Shown here one piece after another: positions 1 to 59,308 of a stretch of DNA of 59,308 nt. A program made the translations under genes and the position numbers. Position 1 is the first letter of the stretch. Each line of letters starts with the position of its first letter. The stretch is from the IMG/VR virus record IMGVR_UViG_3300030099_001381, positions 1 to 59,308 of that record; one strand, given 5' to 3'. Below the pieces are notes generated by a model that was not told the origin of the DNA, did no database searches, and saw only the letters and a program-made list of their open reading frames with translations. The DNA is from a virus.

Positions 1-98
1 TGTTTATCCTGATGGGAGAAGGTAATGGCTAGACAACCTTTAAGACCTGCCCAAATAGAATATAACTCTATAGATGAGAATTTATTTCGTGAACAAGT
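1..98. repeat. Terminal direct repeat, copy 1 (circular closure)
   Basis: Bases 1-98 are identical to 59210-59307. The next base differs (A at 99, G at 59308). The repeat contains the end of the 742-codon frame and the start of the next gene, so it is an overlap of a circular or circularly permuted molecule and not a functional long terminal repeat. It implies a unique length of about 59,209 bp. Confidence 0.95.
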
Positions 99-225
99 AA
101 CTAATTTTATGAATGAAATTAGTACAAAAGTAGATGAAGTAGAAAAAGTAAATACAACAACAAGTGCTAAAAGTGTGAGAAGAATGCAACTTTTATTGCT
201 TGGTGCACCAAAATGGACAAATTAA
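25..225 (+). CDS. Small tail-associated protein, unknown function
   Basis: This 66-residue protein starts with ATG overlapping the stop of the preceding tail gene (TAATG) across the circular junction, and GGGAGAAGG lies just upstream. It is hydrophilic and probably helical in its first 50 residues. I do not recognise a domain. Its position between a large tail protein and a small beta-rich virion protein suggests a minor virion or assembly role, which is inference from neighbours only. The start of this gene is duplicated at the right end of the window because of the circular overlap. Confidence 0.7.
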   Translation: MARQPLRPAQIEYNSIDENLFREQVTNFMNEISTKVDEVEKVNTTTSAKSVRRMQLLLLGAPKWTN

Positions 226-588
226 ATGGCAGATACATTTAAAGTATTAGCACAATTAAAACCTTCTTCGGCAACAGCTACAACATTGTATACAGTTCCA
301 AGAAGAGAGGGAACAGGTGTTAACTCACAGTTTCCTGCACAAACAACAATAAGTTCTTTAGTAGTATGTAATCAAGACAGCAGTACAGCAGATACATTTA
401 GAGTTAGAATAAAAGTTAAGAATGCTGGTGACGACAACAAACAATTTATATATTATGATAAAAATGTAAATGCAAAAGATACATTAGCTGTAGTCATTGG
501 CATTACACTAAGTGAGTCTGATGTTATTGAAGTATATGCAACGAATGGAACATTAAGTTTTAACTTATTTGGAGTAGAGACAACATAA
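226..588 (+). CDS. Small beta-rich virion protein
   Basis: The 120-residue product is rich in Thr, Ser and Val with alternating hydrophobic residues, as expected of a beta-sandwich. The ATG directly follows the stop of the previous gene with no strong ribosome site, so translation is probably coupled. The next gene overlaps its stop (TAATG at 586-590). Similar short proteins sit near tail genes of uncultured marine phages; this is recollection, not a search. Likely a minor structural protein; the exact role is unknown. Confidence 0.65.
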   Translation: MADTFKVLAQLKPSSATATTLYTVPRREGTGVNSQFPAQTTISSLVVCNQDSSTADTFRVRIKVKNAGDDNKQFIYYDKNVNAKDTLAVVIGITLSESDVIEVYATNGTLSFNLFGVETT

Positions 589-3305
589 TGAATAATAAAT
601 TACCTTATAAAAACATGGCAGATGAAGTAGCGAGTAGGGGTCGTTACGGAGATACAACACTTATCCATGTAAACCCAATTGAGGTTGAAGGATTAGCAAG
701 TCTCGTACCATTAACAATAAACCCTGATACAGGGTATCCTGAAGCATTTTTACCTTTATTAGCACCTTTTTTAGGTACAGCATTAGGTACAGCTATAGGA
801 ACAGGAGCAGGTCTTACAGGTTTAGGATTAACAGCTGCAGGTGCAGGTGGATCAGCTCTAGCAACAACAGCGGCAACAGGTAGTGTAGAAGAAGGTTTGA
901 TGGCAGGTCTTACAGGATTTGGTTTAGGACAAGCACTTCAAGGAGCTTCAGGTTTAACAGGAGCAACTGATGCTGTTAATCAAATAGCAAAAGCACCTGT
1001 AAGTAGTGCTGATGTAGGAAAAGCATTAGCAGATCAAGGTTCTTCTCTTGGAGAAGCAACAAAAGCATTGAATTCAGTAGGTTCTAATTTACCATTTCCA
1101 CCAAAAGTATTACCTCAAAGCGTAAGTTCTTTAACAGATGTTGCTCAACAAGGTTTTCAACGAGGAGCTTCTCAACCTTTAAAAGCTCTTGGACAAGAAG
1201 GTGGTTTAAAAGCATTCGGAACTGAAGCATTAAAAATGAAAAATCTAGTGCCAATTGCATCAGGTTTAGGTGGAATTACTGTTAGTGAAGATATTAGAAG
1301 GTCTGACGCAAACATACAGCGTATGAAAGACAAAAAAGAAAGAGAAGGAAAAGAAGCTATTGCGAACTATATAGAGAATAGACCTGGCATGACAAAAGCA
1401 CCTTTTAGTTCTCGCTTTGTACCAGGAATGCAACCACAAGGAACAGCTATGAAAAACCCTTATGCAAATAGATATGCATTAGGTGGTAAAGTAAGAAGAT
1501 TTAAAGGAGCAGGAGATATACAGATTCCACCAGGATATGTAATACCAACACCTGGTCTTCCTGTTATTCCTCCTGTAGAGCCTACACCTGATCCTACTCC
1601 TGTGATGCCTGACATTAGTAATTTTTCTATGGGTTACGATCCTAGCTCTATTGATATGGCAACAGGATTAAAAAAGACTCCTGAACAAATGCGAGGAATG
1701 GTTAGAGGTAGAGGATTAACTCCTGTTCCTTATAATTATATGGCAGGATTTATGCCTGAATATCAATATGTTTCTAACATCCAACCAACATCTACAAGTA
1801 TAGGTGCTACAGGTACAGGTACAGGAACAGGTAATATATCAATAGGTGGAAGTGGTTCTATGGGAATACCTAATGTAACAGTTGGTGGTACAAATGTTTA
1901 TAAAGGTTCTTATGATCCTGATTTATTTGCAGGTGGTACTCCTTACAATGAATATCTTTTAGGTAATGTAGAAAAAGGTATACCTGATTATTTAAGTTCT
2001 TATATGCAGAACACTCCTTATTACCAATATCAAGATCAAGTTTTAAATGATATATATGGTGGTGGAGGATATGGAACTCCTGGCTTTATGGGAACAGGAT
2101 TTTATCTAAATAATCCAATGCCTATGCCTACACCTACACCTGATCCTGTTAATCCATTACAATCACAAGTAGATTCTCTTAATAAAAGAATAGAAGATTT
2201 ACTTGCTCAAATAGAAGGTAAAGATGAAACAATAGCTGAAGAATTAGCTACAGATCAAGCATCAAGATTTGGTCAAATTACACCTGATCCTAAATCAGAT
2301 TTAATTGTGCAAGAAGGTGATCTTGCAGGTAAATTAAATATTGATAGTGACATATTTGATTATTTAGATATAAGTCCTGAAGATAAAGCAGGAATACAAG
2401 AGTACAATTATATACCAGGTTATGAAAATTATATGGGCACTTTTGAAGGAGATAATTTAACAGAACAAATTAATAGTTATATAAATCAAGAAACAGCAAA
2501 TTTAGGTGGTTTAAATACTCTAGTTAGTGCAGATGATACATATATACCTCAAAATACATTTGATCCAAATCTTGGTGCTGTAATAAATGAAATAAAACAA
2601 GAAGATGGTTCATATAAAGAATGGGCTGTTATACCTAATAAAGGTTATGTTGAAGTTGGATCATTTACAGTTGATGCAGATGGCAACAAAACATATGCAG
2701 ATAAAAAATACGCAAGTGGTGGTCAGATATTAAATTCACTTAAAACTTTAGAAAATTATGCACAACCATTACCAATGAGTTTGATGGCTATGAATAATAT
2801 ATCTTCAGGGAATACTTATGCTGAAGGTGGTTTAGCTGAAACAGAAGAGGTAGATCAAGTTGAAGCTCTTATGCAAAATCCTGTAATACAAGAGAAAATG
2901 TCTGAAGGTGACAGAGATTTACTAAGATCAGCTTCTTTAGTGATATTAGGGCGTATTGAAGATGATGGCTCTATTATTGAAAGATTTGTAGAAATGTTTG
3001 GGAGTGAGGCTTTAGACAGATTAAAATCAGAACTATTACCTAATATGCAACAACAAGGTCTAATTGAAGGCGAAGGTGGTGGAATGGATGATATGGTTGA
3101 TGGAGTTATTGGCGATCAAGAAAAAGTTGCTGTAAGTCCTGGCGAATACATTGTTCCTGCTGATGTTGTAGGTGATTTAGGAGATGGTAACAACGAACAG
3201 GGAGCAAGGATTATGGATGATTTTTTATCAAGAGTAAGACAAGAAAAACACGGAACAGATAAACAACCTGACCCAATTAACTTAGATAATGTAATGCCGT
3301 CATAA
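588..3305 (+). CDS. Large Gly-rich virion protein, probable internal or tail structural protein
   Basis: This is a 905-residue protein. Residues about 55-125 form a Gly/Ala-rich hydrophobic stretch that could insert in membranes, as in ejection proteins. The middle is rich in Pro, Tyr and Gly, with a helical segment near residues 530-560. The C-terminal 150 residues include an acidic helical part and a block reading VAVSPGEYIVPADVVGDLGD, which I associate with structural proteins of marine phages. Short GG motifs (LGGKV, SGGQI, EGGL) recur here and in the next two structural genes. It overlaps both neighbours by one base. A virion role is likely; a tape-measure or ejection role is inference. 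Confidence 0.65.
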   Translation: MNNKLPYKNMADEVASRGRYGDTTLIHVNPIEVEGLASLVPLTINPDTGYPEAFLPLLAPFLGTALGTAIGTGAGLTGLGLTAAGAGGSALATTAATGSVEEGLMAGLTGFGLGQALQGASGLTGATDAVNQIAKAPVSSADVGKALADQGSSLGEATKALNSVGSNLPFPPKVLPQSVSSLTDVAQQGFQRGASQPLKALGQEGGLKAFGTEALKMKNLVPIASGLGGITVSEDIRRSDANIQRMKDKKEREGKEAIANYIENRPGMTKAPFSSRFVPGMQPQGTAMKNPYANRYALGGKVRRFKGAGDIQIPPGYVIPTPGLPVIPPVEPTPDPTPVMPDISNFSMGYDPSSIDMATGLKKTPEQMRGMVRGRGLTPVPYNYMAGFMPEYQYVSNIQPTSTSIGATGTGTGTGNISIGGSGSMGIPNVTVGGTNVYKGSYDPDLFAGGTPYNEYLLGNVEKGIPDYLSSYMQNTPYYQYQDQVLNDIYGGGGYGTPGFMGTGFYLNNPMPMPTPTPDPVNPLQSQVDSLNKRIEDLLAQIEGKDETIAEELATDQASRFGQITPDPKSDLIVQEGDLAGKLNIDSDIFDYLDISPEDKAGIQEYNYIPGYENYMGTFEGDNLTEQINSYINQETANLGGLNTLVSADDTYIPQNTFDPNLGAVINEIKQEDGSYKEWAVIPNKGYVEVGSFTVDADGNKTYADKKYASGGQILNSLKTLENYAQPLPMSLMAMNNISSGNTYAEGGLAETEEVDQVEALMQNPVIQEKMSEGDRDLLRSASLVILGRIEDDGSIIERFVEMFGSEALDRLKSELLPNMQQQGLIEGEGGGMDDMVDGVIGDQEKVAVSPGEYIVPADVVGDLGDGNNEQGARIMDDFLSRVRQEKHGTDKQPDPINLDNVMPS

Positions 3306-3757
3306 TGAAAGAAAAAACAGATATAGTAAAAACCTTAGTTAAGCCTGAAGATATACCTCATATTTGGGTATTTGCAGAAAAACTTTTAAAGAAAAGTGCT
3401 AAGAGAAGTGAAGGAAGAACAAATACAAACGATTTGTTTGAAGAATGTATGGCAGGAACTAGTAGTTTATGGATAGTTTATGAACAAGAAAAGTTTCCTG
3501 AATTACTAGGATGTGGTATAACTCAAATAAATCACTATCCAACAGGTTTAAAGATGTTAAACATCGATCATGTAGCAGGAGTTCATCAAGAAAAATGGAC
3601 TAAAGGTGCATTAGATGTTTTAGAAAGATTTGCAAAAGATGTTAATTGTGATGGCATAGAGTCTTTAGGTAGACCTGGCTTTTGGAGTTGGATTAAAAAC
3701 GATAATTGGTCTAGAATGGCAGTAGCTTATCAAAAAAGGTTTGACAATGAGAAATAG
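3305..3757 (+). CDS. GNAT-like acetyltransferase-fold protein (putative)
   Basis: The 150-residue protein has the length and strand/helix order of GNAT-fold phage proteins: an N-terminal helix pair (about residues 15-50), a central beta segment (LWIVYEQ, LLGCGI), then ALDVLERFAKDVNCDGIE and a C-terminal Gly-Phe-Trp segment. No clear acetyl-CoA P-loop (R/Q-x2-G-x-G/A) is visible, so catalysis is doubtful. Such proteins are often found among virion genes of podovirus-like marine phages. It starts within TAATG of the previous gene. Confidence 0.45.
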   Translation: MKEKTDIVKTLVKPEDIPHIWVFAEKLLKKSAKRSEGRTNTNDLFEECMAGTSSLWIVYEQEKFPELLGCGITQINHYPTGLKMLNIDHVAGVHQEKWTKGALDVLERFAKDVNCDGIESLGRPGFWSWIKNDNWSRMAVAYQKRFDNEK

Positions 3758-4691
3758 TATTAGAAGATTTAAAGGTGGTTCTTCAGGTCCGACAGAGACC
3801 ACAGTAACTAATCAGAATATTCCTGATTGGTTAAAACCTCAAATGACAGCTTTATTAGCTCGATCTGAATTTGAAAGCAATCAACCTTATCTTCCATACT
3901 CGCAACAAAGACTAGCAGGTTTTTCTCCTGCTGAAAGAATGGCTCAACAAGGCATAGGCTCTATGGCTATGTTTGGTGATCCTATGGCTACTAGAGAAGC
4001 TCAAAGAAGAGTTTCACAAGCACCTAATGTTATGACTAGTGGTATAGCACAGGCTTATATGTCTCCTTATTTTTCACAAGCACTTGATCCTTTAAAAGAT
4101 GAAACAAGAAGACAGTCTGCTATATCAGCTCGTGATATAAGAGATCAAGCTGCAGGTGCAGGTGGTTTAGGTGGTTACAGAGAAGCTATCATGCAATCTG
4201 AAAGACAAAGAGATTTAAATAGACAGTTATCTGATATTGAAAAAGTAGGAAGACAAGATGCATTCTTAGATGCTTCAAGAAGGTTTGAAGCTGATAGAGA
4301 TTCACAATTACAAAGAGCAGATAGACTTTCAGCTTTAGGTAGTCAGCAACAAGCTATGGGTCTAGAAAGACTTAAAGAACTACAAAGAATTGGTGAACAA
4401 CAAAGATCATTACAACAAGCTAGTCTTGACATGGGATATCAAGACTTCTTACGACAACAAGGTTACCCACAACAACAACTTGGTTTCTATGAGAATATTC
4501 TTAAAGGAACTTACTCAAGACCTAACGAAACAGTTAGTACATTTGGTAGAAATCCTAATTTATTTAGTAGTATTTTAGGAGGAGGCATTCAAGCCGCAGG
4601 TTTATTAAACATGGCAGGTGGTGGTAAAGTAAGAGGTGGTTTAACATCTTTAGGTATTGCAAACGCTATGAGAGGATCAAATGCTAGGTAA
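3747..4691 (+). CDS. Gln/Arg-rich virion protein, unknown function
   Basis: This protein has about 314 residues and is rich in Gln, Arg and Ala, with long predicted helices between residues 60 and 245 and a Gly-rich C-terminus (MAGGGKVRGG). I chose ATG 3747 because AAAGG lies seven bases upstream; the frame is open to a TTG at 3741. The N-terminus (IRRFKGG) repeats a motif of the gene at 588-3305 (VRRFKGA). Position and composition fit an internal virion protein. No enzymatic motif was seen. Confidence 0.6.
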   Translation: MRNSIRRFKGGSSGPTETTVTNQNIPDWLKPQMTALLARSEFESNQPYLPYSQQRLAGFSPAERMAQQGIGSMAMFGDPMATREAQRRVSQAPNVMTSGIAQAYMSPYFSQALDPLKDETRRQSAISARDIRDQAAGAGGLGGYREAIMQSERQRDLNRQLSDIEKVGRQDAFLDASRRFEADRDSQLQRADRLSALGSQQQAMGLERLKELQRIGEQQRSLQQASLDMGYQDFLRQQGYPQQQLGFYENILKGTYSRPNETVSTFGRNPNLFSSILGGGIQAAGLLNMAGGGKVRGGLTSLGIANAMRGSNAR

Positions 4692-5616
4692 AAATATAAT
4701 TGAACTTCAGAAAGAATTAAGCTATATGCCTATGGATAGATTAGTTAGTTTAGTAGATGACCCTAATTCAATTTATGGTTCTTTACCTCTTATAGAAATA
4801 CAAAACAGAAAACAATTACAAGAAGGTTCTAAACCTTCTGAAAGAATAACAACAGTAGCTGATGATATAATCTCTTCAGTTGCATCCCCTACTAGTATGG
4901 ATACATCCTCCCCTACCTCTCTTAACCCTGCTAGTGGGGGAATCGCACAACTACCTATGAGACAAATGGCAGAAGGTGGATCAGTTTATAGCAATCCTTA
5001 TTTCGGTAACGCAGACCCTGAAGAAGTAAGAAAATTACAGGAAAGAATGCCAGGGTTATCTACAGAAGATGCTGTTGCTATGGTATTAGGAATAGATACT
5101 GCTGATATAACTACAGGTTATGATAATGGTGGTTTAGCTACTTTAAAAGGTGAAGCAACTCTATCACCATTAGAACAATTAAGAGAAATGTATGGTTATC
5201 AATCAGATGAAGAATTTGATAAACAAAAAAGAATGTTAATGTTAATGCAATTAGGTGCTAACATTGCAAAAGCAGAAGACTTTAGTGATATCATAGAAGG
5301 AAATCAAGATATCTTTACAACAAGAATGGCATTAGAAGAGAAAAGAAGAGAAGAAGATATGGGTCTTGCAACACTATCTTCTAAATTAGATGAATTTGAT
5401 ACATCAGATGTAAGCAATATTGCAACAGCTCTTGAAAAAGCAAGAGCTGATGGACATGATCAGGATCAAATAGGAACTAAAACTAGAGATAGTTATGAAA
5501 CACTTTTAAAGTATTATGAATATCTTTTAAGTCAAGCACCACAAGAAAAAGGAATAGGTTCATTAAATACAGTAAAAGCCGATCTTTCACCAATAGTTGC
5601 ACCAGCAGGTGTTTAG
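4681..5616 (+). CDS. Virion protein with GG motifs, unknown function
   Basis: This 311-residue protein overlaps the end of its upstream neighbour; AGAGG sits five bases before the ATG. It contains the recurring motifs AEGGSV and NGGLA also seen in the two preceding structural genes. Residues 190-260 are strongly helical and charged. It directly precedes the giant polyvalent protein gene. Probably an internal virion component; the function is unknown. Confidence 0.6.
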   Translation: MLGKNIIELQKELSYMPMDRLVSLVDDPNSIYGSLPLIEIQNRKQLQEGSKPSERITTVADDIISSVASPTSMDTSSPTSLNPASGGIAQLPMRQMAEGGSVYSNPYFGNADPEEVRKLQERMPGLSTEDAVAMVLGIDTADITTGYDNGGLATLKGEATLSPLEQLREMYGYQSDEEFDKQKRMLMLMQLGANIAKAEDFSDIIEGNQDIFTTRMALEEKRREEDMGLATLSSKLDEFDTSDVSNIATALEKARADGHDQDQIGTKTRDSYETLLKYYEYLLSQAPQEKGIGSLNTVKADLSPIVAPAGV

Positions 5617-5627
5617 GAGGTAAGTAA

Positions 5628-8600
5628 ATGCCTCAATATAGAAGGTTACCAAATGGACAAATACTAGAGCTTCCTGATAACTTAACTCAAGAACAAATAG
5701 AAATTGTTAATGAAAGATACTTTACAGCACCTCAAAGAGGTATAGAAAGTTTACCAACTGAAGAAGATCAAGACACTTCTATTTTAGGTCAAATAGTAGA
5801 AACAGGTAAAGCAGTACCAAGAGGTTTTACATCAAGTTTAATCTCTTCAGGAGAAGGTATTGTATCTTTATTTGACAAAGGCAATGACAGTGAGACTTTA
5901 AAAAAGATTAGAAATGCAAGAAAGTATATTAATGAAGAATCTTTCTTAGCCGCAGATGATGCTTATAAAGATAAGTTTTTAACTAAGTTTGGTGAAGGTC
6001 TTGGTAGTTTTGCCACATTCGCTACACCTGGCGTAGCTTTAAAAGTTGCAGGAGCAGCAGGTAAAACAATAGGAACAGGAAGTAAGATTGCCGCAACAGC
6101 AACAGGTTTTGGTCTTGCAGGTACAGCAGGTGTATCTCAACAAGCTGATCAGATGGAAACATCTAAAGCAAAAGGTATAGATATATCTACAGGTAAAGAA
6201 GTTGCTTCTGAATTAGCAGGTCTTGGAATTGGTTTTACTGAAATGCTTCCTATATTTGGTCTTCTTAGCAGAATTCCTGGTGGTCAGGTTGCTTCAGATG
6301 TAGCTGAAAAACATATGGGAAAACTTCTTAATAAAGTTAGAACTCAAGGTGGTAAAGCAGGAAAAGAAGTTGTTAAAGAAGCAGGAAAAAAAGGAGTAGC
6401 TAGTACAGTAAAAAGAGCAAGTAGAACAGCAGGAGAAGAAGCTATTCAAGAAACTGTTGCAGGGTTAGCTCAAGAATTAGCAGGTAAAGGAATATATGAT
6501 TCAAGTATACAAGTAGGTGGCAGTGCTTGGGATGACTTTACAGTAGGTGGTGCTGTTGGTTTTGCTTCTGATTTACTTATTAACGCAATAATTCCTGGCA
6601 AACAAAAGAACAAAGTATCAGCATATAACAACGAACAAAAACATGAAGAAGAAACAGAAAGGGTTAATAAGTCTAATAATCCAAATGCAACTGAAGTAGA
6701 ATACGATGTAGTAGAAGTTGGAGGAAAGTCAGTAAATGAACCTTTAGGTTATCAAGTTGTTGAAAAAAATAGTGGTGTAGTTGTTAGCCCTAGATATAAA
6801 AGACCTGATGAAGCAATTAATCAAAAAACAATATTAGACAATCAAAAGAATGAAGCTAGTTTACTTCTTACAACCGAAAGTAACGCAAACGATCAAGGTA
6901 GATCAGGAGATGCTCAAGGAAAAGTAGCTATTATTCAAGCTAATTCTGATAACGCTAATAAAGTATCAAGGTCAGAGGCTCAAACTATTATTGTTCCTCA
7001 AGGAGCAACCGAGAAAAAAAGTATTAATGATCAATGGCAAAGTCATATTAATAAAAAAATAAAAGGTAAATCTAAAAAAGCTCAAAATAAAAGACAAAAA
7101 TATATTTATGGAAATAGTTTCACACCTGCTGAATTACTTGCTGATAAAATTATAACTAAAAAACAATATAACGAAACTATGCAGAACAAAATAGATGCCA
7201 TGAATATTAAAAAACCTAGTGCTTCTACTAGCGATTTAAATAAAACTTTAAAATCTAAAAACATAGATGAAAAAATAGGTTCAGGCTCTACAGGATCAAC
7301 TAACTTTCATAGCTATTTAAAAGCTCTAACAGGTAAAGATAGATGGACTAAGTTAAATGATACTGAAAAAAAATATGTAAACGCTAGAATAAAACAACTT
7401 CCTAAAGCTAACAAAAAAAGAAAGATGATTGATACAACAGCTAGTAAATATTCTCTAGAGAATATTAATACTGTGATTGAAACTCAAGATAATAACTATA
7501 ATGAAACAGGTGAAAATCAAGCATACACAATTGAAGAGATACAAAAGATTGCCTCAACTCCTAATAAAATAAATAAAGATGCTACTAATCAAATGGTAGA
7601 AAGACTTGTAGATAGTGGAAGACTTACTAAAATTAATTCAGGTAAAGATAAAGGTAAGTATAAATTCTTTAAAGACAGAGGCAAAGCTAATGCTATAGAG
7701 AATGAAACACAATTCCAAAAACAAAACCTTATGGACAGTGAAGCCTTCTTTGAAACACAGGCAGAGTTTAAAGCTAGATTATCAACTAAAAGAGATAAAG
7801 ATGGTAATGCATTATTAACTCCTACTGAAATAAATCAAATTGCAAAAAATAATTCTCAAAAGAAAGTACAAGATTTAGGTTTGGGAAATATATTAGCAGA
7901 TGAAGAACTTCTTGATTTTGATGGTGTAGTACAAGATAAAGAAGGAAGATATCGAAAAACAACAATACAAAAATCTACTACAGATGGTCTCAGCAAAAGA
8001 GAAAGATTAAGTAGAGCAGGTCTATCAGCAGAAGAAGGCTCTACAGTTAGAAAAGAAAAAAATAAAGCGAGACTTAAATCTTTAATAGAAAAAGAATTAA
8101 AGAAAAAAGGTTTAGATAAATTAGGCATTAGTGCAGCTGTTGGTAAAATTTTTGCTAAAAAAGATAAAACAGGTTTTTTTGATGTAAGTGAAGGAGCAGG
8201 TGTGTATATTCCTTCTTTAGGTCAGGTTGTTTTAAACTATGATACTTTTCTTGATATACTACCACAGAATTTAGACTCATTAAGTGACAAACAAATCCTC
8301 TCAAGAAAATTAATTCTTAAAGATAAAGACAATCAAAAAACTTTTGACACTACAATTGGTGGAACTATTAATCACGAGAGTATTCATGCCTTAAAAGATT
8401 TAAATTTATTTACTCAAAAAGAATGGGTTGTTCTTAGCAATTATGTAAAAAATACAAAAGACCCTAGATATAAAGGTCAAACTATTGAGATTGAAAATAA
8501 CAAAGGTCGTAGATTGTCAATAGAAAATCCAACTTATCTTGAAGTACAGCTACAACAAAACAAAAATTTGGATGCTGATGGCGTGATTGAAGAGGCAATA

Positions 8601-11600
8601 GCAGAAGCATTTGGTGTATACACAAGAAACCCAAATAAATTTAGTGGTATGCCTAGAAATCTTTTCCAAAGAATATTAGACACCCTTACATCTTTCTTCA
8701 CTGCTTTTGATTCATCAGGTCTTACAGCTAATGAAATATTTAGTTCAATACAAGAAGGTGATCTTACTAGTTCTGAAAGATTATCTGATGCAACTATGGA
8801 TACAAGACCAACAGAACTTACTGAAGAAGAAGAAATAAAGTATCAAAGATTTACACCAGCAGAAAGACAATTTATAGAAAAATTGGTTACGCTAAATGAT
8901 TTAGTAGATGGTGCACCAAATGGTGCTGTAAGATTGGAATCTATGGATGCAATAATAGATGCAATTCAAGAACAAGCTGATAGACCTAGAGTTAGAATGA
9001 CTATACTTCCTCGTAATGTTAGGGAAATAGTCAGTAGTTATTCAGGTTATATAAGATTTAATACTGATAATTCTATAAGAAAAAGAAGACAAAACAGATT
9101 TGGTAATGAGGTTAAGTATCAAAGAATTAATGCCGAAACACAACCTTTGCTAGATGTAGGATTGCCATACAGTGAAATAGGATATCAATTAGATGAGTGG
9201 TTTAAAGCTAATGGATCAGAGGCAGAGAACGCATCAATAGTAAAAGTAAATAATCTATTAAAGAAAACACCTACAAGAGAAACATTAAAACTAGATAAGA
9301 CATATCTTAATGACGAGGGTAAAGAAAAGACAGCATTTAAAAATTTTGCAGAACTAAAACAATCAGTACAAGAAATTTTAGACGAAGGTAATTTTGATCC
9401 TAATTGGTATTTAAAGGTTGGGCAAGAAGCCGAAGCAATAGTAGGTAAAGATAACATGGTAGAGTTTTCTGTGTTATGGGCAATAACATCAGCTTCAACA
9501 GACCCTGAATTAAATTTTCAAAATACTTTAGAAGTAATGTCTTTGGCTAGAGGTATCGATCCCAAAACAGGAAACAAAAAACATAAGGATGTTTATTTAG
9601 ACCCTAAAGGTTTTAAAAGAAGAGTAAAAGCATTGAAGATGCCAACAGGTTCTAAATACACAATAGATGAAATAGGTCAGTTTTATGAAGATGCTAATTG
9701 GACAACTAAGACAGATACTTCAATTAAAACACCTATCTATGGATTAACAACATTGATGGTTAAAGATGGTGAGTATATGCCATTTATGGTAGCCGATAGA
9801 TGGATGTATAGAACGATGGGTTTTACAGATGCTATAACAAAAAGAGCACCTAAAAGATCAGAGATACATTATGCTCAATATATGGTTAAAAAATTAGGTA
9901 GTGAACAATATACATACAACAATGGTAAAAATACTAGAAGTCTAAGACCTGATGAAATTCAAGCAGCATTGTGGTTTTCAATAAGAAATAATTCTGGCAA
10001 CAAGCAGAAAACACCAGGAACTATACCTTCTATTTTAGAAAAATCTAAAAAAACTATAGATTCTATTTCTTTTGCAAAAGAAAAAAACTATTGGAGTGAT
10101 GTAGGTAGTTTTATTAATAAAGATAATCTTGATCTTAACCCTTACGAAAGAATTACTTATGTAGGTGCAGGTAAATTTGGAACTTTACAAATGCCTAGAA
10201 TGAAAAAGCAAGAACAAGAAAGAGCATCAAAATTATTTATAGAAGTTAATCCTGGTAATGAAAGAGGTTATGGAAAATTAACAGACGAAAGTGGTAACTC
10301 AGTTGAACTTACTTATGAACAAGTAGATAGATTAACTGAAGAAGTTATGGACTCAATAACTGATGAAAATGGCAAAATTAATTTACTTAAAAAATTAGGC
10401 ATTCCTCATCAGGTAACTAAAACTCATGGTGCATATGAAGGTGGTGTAAGCCCTAGTTATGTTATTGATATATTAGGTCAAAGAATTAATAACACTTTGC
10501 TTTCTGATATAGCTAAAACATTAGGTGATGCATTAATGCAAGATGCTGTTGTAACAACTCAGACTAATCCTGATGGAAAAAGACCTGCTTCTCTTCTGTC
10601 AAAAAAAGTTAATGAAGGGCAAGAGTCAGCTTTTACAAATGAAGAAATAACATTAATCAACGATGCTATAAATTCTGAAGGTGGCATATCTAATTACTAT
10701 AATCCTAATCAAAGATTTCCATTAGGATTTACAGCGAAATATATAAACGATTCAATATTAATAATTGATGAGCAGTATAATAAATTTGATGACGGAGATT
10801 TTTCTGAAGAAAGTGAAGATACTAGAGTTAGAAGATTTGAAGAATTTCAAAGATATATTCAAGAAAGATTGTCAAACATTGACGGATTACCTGAAATTGA
10901 ATATAGTACAGCTTATACCGATGGGAATTATATAAATGACTATACAGAAGCGACTTCAGGAATTAGGTTACAAACAGACACCGAAGGATCATCCGATATA
11001 CAAAACGCCGCAGTCAGTGACCTTTACATCCCAGCGTGGAGATCGTTCACCAACTTCATCCAAAACGAAGGACTAACCACAGAAAATAATGTAGCACCTT
11101 ACGAGAATGCAAAAACAACTGCATTAACTAAAGCTATCTCACCTAATGAAGTTAAGTATCAAAGAGCTAGAGCTATATTACAAGAGGCTAACGACAATTC
11201 TAAACCTAATACCACACCAAGATTTAATTTAAAAACTACCTCTCCATTAGCACAGACTACAGTTTTAGAGCATATAGAGAACGAAGATAAAGTAGGTATA
11301 AATCCTCTTGATGATGAAATTAAATTTCAAAGAACAAAGAAAGCAGAAACTATTCTTGGTGATGATTTAAATGTTAAAACTGAAAACATACCATTTGGTC
11401 AAAGGGCAATTGAACAGTTAAGTAGTTTTGGAAGAAGTTTTAGATTTATTGTACTAGATAAACTTGAGGCTATTGAAAGATCAAGTGCAAACTTTGCAGA
11501 CAAAGCAGGACAAACTTTACTAGCTAGTACGAGTGCTATTGGTGCTGCTAGATTAGGAGAAAGAGTTAAAGGTATCATTCAAGAAACATTAACTCAAGGT

Positions 11601-14075
11601 GGAGTGCCTTATTATGATTCAGCTTCTGTATTTGAAGGTGGTACTCAAAGAATAAATAAAACTTTTGTAGATAGAAATGGAAAAACACAGAGTGTTCATT
11701 TATTAAAAGCGATTGCTAATAATGTAGATGCTGAAGGTAATAGTTTAGAAAGTCAATTTCAAGAGTATGCAATATACAGAAGAATGAAAGCATTAACTAG
11801 CGATGAAAGAAAGAATAGTGAATTTGCTAAAAAATTAAAAGAAGAAAACAATGCTCTGTATAAAAAAATAGTAAATGATAAACAAAATCTTTTTGAACAA
11901 TTTGAACAAGACTATCCTCAAACAGTAGACCTATGGGAACAGTGGCAGTCATACAATGATTCTATACTAGAATACGCTAGAGATGCAGGTATTCTAAGTG
12001 ATGAATTAGCAGAGTATTATCGTCAGACAAGTGACTACATACCTTTTTATAAAGCACATGAAGATTTAAAATCAGGTAAATTTGATTTGTTCGGTGAAGA
12101 TGCTTTAGGCAATACAAGAAAAGGTGTTGAAAAAATAAATGATAAAGTTCTTACAAGAAAGTTAGATCAAAGTTTTGCACCAACAGAACTTGTTCCTGCT
12201 TACGAAGCTATGCTTGGTAATACATTATCTATTATGCAAGTTAGTGCTAAAAACATAACTAGACAAAGATTGGCTAGAGAACAAAGATTTTTAGGAACAG
12301 GTACAAATATTGAGTCTTCTCAGATATCAGATGTCGGACAAGAAAATGTATTCATGTACAAAGAAAATGGTCAAGAACAGTATATGCAAGTAAATGATAA
12401 GGCATTGGTTCAAGCATTAGAGTCATATAATGCTGATGGAACTATGTCAGCTTTACTTAATATAGTTGGATTTCCTTCTACTGTTTTAAGAGAATTTGTT
12501 ACAAGAGACCCTGGCTTTATGGCAGCTAACCTTCTTCGTGATACTATTTCTGCTTACGCTACATCAGGTGCTAACTTTATTCCTATCATTGACAGTGTAA
12601 AAGGATTAGCTACTGGTCTTGATAATATTAATAGATTTGGAATTGTTTCAGGTTATGACCTTTCAAGAGATGCCCTAAGTTTAAATAAATTTATTGATAA
12701 AGAATTAAAAAAGTTAGGTGTAGAACAAAATGGTGGTGTTCTTATGAAGCAATTCTTCACGCCAATGGGTATATGGGATAGATTAGGAGAGGCTACTACT
12801 CGTTCAGATGCGGCAACAAGACAAGCTGTTTACAAAAAAGTATTTGAAGCGACAGGAGATCAGTATGAAGCCGCATATCAAGCGTTAGAAGTTATAAACT
12901 TTAACAGAAGAGGAGCAAATCCTTATGTTAGAATAATAACAACTGCTATACCTTTCTTAAATGCTAGAATGCAAGGTCTTGATGTATTGTACAGAGCAGC
13001 ATCATCAGACTTGTACACAAGAAGAACAGGAAAACAATCAGAAAGAAGATACGGAGCAATGCAATCTCGTTTTGGAAAAGGAGATGACGAACTTAAAAAT
13101 CAAATGATAAGTACCTTCCTTGGAAGAATGGCATTGTTATCAGGTCTTACAGCAATATATTGGTTAATGGTAAGTGATGACGAAGATTATAAAAATTTAA
13201 CACCTGAACAAAAAGATAATAATTTCTTTATTCCAATTGCAGAAAATTATTCAATTAAAATTCCAATTGCTTTTGAAGTAGGTGTATTAACTAAAGTGAT
13301 ACCTGAAAGAACTCTTGAGTTAACATTTGGAGATGACAGTCTTAGAGATACAAAAGAAAGTGTATTTAGAAGTATAACTCAAACATTAAAGATTGATCCT
13401 TTAAACTTTCAAATAATAGCACCTTTGAGAGAAGCTATAGAAAATAAGAATAAATTTACAGGAAGACCTATTGAAAGTTATTTCATGGAAAAGTTAGAGC
13501 CTGGTGCTCGATCTATGGATTATACTAATGAACTTCTAAGAGTAATTGGAGAGGCTCTTAATATATCACCTATGAAACTAGAACACATTGCAAAAGGTTA
13601 TACAGGAACTATAGGAGGTTATATATTAGCCTTAACTGATAATGTAACTAGAACAATTACAGGAACTCCAAAAGTTCCATTTAGACCTTCTTCAGTGCCA
13701 TTTGGTAGATTTGTACAGGATGATTTAAGAAGAAGAGGTCTACAAAATCAATATTATGATCTACAACAAGAGGTAGATAAGGTTGTAGCAACAATCAATA
13801 GTCTTAAAAAGAAAGATAGATGGGATAAAGTAAAAGCATATAGGTATGCAAAGAAAGACATCATAAGTATTAAAAGTGAAATGAATCAAATACGAAAGTA
13901 TATGAAGAATTACAGAAACAAAAGAGATAGAATATCAAGAGATGAAACTCTTTCAAATGAAGTAAGAAAAAAATTACTTGACGAATTAGAATGGGAAAGA
14001 GATCAAAAATTAATGGTAATACCATTGCTAAGAGAAAGAGCAAACTTACCTTTTATTGATAAATTTAGTTTTTAA
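5628..14075 (+). CDS. Giant polyvalent virion protein with HExxH metallopeptidase-like motif
   Basis: This is a 2815-residue protein with a strong ribosome site (AGGAGG, seven bases). The N-terminus (LPNGQILELPDNLTQEQ) resembles phage internal-protein leaders, and residues about 125-215 are Gly/Ala-rich and possibly membrane-active. H916-E917-x2-H920 (HESIH) with Glu pairs at 988-993 (EEAIAE) looks like a zinc metallopeptidase. The linker motif E-[IV]-K-[YF]-Q-R occurs four times (Lys at 1071, 1163, 1843, 1899) and divides the chain into segments. The C-terminal third (VTRDPGFMAANLLRD, INFNRRGANP, IPFLNARMQG) resembles the LPD38-type domain of phage polyvalent proteins, from memory. It ends the late operon. 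Probably packaged and ejected; no RNA-polymerase motif was found. Confidence 0.75.
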   Translation: MPQYRRLPNGQILELPDNLTQEQIEIVNERYFTAPQRGIESLPTEEDQDTSILGQIVETGKAVPRGFTSSLISSGEGIVSLFDKGNDSETLKKIRNARKYINEESFLAADDAYKDKFLTKFGEGLGSFATFATPGVALKVAGAAGKTIGTGSKIAATATGFGLAGTAGVSQQADQMETSKAKGIDISTGKEVASELAGLGIGFTEMLPIFGLLSRIPGGQVASDVAEKHMGKLLNKVRTQGGKAGKEVVKEAGKKGVASTVKRASRTAGEEAIQETVAGLAQELAGKGIYDSSIQVGGSAWDDFTVGGAVGFASDLLINAIIPGKQKNKVSAYNNEQKHEEETERVNKSNNPNATEVEYDVVEVGGKSVNEPLGYQVVEKNSGVVVSPRYKRPDEAINQKTILDNQKNEASLLLTTESNANDQGRSGDAQGKVAIIQANSDNANKVSRSEAQTIIVPQGATEKKSINDQWQSHINKKIKGKSKKAQNKRQKYIYGNSFTPAELLADKIITKKQYNETMQNKIDAMNIKKPSASTSDLNKTLKSKNIDEKIGSGSTGSTNFHSYLKALTGKDRWTKLNDTEKKYVNARIKQLPKANKKRKMIDTTASKYSLENINTVIETQDNNYNETGENQAYTIEEIQKIASTPNKINKDATNQMVERLVDSGRLTKINSGKDKGKYKFFKDRGKANAIENETQFQKQNLMDSEAFFETQAEFKARLSTKRDKDGNALLTPTEINQIAKNNSQKKVQDLGLGNILADEELLDFDGVVQDKEGRYRKTTIQKSTTDGLSKRERLSRAGLSAEEGSTVRKEKNKARLKSLIEKELKKKGLDKLGISAAVGKIFAKKDKTGFFDVSEGAGVYIPSLGQVVLNYDTFLDILPQNLDSLSDKQILSRKLILKDKDNQKTFDTTIGGTINHESIHALKDLNLFTQKEWVVLSNYVKNTKDPRYKGQTIEIENNKGRRLSIENPTYLEVQLQQNKNLDADGVIEEAIAEAFGVYTRNPNKFSGMPRNLFQRILDTLTSFFTAFDSSGLTANEIFSSIQEGDLTSSERLSDATMDTRPTELTEEEEIKYQRFTPAERQFIEKLVTLNDLVDGAPNGAVRLESMDAIIDAIQEQADRPRVRMTILPRNVREIVSSYSGYIRFNTDNSIRKRRQNRFGNEVKYQRINAETQPLLDVGLPYSEIGYQLDEWFKANGSEAENASIVKVNNLLKKTPTRETLKLDKTYLNDEGKEKTAFKNFAELKQSVQEILDEGNFDPNWYLKVGQEAEAIVGKDNMVEFSVLWAITSASTDPELNFQNTLEVMSLARGIDPKTGNKKHKDVYLDPKGFKRRVKALKMPTGSKYTIDEIGQFYEDANWTTKTDTSIKTPIYGLTTLMVKDGEYMPFMVADRWMYRTMGFTDAITKRAPKRSEIHYAQYMVKKLGSEQYTYNNGKNTRSLRPDEIQAALWFSIRNNSGNKQKTPGTIPSILEKSKKTIDSISFAKEKNYWSDVGSFINKDNLDLNPYERITYVGAGKFGTLQMPRMKKQEQERASKLFIEVNPGNERGYGKLTDESGNSVELTYEQVDRLTEEVMDSITDENGKINLLKKLGIPHQVTKTHGAYEGGVSPSYVIDILGQRINNTLLSDIAKTLGDALMQDAVVTTQTNPDGKRPASLLSKKVNEGQESAFTNEEITLINDAINSEGGISNYYNPNQRFPLGFTAKYINDSILIIDEQYNKFDDGDFSEESEDTRVRRFEEFQRYIQERLSNIDGLPEIEYSTAYTDGNYINDYTEATSGIRLQTDTEGSSDIQNAAVSDLYIPAWRSFTNFIQNEGLTTENNVAPYENAKTTALTKAISPNEVKYQRARAILQEANDNSKPNTTPRFNLKTTSPLAQTTVLEHIENEDKVGINPLDDEIKFQRTKKAETILGDDLNVKTENIPFGQRAIEQLSSFGRSFRFIVLDKLEAIERSSANFADKAGQTLLASTSAIGAARLGERVKGIIQETLTQGGVPYYDSASVFEGGTQRINKTFVDRNGKTQSVHLLKAIANNVDAEGNSLESQFQEYAIYRRMKALTSDERKNSEFAKKLKEENNALYKKIVNDKQNLFEQFEQDYPQTVDLWEQWQSYNDSILEYARDAGILSDELAEYYRQTSDYIPFYKAHEDLKSGKFDLFGEDALGNTRKGVEKINDKVLTRKLDQSFAPTELVPAYEAMLGNTLSIMQVSAKNITRQRLAREQRFLGTGTNIESSQISDVGQENVFMYKENGQEQYMQVNDKALVQALESYNADGTMSALLNIVGFPSTVLREFVTRDPGFMAANLLRDTISAYATSGANFIPIIDSVKGLATGLDNINRFGIVSGYDLSRDALSLNKFIDKELKKLGVEQNGGVLMKQFFTPMGIWDRLGEATTRSDAATRQAVYKKVFEATGDQYEAAYQALEVINFNRRGANPYVRIITTAIPFLNARMQGLDVLYRAASSDLYTRRTGKQSERRYGAMQSRFGKGDDELKNQMISTFLGRMALLSGLTAIYWLMVSDDEDYKNLTPEQKDNNFFIPIAENYSIKIPIAFEVGVLTKVIPERTLELTFGDDSLRDTKESVFRSITQTLKIDPLNFQIIAPLREAIENKNKFTGRPIESYFMEKLEPGARSMDYTNELLRVIGEALNISPMKLEHIAKGYTGTIGGYILALTDNVTRTITGTPKVPFRPSSVPFGRFVQDDLRRRGLQNQYYDLQQEVDKVVATINSLKKKDRWDKVKAYRYAKKDIISIKSEMNQIRKYMKNYRNKRDRISRDETLSNEVRKKLLDELEWERDQKLMVIPLLRERANLPFIDKFSF
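7447..7466. repeat. CTAG-centred palindrome (20 bp, perfect), inside a gene
   Basis: AATATTCTCTAGAGAATATT is a perfect 20-bp palindrome within the giant virion protein gene. It belongs to a family of 11 sites sharing TTCYCTAGRGAA. Confidence 0.8.
10975..11090 (+). other. Patch of divergent codon usage within the giant virion gene
   Basis: Between about 10975 and 11090 the reading frame continues, but codons ending in C dominate (ACC, AAC, TTC, ATC, GAC), whereas flanking codons end in A or T. GC content by eye is clearly higher. This may be a recombined segment. Confidence 0.5.
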
Positions 14076-14091
14076 GTGGTTATAAGTTAAG

Positions 14092-14107
14092 TATTCCCTA
14101 GGGAATA
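14092..14107. repeat. CTAG-centred palindrome (16 bp) at end of late operon
   Basis: TATTCCCTAGGGAATA, a perfect palindrome followed by TTTAATATTT, lies 17 bases after the stop of the giant virion gene in the convergence zone. It is a member of the 11-site family. Confidence 0.85.
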
Positions 14108-14162
14108 TTTAATATTTATCTGGCTAGCTGACCAGGCTCTACTAAAAAATACTATAAATATA

Positions 14163-14246
14163 CTATAAACTTGAGATAATACTAAACAAAGCTGTAATAA
14201 TAAGCTGAACTACCATTGTTATTGATAAAAATTTAGTAAAATTCAT
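14163..14246 (-). CDS. 27-residue hydrophobic peptide
   Basis: The leftward frame MNFTKFLSITMVVQLIITAL plus seven residues starts at 14246 with a good ribosome site (TAGGAGATTAAT before ATG). It is nearly all one transmembrane segment. It sits in the convergence zone close to the late operon end. The upstream leftward frame ends inside its ribosome site, which suggests coupling. Function unknown; small membrane peptides can act in lysis control. Confidence 0.45.
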   Translation of the reverse strand: MNFTKFLSITMVVQLIITALFSIISSL

Positions 14247-14247
14247 A

Positions 14248-14394
14248 TTAATCTCCTATATTAAATTCATCACACTGTTTTCTTTTTGAACCACAAGAAA
14301 TTGCATAGCCATCTTCATGATCTATGAACGAGTCACCAATAGAAAGTTGGTAGGAATAAACGATGACAAGACTTATTAGATTAACTAATAAGTT
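14248..14394 (-). pseudogene. Possible coding fragment without a normal start codon
   Basis: Leftward frame of about 48 codons with coding-like composition, including IDHEDGYAISCGSKRKQCDE. A GGAGG lies near its 5' side, but no ATG, GTG or TTG follows in frame. Its stop overlaps the ribosome site of the 27-residue peptide. It may be a decayed gene or use a rare start. The rest of 14395-14530 shows no supported gene. Confidence 0.25.
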
Positions 14395-14530
14395 CCTCCA
14401 ACTTTTATTAACTAAGAATTAAATTCCCCATGATTTTTTCCTTATTTAAAATTAAACAAGACCTCTTATTGAGGTATTATCAAAGAAAAAACTTTAATTA
14501 GAAGATTGACATTACATTTTTTTTGAGTAT

Positions 14531-14569
14531 AAAAAATGCCCCCTAGAAGCTATGAAAAACTAGGGGGCA
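14531..14569 (-). terminator. Intrinsic terminator for leftward transcription
   Basis: Perfect 10-bp stem TGCCCCCTAG / CTAGGGGGCA (14537-14546 and 14560-14569) with a 13-base loop. On the minus strand it is followed by six T. It would stop leftward transcripts after they cross the 35-bp repeat array. Confidence 0.85.
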
Positions 14570-14586
14570 CTCACTCTTACTTAGCT

Positions 14587-14850
14587 GATGTTCGCTGTTG
14601 GTGATTCACTCGCACTCATTGATGTTGAACAGACCTGATTTACATTTCATACTTATGATGTTCGTGTTCAATGATTCATTCCAATTTTTCTGATGCTTCA
14701 TAAGCTTTGATTCATTTGATTGAGCTGATGTTCCATTACTTTGATTCATTTAATCTCTAAGATGTTCCATTATATTGATTCATTTATATGTAGTGATGTT
14801 CGCAGTCCATGATTCATTTGATTGAAGTGATGTTCGCATCCCATGATTTA
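14587..14850. repeat. Degenerate tandem repeat array, 8 units of 34-36 bp
   Basis: GATGTT (or GATGCT) occurs at 14587, 14621, 14657, 14692, 14727, 14761, 14795 and 14829, each followed after about 7-10 bases by TGATTCATT or a variant (TGATTTACA, TGATTTATT). Unit spacing is 34-36 bp and not a multiple of three. No unit is palindromic. The arrangement resembles iterons or an operator array; it could be an origin, a partition-like site or a regulatory array. Confidence 0.8.
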
Positions 14851-14988
14851 TTAATTAATATTAACACACTCAACCTTTGGTAATTCTTCTTTAGGTTGTG
14901 CAACAACTATTAACATACCAAAAACTATCAATGCAATAAAGAGTATTAATTTATCATGCCATTTAAGTATAGGTTCTTTTTTAATCAT
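14851..14988 (-). CDS. 45-residue single-pass membrane protein
   Basis: Leftward frame starting MIKKEPILKWHDK, then a hydrophobic segment (about residues 14-30, LILFIALIVFGMLIVVA) and a short acidic tail ending in a Cys. AGGAAA precedes the ATG at 14988 by seven bases. It overlaps the stop of the 63-residue gene. It is the last gene of the leftward operon before the 35-bp repeat array. Function unknown; orientation looks like N-in, C-out. Confidence 0.55.
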   Translation of the reverse strand: MIKKEPILKWHDKLILFIALIVFGMLIVVAQPKEELPKVECVNIN

Positions 14989-15172
14989 GTTTAAGTTTCC
15001 TTCTTTCTTTTTTTGCTTTCATGTTTTCTTTTCTAATTAAATCTCTAGCTTCAATGTTAATTACATATTTTTCCCATTTAGTTGCTCTTAATTTATTAGC
15101 ATCTACTCTTTGAGGTCTATGTGAAAAAATTTTACCTTTAGACCCTTTAGGTTTTATTTGTCTTTTACCCAT
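14981..15172 (-). CDS. Small basic protein, unknown function
   Basis: The 63-residue product is rich in Lys and Arg (KAKKERRKLKHD at the end). GGAG lies seven bases upstream of the ATG at 15172, inside the 3' end of the preceding gene, which it overlaps by eight bases. It is in a tightly coupled leftward set with the IS110-like gene. Its charge suggests nucleic-acid binding. No domain was recognised. Confidence 0.55.
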   Translation of the reverse strand: MGKRQIKPKGSKGKIFSHRPQRVDANKLRATKWEKYVINIEARDLIRKENMKAKKERRKLKHD

Positions 15173-15365
15173 TTACCATCTCCCATTGATTTTTAAATTC
15201 TTTAATCCATATGATTTGATCTACTGTTAAATTTGGATAAAAATGTAACATTTCATCAGCAGATTTTAAATCATCATCAATAAATCCATTCTTAATACCC
15301 CATAAAGTGTATTCGTTTGTTAATTGATCAATTCTTTTGTTGTAGTATTGTGATTTTTTTTGCAT
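15165..15365 (-). CDS. Small protein, unknown function
   Basis: The 66-residue product starts by overlapping the stop of the IS110-like gene by one base (TAATG). It is aromatic-rich and helical (YNKRIDQLTNEYTLWGIKNG, then WIKEFKNQWE). No domain was recognised. Coupled translation suggests a link to the upstream DNA-binding protein. Confidence 0.55.
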   Translation of the reverse strand: MQKKSQYYNKRIDQLTNEYTLWGIKNGFIDDDLKSADEMLHFYPNLTVDQIIWIKEFKNQWEMVNG

Positions 15366-16204
15366 TATTTTTCTCCCAATGCTTCTTCTATTGTATGTGG
15401 TGGCTCAATTAAGTGAGCGTGATCTAAGTGTGATATTGCGTATGGAACAGGTGCTTTTCTTCCTGTTTCTTCTTCAAACCATACAGCATGAAGATGTGAT
15501 AAGAATAATTTAACAACCCATCTTTTTGCTATAGCATGGACATGAGCAGGTGGTAATTTACCTTTAATGTAACACTTGTATGCATCAGTAGTCTTACCAA
15601 AATTTTTCTTGTTTAACTGTGCTTTTGCATGATCTTTATAATAACCTTGCTCATTCCTATCTATTTCAAATTGCTTTCTTTTAGCATACTCTTTACCATA
15701 AAAAGCATCTTCAGACCCACTTACTTTTACAAATGATTCACCTAACTTCCAACATAAGTTTTTTAATGATGCATTCCAAGGTCTTCTCTTTCCTTTCTCC
15801 CAAACTTGATTAGGATTTAAACCTGCATAGTTCCATATGTGACCTACTGTTGGTGCTTTGTTGATATCTATATGTGCAAGTAAACCTGCTGATAAAACTC
15901 CTGCTACACCTTTATTATGTAACAACCATTTACCAACAGGTCTATTCATTACATATGTTTGGAGCAACCTCCTTATTTGTTTTTCTAAATAAGAAGATTG
16001 CTCTGCAAGATAAATTAGGGCATCATGCTCTTCTCCAATTTTAGAAGCCTCCCTAACTTGAGCATCTAACCTAATTCTGTCATCCTGCATTTGATAATAA
16101 TAATCTACCAACCATCTAAGTTCTGAGTTACCTAATTTAATAGCACTCTTGATTACATCTTTATTAATTTTAGCGATTGGTGTTAAGTATGTTGAATAGT
16201 CCAT
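15365..16204 (-). CDS. IS110-type transposase C-terminal-like DNA-binding protein
   Basis: This 279-residue protein has, at about residues 97-155, the helix-hairpin-helix pattern of the IS110/IS116/IS902 Transposase_20 domain: GVAGVLSAGLLAHI, then YAGLNPNQ, then the LKNLCWKLGES helix. The N-terminal RuvC-like DEDD nuclease domain of IS110 recombinases is absent, and the place where the family normally has a Ser-Gly reads VWEKG. It is therefore not expected to transpose. A consensus promoter lies upstream (16237-16264) and GGAGAGG precedes the ATG. Likely a domesticated DNA-binding or junction-binding protein. Confidence 0.6.
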   Translation of the reverse strand: MDYSTYLTPIAKINKDVIKSAIKLGNSELRWLVDYYYQMQDDRIRLDAQVREASKIGEEHDALIYLAEQSSYLEKQIRRLLQTYVMNRPVGKWLLHNKGVAGVLSAGLLAHIDINKAPTVGHIWNYAGLNPNQVWEKGKRRPWNASLKNLCWKLGESFVKVSGSEDAFYGKEYAKRKQFEIDRNEQGYYKDHAKAQLNKKNFGKTTDAYKCYIKGKLPPAHVHAIAKRWVVKLFLSHLHAVWFEEETGRKAPVPYAISHLDHAHLIEPPHTIEEALGEK

Positions 16205-16236
16205 AATTTACCTCTCCGTATTAACTAATATTGACT

Positions 16237-16264
16237 AATATAATTATTAATTAATGACTGTCAA
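16237..16264 (-). promoter_or_regulatory. Sigma-70-like promoter, leftward
   Basis: On the minus strand a perfect TTGACA (16259-16264) is followed by a 16-base spacer and TATATT (16237-16242), 33 bases upstream of the IS110-like gene. It would drive the 16204-14851 gene set. Confidence 0.7.
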
Positions 16265-16416
16265 GAGTTTATTTTAATATTTTTTATGTACGATCATTGT
16301 ATCTGAAGTTTGATACTCTTTGGCTCTTAATCTATATTATTCTTATGAAACACAAAAAAACAGTAAACAGTGAAATGATATGTAAAACTTTTTCCATTAG
16401 GCTATCCTTTGAAAAA

Positions 16417-16428
16417 AGGTATATACCT
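16417..16428 (-). terminator. Possible terminator after the methyltransferase gene
   Basis: The palindrome AGGTATATACCT is followed on the minus strand by a T-rich run, 34 bases after the methyltransferase stop. The stem is short and AT-rich, so strength is doubtful. Confidence 0.35.
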
Positions 16429-16461
16429 ATTTTAGTATTAATCAAATCAATTCTAATAATC

Positions 16462-18057
16462 TCATGTATTTATTTCGTTAATATCTATATCAGTAAATAA
16501 AGGTGCATCACCCTCCAATCTTTTACGCATAATTTCAACATAATCAGGATTTAATTCAATAAGAACAGCATTTCTTTTTAACCTATCAGCAACAAGTCCT
16601 GTTGTTCCACTACCACCAAAGGGATCAAGAACAATTCCTTTTTCTGTTTCATCTGTATCGCAGTCACATTGTTTAGTTAAAACAATTTTTTTCTTAACAG
16701 ATTTGATATCATCAGTTTTAAATTCTATATAAGATAACCTTTTATCCATATCATGAAACTCTTCTGACCAATCATTAATAAAATCTTTACACTTATCCCA
16801 ATCTTCTACTGTAGGAAAAGAAAAACCACTCTTATCTCTGCGAAACCAATGTTCAATTTTAGTTAAAGGTATATCTGTTGATTCTGATAAAATTTTAGCA
16901 TTTGTTCTATTTCTAATAAAAGTTACAAATTGTTTTTGTTTTGGTAGATTAGGTCTAAATTCTATAATGTTTGTTCCTCTGTTTGCATGAAGACCTTGCC
17001 TGTGAGTTAACTCATTAAGTTCTGTTTGATATTTACCATGTGCACTAGATTTTTCTTTTAGTTTAATTTCTTGTGGTATTATAACTTCTTCATTTTTGTA
17101 TGCTTCACCACAGTTCTTACACACCTTTTCAGGACAACTTGCAAGTACACAAGGTTCAATTAATTTAGTAGGATAAACTGCAAAGTGAGCTTCCTTATAT
17201 GATTTAGTAGGACAAACCCAAACACTTCGTTTGTTTCTTGTTTCGTAAATCATTTTTCTTTCTCTAGTCAAACCATTAAATTGATTTTCTATATCTTTAG
17301 TTTTTTCCATGTTGATAGGAGTATCTTTACCCCATCTTTCTCCAACAGCTTCTTCTTTAATAGATTCATAATCGTAGTAATAGTGTTTGCTTTTAGACAA
17401 CAAAAAAATATACTCATGTGATTTTGTGCATCTGTCTGTCACACTTTCAGGCATTGGATTAGGTTTACTCCATATAATATCTTGTCTTAAATACCAACCT
17501 CTTTTTCTTAATTCAAAAGCCATCATCCATGGGATACCAACTAAATCTTTTGGTTTATAACCTGTTACTTTTCCTGTTGGCTTTCCATATTTTACACCTG
17601 CATCAATATGATTTTGTTGAATAGTTCCATCATCACAGTATTCATATCCTCTACCACCACCGATATAAGAATCTCCAAGATTTAACCAAAGAGTTCCTTC
17701 AGGCTTTAACACATCTTTGACTTTATCAAAAAGGTCTGCCATTTTATCAACATATTCTTCAGGGGTTTCCTCTAATCCTAATTGTTGATCTTGTCGAACA
17801 GCACCACATCTAGGACACTTTGATTTATAAATACCATCACCGATAGCACCCTCTAAATTTTTTTGTCCTGTTGAACATGATTCTGAATGTTTACTGTCTC
17901 TCTTATGAGAACAACTTGGGTCGCCTCCAACCCAAGTCGCTGTTCCATAATCTCTTAACCCCCAATAAGGTGGTGATGTTACACAAGTATCTATAGAATT
18001 TTTTTCTAAATTATCAAGTATATCAAGAGAGTTACCTTGTAATATTTTTATAGTCAT
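16462..18057 (-). CDS. DNA methyltransferase, N4-cytosine/N6-adenine beta class
   Basis: This 531-residue protein carries the catalytic motif TSPPYWG at residues 27-33 near the N-terminus and the SAM-binding motif DPFGGSGT at 478-485 near the C-terminus; this order defines the beta class of amino-methyltransferases. Two Cys-rich parts (around residues 50-90, CPRCG; and 300-320, CKNC) suggest structural zinc. An insertion around residues 365-450 contains a helix-turn-helix-like piece (LSESTDIPLTKIEHWFRR) and probably supplies target recognition. No restriction enzyme lies nearby, so it probably protects phage DNA or alters regulation. Target site unknown. Confidence 0.85.
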   Translation of the reverse strand: MTIKILQGNSLDILDNLEKNSIDTCVTSPPYWGLRDYGTATWVGGDPSCSHKRDSKHSESCSTGQKNLEGAIGDGIYKSKCPRCGAVRQDQQLGLEETPEEYVDKMADLFDKVKDVLKPEGTLWLNLGDSYIGGGRGYEYCDDGTIQQNHIDAGVKYGKPTGKVTGYKPKDLVGIPWMMAFELRKRGWYLRQDIIWSKPNPMPESVTDRCTKSHEYIFLLSKSKHYYYDYESIKEEAVGERWGKDTPINMEKTKDIENQFNGLTRERKMIYETRNKRSVWVCPTKSYKEAHFAVYPTKLIEPCVLASCPEKVCKNCGEAYKNEEVIIPQEIKLKEKSSAHGKYQTELNELTHRQGLHANRGTNIIEFRPNLPKQKQFVTFIRNRTNAKILSESTDIPLTKIEHWFRRDKSGFSFPTVEDWDKCKDFINDWSEEFHDMDKRLSYIEFKTDDIKSVKKKIVLTKQCDCDTDETEKGIVLDPFGGSGTTGLVADRLKRNAVLIELNPDYVEIMRKRLEGDAPLFTDIDINEINT

Positions 18058-18059
18058 AT

Positions 18060-18383
18060 TTAGAAAGGTAAATCATCATCAGGTTCTACAGATGAAGGTG
18101 GATCAACTTTCATATTATCTACTTCAGTAGGCACAGCTTCAAGACTTATATAAATATAAGGATCATTTTTTTTAGTCATCCTTTCCCATAAAGCAACTTT
18201 TACTTTTGCTTTATTAACATTTTCAGGATCATCAGGAGCTGTGTTATTTTTTGCGTAAAGTACCATATCTTTTAAGACATCAGGGTCTATAAAGATATCT
18301 CCTGTAAACTTAGGATGTTTATCTGTAGTTTTATATTTATTACTCCATGCGTTTCCACCTGATTTTTTATACTGTTGTGGCAT
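18060..18383 (-). CDS. SSB-like single-stranded DNA-binding protein
   Basis: The 107-residue protein ends with DDDLPF (residues 102-107), the acidic-hydrophobic tip by which SSB proteins recruit partners. The body is small enough for one OB fold (FTGDIFID, KVKVALWERM as strands). It is encoded directly after the annealing protein, overlapping by one base, and this order (nuclease, annealing protein, SSB) is common in phage recombination modules. The fold itself is inferred, since sequence identity to classic SSB is not obvious. Confidence 0.65.
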   Translation of the reverse strand: MPQQYKKSGGNAWSNKYKTTDKHPKFTGDIFIDPDVLKDMVLYAKNNTAPDDPENVNKAKVKVALWERMTKKNDPYIYISLEAVPTEVDNMKVDPPSSVEPDDDLPF

Positions 18384-19129
18384 TATTTTTCTCCTTTTAA
18401 TTTTTGTTTAACAGATTTAGTTTTTTCAATTATATCATTGTAATATTCTGGCAGTTCTTCTTTTAGCTTTTTAAATTGTTTATTATTGATAGGGTCTTTA
18501 TAGAAATCATCAATCTCTTTTGCAGTAAGATTGTCTGAATCTAAATAAGAATCATATGCTTTCAAAAACATTTCTGATTTTGTTGTATCAACTTCTTCTT
18601 TAATATTCTCTAGGGAATTTTTATCTTTTGGTTCTAACGGCACAGTAGGTTGAGATAATGTTTTACCTTGTTGTTTCTCAGGTTCTTTCCCATAATCAGC
18701 TATATCTTCTTTTAACTGAGCATATAGACTCATACCTAAACCAAAACCAACTGATGCATTCTTTACAAAACATCTCATGATATTATTGTTTACAGTTTTT
18801 GCATCTAAGTTTGTTGTTGAGTTACCTTTAAAATCCATAACAGGTAGCCAAAAACTTCTAGTATGACCATGAATAGTAATTGTAGTTCCTACTTCACCTG
18901 TTCCATTTTGCAATAGTTTGTAAGGCATATCGTCATACATAATTCTATCCCAACTATAATCATCGCCATACATTTGCATAAGAATGGTATGAGTAACACC
19001 CCAAGAAAGATACTCAGCATCTCCCCACCCCATATCTTTTTTATCTGAATAAGATGAAACATCTACCTTATACAGTTCATTCCAAATCTCACTAAAAGAT
19101 TTTTCTTTTGTTTTCTTTTTTTCAGTCAT
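18383..19129 (-). CDS. Sak-type (DUF1071) single-strand annealing protein
   Basis: The first 150 residues of this 248-residue protein match the pattern I know for the DUF1071/Sak family: FSEIWNELYKVDVSSY, YLSWGVTHTILMQMYGD, a central strand TTITIHGHTRSFWLPVMDFK, then a helix (VNNNIMRCFVKNASVGFGLG) ending in SLYAQLKEDI. The C-terminal part is charged and variable. Such proteins anneal complementary ssDNA in phage recombination. Overlaps of four bases with the upstream nuclease and one base with the downstream SSB-like gene show a coupled operon. Confidence 0.75.
   Translation of the reverse strand: MTEKKKTKEKSFSEIWNELYKVDVSSYSDKKDMGWGDAEYLSWGVTHTILMQMYGDDYSWDRIMYDDMPYKLLQNGTGEVGTTITIHGHTRSFWLPVMDFKGNSTTNLDAKTVNNNIMRCFVKNASVGFGLGMSLYAQLKEDIADYGKEPEKQQGKTLSQPTVPLEPKDKNSLENIKEEVDTTKSEMFLKAYDSYLDSDNLTAKEIDDFYKDPINNKQFKKLKEELPEYYNDIIEKTKSVKQKLKGEK
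18605..18618. repeat. CTAG-centred near-palindrome inside the annealing-protein gene
   Basis: ATTCTCTAGGGAAT, one asymmetric position, a member of the 11-site family TTCYCTAGRGAA. Confidence 0.7.
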
Positions 19130-19890
19130 TTGTTTTCCTCCATGTTGTTTTTATACTGATCGCAAAATTCATTGACATTACACCAATCTTCACATCTATT
19201 AGCTTTGCCTTTTGCTGACATCCACCTCTCTTCATCAGAACATATCACATCTTGTGGGTTTTCTAAAGCATCAATATGTAATCGTATTCTTTCTTTTATA
19301 AATTCTTCTATATCTCCTTTCTTCCAAATCATAATTGGTTTTACAAAAATGGGAGACCTTGGATAAGTGTTAGAATTTTTTGCTCTAGACTTACTCCAAT
19401 CTTTTAATATTGCTTGTATCTCAGCACTTGGTAATTCATCTTTTTCAAATTCTAAAGCATATAAATAAGCATAAATATTTAACTGCTGTTCCCACTCAAT
19501 CTTGTCACCTAAAACTGCATAAGCAGATGTTGTTTTAAAATCTATAATTTTATTTTGATTTTTATCTATAAGATCAACACATCCTGATATAGTGTAATAT
19601 TTTCCATCAACAACTAAACTAGAATTAATTCTCATTTCAGTTATAAGATTTTCATCATCAGCATTTCCATCTTCAAGCATCTTGTGAACAGATGTGCCAA
19701 TAAAAGATGCAATAGAATTTGAGTAGTCTTGTACTAATTCATCTTTATGTTGAATTGATAATGCTCTAACTTTTGGTGGTTGTAATAATTCTGTTACTGA
19801 AAAATCAGCATCACCTTTGTCATAACCCCATGATTGGTGTATTCCTCTTATTATTGGAAGAGGTATCGCTTTGTCGTTTTTGAAATGCAT
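19126..19890 (-). CDS. PD-(D/E)XK (RecB/Cas4-like) exonuclease with probable Fe-S cluster
   Basis: This 254-residue protein has the RecB-family nuclease pattern: His69 in GTSVHKMLE, Asp106 (GCVDLID), Asp117-Phe-Lys119 (IIDFKT), and EQQLNIYAYL with Gln135/136 and Tyr140. Cysteines 217, 233, 237 and 243 (C-x15-C-x3-C-x5-C) could hold an iron-sulfur cluster as in Cas4/AddB-type enzymes. It is followed by the annealing and SSB-like genes, so it probably resects DNA ends to make 3' or 5' ssDNA for annealing. GGAG precedes the ATG by ten bases. Confidence 0.75.
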   Translation of the reverse strand: MHFKNDKAIPLPIIRGIHQSWGYDKGDADFSVTELLQPPKVRALSIQHKDELVQDYSNSIASFIGTSVHKMLEDGNADDENLITEMRINSSLVVDGKYYTISGCVDLIDKNQNKIIDFKTTSAYAVLGDKIEWEQQLNIYAYLYALEFEKDELPSAEIQAILKDWSKSRAKNSNTYPRSPIFVKPIMIWKKGDIEEFIKERIRLHIDALENPQDVICSDEERWMSAKGKANRCEDWCNVNEFCDQYKNNMEENK

Positions 19891-20217
19891 TTATTTGGTT
19901 CTCCAAATAACTATGCTTTCTTTGTTTTCTCCAAACATAACTGAAAATTTAGGAAGGTCTTCTTCTTGCATACCATTTCTTTTTAGTTTAGATAAGTGTC
20001 TTTGAATGAAGGCTCTAATTCTACCTATTTTGTTTTTAGCTTCTTCAGTAGTACATTGCATAATCAAACTGTCTCTTTTAATTTGACCATTATCATCTTC
20101 TCTTGGAGGTCTAAGATCATCAAGAGGTATGTTGTGCTTCATCATAGCACCTCTACCAAAAACTCTAGGTGGTACTTTATCCCTTTGGATAACCCACTTT
20201 TCATTATTGATTGTCAT
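19891..20217 (-). CDS. First gene of recombination operon, unknown function
   Basis: The 108-residue product has GGGAG seven bases from its ATG (GGGAGAAAACAATG) and ends immediately before the nuclease gene. Its second half is helical and basic (KIGRIRAFIQRHLSKLKRNG), suggesting DNA or protein binding. No domain was recognised. It shares the 20218-20290 divergent interval with the rightward primase unit. The context points to recombination or replication. Confidence 0.6.
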   Translation of the reverse strand: MTINNEKWVIQRDKVPPRVFGRGAMMKHNIPLDDLRPPREDDNGQIKRDSLIMQCTTEEAKNKIGRIRAFIQRHLSKLKRNGMQEEDLPKFSVMFGENKESIVIWRTK

Positions 20218-20332
20218 TGTTTTCTCCCTGTTGTATGTTTAATTTTATAAATCTCATAAATAGAGGTACATAATAAGTATATTTTCTGATATGTCAAATA
20301 GTTTCATTAAAACAATTATAAAAGGTAAATCT

Positions 20333-20617
20333 ATGGATAAGTCTGTAGATAAAAATAAATTTTTAACAGGAAATGTAGGAATTATTTTAGATATTTTTTC
20401 AAATGAGCTTCACAATATTCATGAATCATCTATACTAGATGTCCTTGAGGGGTATGCATATAAAGATAATAAACAAGTAAAAATAAAATTGGTTAGACAC
20501 CATATCGATACTGATTTTGAACGGACAGAAGTAAAAGTTTTTCCTTTGTTTAAAGAAATAGAGGATTGGTGGAGAGATATTGAGTATCTAGAACACAGCA
20601 ATAAAGATATAAACTAA
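20333..20617 (+). CDS. Unknown protein preceding primase-helicase
   Basis: The frame is open from ATG 20291 (108 residues), but ATG 20333 has AAAGG seven bases upstream and gives 94 residues starting MDKSVDKNKF; I prefer this start. The product is of mixed fold with an acidic C-terminus (EIEDWWRDIEYLEHSNKD). It lies 13 bases before the primase-helicase start, so the two are likely one transcript. Function unknown; the only clue is this neighbour. Confidence 0.55.
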   Translation: MDKSVDKNKFLTGNVGIILDIFSNELHNIHESSILDVLEGYAYKDNKQVKIKLVRHHIDTDFERTEVKVFPLFKEIEDWWRDIEYLEHSNKDIN

Positions 20618-20630
20618 CAAGAGAGGAATT

Positions 20631-22412
20631 ATGGGAGAAAGAGATTTAATTTATAACCATGTGCGTCATTTAGATTTAGGACAACACAGAATTTTTTGTC
20701 CTTCATGCCATCCAAAAAGAAAAAAACATAATAGAATGCAGAAAGAATTAGCTGTCAGTGTAGATGCTGATGGAGTAAAATATTATTGTCATCATTGTGG
20801 TATTAACGGAGGTATGAATAAAAATTACACAGCGTCATCTGTAGTAAAAAAACAGAAACCAACGATAAGAAACGATAAGGCTAGAGAAATTATGAGAGAG
20901 ATAAAGATAGATAATTATAAACACAACAACGAGACAATTGATTTTTTAAAAAGCAGAAAGATAGATGAAGATATTATAAACAAGTATTCTCTAGGGAATG
21001 TTTACAGTTTTCAAGGAAGGCGTAGAAATGGAGTTGGGTTTCCTTACTACGATAAAGATAACAATATTAAATCAATCAAGTGGAGGTCTGCTGACAAAGA
21101 TAAGTTGTTTAGCATGGAGGGAAACTGTAATGAGTTTTTTAATATCAATAATGCTTACGACAAAAAGACTTTAATTATATGCGAGGGTGAAGTTGATGCT
21201 TTAACTTGGCTTACTGTTCTTAAAAATAATGATTCAGTTGGAGTTGTTAGTGTACCTAATGGAGCACCACAATCTGTATCTGATGGAACTACGAAACCTG
21301 ATGAAGATGTTAAGTATAAATATGTTTGGTCTGCAAGAGAACAATTAAACAATGTTGAGGAAATAATATTTTCAGGTGATGACGATGATCAAGGAAAGGC
21401 TCTGTGCGAAGAACTCGCTAAAAGAATTGGAAGAGGGAAGTGTTGGACTGTTGATTTACATCCATACAAAGATGCAAACGAATGTTTGCAAAAGGAAGGT
21501 GTAGAATTTTTAAAAGACAGACTTAGTAAAATTAAACCTTATCCTGTTTCAGGATTGTACAGGGCTAATGATGTTAAGTTAAAAGTTGAAGAACTATTTA
21601 GAGATGGCAAACCCACAGGATATCAATTGCATTCAGCAGTATCATTACAGATTGCTCCAAAAATGCTTACCACAATCACAGGTTTACCAGGTTCAGGTAA
21701 AAGTAATTTTGTTGATGACTGTTGTGTTTACTTAGCTAAAACATATGGACTCAAGGTCTGTTACTGTTCTTTTGAAAAACCAATGGCAGAACATTTAACA
21801 CAATTAATTACCCATGTTTCTAAAAAAGTTTTTTTTGATACTCCTGATGCACAAAAAATAACACAGGATGAATTAGATGCATCGATGGATTTTATTAACG
21901 ATCATTTTGTTTTTCAAGATTTTTCAGGTGGTAGGTCTACAAAAATTGAAGAGGTGCTTGATGTGGCATCAGCTTCTGTAATGTGGGGTGCTAAAATTTT
22001 AGTTATTGATCCATACAATTGGATTGAACCTGAACAGAATGCGAATATGTCAGAAGGGATTTCTAATATGTTATCTAAGGTACAAAATTGGGCAGTGGCA
22101 AATGATTGTCATGTATTTTTTGTTGCCCATCCATCAAAACTTCAAGACACAAATATTCCTGAAGGTATGCAAATTGGTGGGTCAATGAGTTGGTTTGCTA
22201 AAAGTGATAATGGAATTACTATTCACAGAAATAGAAATGCTTATGACCCTGAAGAAAGAGAACCTATTTGTAAAATTTGGAAAGTAAGATGGTCTTGGTT
22301 AGGTAAGTGCGAAACGATAGATTTAAAACATAACCCCATAACAGGGTGCTTTTCAGCTCGACATAAGCCTCCTGTTAGTTGGGATTTTGCAGATGATATC
22401 CTCAAAACATAA
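20631..22412 (+). CDS. Primase-helicase (T7 gp4 / Twinkle-like)
   Basis: This 593-residue protein begins with a zinc-binding primase domain (C23-x2-C26 and CHHC near residue 55), followed by a TOPRIM domain (LIICEGEVDALT near residue 180 and SGDDDDQGK near 250) and a DnaB-type RecA-like helicase domain: Walker A G351-S358 (GLPGSGKS), Walker B around Asp460 (ILVIDPYN), and a C-terminal motif (GGSMSWFAKSDNG). It would unwind DNA and make primers at the fork. It is the only replisome enzyme I can recognise here; no DNA polymerase gene was found. GAGAGGA precedes the start. Confidence 0.9.
   Translation: MGERDLIYNHVRHLDLGQHRIFCPSCHPKRKKHNRMQKELAVSVDADGVKYYCHHCGINGGMNKNYTASSVVKKQKPTIRNDKAREIMREIKIDNYKHNNETIDFLKSRKIDEDIINKYSLGNVYSFQGRRRNGVGFPYYDKDNNIKSIKWRSADKDKLFSMEGNCNEFFNINNAYDKKTLIICEGEVDALTWLTVLKNNDSVGVVSVPNGAPQSVSDGTTKPDEDVKYKYVWSAREQLNNVEEIIFSGDDDDQGKALCEELAKRIGRGKCWTVDLHPYKDANECLQKEGVEFLKDRLSKIKPYPVSGLYRANDVKLKVEELFRDGKPTGYQLHSAVSLQIAPKMLTTITGLPGSGKSNFVDDCCVYLAKTYGLKVCYCSFEKPMAEHLTQLITHVSKKVFFDTPDAQKITQDELDASMDFINDHFVFQDFSGGRSTKIEEVLDVASASVMWGAKILVIDPYNWIEPEQNANMSEGISNMLSKVQNWAVANDCHVFFVAHPSKLQDTNIPEGMQIGGSMSWFAKSDNGITIHRNRNAYDPEEREPICKIWKVRWSWLGKCETIDLKHNPITGCFSARHKPPVSWDFADDILKT
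20985..20999. repeat. CTAG-centred near-palindrome inside the primase-helicase gene
   Basis: TATTCTCTAGGGAAT, a member of the 11-site family with one asymmetric position. Confidence 0.7.
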
Positions 22413-22413
22413 G

Positions 22414-22429
22414 TATTCCCTAGAGAATA
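22414..22429. repeat. CTAG-centred near-palindrome after primase-helicase
   Basis: TATTCCCTAGAGAATA follows the stop by one base. The surrounding 35 bases, from AAAACATAAG to TTTAATATT, are identical to those at 24394-24428. Confidence 0.8.
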
Positions 22430-22445
22430 TTTAATATTTATTAAC

Positions 22446-22470
22446 CCAGCTCGAAGCTGGATTAGTTTTT
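22446..22470 (+). terminator. Rightward terminator after primase-helicase
   Basis: Stem CCAGCT-CGA-AGCTGG followed by ATTAGTTTTT. Short but GC-rich; it would end the rightward primase transcript. Confidence 0.5.
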
Positions 22471-22486
22471 GGTTTGGAAAAAGACC

Positions 22487-22519
22487 AAAAAAAAACACCC
22501 CACTCCGAAAAGTGGGGTG
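22487..22519 (-). terminator. Strong leftward intrinsic terminator
   Basis: Perfect 9-bp stem CACCCCACT / AGTGGGGTG (22496-22504, 22511-22519) followed on the minus strand by nine T. It ends leftward transcription after the 22544-22714 gene and protects the convergent primase gene. Confidence 0.9.
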
Positions 22520-22543
22520 AACTAACAAAACGATATATTATAA

Positions 22544-22714
22544 TTAGTCGAAGATAATATTATAGTCAATACTTTTTAGTAAATCTTTCCATATTTTTAT
22601 AATAATTTTTGCGTCTTCTTTTGGTAAAGTAGAGCAATGATCTAGTAACTTATTATTTAAAGTGTAAGTAGCTATTCTTAATTCTTGATCTCTTGGTATC
22701 TTAGCGAACTTCAT
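22544..22714 (-). CDS. 56-residue protein, unknown function
   Basis: Leftward frame MKFAKIPRDQELRIATYTLN and so on, starting at 22714 with GGAAG six bases upstream inside the previous gene, which it overlaps by 14 bases. The C-terminal half is helical (KIIIKIWKDLLKSI). The strong terminator follows 25 bases after its stop, supporting it as the last gene of the unit. No domain was recognised. Confidence 0.55.
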   Translation of the reverse strand: MKFAKIPRDQELRIATYTLNNKLLDHCSTLPKEDAKIIIKIWKDLLKSIDYNIIFD

Positions 22715-22889
22715 CGAAAACTTCCCAATCTAAAATGCGTTCAAAGGTTTCCATTTCAATTTCATTAACTAACTCATCATCAGTTTGAATATCGCCATCC
22801 CACTGCTTTTTGTTAACTATTAGAATTCTTTCCATTCTTGCGTTCATAAGATTTCTTTCTAATTGTTCGTATACTTTTTTTACAGACAT
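22701..22889 (-). CDS. 62-residue helical acidic protein, unknown function
   Basis: I place the start at ATG 22889 (MSVKKVYEQLERNLMNARME) because GGGAG lies eight bases upstream; an upstream TTG is in frame but overlaps the leader motif. The C-terminus is strongly acidic. The leader motif ATCGTCTAGGTA is about 30 bases upstream. Function unknown. Confidence 0.6.
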   Translation of the reverse strand: MSVKKVYEQLERNLMNARMERILIVNKKQWDGDIQTDDELVNEIEMETFERILDWEVFDEVR

Positions 22890-22911
22890 AATTTTTCTCC
22901 CTTGTTGGTTA

Positions 22912-22931
22912 GGCAAAATTACCTAGACGAT
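22912..22931 (-). promoter_or_regulatory. Leader motif ATCGTCTAGGTA, site 1
   Basis: The minus strand reads ATCGTCTAGGTAATTTTGCC upstream of the 22889 gene, overlapping the stop codon of the upstream gene. One of six copies before leftward genes. Confidence 0.75.
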
Positions 22932-23260
22932 TAATCTAAATCAAAATCCATTTCAAAATCTATTTCATTATCAGGAACTGAAGAACTAAATGGAAATCCT
23001 GACAGCACTGCTATTTGCAAAACTTTATCTCTCATTTCTTGTAATTCTTTTTCTTCTCCATAAAGAAAAACTATACAACAAACCATCATCCAAAAAGAAT
23101 CTTTCTCTACGCAATCATTGTTGTATGTAAGAACTATTTCTTTCTCTGTAAAATTTAATGAAAGAGTATCACCTAATTGATGAATAATTTTAACTTTGTT
23201 GTCATCATCTTCCTGAAGTTTATTTCCACTAGGAAATTCTAAAATTTTTACCATAATCAT
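22931..23260 (-). CDS. Unknown protein with acidic C-terminus
   Basis: About 109 residues from ATG 23260 (AGAG eight bases upstream; ATG 23254 is also possible). It has a beta-like first half and a hydrophobic segment (DSFWMMVCCIVFLYG) that may be buried rather than transmembrane, then an acidic end (DNEIDFEMDFDLD) resembling DNA-mimic tails. Function unknown. Confidence 0.55.
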   Translation of the reverse strand: MIMVKILEFPSGNKLQEDDDNKVKIIHQLGDTLSLNFTEKEIVLTYNNDCVEKDSFWMMVCCIVFLYGEEKELQEMRDKVLQIAVLSGFPFSSSVPDNEIDFEMDFDLD

Positions 23261-23324
23261 CAATATAGCTCTTTAAAATAGCAAACACAACAAAATCGAC
23301 CTCTCAAAATGCTCTCTAAACAAA

Positions 23325-23371
23325 AGTAGCATCTTATCCCATATAGTTTTATATGAAAAAAAAATGCTACT
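23325..23371 (-). other. Large hairpin in leader, possible attenuator
   Basis: AGTAGCAT pairs with ATGCTACT, and inside it CATATA pairs with TATATG, giving a nested stem between two leftward genes. On the minus strand the stem is followed by TTTTG. It may terminate or attenuate transcription before the 23260 gene. I see no gene in 23264-23420. Confidence 0.5.
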
Positions 23372-23422
23372 GTATGAGCCTTAAAATCGGTCTTTATTTA
23401 ATAAACAGCAGAAAATAGCCAT

Positions 23423-23575
23423 TTATTCATCGTACATTTTAATGACATTTTCATCTTCAAGATGCTTGTTATTAATTAGATAATGAATTTTATTTAATCT
23501 AATTCTTTCCCTGACTTCTTTTAGTTTACCAATATACCATATAGATTTACTCTCTTTATCTTCATAGATTTTCAT
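23423..23575 (-). CDS. 50-residue charged protein, unknown function
   Basis: Leftward frame MKIYEDKESKSIWYIGKLKE and so on, start 23575 overlapping the previous stop (ATGA), with GGGAG eight bases upstream. Hydrophilic, with a helical second half. Part of a coupled set of tiny leftward genes. No domain was recognised. Confidence 0.55.
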   Translation of the reverse strand: MKIYEDKESKSIWYIGKLKEVRERIRLNKIHYLINNKHLEDENVIKMYDE

Positions 23576-23832
23576 ATTGTTATCTCCCTAGATTTATTTT
23601 TTAAAAACTCTTCATGAGTTTTTATTGATCTTTCTGCATACCAATCTCTTTCATATTTGGTTCTGTAATAATAAATATGATCTTGAGAAAGGTCTCCATT
23701 AAATCTTCCTGAATTTAATAGAGTAAGAAGATCATCTAAATCTATGATCCTCTTCTCCATTTTGTATTCATCCCAAACATAAATCTTTATAGATTGTGTC
23801 TTGGGAACTTTTAAAAATGGCATATCTACCAT
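23572..23832 (-). CDS. 86-residue protein, unknown function
   Basis: Starts at 23832 with GGAGG five bases upstream. Contains beta segments (QSIKIYVWDEYKMEKRIIDL) and a C-terminal Tyr/Trp-rich helical part (YYRTKYERDWYAERSIKTHE). Followed by a gene that overlaps it by four bases. Function unknown. Confidence 0.6.
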   Translation of the reverse strand: MVDMPFLKVPKTQSIKIYVWDEYKMEKRIIDLDDLLTLLNSGRFNGDLSQDHIYYYRTKYERDWYAERSIKTHEEFLKNKSREITI

Positions 23833-23843
23833 TTACTCCTCCC

Positions 23844-24221
23844 TTAATTTACTGCTTTATTTTTCCTTGCATCAAACTCATTAGATAATTTTCTTCTTTG
23901 AGATGGGGTCATCTTCACCACATCATCTAATGTTATATTACCAACCAAATCTTTTTCATGTTGCATGGCATTAAAATACAACTCTCTTTCTTTTGGTGAT
24001 AACTTTTTTACAAAAATTAAATTAGCAATAAAATCATAAACACACTCTGATATTGCTTGTTCAGGTGCGTCACACTTTTTTAATTTAGTAACCATATCAG
24101 CAATATAATTTACATCTTCTTGATCTAAATTTATTTCACCAACATCAAGTACAACTCTTACACCACCTTGTTCTAATATTTCAAAGTCACTCATGCGTCT
24201 TTTATCTTTATTCTTTGACAT
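23844..24221 (-). CDS. 125-residue helical protein, unknown function
   Basis: I place the start at ATG 24221 (MSKNKDKRRMSDFE), five bases after GGAGG. The frame is open to 24233, but that ATG contains the ribosome site. The protein is mostly helical with repeated Leu/Lys/Glu segments and two Cys. The leader motif ATCGTCTAGGTA lies about 130 bases upstream, separated by a GGGAAATCCCTAT repeat. Function unknown. Confidence 0.6.
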   Translation of the reverse strand: MSKNKDKRRMSDFEILEQGGVRVVLDVGEINLDQEDVNYIADMVTKLKKCDAPEQAISECVYDFIANLIFVKKLSPKERELYFNAMQHEKDLVGNITLDDVVKMTPSQRRKLSNEFDARKNKAVN

Positions 24222-24245
24222 ACTGTCCTCCATAATAAATTATTT

Positions 24246-24285
24246 AGGGGAAATCCCTATGGGAAATCCCTATGGGAATTCCCTG
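24246..24285. repeat. GGGAAATCCCTAT short tandem repeat in leader
   Basis: GGGAAATCCCTAT is present twice with a further partial GGGAATTCCC, each able to form a small GGGA/TCCC hairpin. It lies between the leader motif and the 24221 gene. Confidence 0.6.
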
Positions 24286-24350
24286 AACTCTCTTGCCTAA
24301 CTACTATCATAATACTACTATCAGAGTAATTCCTTTGCAAAATAATTCTA

Positions 24351-24362
24351 CCTAGACGATCA
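24351..24362 (-). promoter_or_regulatory. Leader motif ATCGTCTAGGTA, site 2
   Basis: The minus strand reads GATCGTCTAGGT upstream of the 24221 gene, with a longer leader than the other copies. Confidence 0.65.
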
Positions 24363-24402
24363 ATTTTATCAGCTCGAAAAGCAGGGGGATGTAAAACATA
24401 AG

Positions 24403-24418
24403 TATTCCCTAGAGAATA
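24403..24418. repeat. CTAG-centred near-palindrome nested in a G/C-run hairpin
   Basis: TATTCCCTAGAGAATA is flanked by AGGGGGATGTAA on the left (24382-24393) and TTACACCCCCCC on the right (24426-24437), which can pair around it. Its 35-base core is identical to the site at 22414. Confidence 0.8.
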
Positions 24419-24453
24419 TTTAATATTACACCCCCCCTTGGGGATTCAGAATT

Positions 24454-24606
24454 TTAAGTCCAACACTTATAATGGATACCATCATCTGCATGACGACCAC
24501 AAAATTCACAGTAGCCATCTTCATCGTAATGGTTCATTGATTTTTCATACTCATGCTGTTCAGCAAGATAATCTTGCCTAGTCATTTCGTATTCTTTATC
24601 AATCAT
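24454..24606 (-). CDS. 50-residue zinc-ribbon-like protein
   Basis: Leftward frame MIDKEYEMTRQDYLAEQHEY and so on; start 24606 with AGGAGG six bases upstream. The C-terminal half has a metal-binding pattern CEFCGRHADDGIHYKC (C-x2-C, His, Cys), suggesting one zinc. Located in the tiny-gene cluster. Could bind a host protein or nucleic acid; no specific family was recognised. Confidence 0.6.
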   Translation of the reverse strand: MIDKEYEMTRQDYLAEQHEYEKSMNHYDEDGYCEFCGRHADDGIHYKCWT

Positions 24607-24615
24607 TTTTTCCTC

Positions 24616-24846
24616 CTAATTAAATCTCTTAACAACAATAAATCTATCGCCATCAGATACTTCATAAATTGGAACATCTTCTTCTGCATTAATTATTGCC
24701 TGAAACATTTCATCTACAGTTATGGTAAAACCATCTTTATTCGCTGATAAAAAGTCTTCAACTGAGCATTCAAACTCTTGTTGATCTGTATCAGGTGATA
24801 TCCCAATCATTCTGAAATCAAATTTACTTTCTTCTAGACTGACCAT
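24616..24846 (-). CDS. 76-residue acidic protein, unknown function
   Basis: Start at ATG 24846 (MVSLEESKFDF) with GGAGG nine bases upstream; ATG 24852 would have only three bases of spacing. Mixed alpha/beta, acidic, with a Cys in FECSVEDF. It overlaps the end of the preceding 58-residue gene. Function unknown. Confidence 0.55.
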   Translation of the reverse strand: MVSLEESKFDFRMIGISPDTDQQEFECSVEDFLSANKDGFTITVDEMFQAIINAEEDVPIYEVSDGDRFIVVKRFN

Positions 24847-25000
24847 TTGCATATACCTCCTCTAAATGTCTTATCAACATATCAAGACTTGACTTAACAG
24901 CATTAACTTCATCAAGACTACTGTCTAAGTTATGTTTTCTGTCTAATACAATATCGTATGCGATATTTTTTAAATTTTCAATTGGAACTTTTATTATCAT
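24824..25000 (-). CDS. 58-residue helical protein, unknown function
   Basis: Leftward frame MIIKVPIENLKNIAYDIVLD and so on, start 25000 with AAGGAGG six bases upstream. Two amphipathic helices are likely (residues 8-22 and 31-50). It starts inside the 3' end of the previous gene and its 3' end covers the start of the next one. Function unknown. Confidence 0.6.
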   Translation of the reverse strand: MIIKVPIENLKNIAYDIVLDRKHNLDSSLDEVNAVKSSLDMLIRHLEEVYANGQSRRK

Positions 25001-25139
25001 TTGTTTCCTCCTTTTCTAAATTGTCTAGTAATTCGTGTACAGCATCACTTAATCTTTGAGGGATAACTGTAACATTTTCTTTTTCATTATTATCCCATGT
25101 AACAGTAATGTTCCAATCTACTATTTCTTTTTTAGTCAT
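24978..25139 (-). CDS. 53-residue protein, likely paralogue of the next upstream gene
   Basis: Leftward frame MTKKEIVDWNITVTWDNNEK and so on, start 25139 overlapping the previous stop (ATGA) with GGAGG upstream. The segment WNITVTWDNNEKENVTVIPQ followed by an acidic helix resembles the C-terminal half of the 95-residue upstream gene (LNVTWGDGHESKYEHFELP), so a tandem duplication is likely. Function unknown. Confidence 0.6.
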   Translation of the reverse strand: MTKKEIVDWNITVTWDNNEKENVTVIPQRLSDAVHELLDNLEKEETNDNKSSN

Positions 25140-25423
25140 ATGCTTTCCTCCCTTGGGTTTAATTCTTTATTCACTTCAGATAAAAATTTATCTACACCAT
25201 TGGCTACATCTGTGGGCAATTCAAAATGTTCATACTTACTTTCATGACCATCTCCCCATGTAACATTAAGAGTGTAAATTGCACTATAATCTTTTTCCCA
25301 AACATATTCATCATTTCCAAAATGATAAACTATTTTTGTAGGAACACCTCTTGACTCTAATTCTTCTGTCAATGCATCTCTACTTATTTCATCTTCAGGA
25401 TAGTGTGTATATGTATTACTCAT
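25136..25423 (-). CDS. 95-residue protein, unknown function
   Basis: Start 25423 with AAGGAGG seven bases upstream. N-terminal acidic helix, then beta strands (IVYHFGNDEYVWEKDYSAIY, TLNVTWGDGHE) and a C-terminal helix. It overlaps both neighbours by four bases and shares its second half with the downstream 53-residue gene. Function unknown. Confidence 0.6.
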   Translation of the reverse strand: MSNTYTHYPEDEISRDALTEELESRGVPTKIVYHFGNDEYVWEKDYSAIYTLNVTWGDGHESKYEHFELPTDVANGVDKFLSEVNKELNPREESI

Positions 25424-25635
25424 TTGCTTTCCTCCTTAGAAAATAAATATTTAGCATATTTTATACTAATGTTTTTAATATCACCACTAACTAAGTCTTG
25501 AACAACAAAAGGTTTTTTCCAACCTCCTGATCTGAAATCAACAAGGACATATCTTCTTGCTCCTGTCATTGCGATTTTCTTTTCATCAAGACCAAGTCCT
25601 GTAGTCATAAACTTTAATGAACTAATTTTACTCAT
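25420..25635 (-). CDS. 71-residue basic protein, unknown function
   Basis: Start placed at ATG 25635 (MSKISSLKFMTTGLGL), where GGAG is six bases upstream; ATG 25647 is in frame but lies before the ribosome site. Small beta-type protein with Lys/Arg-rich ends (ARRYVLVDFRSGGWKKPFVV). First gene after the VWA-gene hairpin and leader motif site 3. Function unknown. Confidence 0.6.
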   Translation of the reverse strand: MSKISSLKFMTTGLGLDEKKIAMTGARRYVLVDFRSGGWKKPFVVQDLVSGDIKNISIKYAKYLFSKEESK

Positions 25636-25658
25636 GTGTTTCTCCATCGATTTGTTAA

Positions 25659-25678
25659 GGCAAAATTACCTAGACGAT
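25659..25678 (-). promoter_or_regulatory. Leader motif ATCGTCTAGGTA, site 3
   Basis: The minus strand reads ATCGTCTAGGTAATTTTGCC, identical over 20 bases to site 1. It lies between the hairpin that follows the VWA gene and the 25635 gene. Confidence 0.8.
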
Positions 25679-25691
25679 TTTGTTATTAGGA

Positions 25692-25714
25692 AGAGGGGAT
25701 CAGCGATCCCCTCT
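25692..25714 (-). terminator. Hairpin after the VWA gene
   Basis: Perfect 10-bp stem AGAGGGGATC-AGC-GATCCCCTCT lying 13 bases after the VWA gene stop. No T-run follows, so it may be a processing or stabilising hairpin rather than a terminator. Confidence 0.55.
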
Positions 25715-25726
25715 CTCCTATATTTT

Positions 25727-27091
25727 CTATTGATAGACATCAACCTCAACAACCTCTGCCCACTCAGGTGCATAGTCTGTTGTGCCTGTTGTTGCCCACA
25801 CCACAGGATAATCGACATCATCTCTTCTTGAAGAGACATAGCCATCTGTAAAGTAGATAGCGACATCAGGTATCTCAGTCTCATCATGATCAGTCTGATC
25901 TATAAGATTGAGGAAAGGGTCAACTTCTGTACCACCACCTGACATCTCTCTCATGACGATATCTTCTTCTTTACATTTGAAGACATCCCATTTGCTCTCA
26001 TAAAGATCATCATCACCATTGACTGTCATCACTGTTGAATTGATGTAGCAAATCTTGATGGTTTGAATGTTAGGAAACTCATCAGTGATTGCTTGAATAT
26101 TCTTTACGAATATCTGTCTCTCTTCAAGACTGACACTACCTGAGATATCGATGCCAATTGCAAGAGTACCACTTTCCATCGGTTTCTTAGATGGTAGGTA
26201 GATGTCTTGAGCAAGGTATCTTCTTTCATATCTTCGGTATGATCTTTCGTCACCCTCAAAGAATGCAGTAAGATGCTGACTGATAACATCAGTCCAAGAG
26301 ATTGGATTTTGTTGAGCAGACTTTCTTGCATTGCTCATCAACCCTACACCACTTCCATCACCATTAGCTTTCTCTATCAGATCAGCTTGGATGATTGCAT
26401 CAGTGATGCGTTCATCTTCTTCTTGGATAGCTTGGTCAATATCAGATTGTGATACACCATCTTCACCAACAGGAAGATCAAGAACTTCACCACCAAATCC
26501 ATCGGCACTTAACTCTTCGCCATCTTGATCATCATCGCCTGATTGCTGACCACCTTGAGGTTTGAAGTATTTAGTTTTGCCATCCTCATCTTTTTCTTTT
26601 TTGAGTAATGCAAAAACTTTCTCAGCACTCATTTGACCATACTGTTTGTCGTAAAGAGCATTCATGTTTCTGAGCATATCAAGTGTGCGATAGCCATAAT
26701 CATTTTCTAGAATTCTGACTAACTCATAATTGATTACATAATCAGTAGCAATGTTCCAACCTTCAGGGTCTCTCTCACCTCTCCTGATATGATGTTTCCA
26801 CATGACATGAAGACCTTCATGCAACAGGATAGCAAACAGTCTGAACCTTGTTTCATCAAGACCAACTTCGTTATACATATCCTGTATGCCTGATGGCGAA
26901 TATAAAACAACCTTGCCATCTGTTGCCATCATGCCAACCGAGTCATCAGCAACTAATTGTAATGGAAGGAAAATTGAAGTGTAACCAAAGTAGTTATCAG
27001 TTATTCTTCTCTTTGCTCTTACCATTTCTTTCTCAATATCAATTGCTGAGATATTAATATTCCCTAGGGAATTTTTATTTAATGCAGTCAT
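25727..27091 (-). CDS. VWA-domain protein with metallopeptidase-like domain (DUF2201-type)
   Basis: In this 454-residue protein, residues 80-130 contain H91-E92-x2-H95 (LLHEGLHVMWKH), a zinc-peptidase-like motif. An acidic linker (about 165-230) follows, then a von Willebrand A domain: D315-x-S317-x-S319 (DISGS), the MIDAS Thr in GGGTEVDP and the Asp in FTDG. This arrangement is that of MoxR-associated DUF2201 proteins. AGGAG lies six bases before the ATG. It forms a three-gene unit with the AAA+ ATPase and an unknown partner, probably a chaperone-like or remodelling complex. Its target is not evident. Confidence 0.8.
   Translation of the reverse strand: MTALNKNSLGNINISAIDIEKEMVRAKRRITDNYFGYTSIFLPLQLVADDSVGMMATDGKVVLYSPSGIQDMYNEVGLDETRFRLFAILLHEGLHVMWKHHIRRGERDPEGWNIATDYVINYELVRILENDYGYRTLDMLRNMNALYDKQYGQMSAEKVFALLKKEKDEDGKTKYFKPQGGQQSGDDDQDGEELSADGFGGEVLDLPVGEDGVSQSDIDQAIQEEDERITDAIIQADLIEKANGDGSGVGLMSNARKSAQQNPISWTDVISQHLTAFFEGDERSYRRYERRYLAQDIYLPSKKPMESGTLAIGIDISGSVSLEERQIFVKNIQAITDEFPNIQTIKICYINSTVMTVNGDDDLYESKWDVFKCKEEDIVMREMSGGGTEVDPFLNLIDQTDHDETEIPDVAIYFTDGYVSSRRDDVDYPVVWATTGTTDYAPEWAEVVEVDVYQ
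27059..27072. repeat. CTAG-centred palindrome in the 5' end of the VWA gene
   Basis: ATTCCCTAGGGAAT is a perfect palindrome 19 bases inside the coding region. It is near enough to the start to act as an operator or RNA element. Confidence 0.75.
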
Positions 27092-27092
27092 A

Positions 27093-28133
27093 TTAAACTC
27101 CTAATAGTGATTTAGATTTAGATAATTTCTTTGCAGTATCTTCTCGCAATTCATTATCCTCTCTTAGTGACTCAGTAGTAACACCTTCAAGACTATCTTT
27201 AGCAATGCTAATTGCGTTAGCAATTTCTTCGCTATTAACAAATGCATTGTTACGATCTTCAGCAATGCTGATTGTCTTTTTAAGATTAGCAACTAAAGTG
27301 TTTCTGAAAGGCGATGCTTTTTTATTTGTTGCATCATACTTAGCAAGACTATCAACTGCTGAGTCGATGCTCTCGGTAAGAGCAGTAACAGTATCATTGA
27401 TAACTTTGCTTTTGAATTGTTCCTCTCGTTGCACTTGTTGTTGTCTTATCCTAGCAAACAACTGAGCATGGTTTGGATTATCTCTCCTGCTATAAAAATC
27501 TCTATGACTTGGATTGTCAGTAAAAACTGTACGATCTAAATCAACAGTAGGAATAGCAGAGACATGATCATAAAGATGAAACAGTCCTTGTTTCCAAGGC
27601 TCATCACCCACATAGAAAATCTTCATCTTGCCGTAGTTATATTGAAGACTTTCTTTTTCTTCTTGGGTAAGAGGTCTATCAAGTAAATCATCAACAGGTG
27701 GATAGTCATTCTCGTTGTATGCGTTACCTAACTCAACTCTCTGATCTTCTTTAGCCTTCTGATATTTCTTAACGAAAGGGTTAAGAAAACCATCAACCAT
27801 ATCTGACTTGAAAGCATCCCATTCTTTTTCAACTAACTCTGCATGTTGATTAAGAACAAAATGCCATTGACCTTCATGAGGTATCATCCATTCGGATATG
27901 TCCAAACGAAATCTACGAACTCTATTCTTCATGCTCTTGATCAATTCTTTGTCGATCAATTGCTTTCTGACAGAGAACACATCCTGATTGCCATTGACAC
28001 CATTTGAAACATGAACAGATAATTCTTTGTCCAACTTTTCAAATGTAGGTATTTTAACTTCAAATCTTTTCAGAGTACCTAACTCTTCAAGACCCATAAC
28101 TGAACTAGCAATGTCGATATTATTGTTCTGCAT
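27093..28133 (-). CDS. MoxR/VWA-associated protein of unknown function
   Basis: 346 residues from ATG 28133, chosen for AAGGAGG six bases upstream. Mostly helical; residues 55-115 (QLIDKELIKSMKNRVRRFRL) and the surrounding pattern recall DUF3150-type proteins found beside CobS/MoxR-like ATPases, but this match is from memory and weak. The C-terminal 110 residues are rich in Ser, Ala, Asp and helical. It lies between ATPase and VWA genes with almost no spacing, so it is probably a subunit of the same complex. Confidence 0.6.
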   Translation of the reverse strand: MQNNNIDIASSVMGLEELGTLKRFEVKIPTFEKLDKELSVHVSNGVNGNQDVFSVRKQLIDKELIKSMKNRVRRFRLDISEWMIPHEGQWHFVLNQHAELVEKEWDAFKSDMVDGFLNPFVKKYQKAKEDQRVELGNAYNENDYPPVDDLLDRPLTQEEKESLQYNYGKMKIFYVGDEPWKQGLFHLYDHVSAIPTVDLDRTVFTDNPSHRDFYSRRDNPNHAQLFARIRQQQVQREEQFKSKVINDTVTALTESIDSAVDSLAKYDATNKKASPFRNTLVANLKKTISIAEDRNNAFVNSEEIANAISIAKDSLEGVTTESLREDNELREDTAKKLSKSKSLLGV

Positions 28134-28143
28134 TAGAACCTCC

Positions 28144-29235
28144 TTATATTTTGTTGCGTAAAGTAAATGATGAGTAAGTTTTTGTTTCCATAAAATTAGG
28201 ATTTTTAGAAACAATCAACTTAGTAGTGAACACCTCGTACTCAGGTGAATTAAATCTTGCTAAGTAAGTAAGAGCATTTTCAAAATCTTGCTCACTCTTT
28301 ACCATCTTAGTAAGAGCAGATGATACTGCATATCTGATGTTAGATTGAGATGCATCAGGAACATCAACTGTATCAGGTGAAGAAAGTATATCCTGAACAT
28401 TTGGTGCATCTTTTACCAAATCTAAAAAGGCTACGAAACTTTCACCAACAGTATCACCAACACAACCTTTGTATAAGGCTCGTTGTGATTTTTTATTGAG
28501 AGGTAAATTTTTAGAATGCAACCTCGCCAATTCAGTAATACTTCTTGGTGATGCACCCTTTTCATGCTTACCAACTTCTTCATAGTTAGATAAACTTTTT
28601 GGCTCAAGTTTGATAAAGGAAATAACATCCTCATCAACATCATTATCCATCGCCCAATCTATCCAAGTTTGTGCATCGCTTTCAACCTGACCCCAATATG
28701 AGATACGATCTTTCAGTGTGTTCAATGTTCTTTGAACTCCTGCATTGTCGCCAACCCTATTTGTTGCCATCACGATGTGCCATCCCTTGGGTAATTCGTA
28801 CCCATTGAATTTTCTTGCTCTCGTGATCTGCATCAAAAACTTCTGCACATCCTGATCACCTTGACCCATCTCATCGATCATCAGAATTCCACATCCTTCT
28901 TGAGGAAGTAATTCTGAGAATGCATAATTTAATTTAGTCTTGTCTGCATTCGGTGTTGGTATCGCAAGATCAGATGCTGTTGTGATACTCGCAACAATTG
29001 TTGCAAATCCAAACTCATCTTTTGATGGGTTTGATGTTTCGGTAAACTTGAGATTTAGATTTTCTGCTACATCTTTTGCAACATCGATCAGGCTCTCAGT
29101 CTTACCAATACCTGCACCACCTGATATCAGTAAAACTGATTTCATTGTTTGATTGGGGTCTTCATTCCAATCTGATAGAATTATTTTTTTGATGGTGTCG
29201 ATACTTTCTTTGATAGTCTGTGTTGATTTACTCAT
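28144..29235 (-). CDS. MoxR/CobS-like AAA+ ATPase
   Basis: 363 residues from ATG 29235 (GGAG eight bases upstream); an in-frame extension to 29310 has no support and overlaps the leader motif. Walker A GGAGIGKT at residues 39-46, Walker B GILMIDEMG near residue 120, sensor 1 IVMATNR near 165, and an arginine-rich region after SPRSITELARL. This is the MoxR family, which works with VWA partners to remodel or insert cofactors into target proteins. First gene of the triad. Confidence 0.85.
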   Translation of the reverse strand: MSKSTQTIKESIDTIKKIILSDWNEDPNQTMKSVLLISGGAGIGKTESLIDVAKDVAENLNLKFTETSNPSKDEFGFATIVASITTASDLAIPTPNADKTKLNYAFSELLPQEGCGILMIDEMGQGDQDVQKFLMQITRARKFNGYELPKGWHIVMATNRVGDNAGVQRTLNTLKDRISYWGQVESDAQTWIDWAMDNDVDEDVISFIKLEPKSLSNYEEVGKHEKGASPRSITELARLHSKNLPLNKKSQRALYKGCVGDTVGESFVAFLDLVKDAPNVQDILSSPDTVDVPDASQSNIRYAVSSALTKMVKSEQDFENALTYLARFNSPEYEVFTTKLIVSKNPNFMETKTYSSFTLRNKI

Positions 29236-29319
29236 GGTAAAATCTCCGTAAAAAAAGATTATTCGTTTTATTAGTTTTTGAATAATCGGTGATGGCTCTG
29301 ACCACACCATGTGATCAAA

Positions 29320-29331
29320 TACCTAGACGAT
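29320..29331 (-). promoter_or_regulatory. Leader motif ATCGTCTAGGTA, site 4
   Basis: The minus strand reads ATCGTCTAGGTA, about 85 bases upstream of the AAA+ gene and directly after a hairpin. Confidence 0.75.
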
Positions 29332-29336
29332 CCTAA

Positions 29337-29359
29337 GAGAGAGGAATTAATCCTCTCTC
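29337..29359 (-). terminator. Hairpin overlapping the end of the 35-residue gene
   Basis: Stem GAGAGAGGA / TCCTCTCTC with loop ATTAA; the stop codon of the 29454 gene lies in the loop. No T-run. Followed by leader motif site 4. Confidence 0.5.
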
Positions 29360-29454
29360 ATATTGATTTTAATTTGGTCTATTGCAAACCAAATAGAAAA
29401 ACCAAGGGGTATTAATACAAAAAATATAAAAGATATTATTAAAAAATAATCCAT
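29347..29454 (-). CDS. 35-residue membrane peptide
   Basis: Leftward frame MDYFLIISFIFFVLIPLGFS, then about 15 residues ending IKINMRED. It starts within TAATG of the previous stop. One transmembrane segment covers residues 4-26. Translation is probably coupled. Function unknown; it is one of several tiny membrane peptides in this genome. Confidence 0.5.
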   Translation of the reverse strand: MDYFLIISFIFFVLIPLGFSIWFAIDQIKINMRED

Positions 29455-29714
29455 TATTTATCCTCCTCTTGAATAATTCCTTGAACAGCTTTTAAGAATT
29501 TATCTCTCTCTTCAGGATGAATATCTGCATCAACATCGAAGGATTCTAATTCCTCAAATAACTCATCATTAGTAAAACCTAATTTCATTTCGTCATTATC
29601 CATATGAATATCTGCATCAACCCAACACCAATTAACAGAACCATCTTCGTTTATGTTTTCTTGATTGTTTAGAGCCTTGATAATCAAATCTTTTATAGTA
29701 ATATTTTTAGTCAT
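29454..29714 (-). CDS. 86-residue acidic protein, unknown function
   Basis: AAAGG lies seven bases upstream of the ATG at 29714. Strongly acidic, with two similar pieces (WVDADIHMDNDE near residue 31 and DVDADIHPEERD near 60), suggesting an internal repeat or metal-binding loops. Leader motif site 5 is 30 bases upstream. Function unknown. Confidence 0.6.
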   Translation of the reverse strand: MTKNITIKDLIIKALNNQENINEDGSVNWCWVDADIHMDNDEMKLGFTNDELFEELESFDVDADIHPEERDKFLKAVQGIIQEEDK

Positions 29715-29743
29715 ATCATTTTCCTTTTGTTAGTAGGTAGAAT

Positions 29744-29755
29744 TACCTAGACGAT
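29744..29755 (-). promoter_or_regulatory. Leader motif ATCGTCTAGGTA, site 5
   Basis: The minus strand reads ATCGTCTAGGTA then ATTCTACCTACTAAC, upstream of the 29714 gene. Confidence 0.75.
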
Positions 29756-29762
29756 ATCTGAA

Positions 29763-29783
29763 AGGGGGAAGTAAATTCCCCCT
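29763..29783 (-). terminator. Hairpin after the 200-residue gene
   Basis: Stem AGGGGGAA / TTCCCCCT with loop GTAAA, 23 bases after the stop, followed on the minus strand by TTCAGATATCG and then leader motif site 5. Confidence 0.55.
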
Positions 29784-29805
29784 AGCATTTAGAGCATTTT
29801 CTGCA

Positions 29806-30408
29806 TTAGATTTGGATATCTTCGAAACCAAAATCAGCTACAACTTTTGCTTTGCCTGTATGATTATTTACGATGATGTCTCCAACACTCAGTGAAGCAA
29901 ATGCTCTTGTGATACTTGGCTCATCATCCTCACCTCTGATCTTTTCGATCATGCTGTAATTACAAATGACATCTTCATAGATATCTTCACCATCTGCATC
30001 CAAGAAAGTATGAGTATTTAAGATTTCAAAAAGATCATCAAAAAATAGTTTACTCATTCCTTTTCTTATTCCTTCGTCAGTTTTTACATCAACAACTTTT
30101 TTCATTCTTGATTTCAAATACTCAGGTTTCCATACTTCTTCAACATCTCTTCTTCTTCCGATGCATCCCATCATAAATGGGAAATCATCTTCCATCGTAG
30201 CAGGTCTTCCATTCATGTATAAATCGTCTCTGTAATCAGGGTCTATTTGGTAGATAGAAAAATCATTGATAAAACTTTCACCATCGCTTTTGATGTTGGT
30301 TAGATATGCAACAGCATCATCTGTATTCAGATAGCATTGAGGTGCAGTTTCATTTGATTTGATGTAGATATGATTTGGGTTTCTTTCTTGATATTTTTTC
30401 ATAGACAT
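29806..30408 (-). CDS. 200-residue protein, unknown function
   Basis: Start 30408 with AAGGAGA six bases upstream; a second ATG follows at 30402. Mixed alpha/beta, with acidic middle and C-terminus. The last 30 residues (LSVGDIIVNNHTGKAKVVAD) look like a small beta barrel. It is the first solid gene of the leftward region next to the control region and so probably early. No family was recognised. Confidence 0.65.
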   Translation of the reverse strand: MSMKKYQERNPNHIYIKSNETAPQCYLNTDDAVAYLTNIKSDGESFINDFSIYQIDPDYRDDLYMNGRPATMEDDFPFMMGCIGRRRDVEEVWKPEYLKSRMKKVVDVKTDEGIRKGMSKLFFDDLFEILNTHTFLDADGEDIYEDVICNYSMIEKIRGEDDEPSITRAFASLSVGDIIVNNHTGKAKVVADFGFEDIQI

Positions 30409-30440
30409 GATTGTCTCCTTGTTTTGTTAGTAGGCAAAAT

Positions 30441-30452
30441 CACCTAGACCAT
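30441..30452 (-). promoter_or_regulatory. Leader motif, divergent copy (site 6)
   Basis: The minus strand reads ATGGTCTAGGTG then ATTTTGCCTACTAAC, 33 bases upstream of the 30408 gene. Two of 12 bases differ from the consensus. Confidence 0.65.
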
Positions 30453-30513
30453 TTGAAAAATCAGGTGGACACAACCTCACCGATCATGCCCACCGATTTT
30501 CTAATCGTTTCGA

Positions 30514-30651
30514 TCACTTAACCCTTGCGTGGAAACCACGATCCTTACAGGGCATAACTACAACTTTGTTGATTAACTTGTGAAGCAGATCATCATCAGT
30601 AGGCTCTTCACAATTCGCAGGGTACTGCTTATTAGATTCCCTATGGCACAC
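30514..30651 (-). CDS. Possible 45-residue protein with GTG start
   Basis: The frame from GTG 30651 reads (M)CHRESNKQYPANCEEPTDD and ends with KVVVMPCKDRGFHARVK. Composition looks coding and contains three Cys. The same frame continues upstream to an ATG at 30729 with a ribosome site (GGAAG), but a single TAA at 30664-30666 interrupts it. Either the gene starts at GTG with a poor ribosome site, or it is broken or recoded. Confidence 0.4.
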   Translation of the reverse strand: MCHRESNKQYPANCEEPTDDDLLHKLINKVVVMPCKDRGFHARVK

Positions 30652-30666
30652 CTCTTCGATGATTTA

Positions 30667-30729
30667 ATGATCGGTTCGCACAGCTATCGATAGATCAAGC
30701 AAACTTCCTCTCAGTACCACCCCTTGCAT
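30667..30729 (-). pseudogene. Upstream 21 codons in frame with 30514-30651, interrupted by TAA
   Basis: ATG 30729 is preceded by GGAAG seven bases away and encodes MQGVVLRGSLLDLSIAVRTD plus His, then TAA at 30664-30666. It may be a leader peptide for the downstream frame or the 5' part of a split gene. Confidence 0.3.
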
Positions 30730-30836
30730 CTCAATTCTTCCGATGACTAACTATGTTGGGTTCTAATCAGATTGGGATATTTAATCTGATCATCATAAAA
30801 GCCTAAAATGTCCTCCTCTTGGTTAACTTCGTAGAA

Positions 30837-30864
30837 GTTACAGGACGAATGCACCTTTTGTCAA
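30837..30864 (-). promoter_or_regulatory. Possible leftward promoter
   Basis: On the minus strand TTGACA (30859-30864), a 16-base spacer, then TGTAAC (30837-30842). The -35 is perfect and the -10 weak. It would transcribe the whole leftward region from 30.8 kb. Confidence 0.45.
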
Positions 30865-30894
30865 CTAATTAATATATCTTTTTTATATTATATA

Positions 30895-30910
30895 TATTCC
30901 CTAGGGAATA
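30895..30910. repeat. CTAG-centred palindrome in the divergent control region
   Basis: TATTCCCTAGGGAATA, perfect 16 bp, next to AT-only sequence. Its location between divergent units is what an operator would show. Confidence 0.85.
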
Positions 30911-31031
30911 GTTATCAGCCTTGGGTTTCCGAGGATTTGTATTTGTACTATAAATTAACTCTTGTTAACTATTTTGTACTGATGCTATTTTTTTTACACG
31001 ATTTTGGATAATTTCGAATCAGGGAAATATT

Positions 31032-31562
31032 ATGAAAGATGATGATAAAAATAAATTTGTACCAAAGATTGTCGGTGGAAAAAATTCAGGGAACAAGAAA
31101 AAAGAATTAACATCGAAACAAGAAGCCTTCGCACAGGCAATTGTATTTGGGGTAATGGATGACGACACAGGCAAGAAGAGACATTTGAATGCATCTGACT
31201 GTTACAGATCAGTCTACAATGTAGGGAAGACCACCAAACCTTCATCGGTATGGACTGAAGCATCCAAGTTATTATCGAACCCTATGGTCTCGCAAAGGGT
31301 GACCCAACTAAAAGAGCAAATGAAGACCCATGCACTATCTTCTTCGCTCTCGGAAAGAGACAAAATAATTGAGAGACTTTGGGCAATGGCTGACAATGGT
31401 CAAGCAGAAGCATCTCAATTAAGATCATTAGAGTTATTAGGAAAGAGCATTGGTCTATTTTCTGATAGGGTTGAAATATCAGAGACCAAAGACCTTGATA
31501 CTGTAGAGCAAGAGTTAGTTGAAAAGCTAGTAGCCTTGCAACAAACCGATAATAAAAAATAA
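31032..31562 (+). CDS. terS: Terminase small subunit
   Basis: This 176-residue protein has the order seen in phage TerS proteins: a basic Gly-rich start, a helix-turn-helix-like part ELTSKQEAFAQAIVFGV, then NASDCYRSVYNVGK, EASKLLSNPMVSQRV, and a C-terminal oligomerisation helix RSLELLGKSIGLFSDRVE. It would bind the packaging site and recruit the large subunit. AGGGA precedes the ATG by six bases. It begins the rightward late block. Codon choice is richer in C than in most late genes. Confidence 0.75.
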   Translation: MKDDDKNKFVPKIVGGKNSGNKKKELTSKQEAFAQAIVFGVMDDDTGKKRHLNASDCYRSVYNVGKTTKPSSVWTEASKLLSNPMVSQRVTQLKEQMKTHALSSSLSERDKIIERLWAMADNGQAEASQLRSLELLGKSIGLFSDRVEISETKDLDTVEQELVEKLVALQQTDNKK

Positions 31563-31698
31563 ACAGTACACCTAAAATGATCTAATTAAGGTTATATGGT
31601 TTTAAACAATCAAGACCCCTGACCCCCCTGTCAAAAAATACACACACTATACACTACACACACTAATTTGCTCAAATAATCACACTGATTTCACGAAA

Positions 31699-31854
31699 CT
31701 AACTAATTAAAAGGCTTATAAGGAGTAGTGTTATTAAAGCAACACCTAAATACATACCACTTTGACTGTTAATTACTGAATTTTCTTCTTTTTTAACAGT
31801 TTTTTTCTTAGTATTTGCTGATTTTACCTTTACATTCGTAGATTTTTTTACCAT
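31699..31854 (-). CDS. 51-residue Lys-rich membrane-anchored protein on the opposite strand
   Basis: Leftward frame MVKKSTNVKVKSANTKKKTV and so on, then a C-terminal transmembrane segment (MYLGVALITLLLISLLIS). A strong ribosome site (AGGAGG, five to six bases) supports the start at 31854. It lies in a gap of the rightward late block and points towards the end of terS. A basic cytoplasmic part with a C-terminal anchor fits a tail-anchored protein. Function unknown. Confidence 0.6.
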   Translation of the reverse strand: MVKKSTNVKVKSANTKKKTVKKEENSVINSQSGMYLGVALITLLLISLLIS

Positions 31855-31877
31855 TTTTTCCTCCTCTGTAGTTATTT

Positions 31878-31899
31878 GGGGATGGCTACCCCTTTTTTT
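31878..31899 (+). terminator. Possible rightward terminator
   Basis: GGGG-ATGGCTA-CCCC followed by seven T. Short stem but all GC. A second stem AGGGATT / AATCCCT follows at 31901-31923. Confidence 0.45.
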
Positions 31900-32003
31900 C
31901 AGGGATTTAACTAAACAATCCCTTATATAAAAAAAATTTCTGCTATTTTTTACGGATTTCCTTTGGCATATTCTTAAATTCCCCTGTATTATCTATCTAA
32001 GAC

Positions 32004-32072
32004 TAGATTCTATCTAGATACTAGATAGTATCTAATATAGATAGTATATAGTTAGATTCTATCTAGTTACTA
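32004..32072. repeat. Direct repeat TAGATTCTATCTAGNTACTA
   Basis: Two 20-base copies at 32004-32023 and 32053-32072 differ at one base. Between and around them the hexamers TATCTA and TAGATA recur many times on both strands. Confidence 0.7.
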
Positions 32073-32176
32073 TCTAAGAATAAGAATATACTCTTGCTTA
32101 ATTTTTTGCAAGTTAATTCGTTAGGGCACTATTTCTAAGCAGTTTGTGTAAGACTTGGCAATTATGTACCTGACGA

Positions 32177-32212
32177 GGAAGTCCTTCGTATCCTCCCTTA
32201 CTTAGGACTTCC
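32177..32212 (+). other. Hairpin with anti-ribosome-site loop
   Basis: Stem GGAAGTCCT / AGGACTTCC. The 18-base loop contains CTCCCT (32193-32198), complementary to AGGGAG (32243-32248), the ribosome site of the next gene. Possible translational control if transcribed from upstream. Confidence 0.45.
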
Positions 32213-32230
32213 AAATCTTTTGTTTTTATG

Positions 32231-32236
32231 TATAAT
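32231..32236 (+). promoter_or_regulatory. Possible -10 box
   Basis: A perfect TATAAT lies 23 bases before the start of the 32259 gene. No good -35 box is visible. Confidence 0.4.
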
Positions 32237-32258
32237 ATTTGCAGGGAGAAAATAGACT

Positions 32259-32552
32259 ATGAAAAAAAATGATGAATGCCCAACAGTAGAAGGAGAAGAT
32301 TGTACAATATCCTTTAATGCTGAGTATGTACTAATATCCCATAAAAAAAAATTTTTTAAAAAGTACCTCACGATAGATGAACATGAAAAACTTTTTAAAA
32401 ATATATCTAGAAGTTATTGGGATAAGAAATATCAACACGATCAAATTACTTTACTAGAGGATGCTATAAAGGTACAAAAGAAATCGAGGAAAGTTTTATC
32501 AGATGCAGAAGAACTTTCTTCTGATATTGGTTTAATGATAGACAAATTTTAA
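32259..32552 (+). CDS. 97-residue protein, unknown function
   Basis: GGGAG lies ten bases before the ATG. Lys-rich middle (SHKKKFFKKYLTIDEHEKLF) and a helical C-terminus. Its stop overlaps the start of a tiny membrane peptide. Function unknown; early position in the packaging block. Confidence 0.6.
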   Translation: MKKNDECPTVEGEDCTISFNAEYVLISHKKKFFKKYLTIDEHEKLFKNISRSYWDKKYQHDQITLLEDAIKVQKKSRKVLSDAEELSSDIGLMIDKF

Positions 32553-32629
32553 TGACACTGACTTACTTTGATATTTTTGGTATTGCGGCTCTCCTAGTAT
32601 TACTGTTAAACTTTTGGTTGAAAAAGTAA
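32552..32629 (+). CDS. 25-residue membrane peptide
   Basis: The frame MTLTYFDIFGIAALLVLLLN then FWLKK starts in the TAATG of the previous gene and ends one base before the next ATG. One transmembrane segment with a basic C-terminus. Gapless packing between two genes argues that it is real. Function unknown. Confidence 0.5.
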   Translation: MTLTYFDIFGIAALLVLLLNFWLKK

Positions 32630-32630
32630 T

Positions 32631-32870
32631 ATGTCAAAAAAATATATCCATGTGAATATGCACAAGATTAGAGCTAATAAAAAACACGGAACAAATGATC
32701 CTGTACTTACTGTTAAGCAAGGTAGAAAAAATACTTATGGACATAGTGTAGAAATATTAGGTAATAGTAGAGTAGTATATGGTGGTAACGATAAGCCTTT
32801 ACTTCCATGTGGAGCACGAGTAGTAATTGAAACAGAATCAGAGGTACTGATAGATGGAAAACATTATTAA
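32631..32870 (+). CDS. 79-residue small basic protein, unknown function
   Basis: Short beta-rich basic protein (YIHVNMHKIRANKKHG, VLTVKQGRKNTYGHSVEI). I have an impression of similar short proteins in marine myo- and podoviruses but cannot confirm it. It overlaps the next gene by 17 bases. Function unknown. Confidence 0.6.
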   Translation: MSKKYIHVNMHKIRANKKHGTNDPVLTVKQGRKNTYGHSVEILGNSRVVYGGNDKPLLPCGARVVIETESEVLIDGKHY

Positions 32871-33417
32871 CGCTATAAAAAGTATTATATCACCTGAACA
32901 AAGTTGGTCAGCTTTTGTAATGAAGATTACAAGTCTTCTTATTGTTTCTGTTATTGCTTATATTGGTTTCCAACAATATACAAATCTAAATGTAGAAGAA
33001 GATAGTGAAATACCAATAGTAGAAGTATTTGAAAATGATCCTGAAAAAGTAATCAAAGTAGAAGATTTAATTACTAGACTTCTTAGGTCTGACAGAAATA
33101 TCGAATCAATATGGTTATATGATTGGGTGGATGCTAGAAATGTAGTTCCTTTAATTACTGAACCTAGAAATTCTGCTGATCTATTACCAACAGGTTATTG
33201 GATGGAAGGCGATGAATATGTTATTGGAAACTTTGTTTTAAGCCAATGTACTTCTCTTGAAAGAAATGTTCCTAATATAGCTTGTCCTATAATGAGTTCA
33301 GAAGATGCATGGGGTGTATTACTAGTAACTTATCAAGATGGTGTAGAACCTAATATGAAAACAACAAAAGCAACAGCAATGAAGATTTCAGAAATATTGT
33401 ACTTGATAGATAGATAG
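32854..33417 (+). CDS. Membrane-anchored protein, 187 residues
   Basis: One transmembrane segment at about residues 20-40 (FVMKITSLLIVSVIAYIGFQ), then a soluble domain of about 140 residues with two Cys. GAGG lies nine bases upstream of the ATG. The predicted topology places the domain outside the cytoplasm. Its location next to packaging genes gives no clear function; a lysis accessory or superinfection role is possible. Confidence 0.6.
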   Translation: MENIINAIKSIISPEQSWSAFVMKITSLLIVSVIAYIGFQQYTNLNVEEDSEIPIVEVFENDPEKVIKVEDLITRLLRSDRNIESIWLYDWVDARNVVPLITEPRNSADLLPTGYWMEGDEYVIGNFVLSQCTSLERNVPNIACPIMSSEDAWGVLLVTYQDGVEPNMKTTKATAMKISEILYLIDR

Positions 33418-33666
33418 ATGCGTAAAAGAAATTACAAAAAAGAATATGAAAATTATCATAGTTCTAAGAAACAAAAGAAAAACAGAGCATCAAGAAACGC
33501 AGCTAGGAATGAGAAAATAAAAGCAGGTATAGTGCAAAAAGGTGATGGAAAAGATGTTCATCACAAAGACGGCAATCCTAAAAACAATTCAAAAAAGAAC
33601 CTAGCTGTAGTTAGAAAAAGTTCTAATAGGTCTTTTGCTAGAAATAAAAAAGCAGGGAAAAGATGA
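33418..33666 (+). CDS. HNH-like nuclease domain protein next to terminase
   Basis: This 82-residue, very basic protein contains VHHKDGNPKNNSKKNLAVV, the HNH pattern His-His-x-Asp-Gly-Asn-x3-Asn-Asn-x4-Asn-Leu. HNH proteins beside terminase genes assist DNA cleavage during packaging in several phages. This one is short and lacks zinc-binding Cys pairs. Its stop overlaps the start of the large terminase gene (ATGA). Confidence 0.65.
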   Translation: MRKRNYKKEYENYHSSKKQKKNRASRNAARNEKIKAGIVQKGDGKDVHHKDGNPKNNSKKNLAVVRKSSNRSFARNKKAGKR

Positions 33667-35177
33667 ACCTTCCTATAGATACTAGTTCTATATTGCAAAA
33701 TTTAGATCAGTATTCAGCAAGTGATAAAAAAGAATTACTAAAGTTACTTGATGAGTATGAAATAGCTAAAAGTAAAAAAGCTGCACAAGAAGATTATTTA
33801 TCTTTTGTTCGGCAAGTTTGGCCAGCATTCATAAATGGAAATCATCATAAAGTTATGGCAGATGCTTTTAAGGATGTTATAGATGGTAAGTTAAAAAGAT
33901 TAATTATCAATATGCCTCCTAGACATACTAAATCTGAGTTTGCTAGTTATCTTTTACCTGCATGGTTTCTTGGTAAATATCCTAATAAGAAAGTTATTCA
34001 AACAGCACACACAGCAGAACTTGCTGTAGGCTTTGGTCGTAAAGTAAGAAACTTAGTTGGAGACAAAGACTTTCAAGAGATATTTGGAGAAGTAAAGTTA
34101 CAGGCAGATAGTAAAGCTGCAGGTAGATGGAATACAAATAAAGGTGGCGAATACTTTGCGATTGGTGTCGGTGGTGCTGTTACAGGTAAAGGTGCTGATC
34201 TTTTAATTATTGATGATCCTCATTCTGAACAAGAAGGTGCATCATCAGATGCTGATGTATTTAATAAAACATACGAATGGTACACTTCAGGTCCTAGACA
34301 AAGATTACAACCTGGTGGGGCTATTGTTATTGTTATGACAAGATGGCACGACAGAGATTTAACAGGTCAGATTATCGATGCAAGTATTAAAAGAGGTGGA
34401 TCAGATGAATGGAAGGTAATAGAACTACCTGCTATAATGCCTTCAGGATCACCACTCTGGCCAGAATTTTGGAAACTAAAAGAACTTGAAGCATTGAAAG
34501 CAGAACTTCCTATTTCCAAATGGTCTGCTCAATATCAACAAAACCCTACTTCAGAAGAAGGTGCTCTCGTTAAAAGAGAATGGTGGAGATTGTGGGAAGA
34601 AGAGTATCCTCCTCATTGTGAATTTATTATTCAATCATGGGATACTGCTTTCTTAAAAACTCAAAGGAGTGACTATTCAGCTTGTACTACATGGGGAGTT
34701 TTTTATGGTGAAGATGAGTTTGATGGAAGAACTGCACCACAACTAATTCTATTAGATGCATTTAAAGATAGATTAGAGTTTCCTGAATTAAAAGTAAAAG
34801 CAATGGAGATGTACAGAGAATATGAACCTGATGCTTGTATAATAGAAGGAAAAGCTGCAGGTATGCCTTTAATCTTTGAATTGCGTGCCGCAGGTGTTCC
34901 TGTTTCAGAATATACTCCGAGCAGAGGAAATGATAAGATAGCTCGTGTAAATGCAGTTGCAGATTTATTTGCGTCAGGTGTTGTATGGTATCCTGAGACT
35001 AGATGGGCAGAAGAAGTTATCGAAGAGTTTGCATCTTTCCCAAATGCCTCTCATGATGATCTTGTTGACAGTAGCACTCAAGCTCTGATAAGATTTAGGC
35101 AGGGTGGTTTTATTAGTCTATTTAGCGATGAAGAAGATGAACCATATAACGAAAGAAGGAAGGCAGAGTATTATTAG
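33663..35177 (+). CDS. terL: Terminase large subunit
   Basis: This 504-residue protein has an ATPase part with Walker A-like PPRHTKS at residues 85-91, Walker B LLIIDDPH around 180-187 and coupling motif IVMTRWH near 225. The C-terminal RNase H-like nuclease part has FIIQSWDTAF near 325, ACIIEGKAAG near 395 and HDDLVDS near 465. It cuts and pumps phage DNA into the head with the portal. AGGGA is just upstream of the ATG. Normal length for the family. Confidence 0.92.
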   Translation: MNLPIDTSSILQNLDQYSASDKKELLKLLDEYEIAKSKKAAQEDYLSFVRQVWPAFINGNHHKVMADAFKDVIDGKLKRLIINMPPRHTKSEFASYLLPAWFLGKYPNKKVIQTAHTAELAVGFGRKVRNLVGDKDFQEIFGEVKLQADSKAAGRWNTNKGGEYFAIGVGGAVTGKGADLLIIDDPHSEQEGASSDADVFNKTYEWYTSGPRQRLQPGGAIVIVMTRWHDRDLTGQIIDASIKRGGSDEWKVIELPAIMPSGSPLWPEFWKLKELEALKAELPISKWSAQYQQNPTSEEGALVKREWWRLWEEEYPPHCEFIIQSWDTAFLKTQRSDYSACTTWGVFYGEDEFDGRTAPQLILLDAFKDRLEFPELKVKAMEMYREYEPDACIIEGKAAGMPLIFELRAAGVPVSEYTPSRGNDKIARVNAVADLFASGVVWYPETRWAEEVIEEFASFPNASHDDLVDSSTQALIRFRQGGFISLFSDEEDEPYNERRKAEYY

Positions 35178-35185
35178 GAAAAAAA

Positions 35186-35350
35186 ATGCCACATTACACA
35201 AAAGATTTAAACGAAATAATTAAGGGTTTAGAAAAAGCTAGTAAACTTCATGCTGCTCAAGCTAAGAAACTTAGAGCTATCAATAAAGATCAAAAAACTA
35301 GATACACTTCAAAAACTAAAACTAAGAAAAAAGTTACTAGAAAAAAATAA
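35186..35350 (+). CDS. 54-residue Lys-rich protein
   Basis: The frame MPHYTKDLNEIIKGLEKASK continues with a helix and ends in a Lys/Thr/Arg tail (TKTKKKVTRKK). Its stop overlaps the portal start (TAATG), and it begins nine bases after the terminase stop. One of a series of very basic small late proteins, probably DNA-binding. No family was recognised. Confidence 0.6.
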   Translation: MPHYTKDLNEIIKGLEKASKLHAAQAKKLRAINKDQKTRYTSKTKTKKKVTRKK

Positions 35351-37836
35351 TGGCTATAGATAAATCAATAAAACCTAGTGAAGCTGATCAAGTTAAAAAA
35401 AGTCTTAATGGTCTTGCTACAGAAGTAGAAATAGAAATAGAAACTACTCCTGAAGAAGAAGATGGAAGTATGATTATTCAAATTACTGAAGAGATGACAG
35501 GTCTCGAATCAGGGTTTGGAGAAAATTTAGCTGAACTTATGGATGATGCAGATTTAGATGCACTAGGATCAGAACTTGTAAGTTTATTTGATGCAGATAG
35601 AGAGTCTAGGTCTGATTGGGAAAATACTTATGTAACAGGTTTAGATCAATTAGGTTTAACGATAGATGAAAGAACAGAACCCTGGCCAGGTGCTTGTGGT
35701 GTTTTTCATCCGTTACTTTCAGAAGCAGTAATTAAATTTCAATCTCAAGCTATATCAGAAATATTTCCTGCCGAAGGACCCGTAAAAACAAAAATTGTTG
35801 GGGTTATTGACGAGGAAAAAGAAAAACAATCTCAGCGTATAGAAGAATATATGAATTATATTTTAACCGAACAAATGGTTGAATATAGAACTGAAACAGA
35901 AAAATTATTATTTTCGTTACCTCTAGCAGGATCAGCTTTTAGAAAAGTTTATTATGATACAAACATGGGAAGACCTTGTTCAATATTTGTACCTGCTGAA
36001 GATTTTGTTGTTAGTTATGGTGCAAGTGATTTGCTTACTTGTGAAAGAGCAACTCATGTAATGAAAAAAACAGAAAACGAAATTAAAAAATTAATGTATT
36101 CAGGTTTCTTTAAAGAAATGGAATTACCTTCTCCTTCTCCTGATATCACAGAAATAACAGATAAATATAATAAACTTACAGGTGAAAGTGATACAAGTTT
36201 TGACAACGATAATCGTTATACACTTTTAGAGATGCAAGTTGATATTGACTTAGAAGGTTTTGAAGATATGGAAAATGGAAAACCAACAGGTATTGCTCTT
36301 CCATACATAGTAACCTTAGATAAATCTAGTAGAAAAATTCTTTCAATAAGAAGAAACTACGAAGAGAGTGATCCTAAAAAAATGAGAAGACAGCATTTTG
36401 TTCATTATCAATATTTACCAGGTATTGGTTTTTATGGATTTGGATTAATTCATATGATTGGTGGTTTAAGTAGATCAGCAACTTCTTTACTTCGTCAGTT
36501 AATTGATGCAGGTACATTATCTAATTTGCCAGGTGGTCTTAAAACTAGAGGTCTTAGAATTAAAGGTGATGATACACCTATTATGCCAGGTGAATTTAGA
36601 GATGTAGATGTGCCAGGTGGTTCTATTGGAGAAAACATACAGTTCTTACCTTACAAAGAACCTAGCCCAACACTCTATCAGTTACTTACAACTATTGTTG
36701 ATGAAGGCAGAAGGTTTGCAAGTTTAGGTGATTTAAAAATTGCAGACATGAATAATGAAGCACCTGTTGGTACTACACTTGCTCTTATGGAAAGACAAAT
36801 GAAAGTTATGGGTGCTATTCAATCAAGACTTCACGCATCAATGCACAAAGAATTTAACATACTAAGTAAGATCATAGCTAACTTTACCTCACCTAGCTAT
36901 CCTTACTCAGAGAAGCCTGATGAGTTTGTTAAAGCAAAAGACTTTGATGGAAGAGTTGATGTAATTCCTGTAAGCAATCCAAATGCTGCAACAATGTCTC
37001 AAAGAATTATGCAGTATCAAGCAGCACTTCAATTAGCCTCACAAGCACCTGAGATGTATGATATGCCTGAATTACACAGACAAATGTTAGAGGTATTAGG
37101 TATTGAAAATGTTGATAAAGTTATTCCTAATAAAGATGATATTAAACCTACTGATCCTGTAACAGAAAATATGAATTTCTTAAATGGTATACCTTGTAAA
37201 GCATTTGAATATCAAGATCACGAAGCCCACATTGCTGTTCATACAGCAGGATTGCAAGACCCTGAGTTCCAACTATTGTTAAGTCAAAGTGGAAAAGCAG
37301 ATCAAATAGTTATGGCAGTAGAAGCACACATTAGAGAACACTTAGCGTTCTTATATAGAGATGATATTGAAAAAGAAATGGGTACTCCTTTACCTCCTCT
37401 TGGCGAAAAACTTCCACCTGAAGTTGAGAAAAGATTATCAGAACTTGTTGCGTCAGCAGCAGAAAAACTTTCTCTTCGTAAGCAACAAGAAGCTAGACAA
37501 GCTGAAGCAAATGCTCAAGCACAAGACCCAATTGTTCAACAAAGAGCTAGAGAACTTGATATTAAAGAAGCTGATATTATGCGTAAAGCTCAAGCAGATC
37601 AAAACAAAGCTATGCTTAATCAAGAAAAACTTAAAGCAGATATTGTTAAAAATATGATGGCTTTAAAATCTAAAGAAAAATTAACAGGAACAGAATTAGG
37701 TGTTCGTATTGGTGAAGCACTTCTTGATGCTTCTGTTAAAGATGGCGATGCTGACGAAAGAGGATTTGCAGAAGGAATTAAATTAGCAATAGAAATACAA
37801 AAAACAATACAAGAAGCAGATAAAGATAATGGCTAG
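35350..37836 (+). CDS. Portal protein
   Basis: The 828-residue length is typical of P22-like large portals. Conserved-looking features are the acidic N-terminus, the WPGACGVFHPLLSEAVIKFQ segment (about residues 115-135) and the long C-terminal coiled part rich in Gln/Ala/Lys (about 695-780). It follows the terminase and precedes the scaffold and capsid genes, as portals do. It forms the dodecameric channel of the head vertex. The assignment rests on size, context and remembered family features. Confidence 0.85.
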   Translation: MAIDKSIKPSEADQVKKSLNGLATEVEIEIETTPEEEDGSMIIQITEEMTGLESGFGENLAELMDDADLDALGSELVSLFDADRESRSDWENTYVTGLDQLGLTIDERTEPWPGACGVFHPLLSEAVIKFQSQAISEIFPAEGPVKTKIVGVIDEEKEKQSQRIEEYMNYILTEQMVEYRTETEKLLFSLPLAGSAFRKVYYDTNMGRPCSIFVPAEDFVVSYGASDLLTCERATHVMKKTENEIKKLMYSGFFKEMELPSPSPDITEITDKYNKLTGESDTSFDNDNRYTLLEMQVDIDLEGFEDMENGKPTGIALPYIVTLDKSSRKILSIRRNYEESDPKKMRRQHFVHYQYLPGIGFYGFGLIHMIGGLSRSATSLLRQLIDAGTLSNLPGGLKTRGLRIKGDDTPIMPGEFRDVDVPGGSIGENIQFLPYKEPSPTLYQLLTTIVDEGRRFASLGDLKIADMNNEAPVGTTLALMERQMKVMGAIQSRLHASMHKEFNILSKIIANFTSPSYPYSEKPDEFVKAKDFDGRVDVIPVSNPNAATMSQRIMQYQAALQLASQAPEMYDMPELHRQMLEVLGIENVDKVIPNKDDIKPTDPVTENMNFLNGIPCKAFEYQDHEAHIAVHTAGLQDPEFQLLLSQSGKADQIVMAVEAHIREHLAFLYRDDIEKEMGTPLPPLGEKLPPEVEKRLSELVASAAEKLSLRKQQEARQAEANAQAQDPIVQQRARELDIKEADIMRKAQADQNKAMLNQEKLKADIVKNMMALKSKEKLTGTELGVRIGEALLDASVKDGDADERGFAEGIKLAIEIQKTIQEADKDNG

Positions 37837-38128
37837 AAAAAAAGCTAAAAACATACCTAGAACTACAAAAGGTAAAGGTGCTAATTTTAGACCTACTAAA
37901 TCTGGTGCAGGTATGACAGCAAAAGGAGTTAGAGCATATCGTAAAGCTAATCCTGGTTCTAAATTAAAAACAGCAGTTACAGGCAAAGTTAAAAAAGGTA
38001 GTAAAGCCGCAAAAAGAAGAAAAAGTTATTGTGCTAGATCATTAGGTCAGTTAAAAAGAAGTAGTGCTAAAACTAGAAACGATCCTAATTCTAGAATTAG
38101 ACAAGCAAGGCGTAGATGGAAATGTTAA
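37829..38128 (+). CDS. Basic 99-residue protein (DUF6321-like)
   Basis: Highly basic, with the segment RPTKSGAGMTAKGVRAYRKA followed by a Lys-rich part and SYCARSLGQ, ending RRRWKC. I associate this pattern with DUF6321, a family common in marine phages. It overlaps the portal stop by eight bases. Probably a DNA-binding virion or condensation protein; that role is inference from charge and context. Confidence 0.65.
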   Translation: MARKKAKNIPRTTKGKGANFRPTKSGAGMTAKGVRAYRKANPGSKLKTAVTGKVKKGSKAAKRRKSYCARSLGQLKRSSAKTRNDPNSRIRQARRRWKC

Positions 38129-38143
38129 CAAAAGGAGATAACT

Positions 38144-38383
38144 ATGAAAACATCTAAAGGTAAAACTAGAATGAAAGCTGGTAAAAAAGTTAAAGGTAAA
38201 ACTCGTATGATGGGTGGCAAAAGAGTTAAAGGTAAAACTCGCATGATGGCTGGTAAAAAAGTCAAAGGCAAAACTCGCATGATGGGTGGTGGTAAAGCAA
38301 CCAAAGGCTACAGCCGAGGTGGTAAAACCAAAATGAGAGCTGGCAAAAAAGTTAAAGGTAAAAAAAGAGGCGGCAAAAGATAA
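38144..38383 (+). CDS. Lys/Gly repeat protein, 79 residues
   Basis: Made of about four to five copies of a unit like VKGKTRMMGGKR, with Lys, Arg and Gly making most of the sequence. GGAG lies seven bases before the ATG. Such composition resembles protamine or histone-tail sequences, so DNA condensation in the head is plausible. It follows the DUF6321-like gene. Confidence 0.65.
   Translation: MKTSKGKTRMKAGKKVKGKTRMMGGKRVKGKTRMMAGKKVKGKTRMMGGGKATKGYSRGGKTKMRAGKKVKGKKRGGKR
38153..38280 (+). repeat. Coding tandem repeat in the Lys/Gly protein
   Basis: Units of 36 bases encode K-G-K-T-R-M-x2-G-K-x-V. Three to four units are nearly identical at DNA level (AAAGGTAAAACTCG and AAAGGCAAAACTCG variants). 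Confidence 0.7.
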
Positions 38384-38402
38384 TTAAACATAGGGAGGTT
38401 TT

Positions 38403-39056
38403 ATGTCTTATTTAATATCTAATATCCCATACTTTAAGGTATGGGTAAGAAAAGAGTTTACAGCTAGTCACGAAAAATATCATGGAGAATTTATTCATGG
38501 ATTAGCTGTAGCAGTTAATTGTATTCCTGATAGATCATTATCATTTCAAGTTATATTTACAGGTTGTGAAGACATGGACAATAATGTCCATGGTGGTGCT
38601 ATGTGGGCTAGAATGCCTATACAAGGAATGATGGCAGATATTCCTGTAGAAGACTGGCCAGATAGAATGGAAAATCATCTGTGTCAACCTTGGGATTGTA
38701 TGTCTCATCATCATTCAGTTATATCAATAGATAGAGCATCATCATCACCTTGGTATGCTAAAATAGGTGGTGAATTTTATATGGCTAAATATATCTTTAC
38801 TGTTGATTATACAGAGCATGATATTGCAGATAGTCCTGATCAACATAAACAAAGTCATTTACTGTATTTAACTGAAGGTCAATGGAAAGGTAATTTAGTT
38901 GCTTTACCAAATAACAGAGTAAGAGTTACTAATCCTGCATTGTGGGTTACAGGAGAAGGAGCTCCTGATTTTATGCCTAGTCAAGAAATACATAGTAGTG
39001 AAGAACATGAAAGTTACACTGATCCAAATATAACCTTTAATAATTTATATAAATAG
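38403..39056 (+). CDS. 217-residue conserved virion-region protein, unknown function
   Basis: GGGAGG lies seven bases before the ATG. Beta-rich with many His, Trp and Cys (HEKYHGEFIHGLAV, WDCMSHHHSV), which could bind metal. It sits among basic small proteins between portal and scaffold. I recall similar proteins in uncultured marine phages but no function. Possibly a structural or assembly factor. Confidence 0.6.
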   Translation: MSYLISNIPYFKVWVRKEFTASHEKYHGEFIHGLAVAVNCIPDRSLSFQVIFTGCEDMDNNVHGGAMWARMPIQGMMADIPVEDWPDRMENHLCQPWDCMSHHHSVISIDRASSSPWYAKIGGEFYMAKYIFTVDYTEHDIADSPDQHKQSHLLYLTEGQWKGNLVALPNNRVRVTNPALWVTGEGAPDFMPSQEIHSSEEHESYTDPNITFNNLYK

Positions 39057-39070
39057 GATAATATAAAAAA

Positions 39071-39346
39071 ATGGCTACAAAGAAAAAAATACCAACAGGC
39101 AAAAAAGGTAAAGGTCTTAGAAAATTACCTAAAACTGTTAGAAATAAAATGGGCTACATGAAAAAAGGTGGCAAAGCAAAATCTCGTGTAAACGAAGCAG
39201 GTAATTATACTAAACCAACTATGAGAAAAAGACTGTTTAATAAAATAAAAGCAGGAACTAAAGGTGGTAAAGCAGGTCAATGGTCTGCTAGAAAAGCACA
39301 ATTACTAGCTTCTGAATATAAAAAAGCAGGTGGTGGCTATAAGTAA
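39071..39346 (+). CDS. Basic 91-residue protein, unknown function
   Basis: Lys-rich, with Gly-Lys pairs (TGKKGKGLRKLPKTVRNKMG, KKGGKAK) and a C-terminal helix (SARKAQLLASEYKKAGGG). It overlaps the next gene by one base. Likely DNA-binding by charge; the third of four consecutive basic genes here. Confidence 0.6.
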   Translation: MATKKKIPTGKKGKGLRKLPKTVRNKMGYMKKGGKAKSRVNEAGNYTKPTMRKRLFNKIKAGTKGGKAGQWSARKAQLLASEYKKAGGGYK

Positions 39347-39585
39347 TGGCACTAAAAAAATCTCAAAAGTCTTTAAAGAATTGGACTAAACAAAAATGGA
39401 GAACTAAAAGTGGTAAACCTTCTGCAAAAACAGGAGAAAGGTATCTACCTGAAAGTGCTATAAAATCTTTATCATCAAGAGAGTATGCGGCAACCACTAG
39501 AAAAAAAAGAGCCGATACAAAAAAAGGTAAACAGTTTTCTAAACAACCTAAAAGAATTGCTAAAAAAGTTAAAAGACACAGATAG
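39346..39585 (+). CDS. Basic 79-residue protein (DUF5872-like)
   Basis: The segments KNWTKQKWRTKSGKPSAKTG, ERYLPESAI and EYAATTRKKR followed by KGKQFSKQPKRIAKK match the pattern I know as DUF5872, a family common in phages and large viruses. Strongly basic. It is followed directly by a long CTAG palindrome. Role unknown; DNA binding is likely by charge. Confidence 0.65.
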   Translation: MALKKSQKSLKNWTKQKWRTKSGKPSAKTGERYLPESAIKSLSSREYAATTRKKRADTKKGKQFSKQPKRIAKKVKRHR

Positions 39586-39586
39586 T

Positions 39587-39614
39587 TTTAAATATTCTCT
39601 AGGGAATATTTAAA
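39587..39614. repeat. CTAG-centred palindrome, longest copy (28 bp, one mismatch pair)
   Basis: TTTAAATATTCTCTAGGGAA continuing TATTTAAA; only one symmetric position mismatches. It begins just after the DUF5872-like gene. Confidence 0.85.
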
Positions 39615-39676
39615 TATTTCTTGTATTATTGATTTTATCAGGTTAATAATTATATTAATATAAATATAGGTTAACG

Positions 39677-39817
39677 ATGAAGTATATAGTATTAACAGTA
39701 TTAAGTTTATTTGTAGTTACAGGATGTGCTAGTTCAAACATATCTTTAACAGCAAATATACCTGAATCTCAAGAAATTGATATTCGTATTACTACTGAAA
39801 ATAAAGACTCAAACTAG
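39677..39817 (+). CDS. 46-residue lipoprotein
   Basis: MKYIVLTVLSLFVVTGCASS is a classical lipoprotein signal with lipobox VTGC (Cys17), followed by about 29 hydrophilic residues. After cleavage it would be a short lipid-anchored peptide in the periplasm. The size fits an o-spanin (Rz1-like), but no i-spanin partner is adjacent, so superinfection exclusion is an alternative. The Shine-Dalgarno sequence is weak (AGG six bases upstream). Confidence 0.65.
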   Translation: MKYIVLTVLSLFVVTGCASSNISLTANIPESQEIDIRITTENKDSN

Positions 39818-39836
39818 CTATAGTTGAGGGAGAAAC

Positions 39837-40025
39837 ATGGCAGAAACTCAGTTCAGTCTTTTGAGAAAAAAGATTCAATCTGAAATAAAACAAATAGAAG
39901 AAAGACTTGTGGAGGGAACTCCAAAGGATTATTCAGAATATGTTCATCTTACAGGTATTATAAAAGGTTTATCCATAGCTGACAGAGAGGTCGCTGAAAT
40001 GGAAGCTAGATTTATGGAGGACTAA
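39837..40025 (+). CDS. 62-residue helical protein, unknown function
   Basis: GGGAG lies six bases upstream. It consists of two helices (LLRKKIQSEIKQIEERLV and a C-terminal amphipathic helix), suggesting a small coiled-coil dimer. It immediately precedes the co-chaperonin gene, whose ribosome site is in its 3' end. Function unknown. Confidence 0.6.
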   Translation: MAETQFSLLRKKIQSEIKQIEERLVEGTPKDYSEYVHLTGIIKGLSIADREVAEMEARFMED

Positions 40026-40547
40026 ATGAAAGTAAAAGATAATAGAGTTTCAAAAAAAATCAGAGCTAGAGATGATAAAGGTAAATTTATCGGTGATGAT
40101 CCTGACACTCCTGATATTAATGAAGCATATGTCAGTGAAGAAATTCATAATAAATTAAAAACAAAAGCAGATGACGCTAAAGAAGCGTTACTTAAAAAAT
40201 CAGGAGAAGCTACAGCTTCTCAATTACCTGAACCGAAAGGTTACAGAATTCTTATCGCACTACCTGATGTTTCTTCAAAAACACAGGGTGGTATATACAA
40301 GCCTGATGATATAATGCACTCGGAAGAGATAGCTACTGTTGTTGGTTTTGTATTAAAAATGGGAGAAGAATGCTACGATGATAAAAAGAAATTTTCGTCA
40401 GGTGCGTGGTGTAAAGAAGGAGATTGGGTTGTTTTCCGTGCCTTTACAGGAACTAGATTAAAAATACATGGAAAAGAATTCAGAATTATTAATGATGACA
40501 ATGTAGAAGCAGTTGTCCAAGACCCTAGAGGCATAGAAAGAGTATGA
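40026..40547 (+). CDS. GroES-like co-chaperonin with N-terminal extension
   Basis: Of 173 residues, 66-170 have the Cpn10 pattern: PEPKGYRILIALPDVSSKTQ then GGIYKPDD (Gly88-Gly89-Ile90), the mobile loop that touches GroEL; a central strand EEIATVVGFVLKMG; and WVVFRAFTGTRLKIHGKEFR. The first 65 residues are an extra charged region. It is placed directly before scaffold and capsid genes, so it likely tunes the host chaperonin to fold the capsid protein, as T4 gp31 does. GGAGG precedes the ATG. Confidence 0.8.
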   Translation: MKVKDNRVSKKIRARDDKGKFIGDDPDTPDINEAYVSEEIHNKLKTKADDAKEALLKKSGEATASQLPEPKGYRILIALPDVSSKTQGGIYKPDDIMHSEEIATVVGFVLKMGEECYDDKKKFSSGAWCKEGDWVVFRAFTGTRLKIHGKEFRIINDDNVEAVVQDPRGIERV

Positions 40548-41569
40548 GTGATACACAATTAAATGAAACAGAAAACTTTGATAACCCACCTGAAATAGAA
40601 AATCAGTCAAATGAAGAAAAGTTTTTAGGTGTTAAGTCTTCTGTAGGTATAAATAAAGAAGATAATATTGAAGTGGAGATTGTTGATGATCGACCAATAG
40701 AAGATAGAAAACCTCCTAAAAAAGAAACAACTGATAATTCAGAGGAAATATCAGATTTATCAGAAAACGCTAACAAAAGAATTAAAAAGTTAAAGTATGA
40801 TTATCATGAGGAAAGAAGAAGAAAAGAAGAAGCAGAACGACTCAGAGATGAAGCTGTTAACTATGCTAAGAGAGCTGTTAGTGAAAATGAAAGACTTTCT
40901 CGTCTTGTGGGAACAGGACAAGAAGAACTTATTAAACAAGCAAAGCAAAAAGCAGAATATGCCAAACAGTCGGCGGCTCAAAACTATAAGAAAGCCTATG
41001 AAGATGGTGACGCTGATGCGATTGCGAAAGCTCAACAAATCCTTACAGAAGCGACACTCGCAAGTCAACAAGCAGAATACTTACCACAACAATTAGCAAA
41101 TCAAGTATTACAAGAAGAACAAAAGCAACAACAGAATGTTCAGCCGCAACAACAACCTGATGTTCCTAAAGTTCCTGAACCTGATCCACAAGCATTAGAG
41201 TGGCAAAAAAATAACACTTGGTTTGGCGTTGATGAAGAAATGACAAATTTTGCATATGGAGTTCACGCTAAACTTGTAAAAGAAAATGTTGATCCCACAT
41301 CAAAAGAGTATTATGATCGTGTTGATCAAAGGATGAGGGAAGTATTTCCTAAAGAATTTGACATCGAGGAATCTTATCAGGAGGTAGCAGAGCCTGAAGA
41401 TACTCGCAAGTCGCAACAAACACCACCTAATGTGGTAGCTCCTGCGACTAGAAACAACGGAGCAAGACCTAATAAGGTCAAACTAACTGCTACTCAAGTT
41501 TCTCTCGCTAGGAAACTTGGTATTACACCTGAACAATATGCGGCAGAACTTATCAAGGAGAAAAGATAA
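40544..41569 (+). CDS. Head scaffolding protein
   Basis: This 341-residue protein has an acidic disordered N-terminus (1-80), a long charged coiled coil (about 80-180), a Gln/Pro-rich linker, and a C-terminal basic helix (LARKLGITPEQYAAELIKEK) of the type that contacts capsid proteins. It sits between the co-chaperonin and the head genes. It overlaps its neighbours (ATGA, TAATG). Typical composition and place for a scaffold. Confidence 0.75.
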   Translation: MSDTQLNETENFDNPPEIENQSNEEKFLGVKSSVGINKEDNIEVEIVDDRPIEDRKPPKKETTDNSEEISDLSENANKRIKKLKYDYHEERRRKEEAERLRDEAVNYAKRAVSENERLSRLVGTGQEELIKQAKQKAEYAKQSAAQNYKKAYEDGDADAIAKAQQILTEATLASQQAEYLPQQLANQVLQEEQKQQQNVQPQQQPDVPKVPEPDPQALEWQKNNTWFGVDEEMTNFAYGVHAKLVKENVDPTSKEYYDRVDQRMREVFPKEFDIEESYQEVAEPEDTRKSQQTPPNVVAPATRNNGARPNKVKLTATQVSLARKLGITPEQYAAELIKEKR

Positions 41570-42105
41570 TGACTAAAAAAGACATTAACGAAAAAAACCA
41601 AGATCAAATAGAAGCAGAAGTGCTTGAAGCCACAGAAGATTCAGGTGATAGCCGCACTCCACGACAAACTCGTGGGAATGATCAAAGAGCAGACACGCAG
41701 CGAACTCAAGCGTGGCAACCACCTTCAGTCCTTCCTGATCCCAAACCTCAAGATGGTTGGGTATTTAGATGGGTTAGAACTGCTGTAGTCGGACAATCAG
41801 ATAATCCTAATGTCTCTTATAGATTTAGGGAAGGATGGGAAGCCGCTAAAGCAGAAGATCATCCTGAATTAAAGATCATGTGTGATCAAGATTCAAGATG
41901 GGCATCTGACGGATGTATTGAAATAGGTGGTCTATTATTATGTAAAGCACCTGCTGAAACTGTGAAAGCAAGGCAAGAATACTTTGACAAGTTAGCCACT
42001 CAGCAAGTTGAGTCTATAGATAATAATTATCTCAGAGAAAGTGATCCAAGAATGCCAATGTTAGAACCACATAGGCAATCAAGGACTACATTCGGTAAAC
42101 ATTAA
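41569..42105 (+). CDS. Head-region protein, unknown function
   Basis: 178 residues. The first 60 are disordered and rich in Asp, Gln, Arg; the rest is folded (WVFRWVRTAVVGQSDNPNVS, YRFREGWEAAKAEDHPELK). Situated between scaffold and head decoration genes with AGGAG upstream. A marine-phage head protein by position; exact role unknown. Confidence 0.6.
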   Translation: MTKKDINEKNQDQIEAEVLEATEDSGDSRTPRQTRGNDQRADTQRTQAWQPPSVLPDPKPQDGWVFRWVRTAVVGQSDNPNVSYRFREGWEAAKAEDHPELKIMCDQDSRWASDGCIEIGGLLLCKAPAETVKARQEYFDKLATQQVESIDNNYLRESDPRMPMLEPHRQSRTTFGKH

Positions 42106-42119
42106 CCAAGGAGTAAATT

Positions 42120-42710
42120 ATGGCTAAAACAGCAACCCCAATGGGTGCAGAGCCTATAGGTACTACTTCAGCTAGTGGATCATTTAGTGGAAAGACAAGA
42201 TATTTTCCAATAAAATCAGCAGAAGGAACAAGCATCTTTTATGGTGATTTTGTGAAATTAGTAACAGCAGGAGGCGTTGTAACAGTAGCAAAAGATACTG
42301 GCACTGCAACACTCACACCTGTAGGTATCTTTTTAGGGTGTACTTATACAGACCCTAATACTAAGCAAACTACTTTTGCCCAATCTTACAACACTTCTAT
42401 TGCAGCTGATGACATCAATGCTATCGTCTTAGACGATCCAAATGTTGAATTCAGAATGCAAGCAGATGGAGCTGTAGCAAAAGGCAAAATCGGCAGTAAT
42501 ATAGCAGTTGTGCAAACAGCTGGTTCAACAGACATCGGAAGAAGTAAAAATGCTCTCGATGCCTCTACTGCTGCAACAACAAACACCTTACCAATTCGTA
42601 TACTTGGATTCGTAGAAAGCGGCGAAAGCACAGCAGGAGATGCATTTACTGATCTTATTGTGAAATTCAACGCAGGAATGCATTCATACGACAAACCTTT
42701 AGGCATATAG
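42120..42710 (+). CDS. Putative head decoration protein
   Basis: This 196-residue beta-rich, Thr/Ala/Gly-rich protein precedes the capsid gene by 11 bases, the usual place of a decoration or head-stabilising protein. No Cys. Only context and composition support this call. Confidence 0.6.
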   Translation: MAKTATPMGAEPIGTTSASGSFSGKTRYFPIKSAEGTSIFYGDFVKLVTAGGVVTVAKDTGTATLTPVGIFLGCTYTDPNTKQTTFAQSYNTSIAADDINAIVLDDPNVEFRMQADGAVAKGKIGSNIAVVQTAGSTDIGRSKNALDASTAATTNTLPIRILGFVESGESTAGDAFTDLIVKFNAGMHSYDKPLGI

Positions 42711-42721
42711 GAGAATAAGAT

Positions 42722-43660
42722 ATGGCAATTTCAAGAGCCCAAATGCTCAAAGAGCTACTTCCAGGTCTAAACGCATTGTTTGGTTTGGAATATGAAGGAT
42801 ACGATTCAGAAGATAAAGAAATCTATGAAACTGAAAATTCTGATCGTTCATTTGAAGAAGAAGTGAAACTCTCAGGGTTTGGTCAAGCCCCTGTAAAAAA
42901 TGAAGGAGCAGCAATGACTTATGATTCTGCTCAAGAATCTTTTACTGCTAGATATACCCACGAGACAGTTGCACTAGGTTTTGCAATTACTGAAGAAGCA
43001 ATGGAAGACAATCTTTACGATAGTCTTTCTAGCAGATACACTAAAGCACTAGCTAGAGCAATGGCTTATACTAAACAAGTAAAAGCTGTGTTTCCTTTAA
43101 ATAATGGTTTTACTAATGCATATCAGTCAGGTGATGGCGTAAATTTATTTACTGCTGTCGGTGATGGCGTAGCAGGAGGTGGTGGTCACCCTCTAGTAAA
43201 TGGTGGATTCAATAGTAATCGACCTGTTACAGGAGCAGACCTAAACGAAACTTCCCTAGAAGCTGCGATCATAGACATTTCTGGTTATACTGATGAGAGA
43301 GGACTATTAGTTGCAGGTCGTGCAAGAAAACTTATTGTACCACCTAATCTAATGTTCGTAGCTCAAAGGATACTAGCAACTGATCTAAGACCTAACACTG
43401 CTGATAATGATATCAATGCAATTAAATCATTAGGAGTAATTCCTGATGGTTACTCAGTTAATCACTATTTAACTGATACAAATGCATTCTATCTATTAAC
43501 AGACATACCAAATGGTATGAAGCATTTCGTTAGAACACCATTAGAAACAGGCATGGATGGAGATTTCGACACAGGTAATGTTCGTTATCGTGCTAGAGAA
43601 AGATATAGCTTTGGCGTATCTGATCCTCTAGGAATCTATGGAAGCCCTGGTTCTTCATAG
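42722..43660 (+). CDS. Major capsid protein
   Basis: This 312-residue protein has features of HK97-fold capsid proteins of Mu-like or podovirus type: an N-terminal helix (MLKELLPGLNALFGLEY), a long spine region (EAMEDNLYDSLSSRYTKALA), an insertion rich in Gly, and RKLIVPPNLMFVAQRILA in the P domain. It follows scaffold and decoration genes, and a CTAG palindrome plus a strong terminator come immediately after it, as expected for the most expressed late gene. Confidence 0.85.
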   Translation: MAISRAQMLKELLPGLNALFGLEYEGYDSEDKEIYETENSDRSFEEEVKLSGFGQAPVKNEGAAMTYDSAQESFTARYTHETVALGFAITEEAMEDNLYDSLSSRYTKALARAMAYTKQVKAVFPLNNGFTNAYQSGDGVNLFTAVGDGVAGGGGHPLVNGGFNSNRPVTGADLNETSLEAAIIDISGYTDERGLLVAGRARKLIVPPNLMFVAQRILATDLRPNTADNDINAIKSLGVIPDGYSVNHYLTDTNAFYLLTDIPNGMKHFVRTPLETGMDGDFDTGNVRYRARERYSFGVSDPLGIYGSPGSS

Positions 43661-43683
43661 GTCTTTTAGTTAAAAAAAATAAA

Positions 43684-43699
43684 TATTCTCTAGGGAATA
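43684..43699. repeat. CTAG-centred near-palindrome after the capsid gene
   Basis: TATTCTCTAGGGAATA, one asymmetric position, 23 bases after the capsid gene stop and just upstream of the terminator. Confidence 0.8.
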
Positions 43700-43709
43700 G
43701 ATATTTTTA

Positions 43710-43741
43710 AAGGGGAAGTTCTTGCTTCCCCTTATTTTTTT
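43710..43741 (+). terminator. Strong rightward terminator after the major capsid gene
   Basis: 9-bp stem AAGGGGAAG / CTTCCCCTT, loop TTCTTG, then A and seven T. Confidence 0.92.
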
Positions 43742-43771
43742 GTGTAATATTAAATAAAATAAAAGAATCAC

Positions 43772-43793
43772 TTGACTAACTTCGGTTAGACAA
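43772..43793 (+). other. UUCG-tetraloop hairpin in leader of the next gene
   Basis: TTGACTAAC-TTCG-GTTAGACAA forms a stable CTAAC/GTTAG stem closed by a TTCG tetraloop, with a further TTG/CAA pairing. It lies 22 bases before the 43816 gene and may protect the mRNA 5' end or guide processing. Confidence 0.6.
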
Positions 43794-43815
43794 CCCAACG
43801 ACAAGGAGATTACAA

Positions 43816-44271
43816 ATGGGTAAAACAACATTTTCAGGTCCTATTAAAGCAGGAACTATTAACGATACAACAGGTACTACAGTAGGAACAGATGTTACTA
43901 ATGTAGGTTTTGTCACAATGGCACAATCAAAAGTAGTAAATATTACAGGTGCAAGTCAACTTAATCAAAGAGTTGCAGTTGTTCCTGCAAATTCACAAAT
44001 TGTAGATGTCATCTTAAATGTAACAACTGCTGGCAATGATGGTGGAGCCGCTATTATTTCTGTAGGAACATCAGCAGATGCAGATGCTTTTTTAAATGAT
44101 GTGAATACTAAAGCAGTAGGAACAACACACGGAACTTTAGACACAGAAGCTACCAATGTAGGAACAACTGATTTAGAAGTTCTTGCTGATTTTACAGGTG
44201 CTAATGGTGACGGAACAACAGGTGTTGCTACAGTTACTGTTCTTTATGTTCAAAACAACAACCTTTCTTAA
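43816..44271 (+). CDS. Structural protein, probable head or decoration component
   Basis: The 151-residue product is Thr/Ala/Val/Gly-rich and beta type with no Cys. AAGGAG lies seven to eight bases upstream. First gene after the capsid terminator, so it may be expressed separately. Probably a virion surface protein; no family was recognised. Confidence 0.6.
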   Translation: MGKTTFSGPIKAGTINDTTGTTVGTDVTNVGFVTMAQSKVVNITGASQLNQRVAVVPANSQIVDVILNVTTAGNDGGAAIISVGTSADADAFLNDVNTKAVGTTHGTLDTEATNVGTTDLEVLADFTGANGDGTTGVATVTVLYVQNNNLS

Positions 44272-44288
44272 TAACTAAGGAGGTCTAA

Positions 44289-44399
44289 ATGGCAGACGAA
44301 AAGAAAGCTAAATCTAAAGCTAAACCTAAAAAAGTAAAAGATAGATACGCTAGAGTTGGTTTTGTTCAAGCTACAAAATCTGTTAAAAAGGAGAAGTAA
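44289..44399 (+). CDS. 36-residue Lys-rich peptide
   Basis: The frame MADEKKAKSKAKPKKVKDRY then ARVGFVQATKSVKKEK has AAGGAGG seven bases upstream and a stop that directly abuts the next ATG. A third of the residues are Lys. Likely a DNA- or RNA-binding peptide or a structural protein tail. Confidence 0.55.
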   Translation: MADEKKAKSKAKPKKVKDRYARVGFVQATKSVKKEK

Positions 44400-44813
44400 A
44401 TGGCTGCAACATTAAGAAAAATTCAAGATGGTAGTAATAGAGCCGTATGCGTTTTTACTAATCCTGATGCTACTGCTGAAACTAACGCAGTAAAAATAGA
44501 TTTAAATGGTGGTGGAACAGGACTAACTTTAGAAGATAATCAACTAGGTCAAAAGTGCACAAGAGTAGGTATTGAAAAAATATGGTACTCTAATATAGGT
44601 ATGGGCGTTAAAATTCTTTTTAAAGCAAATTCTAATGAACTAGCTATAGAACTTAAAGAAGATTGGTCTGATGAAATATGCTTTAAAGAGTTTACTTCAT
44701 TAAGAGATTCAGGAACAGCAGGTACTAATGGTGATGTTCTTTTTACTACAGTTGGTGCAGCAGGTAATGATACTTACACTATTATTATCTCATTTAAAAA
44801 ATATTACGGATAA
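44400..44813 (+). CDS. Structural protein, unknown function
   Basis: 137 residues of beta-type sequence (LRKIQDGSNRAVCVFTNPDA, TYTIIISFKKYYG). GGAG is six bases upstream. Lies in the block of head or connector genes. Probable minor structural protein; function unknown. Confidence 0.6.
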   Translation: MAATLRKIQDGSNRAVCVFTNPDATAETNAVKIDLNGGGTGLTLEDNQLGQKCTRVGIEKIWYSNIGMGVKILFKANSNELAIELKEDWSDEICFKEFTSLRDSGTAGTNGDVLFTTVGAAGNDTYTIIISFKKYYG

Positions 44814-44818
44814 TACTA

Positions 44819-45370
44819 ATGGCAAAAGAAAAAAAAGACTCTGATAAAATTAATAAAATGTATAAAGGCAAAACTTATAGAAGCCAAAGAGCCTTAGACA
44901 GAGCTAAAGCTAAAGTTAAACAAAATAAGCAAGATAGAAAAACAACAAGAAAAAGAAGAATGGATGAGTTTAATGAAACTGTCCGTAAAAATAATGCTTT
45001 AATAAGAGCAGGAAGAGGCAATCAAACTAGAACAGTACAAGAAAGAAGAAAGATAAAAGAAAATATTGAAAAAGCTAAAGAAAGCAACAAAAAGAATGTT
45101 ACTGTTAAACCATCTACCCCAACTGCACCTAAAAAATTTGATTATAGAAATAAAATGAAAACTAAATTTAGTTCAGCAAGGGCAAGAAGGGCGGCTAGAG
45201 GAAGAACATCTGCCGAGATAGCTAAAGACCCATCTTTTTTCAAGAACACTAGTAAAGGTAAATATCTTAGAGGCTTACACTTTGCACTAAGAAAACAAGG
45301 AATGGCAACTGGTGGTGTAGTTAATAAACCATCTACTAAGCCTTCAGCAGGGAATAAGTGGAATTCATAA
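44819..45370 (+). CDS. Highly basic 183-residue protein, unknown function
   Basis: Long Lys/Arg-rich helices (SQRALDRAKAKVKQNKQDRK, SSARARRAARGRT) with a Gly-rich end (MATGGVVNKPS) resembling the GG motifs of the internal virion proteins. Likely DNA-binding or DNA-packing protein within the virion; inference from charge. Confidence 0.6.
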   Translation: MAKEKKDSDKINKMYKGKTYRSQRALDRAKAKVKQNKQDRKTTRKRRMDEFNETVRKNNALIRAGRGNQTRTVQERRKIKENIEKAKESNKKNVTVKPSTPTAPKKFDYRNKMKTKFSSARARRAARGRTSAEIAKDPSFFKNTSKGKYLRGLHFALRKQGMATGGVVNKPSTKPSAGNKWNS

Positions 45371-45387
45371 TATATTAGGGAGGACTA

Positions 45388-46485
45388 ATGGGAAACCACG
45401 CAGTCAAAGACCAAGTATTAATTAATGCCTTAGACCAATTTTTAGTATCAGGAACTCAAAAAAAAGCAGCACAAGATTTAGGTATGCCTTTAACTACCTT
45501 TCGTTCTCATTGCACAATGGCTAGAGAAAGATGGGATATTACTGAAGATGAGTTTTGGAATAAAGATTTTAAACATAAAGTTCCTAATTCAGAAGATGTT
45601 TTTGCCCCAAGATTTGAAAGTATTAATCCTGATGCAGAAGATGATATAGAAGAATATATAGATCATCTTACTAAAAGATTTACACGAGCTAAAAATAAAA
45701 AAGAAAAAACAAAATGGCATAAAGTCAAAATACAAAAGAATGAACCTATAGGACTAGTTTGGTTAGGTGATCCTCACATTGATGATAATGGATGTGATTG
45801 GGTAACTCTCAGAAGAGATTTAGATATAATAAATTCTCATCCTAATATAAAAGGTTGCAGTTTGGGAGATTTACAAAATAATTGGGTGGGTCGCTTGGGT
45901 AGGCTCTACGCCAATCAAGACACTTCTGCTGAGACCAGTTGGAAGCTCGTGGAATGGCTTGTAAAGGAAGGAGACTTTCTTTTATTAGTAGGAGGTAACC
46001 ACGATCTTTGGTCAGGAGCAGGTGATCCTATTACATATATGAAATCAGAACACACAATATATGAACCTTGGGATGCAAGAATATGTCTTGAGTTTCCTAA
46101 CGGAAGACAATGTAAAATTTATACGGCTCACGATATGCCAGGTCATTCACAATGGAATCCACTTCATGCTCAAATGAAAAAAGCTAAGTGGCAAAGTGAT
46201 GCTGATTTATATATATCAGGTCATAAACATAATTGGGCATTAGCACAACACGAGTTGTATGATGGAAAAGTTCATTGGTTGGCTCGTGCTCGTGGGTATA
46301 AATTTTTTGATGATTATGCAAGAAATCTTGGATTAGATGAACAAGTTAATGGTCAAGCTATTATGCAGGTAATTGATCCGTTTGCAGAAGGTACTAGCTT
46401 TACACATTGTTTTTCTGATATACAATATGGAAAAGAATTTCTTATGTTTCTTTTAAACAAATATTCTGATAAAAAGGATAAGTAA
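45388..46485 (+). CDS. Calcineurin-like metallophosphoesterase with N-terminal HTH
   Basis: In this 365-residue protein, residues 1-50 contain a helix-turn-helix (GTQKKAAQDLGMPLTTFRSH). The phosphoesterase metal ligands are all present: D128-x-H130 (GDPHID), GDLQN near 160, N204-H205-D206 (GNHD), H248 (TAHD) and G278-H-K-H281 (GHKH). It could act on DNA or a phosphodiester and is intact. Its placing among structural genes is unusual. GGGAGG precedes the ATG. Confidence 0.85.
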   Translation: MGNHAVKDQVLINALDQFLVSGTQKKAAQDLGMPLTTFRSHCTMARERWDITEDEFWNKDFKHKVPNSEDVFAPRFESINPDAEDDIEEYIDHLTKRFTRAKNKKEKTKWHKVKIQKNEPIGLVWLGDPHIDDNGCDWVTLRRDLDIINSHPNIKGCSLGDLQNNWVGRLGRLYANQDTSAETSWKLVEWLVKEGDFLLLVGGNHDLWSGAGDPITYMKSEHTIYEPWDARICLEFPNGRQCKIYTAHDMPGHSQWNPLHAQMKKAKWQSDADLYISGHKHNWALAQHELYDGKVHWLARARGYKFFDDYARNLGLDEQVNGQAIMQVIDPFAEGTSFTHCFSDIQYGKEFLMFLLNKYSDKKDK

Positions 46486-46506
46486 CATAAATTAAATAGG
46501 TATTAA

Positions 46507-47205
46507 ATGGCAACTTCAGGAACTTCGACATTCAATTTAGATATAGGTGAGATTTGCGAAGAAGCATTTGAGAGAGCAGGATTAGAGATGCGTACAGGTT
46601 ACGATCTTAGAACTGCTAGACGATCTTTAAATTTACTTTGTTTGGAATGGCAAAATAGAGGAATTAACCTTTGGACAGTAAAAAAAGGTGAAATTGATAT
46701 TGTTGCAGGAACTGCTAAATATAATATAGAAACAGACGCTATAAGTTTAATAGAACAATTTATTAGAACAAACGAAGGTAACTCTACTTCTCAAACAGAT
46801 TTGCCTGTTACTAGAATTAGTAATTCTACTTACTCAGGAATACCGAACAAACTAACAACAGGAAAACCTATTCAAGTTTGGATTAACAGACAAAGAGAAA
46901 GACCTGAAGTTAATTTCTGGCCAGTACCTGATTCTGCTGAACCTTATAAATTTGTATATTATTATTTAAGAAGAATTGAAGATGTAGGTGATGTAGCAAG
47001 TTTAGATGCTGATGTTCCTGTTAGATTTCTTCCTGCATTAGTTGCAGGTTTAGCATTGCATATAGCAATTAAAAGACCTGAATCACAAGAAAGAGTATTA
47101 TTGTTAAAAGAATATTACGAGGAACAATTTAAATTAGCTTCTGAAGAAGATAGAGTTAAAGCAACTGTTCAGTTTGTTCCCTTCAGCTATAGTTATGGTC
47201 AGTAA
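46507..47205 (+). CDS. Head-to-tail adaptor-like protein
   Basis: This 232-residue protein has an N-terminal helical bundle (EICEEAFERAGLEMRTGYDL, RRSLNLLCLEWQNRGINLW), a central beta part and a C-terminal helix (RVLLLKEYYEEQFKLASEED). This organisation resembles P22 gp4-type adaptors and tail tubular proteins of podovirus-like phages. The next folded gene (47545) is similar in plan. Assignment by pattern and context. Confidence 0.65.
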   Translation: MATSGTSTFNLDIGEICEEAFERAGLEMRTGYDLRTARRSLNLLCLEWQNRGINLWTVKKGEIDIVAGTAKYNIETDAISLIEQFIRTNEGNSTSQTDLPVTRISNSTYSGIPNKLTTGKPIQVWINRQRERPEVNFWPVPDSAEPYKFVYYYLRRIEDVGDVASLDADVPVRFLPALVAGLALHIAIKRPESQERVLLLKEYYEEQFKLASEEDRVKATVQFVPFSYSYGQ

Positions 47206-47541
47206 ATGGTTAAGTATGCTACAGGAAAACACGCTTTTGGATTTTGTGACAGAACAGGTTTTCGTTATAAATTAAAAGATTTAAAAAGAGAATTTGTAGG
47301 AGGAAATCCTACAGGATTTCTAGTAGGTAAAGATGTTTGGGATAAAGATGCGGCTCAAAACTTTCAAGGAAAATATGTTTTTCAAGATGCACAAGCATTG
47401 CCTTATGCAAGACCTGATCAAAATTTAGATGAAAGTAGAAGACTTTTTGCTTTTAATCCTGTTGGAAATGGTAATGGAGGTGGTGGAGGAAATTTAATAA
47501 TAACTACCGATGTTGGTAGTGTTACAGTAACAACGAGCTAA
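47206..47541 (+). CDS. Small virion protein, unknown function
   Basis: 111 residues. The first part (AFGFCDRTGFRYKLKDLKRE) recalls a conserved motif in marine phage proteins of unknown function; the C-terminus is Gly/Val/Thr-rich. It directly abuts its upstream neighbour between two adaptor-like genes. Confidence 0.6.
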   Translation: MVKYATGKHAFGFCDRTGFRYKLKDLKREFVGGNPTGFLVGKDVWDKDAAQNFQGKYVFQDAQALPYARPDQNLDESRRLFAFNPVGNGNGGGGGNLIITTDVGSVTVTTS

Positions 47542-47544
47542 ATT

Positions 47545-48189
47545 ATGTCATATACTTATACTACATTAGTACAAGCAATTAAAGATTATGCTAATACAGA
47601 TGAAACTACATTTAATAATAATATAAATAATTTTATAACAAGTGCAGAAGATAGAATACTTAGAACTTGTCAATTACCTAATTTTAGAAAAAATGTAGAA
47701 GGTCAAATGTCAGCAGGTACTCAGTATCTTTCTACACCTTCTGATTTTTTATCACCTTTTTCTTTATCTATTACAGATTCAAATAAACAATCTTTTTTAT
47801 TATTAAAAGAAGTAGCTTTTTTAAGAGAAGCATATCCTAATGCCTCTACTCAAGGTGAACCTAAATACTATGCATTATTTGATGATGATACTTTTATGTT
47901 AGCTCCTACACCTACAAATGGTTACACAACTGAGTTACATTACTTTTACAATCCTCCGTCTATTACAGAAGACGCAAGTGGAGAAACATGGTTGGGAACA
48001 AATGCACCTGAATGCTTACTTTATGGTTCTTTAGTTCAGGCAAATTTATTTTTAAAAGGTCAGCCTGAGATGCAAGCAGAGTATGAAAAACAATATCAAG
48101 AAGCTCTTACTAGATTAAGAAACGAATCAGCAGGAAAAGATATGCAAGATAGTTATAGATTTGGTCAACCAAGGCAAGTAGTTCAATAA
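47545..48189 (+). CDS. Second adaptor-like or tail tubular protein
   Basis: This 214-residue protein has an N-terminal helical part (TTLVQAIKDYANTDETTFNN, FITSAEDRILRTCQLP), a beta-rich centre and a C-terminal helix (QAEYEKQYQEALTRLRNESA). The plan fits podovirus head-tail connectors. It is one of two neighbouring proteins of that plan and may form a second ring in the neck. Confidence 0.65.
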   Translation: MSYTYTTLVQAIKDYANTDETTFNNNINNFITSAEDRILRTCQLPNFRKNVEGQMSAGTQYLSTPSDFLSPFSLSITDSNKQSFLLLKEVAFLREAYPNASTQGEPKYYALFDDDTFMLAPTPTNGYTTELHYFYNPPSITEDASGETWLGTNAPECLLYGSLVQANLFLKGQPEMQAEYEKQYQEALTRLRNESAGKDMQDSYRFGQPRQVVQ

Positions 48190-48201
48190 AGGAAATATAT
48201 T

Positions 48202-48486
48202 ATGAATGACATAGGCTTATCCGTAGGTAGTGTAATTGTTTCAACAACTAAAAATTCAGGACACTCAGCAGAGTATTGGGCAGAACAAGCAACTAATAAA
48301 ATTATACAATATTCGGATAATATTGATCCTGTCTTGCAACAACAAGCAAAAGAGTTTAAAAATAATATTTACACTGTTGTATTAGATTATATGAAAAAAG
48401 CTGTTCAATCAGATAGAAGTACATTAATATATACATTAGAAAAAGAAGGTCACAAATGTGGCTCAGATATAATTAGGAGATTATAA
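48202..48486 (+). CDS. 94-residue helical protein, unknown function
   Basis: Mostly helical after residue 25 (AEYWAEQATNKIIQYSDNID, QQQAKEFKNNIYTVVLDYMK). Overlaps the next gene by one base. Lies between connector and tail genes. No family was recognised. Confidence 0.6.
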   Translation: MNDIGLSVGSVIVSTTKNSGHSAEYWAEQATNKIIQYSDNIDPVLQQQAKEFKNNIYTVVLDYMKKAVQSDRSTLIYTLEKEGHKCGSDIIRRL

Positions 48487-48920
48487 TGGCAATAACTCAA
48501 GCAATGACTACTTCTTTTAAGCGTCAGCTTTTAGAAGCAGGTCATAATTTTAAAACTTCTGGTGCAGGTGGTAATACATTTAAAATTGCTTTGTATACAA
48601 ATGCAGCAAGTTTAGATGCAGGAACAACTACATTTACTACAACTAACGAAGCTAGTGGAACTAATTATGATTCAGGTGGAAAAGTATTAACTAATGCAAC
48701 ACCTGCTACTTCAGGCACTACAGCTTTTTGTGATTTTAGTGATGTTACTTGGTCAGCTAGTTCTATTACTGCAAGAGGGGCACTTATTTACAATACAAAT
48801 CTTTCAAATGCAGCTGTTGCTGTTTTAGATTTTGGTGCTGATAAAACATCTACAAGTGGTGATTTTACAGTTCAGTTCCCAACTGCTGACGCAACAAATG
48901 CTATAATAAGGTTAGCATAA
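48486..48920 (+). CDS. Tail or decoration protein, common marine-phage type
   Basis: 144 residues. The start MAITQAMTTSFKRQLLEAGH, then FKIALYTNAASLDAGTT, matches a pattern I remember from many phages as a predicted structural protein. Beta-rich, with a C-terminal strand set (DFTVQFPTADATNAIIRLA). Likely part of tail or fibre attachment. Confidence 0.65.
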   Translation: MAITQAMTTSFKRQLLEAGHNFKTSGAGGNTFKIALYTNAASLDAGTTTFTTTNEASGTNYDSGGKVLTNATPATSGTTAFCDFSDVTWSASSITARGALIYNTNLSNAAVAVLDFGADKTSTSGDFTVQFPTADATNAIIRLA

Positions 48921-49601
48921 ATGCCTCATTTTAGTCTGAAAATATCAGATAGAGTAAAAGAAACTACTACTACAACAGGCACAGGCACTCTTACTCTTGC
49001 AGGTGCTGTTGATGGATTTCAGGCTTTTAGTGTTTTAGGTGATGGAGCAAGAACACAATACGCTATTGTAGATACAGGAAACAATACATTTGAAACAGGA
49101 ATAGGAACTTATACATCTAGTGGTACTACATTAAGTAGAGATTTTATTTTTGAATCTTCTAATTCAAACGCATTAGTTAATTTTGGTGCAGGTGAAAAAC
49201 AAGCATTTGTTACCATGCCAGCTGAAAGATCAGGTGTTTTATCTGCTGTTGATATATCCTCTGCTTCAGGAACTATTAATGGAGCACAAAATGTTATACC
49301 TGAAACAACAGGTGGATTTACTTTAGGTTCAGTATTTACAGCAAAAAATGGTACAACAATAGGTGCAAATGGCTCGGTAACTGTATTCGATAATTCAGTA
49401 TATTATATTGCAGATACACCATATGTTAACGAAGTTTCTCCTTTTTGGTCTGATGGTACAATCACAGAAAATACAGTTGCTTTAGGACAATTTAATGTGG
49501 TAGGCTCGGTATCAATTACTGGTTCAGGAAGCGTTGAAGTTATTGACGCAACTTCTCACGCCACACTAGATTTAGGTAACACAGTTACATTAAACGCATA
49601 G
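48921..49601 (+). CDS. Tail fibre-like protein
   Basis: 226-residue beta-rich protein (GTGTLTLAGAVDGFQAFSVL, FETGIGTYTSSGTTLSRDFI), with a second half rich in Gly, Ser, Thr (GSVSITGSGSVEVIDATSHA). Directly follows the previous gene. The N-terminal half is of the kind often seen in marine phage tail genes. Likely tail fibre or baseplate component. Confidence 0.65.
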   Translation: MPHFSLKISDRVKETTTTTGTGTLTLAGAVDGFQAFSVLGDGARTQYAIVDTGNNTFETGIGTYTSSGTTLSRDFIFESSNSNALVNFGAGEKQAFVTMPAERSGVLSAVDISSASGTINGAQNVIPETTGGFTLGSVFTAKNGTTIGANGSVTVFDNSVYYIADTPYVNEVSPFWSDGTITENTVALGQFNVVGSVSITGSGSVEVIDATSHATLDLGNTVTLNA

Positions 49602-49610
49602 GATAATAAA

Positions 49611-50558
49611 ATGTCATTATTAACAGTAGATCAAATACAATATAACGGAGGAACAGCTCTTACCTTACCAACAGCAACACCTTCAGCAGGTGACATGTTA
49701 CAAACAAATGGTTCAGGTGTTCTTTCATGGAGAGATAGACTTCAAAAAGTAACAAATGCAGCAGGAACAGTTACTTATACAGCTCCTGCTAATGTTCAAG
49801 ATGGAAAAGCATTAGGAACAGATGGAAGTGGAACATTAGGTTGGTATTCTGGTGGTGGTGATCCAATGCAAATTAACTCTCACATTGGATGGAGACTTGC
49901 TGATAAGGCAGATTTTAATGCTATTATTTCTGGTTATGATGGCACTGAGTCAAATGGTGTTAACACAGGAGTTGGTTCAATAGATTTAACATTACCTAGT
50001 GGTGTAAATGCTTCAGATGTTATTAGTTATTATATGGAAGGTTATAATCTTTCTGCACAAAACGGAAGTTGGTATTTAAATATTGAAGTTCTAAAATCAA
50101 ATGGTTCTAATGCTGCAAACAGTCAGATTGGTCATCTTAATCAAACTCTAAGTAATAATTGGGGTGCTAATTATAGCACACAAAATACTAATAAAATTAG
50201 AGCAAACGATGGTCCGACAGGTACATTAATTCAAAATGGTTCAGTTAACACTACTTATGGTGATTGGAATAGATTACAATCTCAAAGCAGTAGTATGTCA
50301 TTTAGAGACATGAATTTTCAATTACAACATTACAATGCAAAGCACGATTTTGATGGTGTTTTAGAAGTAAATGGATATTACACTGGTAATAGTAATTATA
50401 ATTTTGCATCTTCAATTGTTTATCAAGGAAGAGGTAACCAAGGTGTTTATACAATGAGTACAGATTATGCAAATGGTTTTAAAATAGAATTAGGGGGTGG
50501 TGGTAATTGGAAAAAAGGAACTATTTGTTTATATTACTGTCTTAGAGATGGTGCATAG
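49611..50558 (+). CDS. Tail fibre-like paralogue 1
   Basis: 315 residues. Starts MSLLTVDQIQYNGGTALTLP and has the repeated element TGTL/TPSAGDMLQTNGSGVLSW; the C-terminal domain of about 230 residues differs from its paralogues but keeps the plan (strand-rich, ending in a CLRDGA-like tail). First of four tandem genes of similar size. Confidence 0.7.
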   Translation: MSLLTVDQIQYNGGTALTLPTATPSAGDMLQTNGSGVLSWRDRLQKVTNAAGTVTYTAPANVQDGKALGTDGSGTLGWYSGGGDPMQINSHIGWRLADKADFNAIISGYDGTESNGVNTGVGSIDLTLPSGVNASDVISYYMEGYNLSAQNGSWYLNIEVLKSNGSNAANSQIGHLNQTLSNNWGANYSTQNTNKIRANDGPTGTLIQNGSVNTTYGDWNRLQSQSSSMSFRDMNFQLQHYNAKHDFDGVLEVNGYYTGNSNYNFASSIVYQGRGNQGVYTMSTDYANGFKIELGGGGNWKKGTICLYYCLRDGA

Positions 50559-50567
50559 GAGAAAAAC

Positions 50568-51524
50568 ATGAGTATTTTAGTAGTAAACAGTTTAAAAAAT
50601 TCAGCAGGTAGTTCTCCAACTTTAACCATACCAACTGCTGACGGCACTGACGGACAAATCTTACAATCATCAAATAATTCAGGTAATCTTGTTTTTGGAG
50701 GAGCTCAGATAGAAGCACAGAATGGAACTAACATAACTTTTCCTGCGAGTGCAGCTGATGATCGTACTTTTGTTACTGATGCAAATGGTAATTTAACAGC
50801 AACTGCGGCAGGAGGTAATCCAATGAATACTCCTGACAATGCACATCAAGGAGAAAGACTTCTTGATAGATATGTAATATCAGGTTCTGCTGGCAATGTT
50901 AATAACATTGCTTTAACTGTACCAACAGGTTACACAAATACTGATTTAAACACTATAAGAACTATGAAAGTTGTTATGAAAGGCGTACAACTTGGAGCTG
51001 GTGGTAATTTTAAACCTACTTTAAGACTTTTAGAACAAGACGGAACAGATTTTTTTAGTGGTAGTGGAAGCAACCCTAGTGCTACTTATGCTAGGTTTGG
51101 AGTAGAAGGTAAAAGTTATGGTAATCAACAAACTAATCAAAGCAATGTCACTCAACAAAAGTATTTAACTAGAGGAGAAGTATTCAGAAGCACTAGTGGA
51201 GCTAATAATCAAGATTATTTTAGTTCAACTACTATAAATACAAATGAAGCGTATAACGCTTCAGCTTGTTTTAATGGTATAGTTTATATTAATCCAACTA
51301 GTTCTCCTTCTATGATTTCAAAAATTGATTTTATTGATAATCAAAATCAAGGAAATTTTTATAATGAACAATCCTATCTTGGTAATTTAGCTGCTCAATT
51401 AGCTTCTGGTAATAATACAGGAAGACATCCAATGGGTGTTCAAATTAGCAGTAACACAGGTAATAATTTTTCTTCAGGTGTTGTTGAATTATACGGAGTA
51501 TTTAAAGATGGAGTAGTAAGCTAA
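50568..51524 (+). CDS. Tail fibre-like paralogue 2
   Basis: 318 residues. Starts MSILVVNSLKNSAGSSPTLT and contains IPTADGTDGQILQSSNNSGN, the shared N-terminal element. Its end (ELYGVFKDGVVS) is shared with paralogue 3 (LFARFKDGVVS). Probable receptor-binding fibre or short tail spike. Confidence 0.7.
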   Translation: MSILVVNSLKNSAGSSPTLTIPTADGTDGQILQSSNNSGNLVFGGAQIEAQNGTNITFPASAADDRTFVTDANGNLTATAAGGNPMNTPDNAHQGERLLDRYVISGSAGNVNNIALTVPTGYTNTDLNTIRTMKVVMKGVQLGAGGNFKPTLRLLEQDGTDFFSGSGSNPSATYARFGVEGKSYGNQQTNQSNVTQQKYLTRGEVFRSTSGANNQDYFSSTTINTNEAYNASACFNGIVYINPTSSPSMISKIDFIDNQNQGNFYNEQSYLGNLAAQLASGNNTGRHPMGVQISSNTGNNFSSGVVELYGVFKDGVVS

Positions 51525-52492
51525 TGGGAAAAATAGTTGTAAAAAAAATACAATCACAAGCAAGTAATACTGCTTTTACTATACCTTCTACTGATGGTAC
51601 TACAGGACAAGTTTTAAAAACAGATGGTTCTGCCACTTTAGATTGGACAGATAAATCATCAAAAATAAAAAGTGCTGGTATAGATTATACAATGCCTCCT
51701 TCTGATGGAACTACTGGTCAAATATTACAAACAAACGGAACTGGTGGAGTTTTAGAATTTGTAAGCCCTGCAACTAATCCATTGTCAACTCCTGATGGAA
51801 ATCATCAAGGTATAAGACTTTGCGATAAATATTTTTGTGGTTTAAATGATGCAGCTAATGTTAGTTCTGTTACTTTAACTGTTCCTTCTTCTTACACAAC
51901 TGAGCCTTCAAATGTTTTAACTTTAGAACTTTATTTAAGTGGAATGACACAATCAAATTCAGTCTCTTATGATGATCATTTTAAAATAACTATGCTAGGT
52001 CAAGACGGCTCTACTACTTCTAGAGCAACAGGTAGTCTAATTACTATGTATAATGGATATGGTAATAATTATAAAGATTGGAATACAGAAAGAAATTGGG
52101 GAACTGATCCAACAACAGGTAATGATGTTCATTTTAATGTTGGACATAATTATAATTCTTATAGCGATAGAACTAGATGGAGCACTACACAGGACACTTT
52201 TTCAAAGCATCCTGTTGGTCAATTAGTAGCAACTTGGTGGAATTCTGCTAGTTATCCTGTTTGGATGGCACAAGGATCAATGGGAAGGTCTGGTTTTGCA
52301 AGTAATGAATTACCAGGTCAAAGAATTTATAACAAAGCTGCTAACTATTCTTCAACAAATGGATTTCATAAAACAACTCCAAGCAATTTAAAACATTCTT
52401 TAGGAATGAAAATAGAATGGACATCTAGTTATACAATGCGAGATGGTGTTTTTATGTTGTTCGCTAGATTTAAAGATGGCGTAGTATCTTAG
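51524..52492 (+). CDS. Tail fibre-like paralogue 3
   Basis: 322 residues. Carries two copies of the shared element (STDGTTGQVLKTDGSATLDW and SDGTTGQILQTNGTGGVLEF) and ends FKDGVVS like paralogue 2. Overlaps it by one base. Middle part variable. Confidence 0.7.
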   Translation: MGKIVVKKIQSQASNTAFTIPSTDGTTGQVLKTDGSATLDWTDKSSKIKSAGIDYTMPPSDGTTGQILQTNGTGGVLEFVSPATNPLSTPDGNHQGIRLCDKYFCGLNDAANVSSVTLTVPSSYTTEPSNVLTLELYLSGMTQSNSVSYDDHFKITMLGQDGSTTSRATGSLITMYNGYGNNYKDWNTERNWGTDPTTGNDVHFNVGHNYNSYSDRTRWSTTQDTFSKHPVGQLVATWWNSASYPVWMAQGSMGRSGFASNELPGQRIYNKAANYSSTNGFHKTTPSNLKHSLGMKIEWTSSYTMRDGVFMLFARFKDGVVS

Positions 52493-52501
52493 GAGATTTA
52501 A

Positions 52502-53587
52502 ATGACATCTAAGATAGTTGTAAATAACATTGAATCATCTTCAGCAACAAATGATGTTAAAATTAAATCAAGAAATGTAACTTATACAATGCCAACTGCT
52601 GACGGCACTAATGGTCAGTTTATGAAAACAGATGGCAGTGGTAATTTAGGTTTTGCTACAGTTGATACATCCGTAGATCAAACTTCTTTAACAAATACAG
52701 TAACAACACCAGGAACAACTTATAAAGGTGAAAGATTAGTTAAAACTCTTGATTATAGTATTACTGCTCCACCAACTGCCGCACAAAAATTTGATTTTGT
52801 AGTTCCTACATCAATGTTTACAGATGATGGTGATACAACTTTAATGTATAGAATAAACAGGTTTCGTTTTAAATTTAGAAATCTTACATGGTCAACCACT
52901 GCTAATCATCCAGGAGCTTTCTCAGGTCAAATAAGATTATTTGCTTCTGTTGCACCTTTAAATGCATCTGGTAATCTTATTTTAAGCAGTAATAATAATT
53001 ATGTAACTCAAGATTCATGGCAATATACAAGCTCTGGTGGTGGTTCTTGGAATGATTCTAGTACAACCACAGGTTCTGGTAATGCTGGTACATATAATAG
53101 AAGTGGTGGAAATCCAGCTACTTTTCCAAGATCAGCAGTAGGTTATGCTTTTGTTAGAAGTAATCAAAATCTTTATGCTTACAATGGAAATGCAGGTTTT
53201 GCTAATCAAATTAGACAAGGACAAGATGCTGTAAATAGAGTTGATAATTCAAGAATGAATGGTTTTAGAGCAAATTTTAATGGGGAACTTGAAATTCAAA
53301 ATTACAAAAATCAATGGGATGTAACTTTTGAAGCTACTACTCAAGAAAATTCTAATTCTAATAACAGTCAACTTTATGTAACTAGATCAAGAACTGTTGC
53401 AACACAAAGTGGATCAACTTGGTATGAGACAAATACAGCACCTGCACAAGGTGTAAGGTTGTATTTTTTACCTCATGATTTTAGTAGTGCTAATAGTGGT
53501 AACGGCAGTTCAGGACAAATTGAAGCAAGTTATTGGGGTTTAGCTGGTGGAAGAATAGAATTCTATGCAGACATTAGTGATTTTTAA
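52502..53587 (+). CDS. Tail fibre-like paralogue 4
   Basis: 361 residues. The N-terminus MTSKIVVNNIESSSATNDVK followed by TADGTNGQFMKTDGSGNLGF matches the other three. The C-terminal domain is different and rich in Ser, Asn, Gly. Last of the tandem set. Confidence 0.7.
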   Translation: MTSKIVVNNIESSSATNDVKIKSRNVTYTMPTADGTNGQFMKTDGSGNLGFATVDTSVDQTSLTNTVTTPGTTYKGERLVKTLDYSITAPPTAAQKFDFVVPTSMFTDDGDTTLMYRINRFRFKFRNLTWSTTANHPGAFSGQIRLFASVAPLNASGNLILSSNNNYVTQDSWQYTSSGGGSWNDSSTTTGSGNAGTYNRSGGNPATFPRSAVGYAFVRSNQNLYAYNGNAGFANQIRQGQDAVNRVDNSRMNGFRANFNGELEIQNYKNQWDVTFEATTQENSNSNNSQLYVTRSRTVATQSGSTWYETNTAPAQGVRLYFLPHDFSSANSGNGSSGQIEASYWGLAGGRIEFYADISDF

Positions 53588-53635
53588 GTTGATTAGTTAG
53601 TAGAATTATTATAAAAATTTAATAGGAGTATTAAT

Positions 53636-54019
53636 ATGGCAAGACCAACACAAGATGATTTTGAAGTCTTTACAACAAGACCTAAAAAAGCAGTTCGTAA
53701 TTCTGAAGGCGTAAGAGTTGTTGAAGACTACACAGATGCAGAATGGGATGAAGCTAAAGCTAGTGCACAAGAAATAATAGATAATTATGATGTTGATGCA
53801 TTTGCAAAAATTAGAGAATACAGAAATAAATTATTAAATGATTCGGATTGGGGATTAGTCGCTGATACTACATTAACTGAATCTGAGTTAGTAGATTTAA
53901 AAGCATGGAGAACTAGTCTTAGAGATTTACCTGCATCTGAAGAAGACCCTGATGACATTGTTTTTCCTGAGTGTCCTATCGATTATTTAGGTATTGAAGT
54001 ATTCCAACCATTAGCATAA
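53636..54019 (+). CDS. Tail fibre assembly-like protein
   Basis: 127-residue acidic protein. The segment YRNKLLNDSDWGLVADTTLT followed by WRTSLRDLP is the pattern of phage tail assembly chaperone/XkdW-type domains (R-x2-L-L-x2-S-D-W ... W-R-x2-L-R-D-L-P). Just after the fibre genes, with AGGAG upstream. It likely helps fold or attach fibres. Confidence 0.7.
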   Translation: MARPTQDDFEVFTTRPKKAVRNSEGVRVVEDYTDAEWDEAKASAQEIIDNYDVDAFAKIREYRNKLLNDSDWGLVADTTLTESELVDLKAWRTSLRDLPASEEDPDDIVFPECPIDYLGIEVFQPLA

Positions 54020-54022
54020 AAA

Positions 54023-54238
54023 ATGACTGATGAAAAAAAAGAGGAATGGATTCCTCAACAAAAAGAATTAGAAGCACTTCATACTATGAGAATAGAACAT
54101 AACTATGATGTAAATTTTTCTGTTATTAGTGATAAAAAAGATTTTTTAGATGCTTTAATGGAAATAGATTCTTTAGAACTAGGCAATCAAATTAAACAAT
54201 TAATAGAATCTCAGGATAGACAATTCACAGTAGAATAG
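54023..54238 (+). CDS. 71-residue acidic protein, unknown function
   Basis: Helical and acidic (EWIPQQKELEALHTMRIEHN, KDFLDALMEIDSLELGNQIK). Starts three bases after the assembly-like gene. Possibly a second assembly factor; no family was recognised. Confidence 0.55.
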   Translation: MTDEKKEEWIPQQKELEALHTMRIEHNYDVNFSVISDKKDFLDALMEIDSLELGNQIKQLIESQDRQFTVE

Positions 54239-54272
54239 TGTAAGTTGTTTATATTAGGAGTAATATAAATTA

Positions 54273-55061
54273 ATGGCACTTGGTTTTACAACATATTCTG
54301 AAGCAGCATACGCACAATCTAGCGTAATTACTGATGTTGAGCAAGGACTCACAGGAGTTCAAGCTACAGGTGCTATCGGTAATGTAGGTGTTACATCTCC
54401 TGAATTAGTTATACCTACAGGTGTTGAAGCTACAGGTGCTATAGGACAAGCTCTTGGTAGAGCAGGATTTGTTTTTGCTAAACCTCGTGGCAATGAAACA
54501 TTTACTATAACAGTGCAAAGCACTGATAGTGGGAATAAATACTATGTAAATGATTTTAGACAATTAATGCCTACTGCATTACACAAAGGTTTTACTTACA
54601 TATTTGATCAATCAGATTCAAGCAACAATAATCATCCATTAAGATTTTCTACAACACCTAATGGTTCTCATGCAGGAGGATCAGAATATACAGATGGTGT
54701 AACTGTAGTAGGAACGCCAGGTCAGGCAGGAGCTTATACACAAATTGTTGTAGCTGATAATGCTCCTTCTCAACTTTATACTTATTGTATAAACCATAGT
54801 GGCATGGGCTTCTCTGTTAGCGTAGAAGCAAATGTTGAAATTAAATCTACAAGTGTAGTTGGCAACGCAACAGCAATACCTCAAATGATTGTAGTACCTA
54901 CAGGTGTTCAAGCTACAGGTGCTATTGGTAATGTAAGTATAAAGTTAAGTGCAATTGCATCTGTTACAGGAGTTTCTGCTTCAGTATCTACATCAAATGT
55001 GTTAGTTTGGAGTGAAATTGATACAGTTCAAGACCCAAATTGGGTGGAGATAGCAGCATAA
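54273..55061 (+). CDS. Tail protein with cupredoxin-like domain and GAIG repeats
   Basis: 262 residues. A central beta domain (about 70-190) has His121 (HPLRFS) and the cluster Cys172-x2-His175-x2-Met178 (YCINHSGMG), the ligand set and spacing of amicyanin-type copper sites. It is flanked by repeats of TGVQATGAIGNV (two before, one after). Related domains are common in marine phage structural proteins, from memory. Copper binding is inference; it may be a fold relic. Confidence 0.65.
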   Translation: MALGFTTYSEAAYAQSSVITDVEQGLTGVQATGAIGNVGVTSPELVIPTGVEATGAIGQALGRAGFVFAKPRGNETFTITVQSTDSGNKYYVNDFRQLMPTALHKGFTYIFDQSDSSNNNHPLRFSTTPNGSHAGGSEYTDGVTVVGTPGQAGAYTQIVVADNAPSQLYTYCINHSGMGFSVSVEANVEIKSTSVVGNATAIPQMIVVPTGVQATGAIGNVSIKLSAIASVTGVSASVSTSNVLVWSEIDTVQDPNWVEIAA

Positions 55062-55080
55062 ATATTCCCTAGAGAATATT
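55061..55080. repeat. CTAG-centred near-palindrome between tail genes
   Basis: AATATTCCCTAGAGAATATT (one asymmetric position), starting at the last base of the upstream stop codon. Confidence 0.85.
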
Positions 55081-55095
55081 TGATTGGAGAAATAA

Positions 55096-56160
55096 ATGGC
55101 TACATTTAGTAATATAGGATTAAAATTAATAACTCAAGGTGATGAGGCAGGTACATGGGGTACAAGCACTAATACTAATTTAGATATTGTTGATGAATCT
55201 CTTCAATATAATTCTAAAAATTTTACATCTGATGCAAATCTAACAATAACAGTAGCAAATGGAACAACAGGTTCTTCAGGTTCTCCAAGTGGTCGTGAGC
55301 AAGTTTTAGAATTTACTGATACAGGAAATGTTCTTACAGCTAATAGAAGTATTATAATTCAACCATCTACACTTAAAAAAATGTGGTTAGTAAAAAATTC
55401 AACTGCACGAACTCTTACAATTAAAATGAGTAACGGAGATAGTGGTGTAAATATATTAGCAGGAAACGATGCTTTATTATATTCTAAAGGAACAGGTAAT
55501 ATGCAATCAAGTGTTGCAGGTTCTCCTGGTGTAAGTTCTTTAACAGGAACTAGCAATCAAGTAGCAGTATCTCAATCATCAGGTGCAGTTACTTTATCTT
55601 TGGATGATTCTCAAATAAGATTAGTAAATCAATCTGCTTTAACTACAGGAACAACAGTAAATAATATTTATAATGCAGTTAATTATAATAGATATAAATT
55701 TTCAGGTTCTGCACAAATAAGCGTTACAAGTGGTGGAAGTGGTAATATTCAAATACAACCTATATCTACAACAGGACAAACAGGCGTAGGAAATTATTAT
55801 AGTTCTGGTTTTTATACTGATGTCTCAGCAGGATCACCATCAACAGCTATTATTAATAATCAATTAGGTTCTAATTGGATAATACCTTTAGCTACGGCAG
55901 GTAGTAATAATCAAATAGATATTTGGTGGGAAATTAATTTAGTAAGAGATACAACCTATCAATCAACTTATGGATTTCCATATTATGGAACTGGTAAAGT
56001 TACATCTAGATCAGGGTTAAATGTTGATTCTGCAAGAATAGTAGATTTTAATATGGGTGCTGCGGCAAATGGTAGTTGGAATACATTTGGAGGTTTAAAG
56101 TTTACTACTCCTACAAATGTTAATTCAGGTCATTCTATATTTGAAGTTAGTAATTATTAG
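55096..56160 (+). CDS. Tail fibre or baseplate-like protein (GTWGTSTNTN type)
   Basis: 354 residues. The start ATFSNIGLKLITQGDEAGTW then GTSTNTNLDIVDESL is a pattern common in marine phage tail genes. Beta-rich throughout, with Gly/Ser/Thr repeats and no Cys. GGAG lies nine bases upstream. Likely tail fibre or baseplate-associated. Confidence 0.7.
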   Translation: MATFSNIGLKLITQGDEAGTWGTSTNTNLDIVDESLQYNSKNFTSDANLTITVANGTTGSSGSPSGREQVLEFTDTGNVLTANRSIIIQPSTLKKMWLVKNSTARTLTIKMSNGDSGVNILAGNDALLYSKGTGNMQSSVAGSPGVSSLTGTSNQVAVSQSSGAVTLSLDDSQIRLVNQSALTTGTTVNNIYNAVNYNRYKFSGSAQISVTSGGSGNIQIQPISTTGQTGVGNYYSSGFYTDVSAGSPSTAIINNQLGSNWIIPLATAGSNNQIDIWWEINLVRDTTYQSTYGFPYYGTGKVTSRSGLNVDSARIVDFNMGAAANGSWNTFGGLKFTTPTNVNSGHSIFEVSNY

Positions 56161-56170
56161 GAATTAACAC

Positions 56171-56368
56171 ATGGCAAAAACAACTGTTACAGAATTAGAT
56201 AAAAAGTTAGCAGTAATGGAACAGCAGTTAAGAGACCATGTAACAGCTTGTGAAAAAACATCAGAAGAAACATTGCATAGAGTAAAAAGATTAGAATATT
56301 TTATAATAGCAACTTTGTTTTCAGTTATTAGTGGAACAATAGTTGTTGTAACAAGTTTAGTAGTATAG
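56171..56368 (+). CDS. Small membrane protein, XhlA-like
   Basis: 65 residues: an N-terminal coiled coil (ELDKKLAVMEQQLRDHVTAC) then a C-terminal transmembrane segment (FIIATLFSVISGTIVVVTSL). This plan is that of XhlA-type lysis accessory proteins. Followed by two other membrane genes, so a lysis cassette is likely. Confidence 0.6.
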   Translation: MAKTTVTELDKKLAVMEQQLRDHVTACEKTSEETLHRVKRLEYFIIATLFSVISGTIVVVTSLVV

Positions 56369-56377
56369 GAGAAAAAA

Positions 56378-56581
56378 ATGGATATTTTAAATAAAATAAA
56401 AGAGTCATTAAAATCAAATCTTAACACACTTAAAGAATGGGTAAGTTCGCCAGTATTTTTATCAATAGCTTCTTATATTTCTTTATTGATAGCGTTTTTT
56501 GCAGATAGTATTCTCTTACTTTTAATATCATTAGGTTTAGCAGGTTACTCTGTTTATCTTGCATTTAAATTTGAGGACTAA
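56378..56581 (+). CDS. Putative holin-like protein with two membrane segments
   Basis: 67 residues: a helical charged start, then two hydrophobic segments (VFLSIASYISLLIAFFADSI and LLLLISLGLAGYSVYLAF). GGAG lies eight bases upstream. Its size and location beside the 3TM holin gene fit a small holin or antiholin. Confidence 0.55.
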   Translation: MDILNKIKESLKSNLNTLKEWVSSPVFLSIASYISLLIAFFADSILLLLISLGLAGYSVYLAFKFED

Positions 56582-56583
56582 TT

Positions 56584-57045
56584 ATGCTATCATTGCTGGG
56601 CTCTTTACTCGGATTCGGCACTTCTTTCTTGCCAAGCGTTTTAGGTTTTTTTGAAAAGAAAGCTAAATTTAAACAAGACCTACTTATGCTTGAGGCAAAA
56701 GCAAAATATGCTGAACAAATGTCTAAGTATAAAATTGAAGAACTAGACGCAGAAGCCGACATAGCCGAAGCAAAAGCTATCTATGCTCATGCAGAGCAAC
56801 TCTCTAAAAACAATTCTTCTAAATTTATTAGTGCTTTACAAGCGTCTGTACGACCAGTGATTACATATTGTATGTTTAGTGTGTTTTGTTTTGTTACAGT
56901 TTCACAAGTTATTGTTGGAGTGCAGGATGGTGACGAACCTTTAAGAGCAATTCAATCTGCATGGTCAGATGAATCGATGGCATTATTTAGTTGCATTATT
57001 AGTTTTTGGTTTGGGAATCGTGCCATGAAAAGGATGAAAAAATAA
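56584..57045 (+). CDS. 3TM holin (GTA-type)
   Basis: 153 residues. N-terminal hydrophobic segment (LLGSLLGFGTSFLPSVLGFF), a charged helical part (residues 25-75), then SVRPVITYCMFSVFCFVTVS and a third segment with the family ending FWFGNRAMKR. This is the pattern of the GTA_holin_3TM family. It would make holes in the inner membrane at lysis. No endolysin gene was recognised nearby. Confidence 0.7.
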   Translation: MLSLLGSLLGFGTSFLPSVLGFFEKKAKFKQDLLMLEAKAKYAEQMSKYKIEELDAEADIAEAKAIYAHAEQLSKNNSSKFISALQASVRPVITYCMFSVFCFVTVSQVIVGVQDGDEPLRAIQSAWSDESMALFSCIISFWFGNRAMKRMKK

Positions 57046-59234
57046 TGCCTCTTCAAGACTTAACTCCACCAGCAGGTTTAAATAAAGTAGGTAGTCAATA
57101 CACTGCTAGAGGTCAGTGGTTTGATGCTAATCTTATTAGATTTTTTAATGGAGTTCCACAAAAATTAGGTGGATGGACTTCTTGGGTTAGTCTCCCAACA
57201 ACATCTTCTTCTAATAATAATATTCGTTCTATTTATCTTTATAGAGCTAGTGATAATACAAGATATACAGGAGTAGGAACTACTTCTAATTACACTATTA
57301 TAGAAGGAACTCTTCCTACAGATATAACGCCTGTTAATTCTCTTGTTTTAGGAAACAATCCTGTTGCTTGTGTTTCAGGAAATTCTTTCATTACTTTTAC
57401 TTGTACAGACCCTCATGGGTTAAAATCAGGAGACCTTGTACGAATATCAGGATTAACAGGAACAATAGGTGGTATAGATTTAACTACATATAATGCTGTA
57501 GCTACTAATTCATATGACACAAGAGTTGTTCTAGGAACACCAACTACGACAACATTTACCTTATCAAGCTCTACAGCTAATGCTACTGCAAGTGGAGGTG
57601 GCAATAATGTAACCATTGATGCATATTTATCTGTTGGTTCAAATGGTTATATTGCAGGTACAGGATGGGGAGCAAGTGATTGGGGTGGTTTAATTGATAA
57701 TACAGCTTGGGGAAGTACAACTTCTATAGATTATAAAAATCAATTAAGATTGTGGTCTGAAGATAATTTTGGTGATGATTTACTAATAAATCCTAGAGGA
57801 GGACCGATATATTATTGGGATAAATCAGCAGGAACAAGTCAAAGAGCAAAATTAATATCAACACAATCACAAACAATTAATCCTATTTCTTCTTTAGATA
57901 TAGCTTCTACTACATTAAATGGTAATTTAAGCAGGACTGCAACAACTATTAATGTTACATCAACTGATGGTTTCTATGAACAAAATGGATTTCTTATTGT
58001 TGGTGATGAAGTGATTGCTTATGCTAATTCATCAGCTACATCTTTTACAGGTTGTGTAAGAGCTAAAAACAACACTATTTCAAAAGCACATAACTCAGGT
58101 AGTTCAATAAAACAATATCAAGCTAATGCTCCTTATTTTTCTTTACAGGTAATGACAAGTGATCAAGATGGTCATTGCATATCTTTTGGTTGTAATCCTT
58201 ATTTACAAGATACAATTAATCCTATGCACATCAGGTGGTCAGCAAGTCAAAATGCTATGGATTGGACTCCTCGTGCTACTAACTCAGCAGGTGGTGTTGA
58301 TTTAAGCAGTGGTTCAGAAATAATAGGTGCTTTATCTGCAAGGCAAGAAATACTTATATGGACTGATACATCTCTTTATTCTATGAAGTTTATAGGAGGA
58401 GATTTAGTATTTTCTTTTGATGAAGTTCAAGATGGAATTACAATGATATCTCCAAAGGCTTGTGCTAATGCAGGTGCTAATACATACTTTATGGGAGAAA
58501 GAGGATTCTATAAATATTCAGGTGCTATAGAGCCCATACCTTGCCCTGTAGAGAATTATATATTTGATGACATAGATGTAAGTGAACAACAAAAAGTATT
58601 CGCTGTGTCTAATCCTAGGTACAATGAGGTATGGTGGTTTTATCCTAGTAATGAAATGAATGAACTATATGCAGGAAGTTTAACTGCTAATGTAGACCTT
58701 GTTTCTTCAGCAAATTCTAGTGATCCAACAAGATGTGTAATTTATAATTATGTAGAAAATACATGGACTCTTAATAATATGTGGAGATCAGCAGGTGCAA
58801 CAGCATATGAAGAAGATTATATGTTATTAGGTCAGCAATTTAATTCAGCTAATAGTTTCTTAGTAAGACAAGATGATGGAGATAGAGCTAATAGTTTATC
58901 TGCTGATGCTACAGGAAATAACTTTACTTCTCATTTAGAAAGTGGAGATATATCTATAGGTGATGGACAAGACTTTGTAGGTGTTTCATCTATAATACAT
59001 GATGTAGAATTAACAGGAACTATTTCTGATTTAACTAATAAAGTGTTTATTAGAAATTATCCATCCGAGTCACCTACATTATCATCAAGCAATACTGTAA
59101 CATCAAACACTACTAAAACTGATTTAAGAGCTAGAGGTAGAGCTACTATTTTAAGGTATGAACATGATGATCAAGATGCTAGTTTTAGACTATTTGGTAT
59201 AAGAATGAATGTTTATCCTGATGGGAGAAGGTAA
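57045..59234 (+). CDS. Large podovirus-type tail protein
   Basis: 729 residues from ATG 57045 (MPLQDLTPPAGLNKVGSQYT), overlapping the holin stop (TAATG); an upstream in-frame ATG at 57006 lies within the holin gene and is not needed. ARGQWFDANLIRFFNGVPQK then LGGW is typical of a tail protein found in many marine podovirus-like phages. Beta-rich, with a propeller-like middle part (SLQVMTSDQDGHCISFGCNP). It continues across the circular junction; the last 25 bases are repeated at the left end. Confidence 0.75.
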   Translation: MPLQDLTPPAGLNKVGSQYTARGQWFDANLIRFFNGVPQKLGGWTSWVSLPTTSSSNNNIRSIYLYRASDNTRYTGVGTTSNYTIIEGTLPTDITPVNSLVLGNNPVACVSGNSFITFTCTDPHGLKSGDLVRISGLTGTIGGIDLTTYNAVATNSYDTRVVLGTPTTTTFTLSSSTANATASGGGNNVTIDAYLSVGSNGYIAGTGWGASDWGGLIDNTAWGSTTSIDYKNQLRLWSEDNFGDDLLINPRGGPIYYWDKSAGTSQRAKLISTQSQTINPISSLDIASTTLNGNLSRTATTINVTSTDGFYEQNGFLIVGDEVIAYANSSATSFTGCVRAKNNTISKAHNSGSSIKQYQANAPYFSLQVMTSDQDGHCISFGCNPYLQDTINPMHIRWSASQNAMDWTPRATNSAGGVDLSSGSEIIGALSARQEILIWTDTSLYSMKFIGGDLVFSFDEVQDGITMISPKACANAGANTYFMGERGFYKYSGAIEPIPCPVENYIFDDIDVSEQQKVFAVSNPRYNEVWWFYPSNEMNELYAGSLTANVDLVSSANSSDPTRCVIYNYVENTWTLNNMWRSAGATAYEEDYMLLGQQFNSANSFLVRQDDGDRANSLSADATGNNFTSHLESGDISIGDGQDFVGVSSIIHDVELTGTISDLTNKVFIRNYPSESPTLSSSNTVTSNTTKTDLRARGRATILRYEHDDQDASFRLFGIRMNVYPDGRR

Positions 59235-59308
59235 TGGCTAGACAACCTTTAAGACCTGCCCAAATAGAATATAACTCTATAGATGAGAATTTATTTCGTG
59301 AACAAGTG
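59210..59308. repeat. Terminal direct repeat, copy 2
   Basis: Copy of bases 1-98 at 59210-59307. The final base 59308 is G where position 99 is A. It marks the assembly overlap of a circular molecule. Confidence 0.95.

Follow-up and report, generated by a model that had tools for sequence, protein, structure and literature searches.

Dispersed palindromes in a marine phage genome and its relatives as putative operators of a phage-encoded regulator

Palindromic sites of the window

The DNA analyzed here (IMGVR_UViG_3300030099_001381, positions 1 to 59,308; hereafter the window) is a marine phage genome of 59,308 nucleotides. Its genes include those for a 2815-aa protein, a Sak-like annealing protein, a primase-helicase, a DUF2201 protein, the small terminase subunit and the capsid protein, and palindromic sites lie within or next to all of them (Table 1). 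The core 12-mer TTCYCTAGRGAA was found in 11 exact copies, compared to 0.02-0.03 copies expected from Markov models of order 1-4. The full site is the 24-bp near-palindrome TAAATATTCYCTAGRGAATATTTA. A sequence-only reading of this genome had reported 11 cores and judged the word too frequent for chance. Both statements hold; its coordinates mark the starts of longer arms, 1-8 bp upstream of the 12-mers. The 28-bp arm it described at 39587-39614 is visible as well, with one unmatched pair, and the 35 identical bases of two copies were located at 22404-22438 and 24393-24427. When up to two mismatches were allowed, 20 core matches were obtained, whereas 100 shuffled sequences gave a mean of 12.1 and a maximum of 19. 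This excess is modest and the signal thus resides in the family of exact words.

Table 1. Palindromic sites of the window and genes of the two candidate binding proteins
Feature	Position	Strand	Exact 12-mer start	Setting	Counterparts or remarks
Palindromic site	7445..7468		7451	Within 2815-aa gene 5628-14075(+)	
Palindromic site	14088..14111		14094	Directly past 2815-aa gene, ahead of minus-strand genes	Similar places in G020 (26371) and G027 (39147)
Palindromic site	18600..18623		18606	Within Sak-like annealing protein gene 18383-19129(-)	Same gene and place in G020 (30799)
Palindromic site	20981..21004		20987	Within primase-helicase gene 20631-22412(+)	Common to G020, G045, G048, G027
Palindromic site	22410..22433		22416	Primase-helicase stop codon lies in the site (TAA); convergent junction	Site after same gene in G020, G027, G023, G046
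Palindromic site	24399..24422		24405	Between early minus-strand genes	
Palindromic site	27054..27077		27060	Within start of DUF2201 gene 25727-27091(-)	Same place in G022 and G009 (L052, L015)
Palindromic site	30891..30914		30897	Divergent region upstream of small terminase gene	Same place in G022, G027, G023, G046
Palindromic site	39589..39612		39595	Directly past gene 39346-39585(+)	
Palindromic site	43680..43703		43686	Directly past capsid gene	Followed by terminator-like hairpin at 43710-43733
Palindromic site	55059..55082		55065	Stop codon of gene 54273-55061(+) lies in the site (TAA)	G020 counterpart at 7033
108-aa protein, candidate binder (putative)	19891..20217	-			No Pfam or PHROG match
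IS110 C-terminal-like protein, second candidate	15365..16204	-			Less favoured

On the basis of mechanically called ORFs, seven of the sites are situated between genes and four within genes. The earlier reading had also given seven, but listed the divergent-region site (30891) in addition; this site already belongs to the seven. A small antisense ORF, 43670-43831(-), completely overlaps the site at 43680, which was nevertheless scored as intergenic; because of this ORF, the window entered the following tally with six sites outside ORFs. The tally comprised six genomes, the sites of G047, G045, G048 and G028 being left out. Out of 50 sites, 33 lay outside ORFs (3.8 at random) and 22 were located no more than 30 bp past the 3' end of a gene (2.3 at random), by which the reported placing directly behind stop codons proved to be real. 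Merely four sites resided within 30 bp ahead of a 5' end, and thus few of them resemble classical promoter operators. In five genomes the early region, whose borders were placed by hand from gene positions, harbored 34 of 44 sites, while 12 were expected. Four rows had been dropped before counting, namely G020 19481 (in-gene, with a score of 32 out of 38) as well as G023 13504, G047 401 and G046 16982 (each scoring 16 of 20).

The in-gene copies of the window make use of rare codons. CTA (9.7% of Leu) is present in all four; GGG (3.6% of Gly) occurs in two of them and TCC (1.3% of Ser) likewise in two. The dyad of these sites is retained in relatives despite amino-acid changes. The rare codons and the retained dyad are signs of a selection that may act on the DNA word inside genes. 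Seven of the 11 sites possess an asymmetric 6-bp centre; judged by eye, the centres point both ways relative to the genes.

Palindromes in related genomes

Relatives with 95-99% identical capsids also contain dispersed palindromes, the words of which differ in other lineages. By de novo clustering of 16 genomes, a dispersed palindrome family with at least four members was recovered in the window, G020, G022, G023 and G027 and in none of the 11 others. Such a family exists in G046, G047, G045 and G048, too. Under looser clustering, the array-negative G038 also yielded clusters of AT-rich near-palindromes (the largest with seven members), so that the contrast between carriers and non-carriers depends on the stricter setting. 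At this setting, the partial clade records G028 and G021 disclosed no cluster of four or more, and the clade loci L153 and L169 none of three or more. HTVC023P, HTVC027P and 023Pt were represented by bases 1-50000 only in several comparisons, including the 16-genome clustering and the carrier comparison of the 108-aa protein described below.

At least five lineage-specific words were found. The sites of the other lineages are likewise dyads of about 20-24 bp. Within a lineage the centre is conserved, while between lineages both centre and arms change. The sequence-only reading had proposed to look for the sites at the same gene borders of related phages. Several positions are indeed shared across lineages (after the primase-helicase gene, before the small terminase gene and inside the primase gene), though each lineage uses its own word there; past the primase-helicase gene, five lineages showed five different words. 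From these sequences it looks as if the DNA specificity of a putative phage regulator was switched several times among close relatives. Small indels add or remove sites, as exemplified by L053 and L051, which have no site after the capsid gene.

A SAR11 bacterium is the host of two of the closest cultured relatives that were found. In the main text of PMC9599517, neither 'palindrom' nor 'inverted repeat' occurs.

Possible functions of the palindromes

We think that the palindromes are probably dispersed DNA operators of about 24 bp, read by a presumably phage-encoded and dimeric regulator that would silence or road-block early transcription. A conserved centre, halves without covariation, and shared positions that keep the dyad while the word changes favour recognition of the DNA by a dimer, as at an operator. 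The putative protein would occupy these operators and, when bound at the ends of early genes or operons and in the divergent region ahead of the gene for the small terminase, it would block or insulate transcription. The early region would then be shut off or silenced as long as the protein is present. Several results count against such operators. Neither HTH_3 (above the cut-off) nor PF00589 (integrase/recombinase family) was matched in 11 records, and the small number of sites near 5' ends speaks against them, too, as do the RNA folding of some sites, the search for large terminase relatives and the fold and homologue searches with the leading candidate binder, all described below. Among the options listed by the sequence-only reading, an operator or dimer-binding site is favoured, while processing and recombination lost ground.

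It is unlikely that the palindromes instead form RNA hairpins that terminate transcripts in both directions or mark their ends for processing. The location at gene 3' ends, with two sites at convergent junctions (14088 and 22410), would suit this role. Moreover, RNA folding of four of the 11 window sites gave z values of -1.9 or below, and a terminator-like hairpin is present within 60 bp of 7 out of 50 sites, compared to 9 out of 329 control 3' ends. However, the other seven window sites gave z values above -1.9, and no palindrome was among the 16 and 19 terminator-like matches in the regions 14000-31500 and 38000-57000, which cover ten sites (7445 lies outside). None of these ten combined a stem of G-C pairs with a subsequent T run. 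What would form the loop is conserved, yet differs by lineage, and in all four genomes studied the complementarity of the halves was no greater than that of shuffled halves, i.e., there was no hairpin covariation. Furthermore, a constitutive terminator would cut the genes that contain the four in-gene copies. Rfam gave no match at gathering scores.

Somewhat more doubtful still is a function in segregation or genome organisation, in which a phage protein bound to centromere-like sites would partition or compact the genome. Symmetric and dispersed sites, some of them in-gene and without evident strand preference, would be compatible with it, but partition would not call for sites so strongly concentrated at 3' ends and in the early region. 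A general protein scan, which included part of the late-region proteins, did not bring up any partition gene.

We regard it as improbable that the sites serve a site-specific recombination exchanging gene modules. They do consist of inverted arms and a 6-bp centre, often an asymmetric one, as in the core sites of tyrosine recombinases (dif-like), where a spacer of 6-8 bp separates the arms, and the gene order of the window differs from that of L052/G022. Yet this resemblance is one of form only: in six out of six comparisons, synteny breakpoints within 60 bp of the sites were no more common than near random gene ends, no PF00589 recombinase was found in the 11 records, and the arms, too, vary between lineages.

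Equally improbable are operators of a host regulator that were borrowed by the phage, an explanation in line with the fact that no phage repressor was recognised. The earlier reading had suggested searching for the motif in likely hosts. The strict 22-mer form, which 5 of the 11 window sites contain, was detected in three unrelated records, once each, among 84,980 bacterial and archaeal genomes, and thus no host regulon with this one strict word was seen. Besides, five words within one phage clade would require five host specificities. Hardly credible is, finally, that the palindromes are REP- or MITE-like repeats, spread by mobility or amplification and functionless where they lie. This would account for the 35 bases common to two copies and for the indels mentioned above, but neither for words varying coherently by lineage nor for shared in-gene positions that carry the lineage's own word with rare codons.

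Known systems and candidate binders

The best reading, drawn by analogy, is that the dispersed array may work like the stoperators of mycobacteriophages or the SPBRE of SPbeta. In Cluster A mycobacteriophages (L5 and relatives), stoperators have been described as many sites scattered over promoter regions and short gaps between genes, with one motif per genome and motif distances that correlate with repressor distances (PMC6550527, PMC9283540). The palindromes share with them the many dispersed, often intergenic copies of one motif. However, stoperators are asymmetric, 13 bp long and oriented with transcription, whereas dyads of 20-24 bp without evident orientation were found here. Their binder is a repressor that acts as a monomer and has two DNA-binding domains; the repressor search in the 11 records, confined to HTH_3, gave no match above the cut-off. 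Cluster A phages also have an integrase or parABS; the search in our records, confined to PF00589, gave no integrase. SPBRE is similarly a single element repeated at various intergenic regions of a phage and was known long before its binder (PMC10516654). It differs by its 15-bp motif, compared to 24-bp dyads here, by its binder MrpR, which has a tyrosine-recombinase fold (the PF00589 model matched nothing here, though MrpR-like proteins may escape it), and by SPbeta being an integrated prophage, while no prophage was seen here. ESAS of Cluster K mycobacteriophages are dispersed, imperfect inverted repeats of 17 bp, the consensus of which differs between genomes (PMC3203893). They are situated at translation starts upstream of the 13-bp SAS with a variable spacer, in contrast to the 3' ends and the fixed centre observed here. 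phiC31 possesses conserved inverted repeats bound by its repressor, and N15 dispersed centromere repeats. Both can be likened to the palindromes by description only, as inverted repeats at scattered places to which a phage protein binds.

Dispersed operators that switch words while structural proteins stay nearly identical are the pattern of superinfection-immunity groups in temperate phages. Lysogeny genes were not recognised (PF00589 and HTH_3, 11 records). We tentatively suggest that pelagiphage-like viruses in which neither an integrase nor a repressor can be recognised could possess a hidden system of immunity or silencing. Its repressor would be small and of a new kind, perhaps from the 108-aa protein family (Table 1), and would read the dispersed operators, and immunity-like selection could have led to at least five mutually incompatible operator words among phages with 95-99% identical capsids. 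If the words are indeed read by a phage protein, early-gene control in this group of marine viruses would become directly testable, perhaps together with dormancy or immunity, and a new class of DNA-binding proteins might come to light. A search for relatives of the large terminase in bacterial and archaeal genomes, limited by the peptide patterns used, yielded 54 stretches fitting a pattern and no relative.

The sequence-only reading saw no obvious binder among the known genes, and none was identified here either; comparing protein divergence across lineages, no single protein stood out. The 108-aa protein is the leading, albeit doubtful, candidate. It seemed at first to be confined to array carriers, but a distant homologue in the array-lacking G038 (E 4.6e-4) weakened this exclusivity. 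Its structure model (pLDDT 75) had no fold match at E<=0.001 in PDB or BFVD, and weak I-DmoI-like rows with Z up to 4.7 were inside the stated noise of the tool. The IS110 C-terminal-like protein (phrog_4285) was matched in 4 of 21 records, which are the four longest array carriers given. Single-protein queries led to one locus each and the searches were repeated with alignments. This protein is less favoured since 28 of 30 encoding loci outside the clade, many of them richer in G+C and only up to about 21 kb long, contained no palindrome cluster. The remaining two (L176 and L183) harbored small, unrelated palindrome clusters.

Distribution of the palindromes and their words

The window (59,308 bp, 33.5% G+C; terminal overlap of 99 bases with one mismatch) encodes a large terminase most closely related to those of phage DSL-LC04, phage 023Pt_psg01 and the pelagiphages HTVC027P and HTVC023P (52-58% identity). 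The core TTCYCTAGRGAA was found in 11 copies, while 0.02-0.03 were predicted by Markov models (orders 1-4), confirming the excess over chance claimed in the sequence-only reading. By copies it is the top near-palindromic 12-mer family of the window, the next families having three. Alignment of the sites yielded the consensus TAAATATTCYCTAGRGAATATTTA. Every one of the 22 window half-sites had ATTC (positions 6-9) and CT (positions 11-12), with C (13 half-sites) or T (nine) in between, at position 10. The 6-bp centres were TCTAGG (four sites), its reverse complement CCTAGA (three), CCTAGG (three) and TCTAGA (one).

In a scan of viral contigs, the 16-mer TATTCYCTAGRGAATA matched 32 stretches, most of them with a single copy, and the 12-mer was matched in 19 of 41 records searched whole, with a maximum of six in G022, a close relative of 18.5 kb. 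De novo clustering of 20-bp near-palindromes, for which no motif was supplied and families were counted from at least four members, revealed families in five of 16 viral genomes (window, 9; G020, G022 and G027, 6 each; G023, 4). Among records added later, G046 carried an array with the word GAATAATACTAGTATTATTC, G047 one with the G023 word, and G045 and G048 arrays with the G020 word. Scanning with the consensus disclosed 11 sites in the window, 11 in G020 (one weak, in-gene), 13 in G027, six in G022 and three in G028, and none in G023 and G021, where the word is different or was not found; of ten simulated windows, nine gave no site and one a single site. Capsid identity to the window was 95-99% in the clade records holding the gene; in six sister genomes, none of which yielded a palindrome cluster, it was 72-78%. 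Among the matches listed, the site after the capsid gene was present or had a variant centre, e.g., CCTTAAGG or CCTTAGGG, in ten of 16 relatives aligned across it, and was missing in six.

Positions of the sites and possible mode of action

The sequence-only reading proposed to check whether the sites stay at constant gene borders. Several positions are common to lineages with different words (see table); no site was found upstream of the small terminase gene in G020. After the primase-helicase gene, five genomes exhibited five different words, the G046 site lying about 150 bp beyond the gene end. A site inside the primase gene is common to the window, G020, G045, G048 and G027; in G048 a Gly codon is changed to Arg with the half-sites kept, and in G023, G047 and G046, lineages with different words, the site is swapped for other codons. 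The window and G020 share a site within the annealing-protein gene despite different encoded residues. Of the window copies, four lie inside genes; all four use CTA (9.7% of Leu), and two each use GGG (3.6% of Gly) and TCC (1.3% of Ser); their remaining codons are not rare, e.g., TCT (31%) and GAG (18%).

In six genomes, 33 of 50 sites lay outside ORFs (random mean 3.8; maximum of 1000 draws 10), the centre was at most 30 bp beyond a gene 3′ end in 22 (random 2.3, maximum 7) and at most 30 bp ahead of a 5′ end in four (random 2.3, maximum 9), while the early region held 34 of 44 sites in five genomes (expected 12.0); these figures are approximate because ORFs were called mechanically (at least 45 aa) and early-region borders set by hand, and sites of related genomes are non-independent. 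Among 40 sites from four genomes, nine have a palindrome TAA that also serves as stop codon for the neighbouring gene (window, 22410 and 55059; G020, four; G027, two; G022, one).

We regard the array as genuine and very probably functional. Its working would be most like that of the stoperators of Cluster A mycobacteriophages or the SPBRE array of SPbeta. We keep it out of the stoperator family, since the asymmetric 13-bp site of that family was sought in the array and not found. Its most unusual feature is that the operator word switches among otherwise close phages, in genomes without a recognised lysogeny gene.

An action of the palindromes as RNA finds its strongest point in four of the 11 window sites (14088, 22410, 39589, 7445), which as single strands fold at z ≤ -1.9 (minimum -3.43), the other seven not doing so. 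However, complementarity between halves did not exceed that of shuffled halves in any of four genomes (G027, 125 of 156 pairs versus a mean of 133.6, i.e., less than shuffled), and therefore perfect symmetry is not favoured. This would fit a putative protein with one strong and one weaker half-site. Terminator-like hairpins, at 22446, 30919 and 43710, adjoin three window sites; such hairpins occurred within 60 bp of seven of 50 sites versus nine of 329 control 3′ ends; the terminator-like matches in two scanned regions covering ten of the 11 window sites included no palindrome. Synteny breakpoints, which showed no excess near sites in six of six comparisons, speak against a recombination element, one of the proposed roles. 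Among 84,980 genomes, the 22-mer AARTATTCYCTAGRGAATATTT, contained in five window sites, occurred as a single copy in one Coleofasciculus and two Erysipelotrichaceae records.

Candidate binders and further elements

Early-region ORFs were compared by profile with array carriers and nine array-negative genomes. In this comparison, five proteins of the window matched in G020, G027, G023 and G046, and no array-negative genome contained any of them.

Coordinates of shared sites, early-region proteins and further elements (window unless stated)
Feature	Position	Strand	Occurrence
Site after primase-helicase gene	22410; G020 34447; G027 48093; G023 59049; G046 25798
Site upstream of small terminase gene	30891; G022 9280; G027 56846; G023 5347; G046 17850
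108-aa protein	19891-20217		array carriers only (profile comparison)
97-aa protein	32259-32552		array carriers only (profile comparison)
HNH protein	33418-33666		array carriers only (profile comparison)
IS110-like protein	15365-16204	-	array carriers only (profile comparison)
45-aa protein	14851-14988		array carriers only (profile comparison)
ATCGTCTAGGTA repeat	22920, 24349, 25667, 29320, 29744	-
ATCGTCTAGGTA repeat, G022	9729, 10121, 10524, 14284, 15355
Repeat cluster	14586-14852
Small-gene block	37829-39346
DUF2201 protein and AAA ATPase region	25727-29310	-

A more sensitive search recovered the 108-aa family in nine of 36 records. Eight belong to the clade; the ninth, the array-negative G038, matched weakly, and four partial clade records gave no match. 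The window protein has neither a Pfam nor a PHROG match, and its model comprises four strands and one long helix. Its identity between the window and G023 is 35%, compared to 54% for the exonuclease and 63% for the primase. This divergence between lineages, which is higher than that of its neighbours and equalled by other small proteins, would suit a changing specificity. We regard the 108-aa protein as a tentative, rather doubtful candidate for the binder.

The IS110-like protein resembles the IS110 C-terminal domain (weak Pfam match, phrog_4285) and matched 37 viral loci by tblastn, three of them on contigs above 180 kb. In G020 its gene is split into two frames (locus L120 7480-8153, G020 27480-28153), by either mutation or a sequencing error.

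A further repeat, ATCGTCTAGGTA, is asymmetric and commonly precedes ATTTTGCC; it is situated upstream of early genes, some copies directly after a small hairpin. With at most one mismatch it occurred five times each in the window and G022, twice in G020, once each in G045 and G048, and not in eight others; it is perhaps a promoter or leader element. The repeat cluster lies in a gene-poor stretch after the late operon, several repeats being spaced at 34 bp (GATTCATTTG...GATGTTC). The small-gene block, one gene of which matches a PHROG called ferredoxin, is located upstream of the large terminase gene in loci L051 and L053, is missing at the window's position in L052/G022, and may be a mobile cassette. 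An AAA ATPase is encoded close to the DUF2201 metallopeptidase/VWA-like protein, which is conserved in the six sister genomes too.
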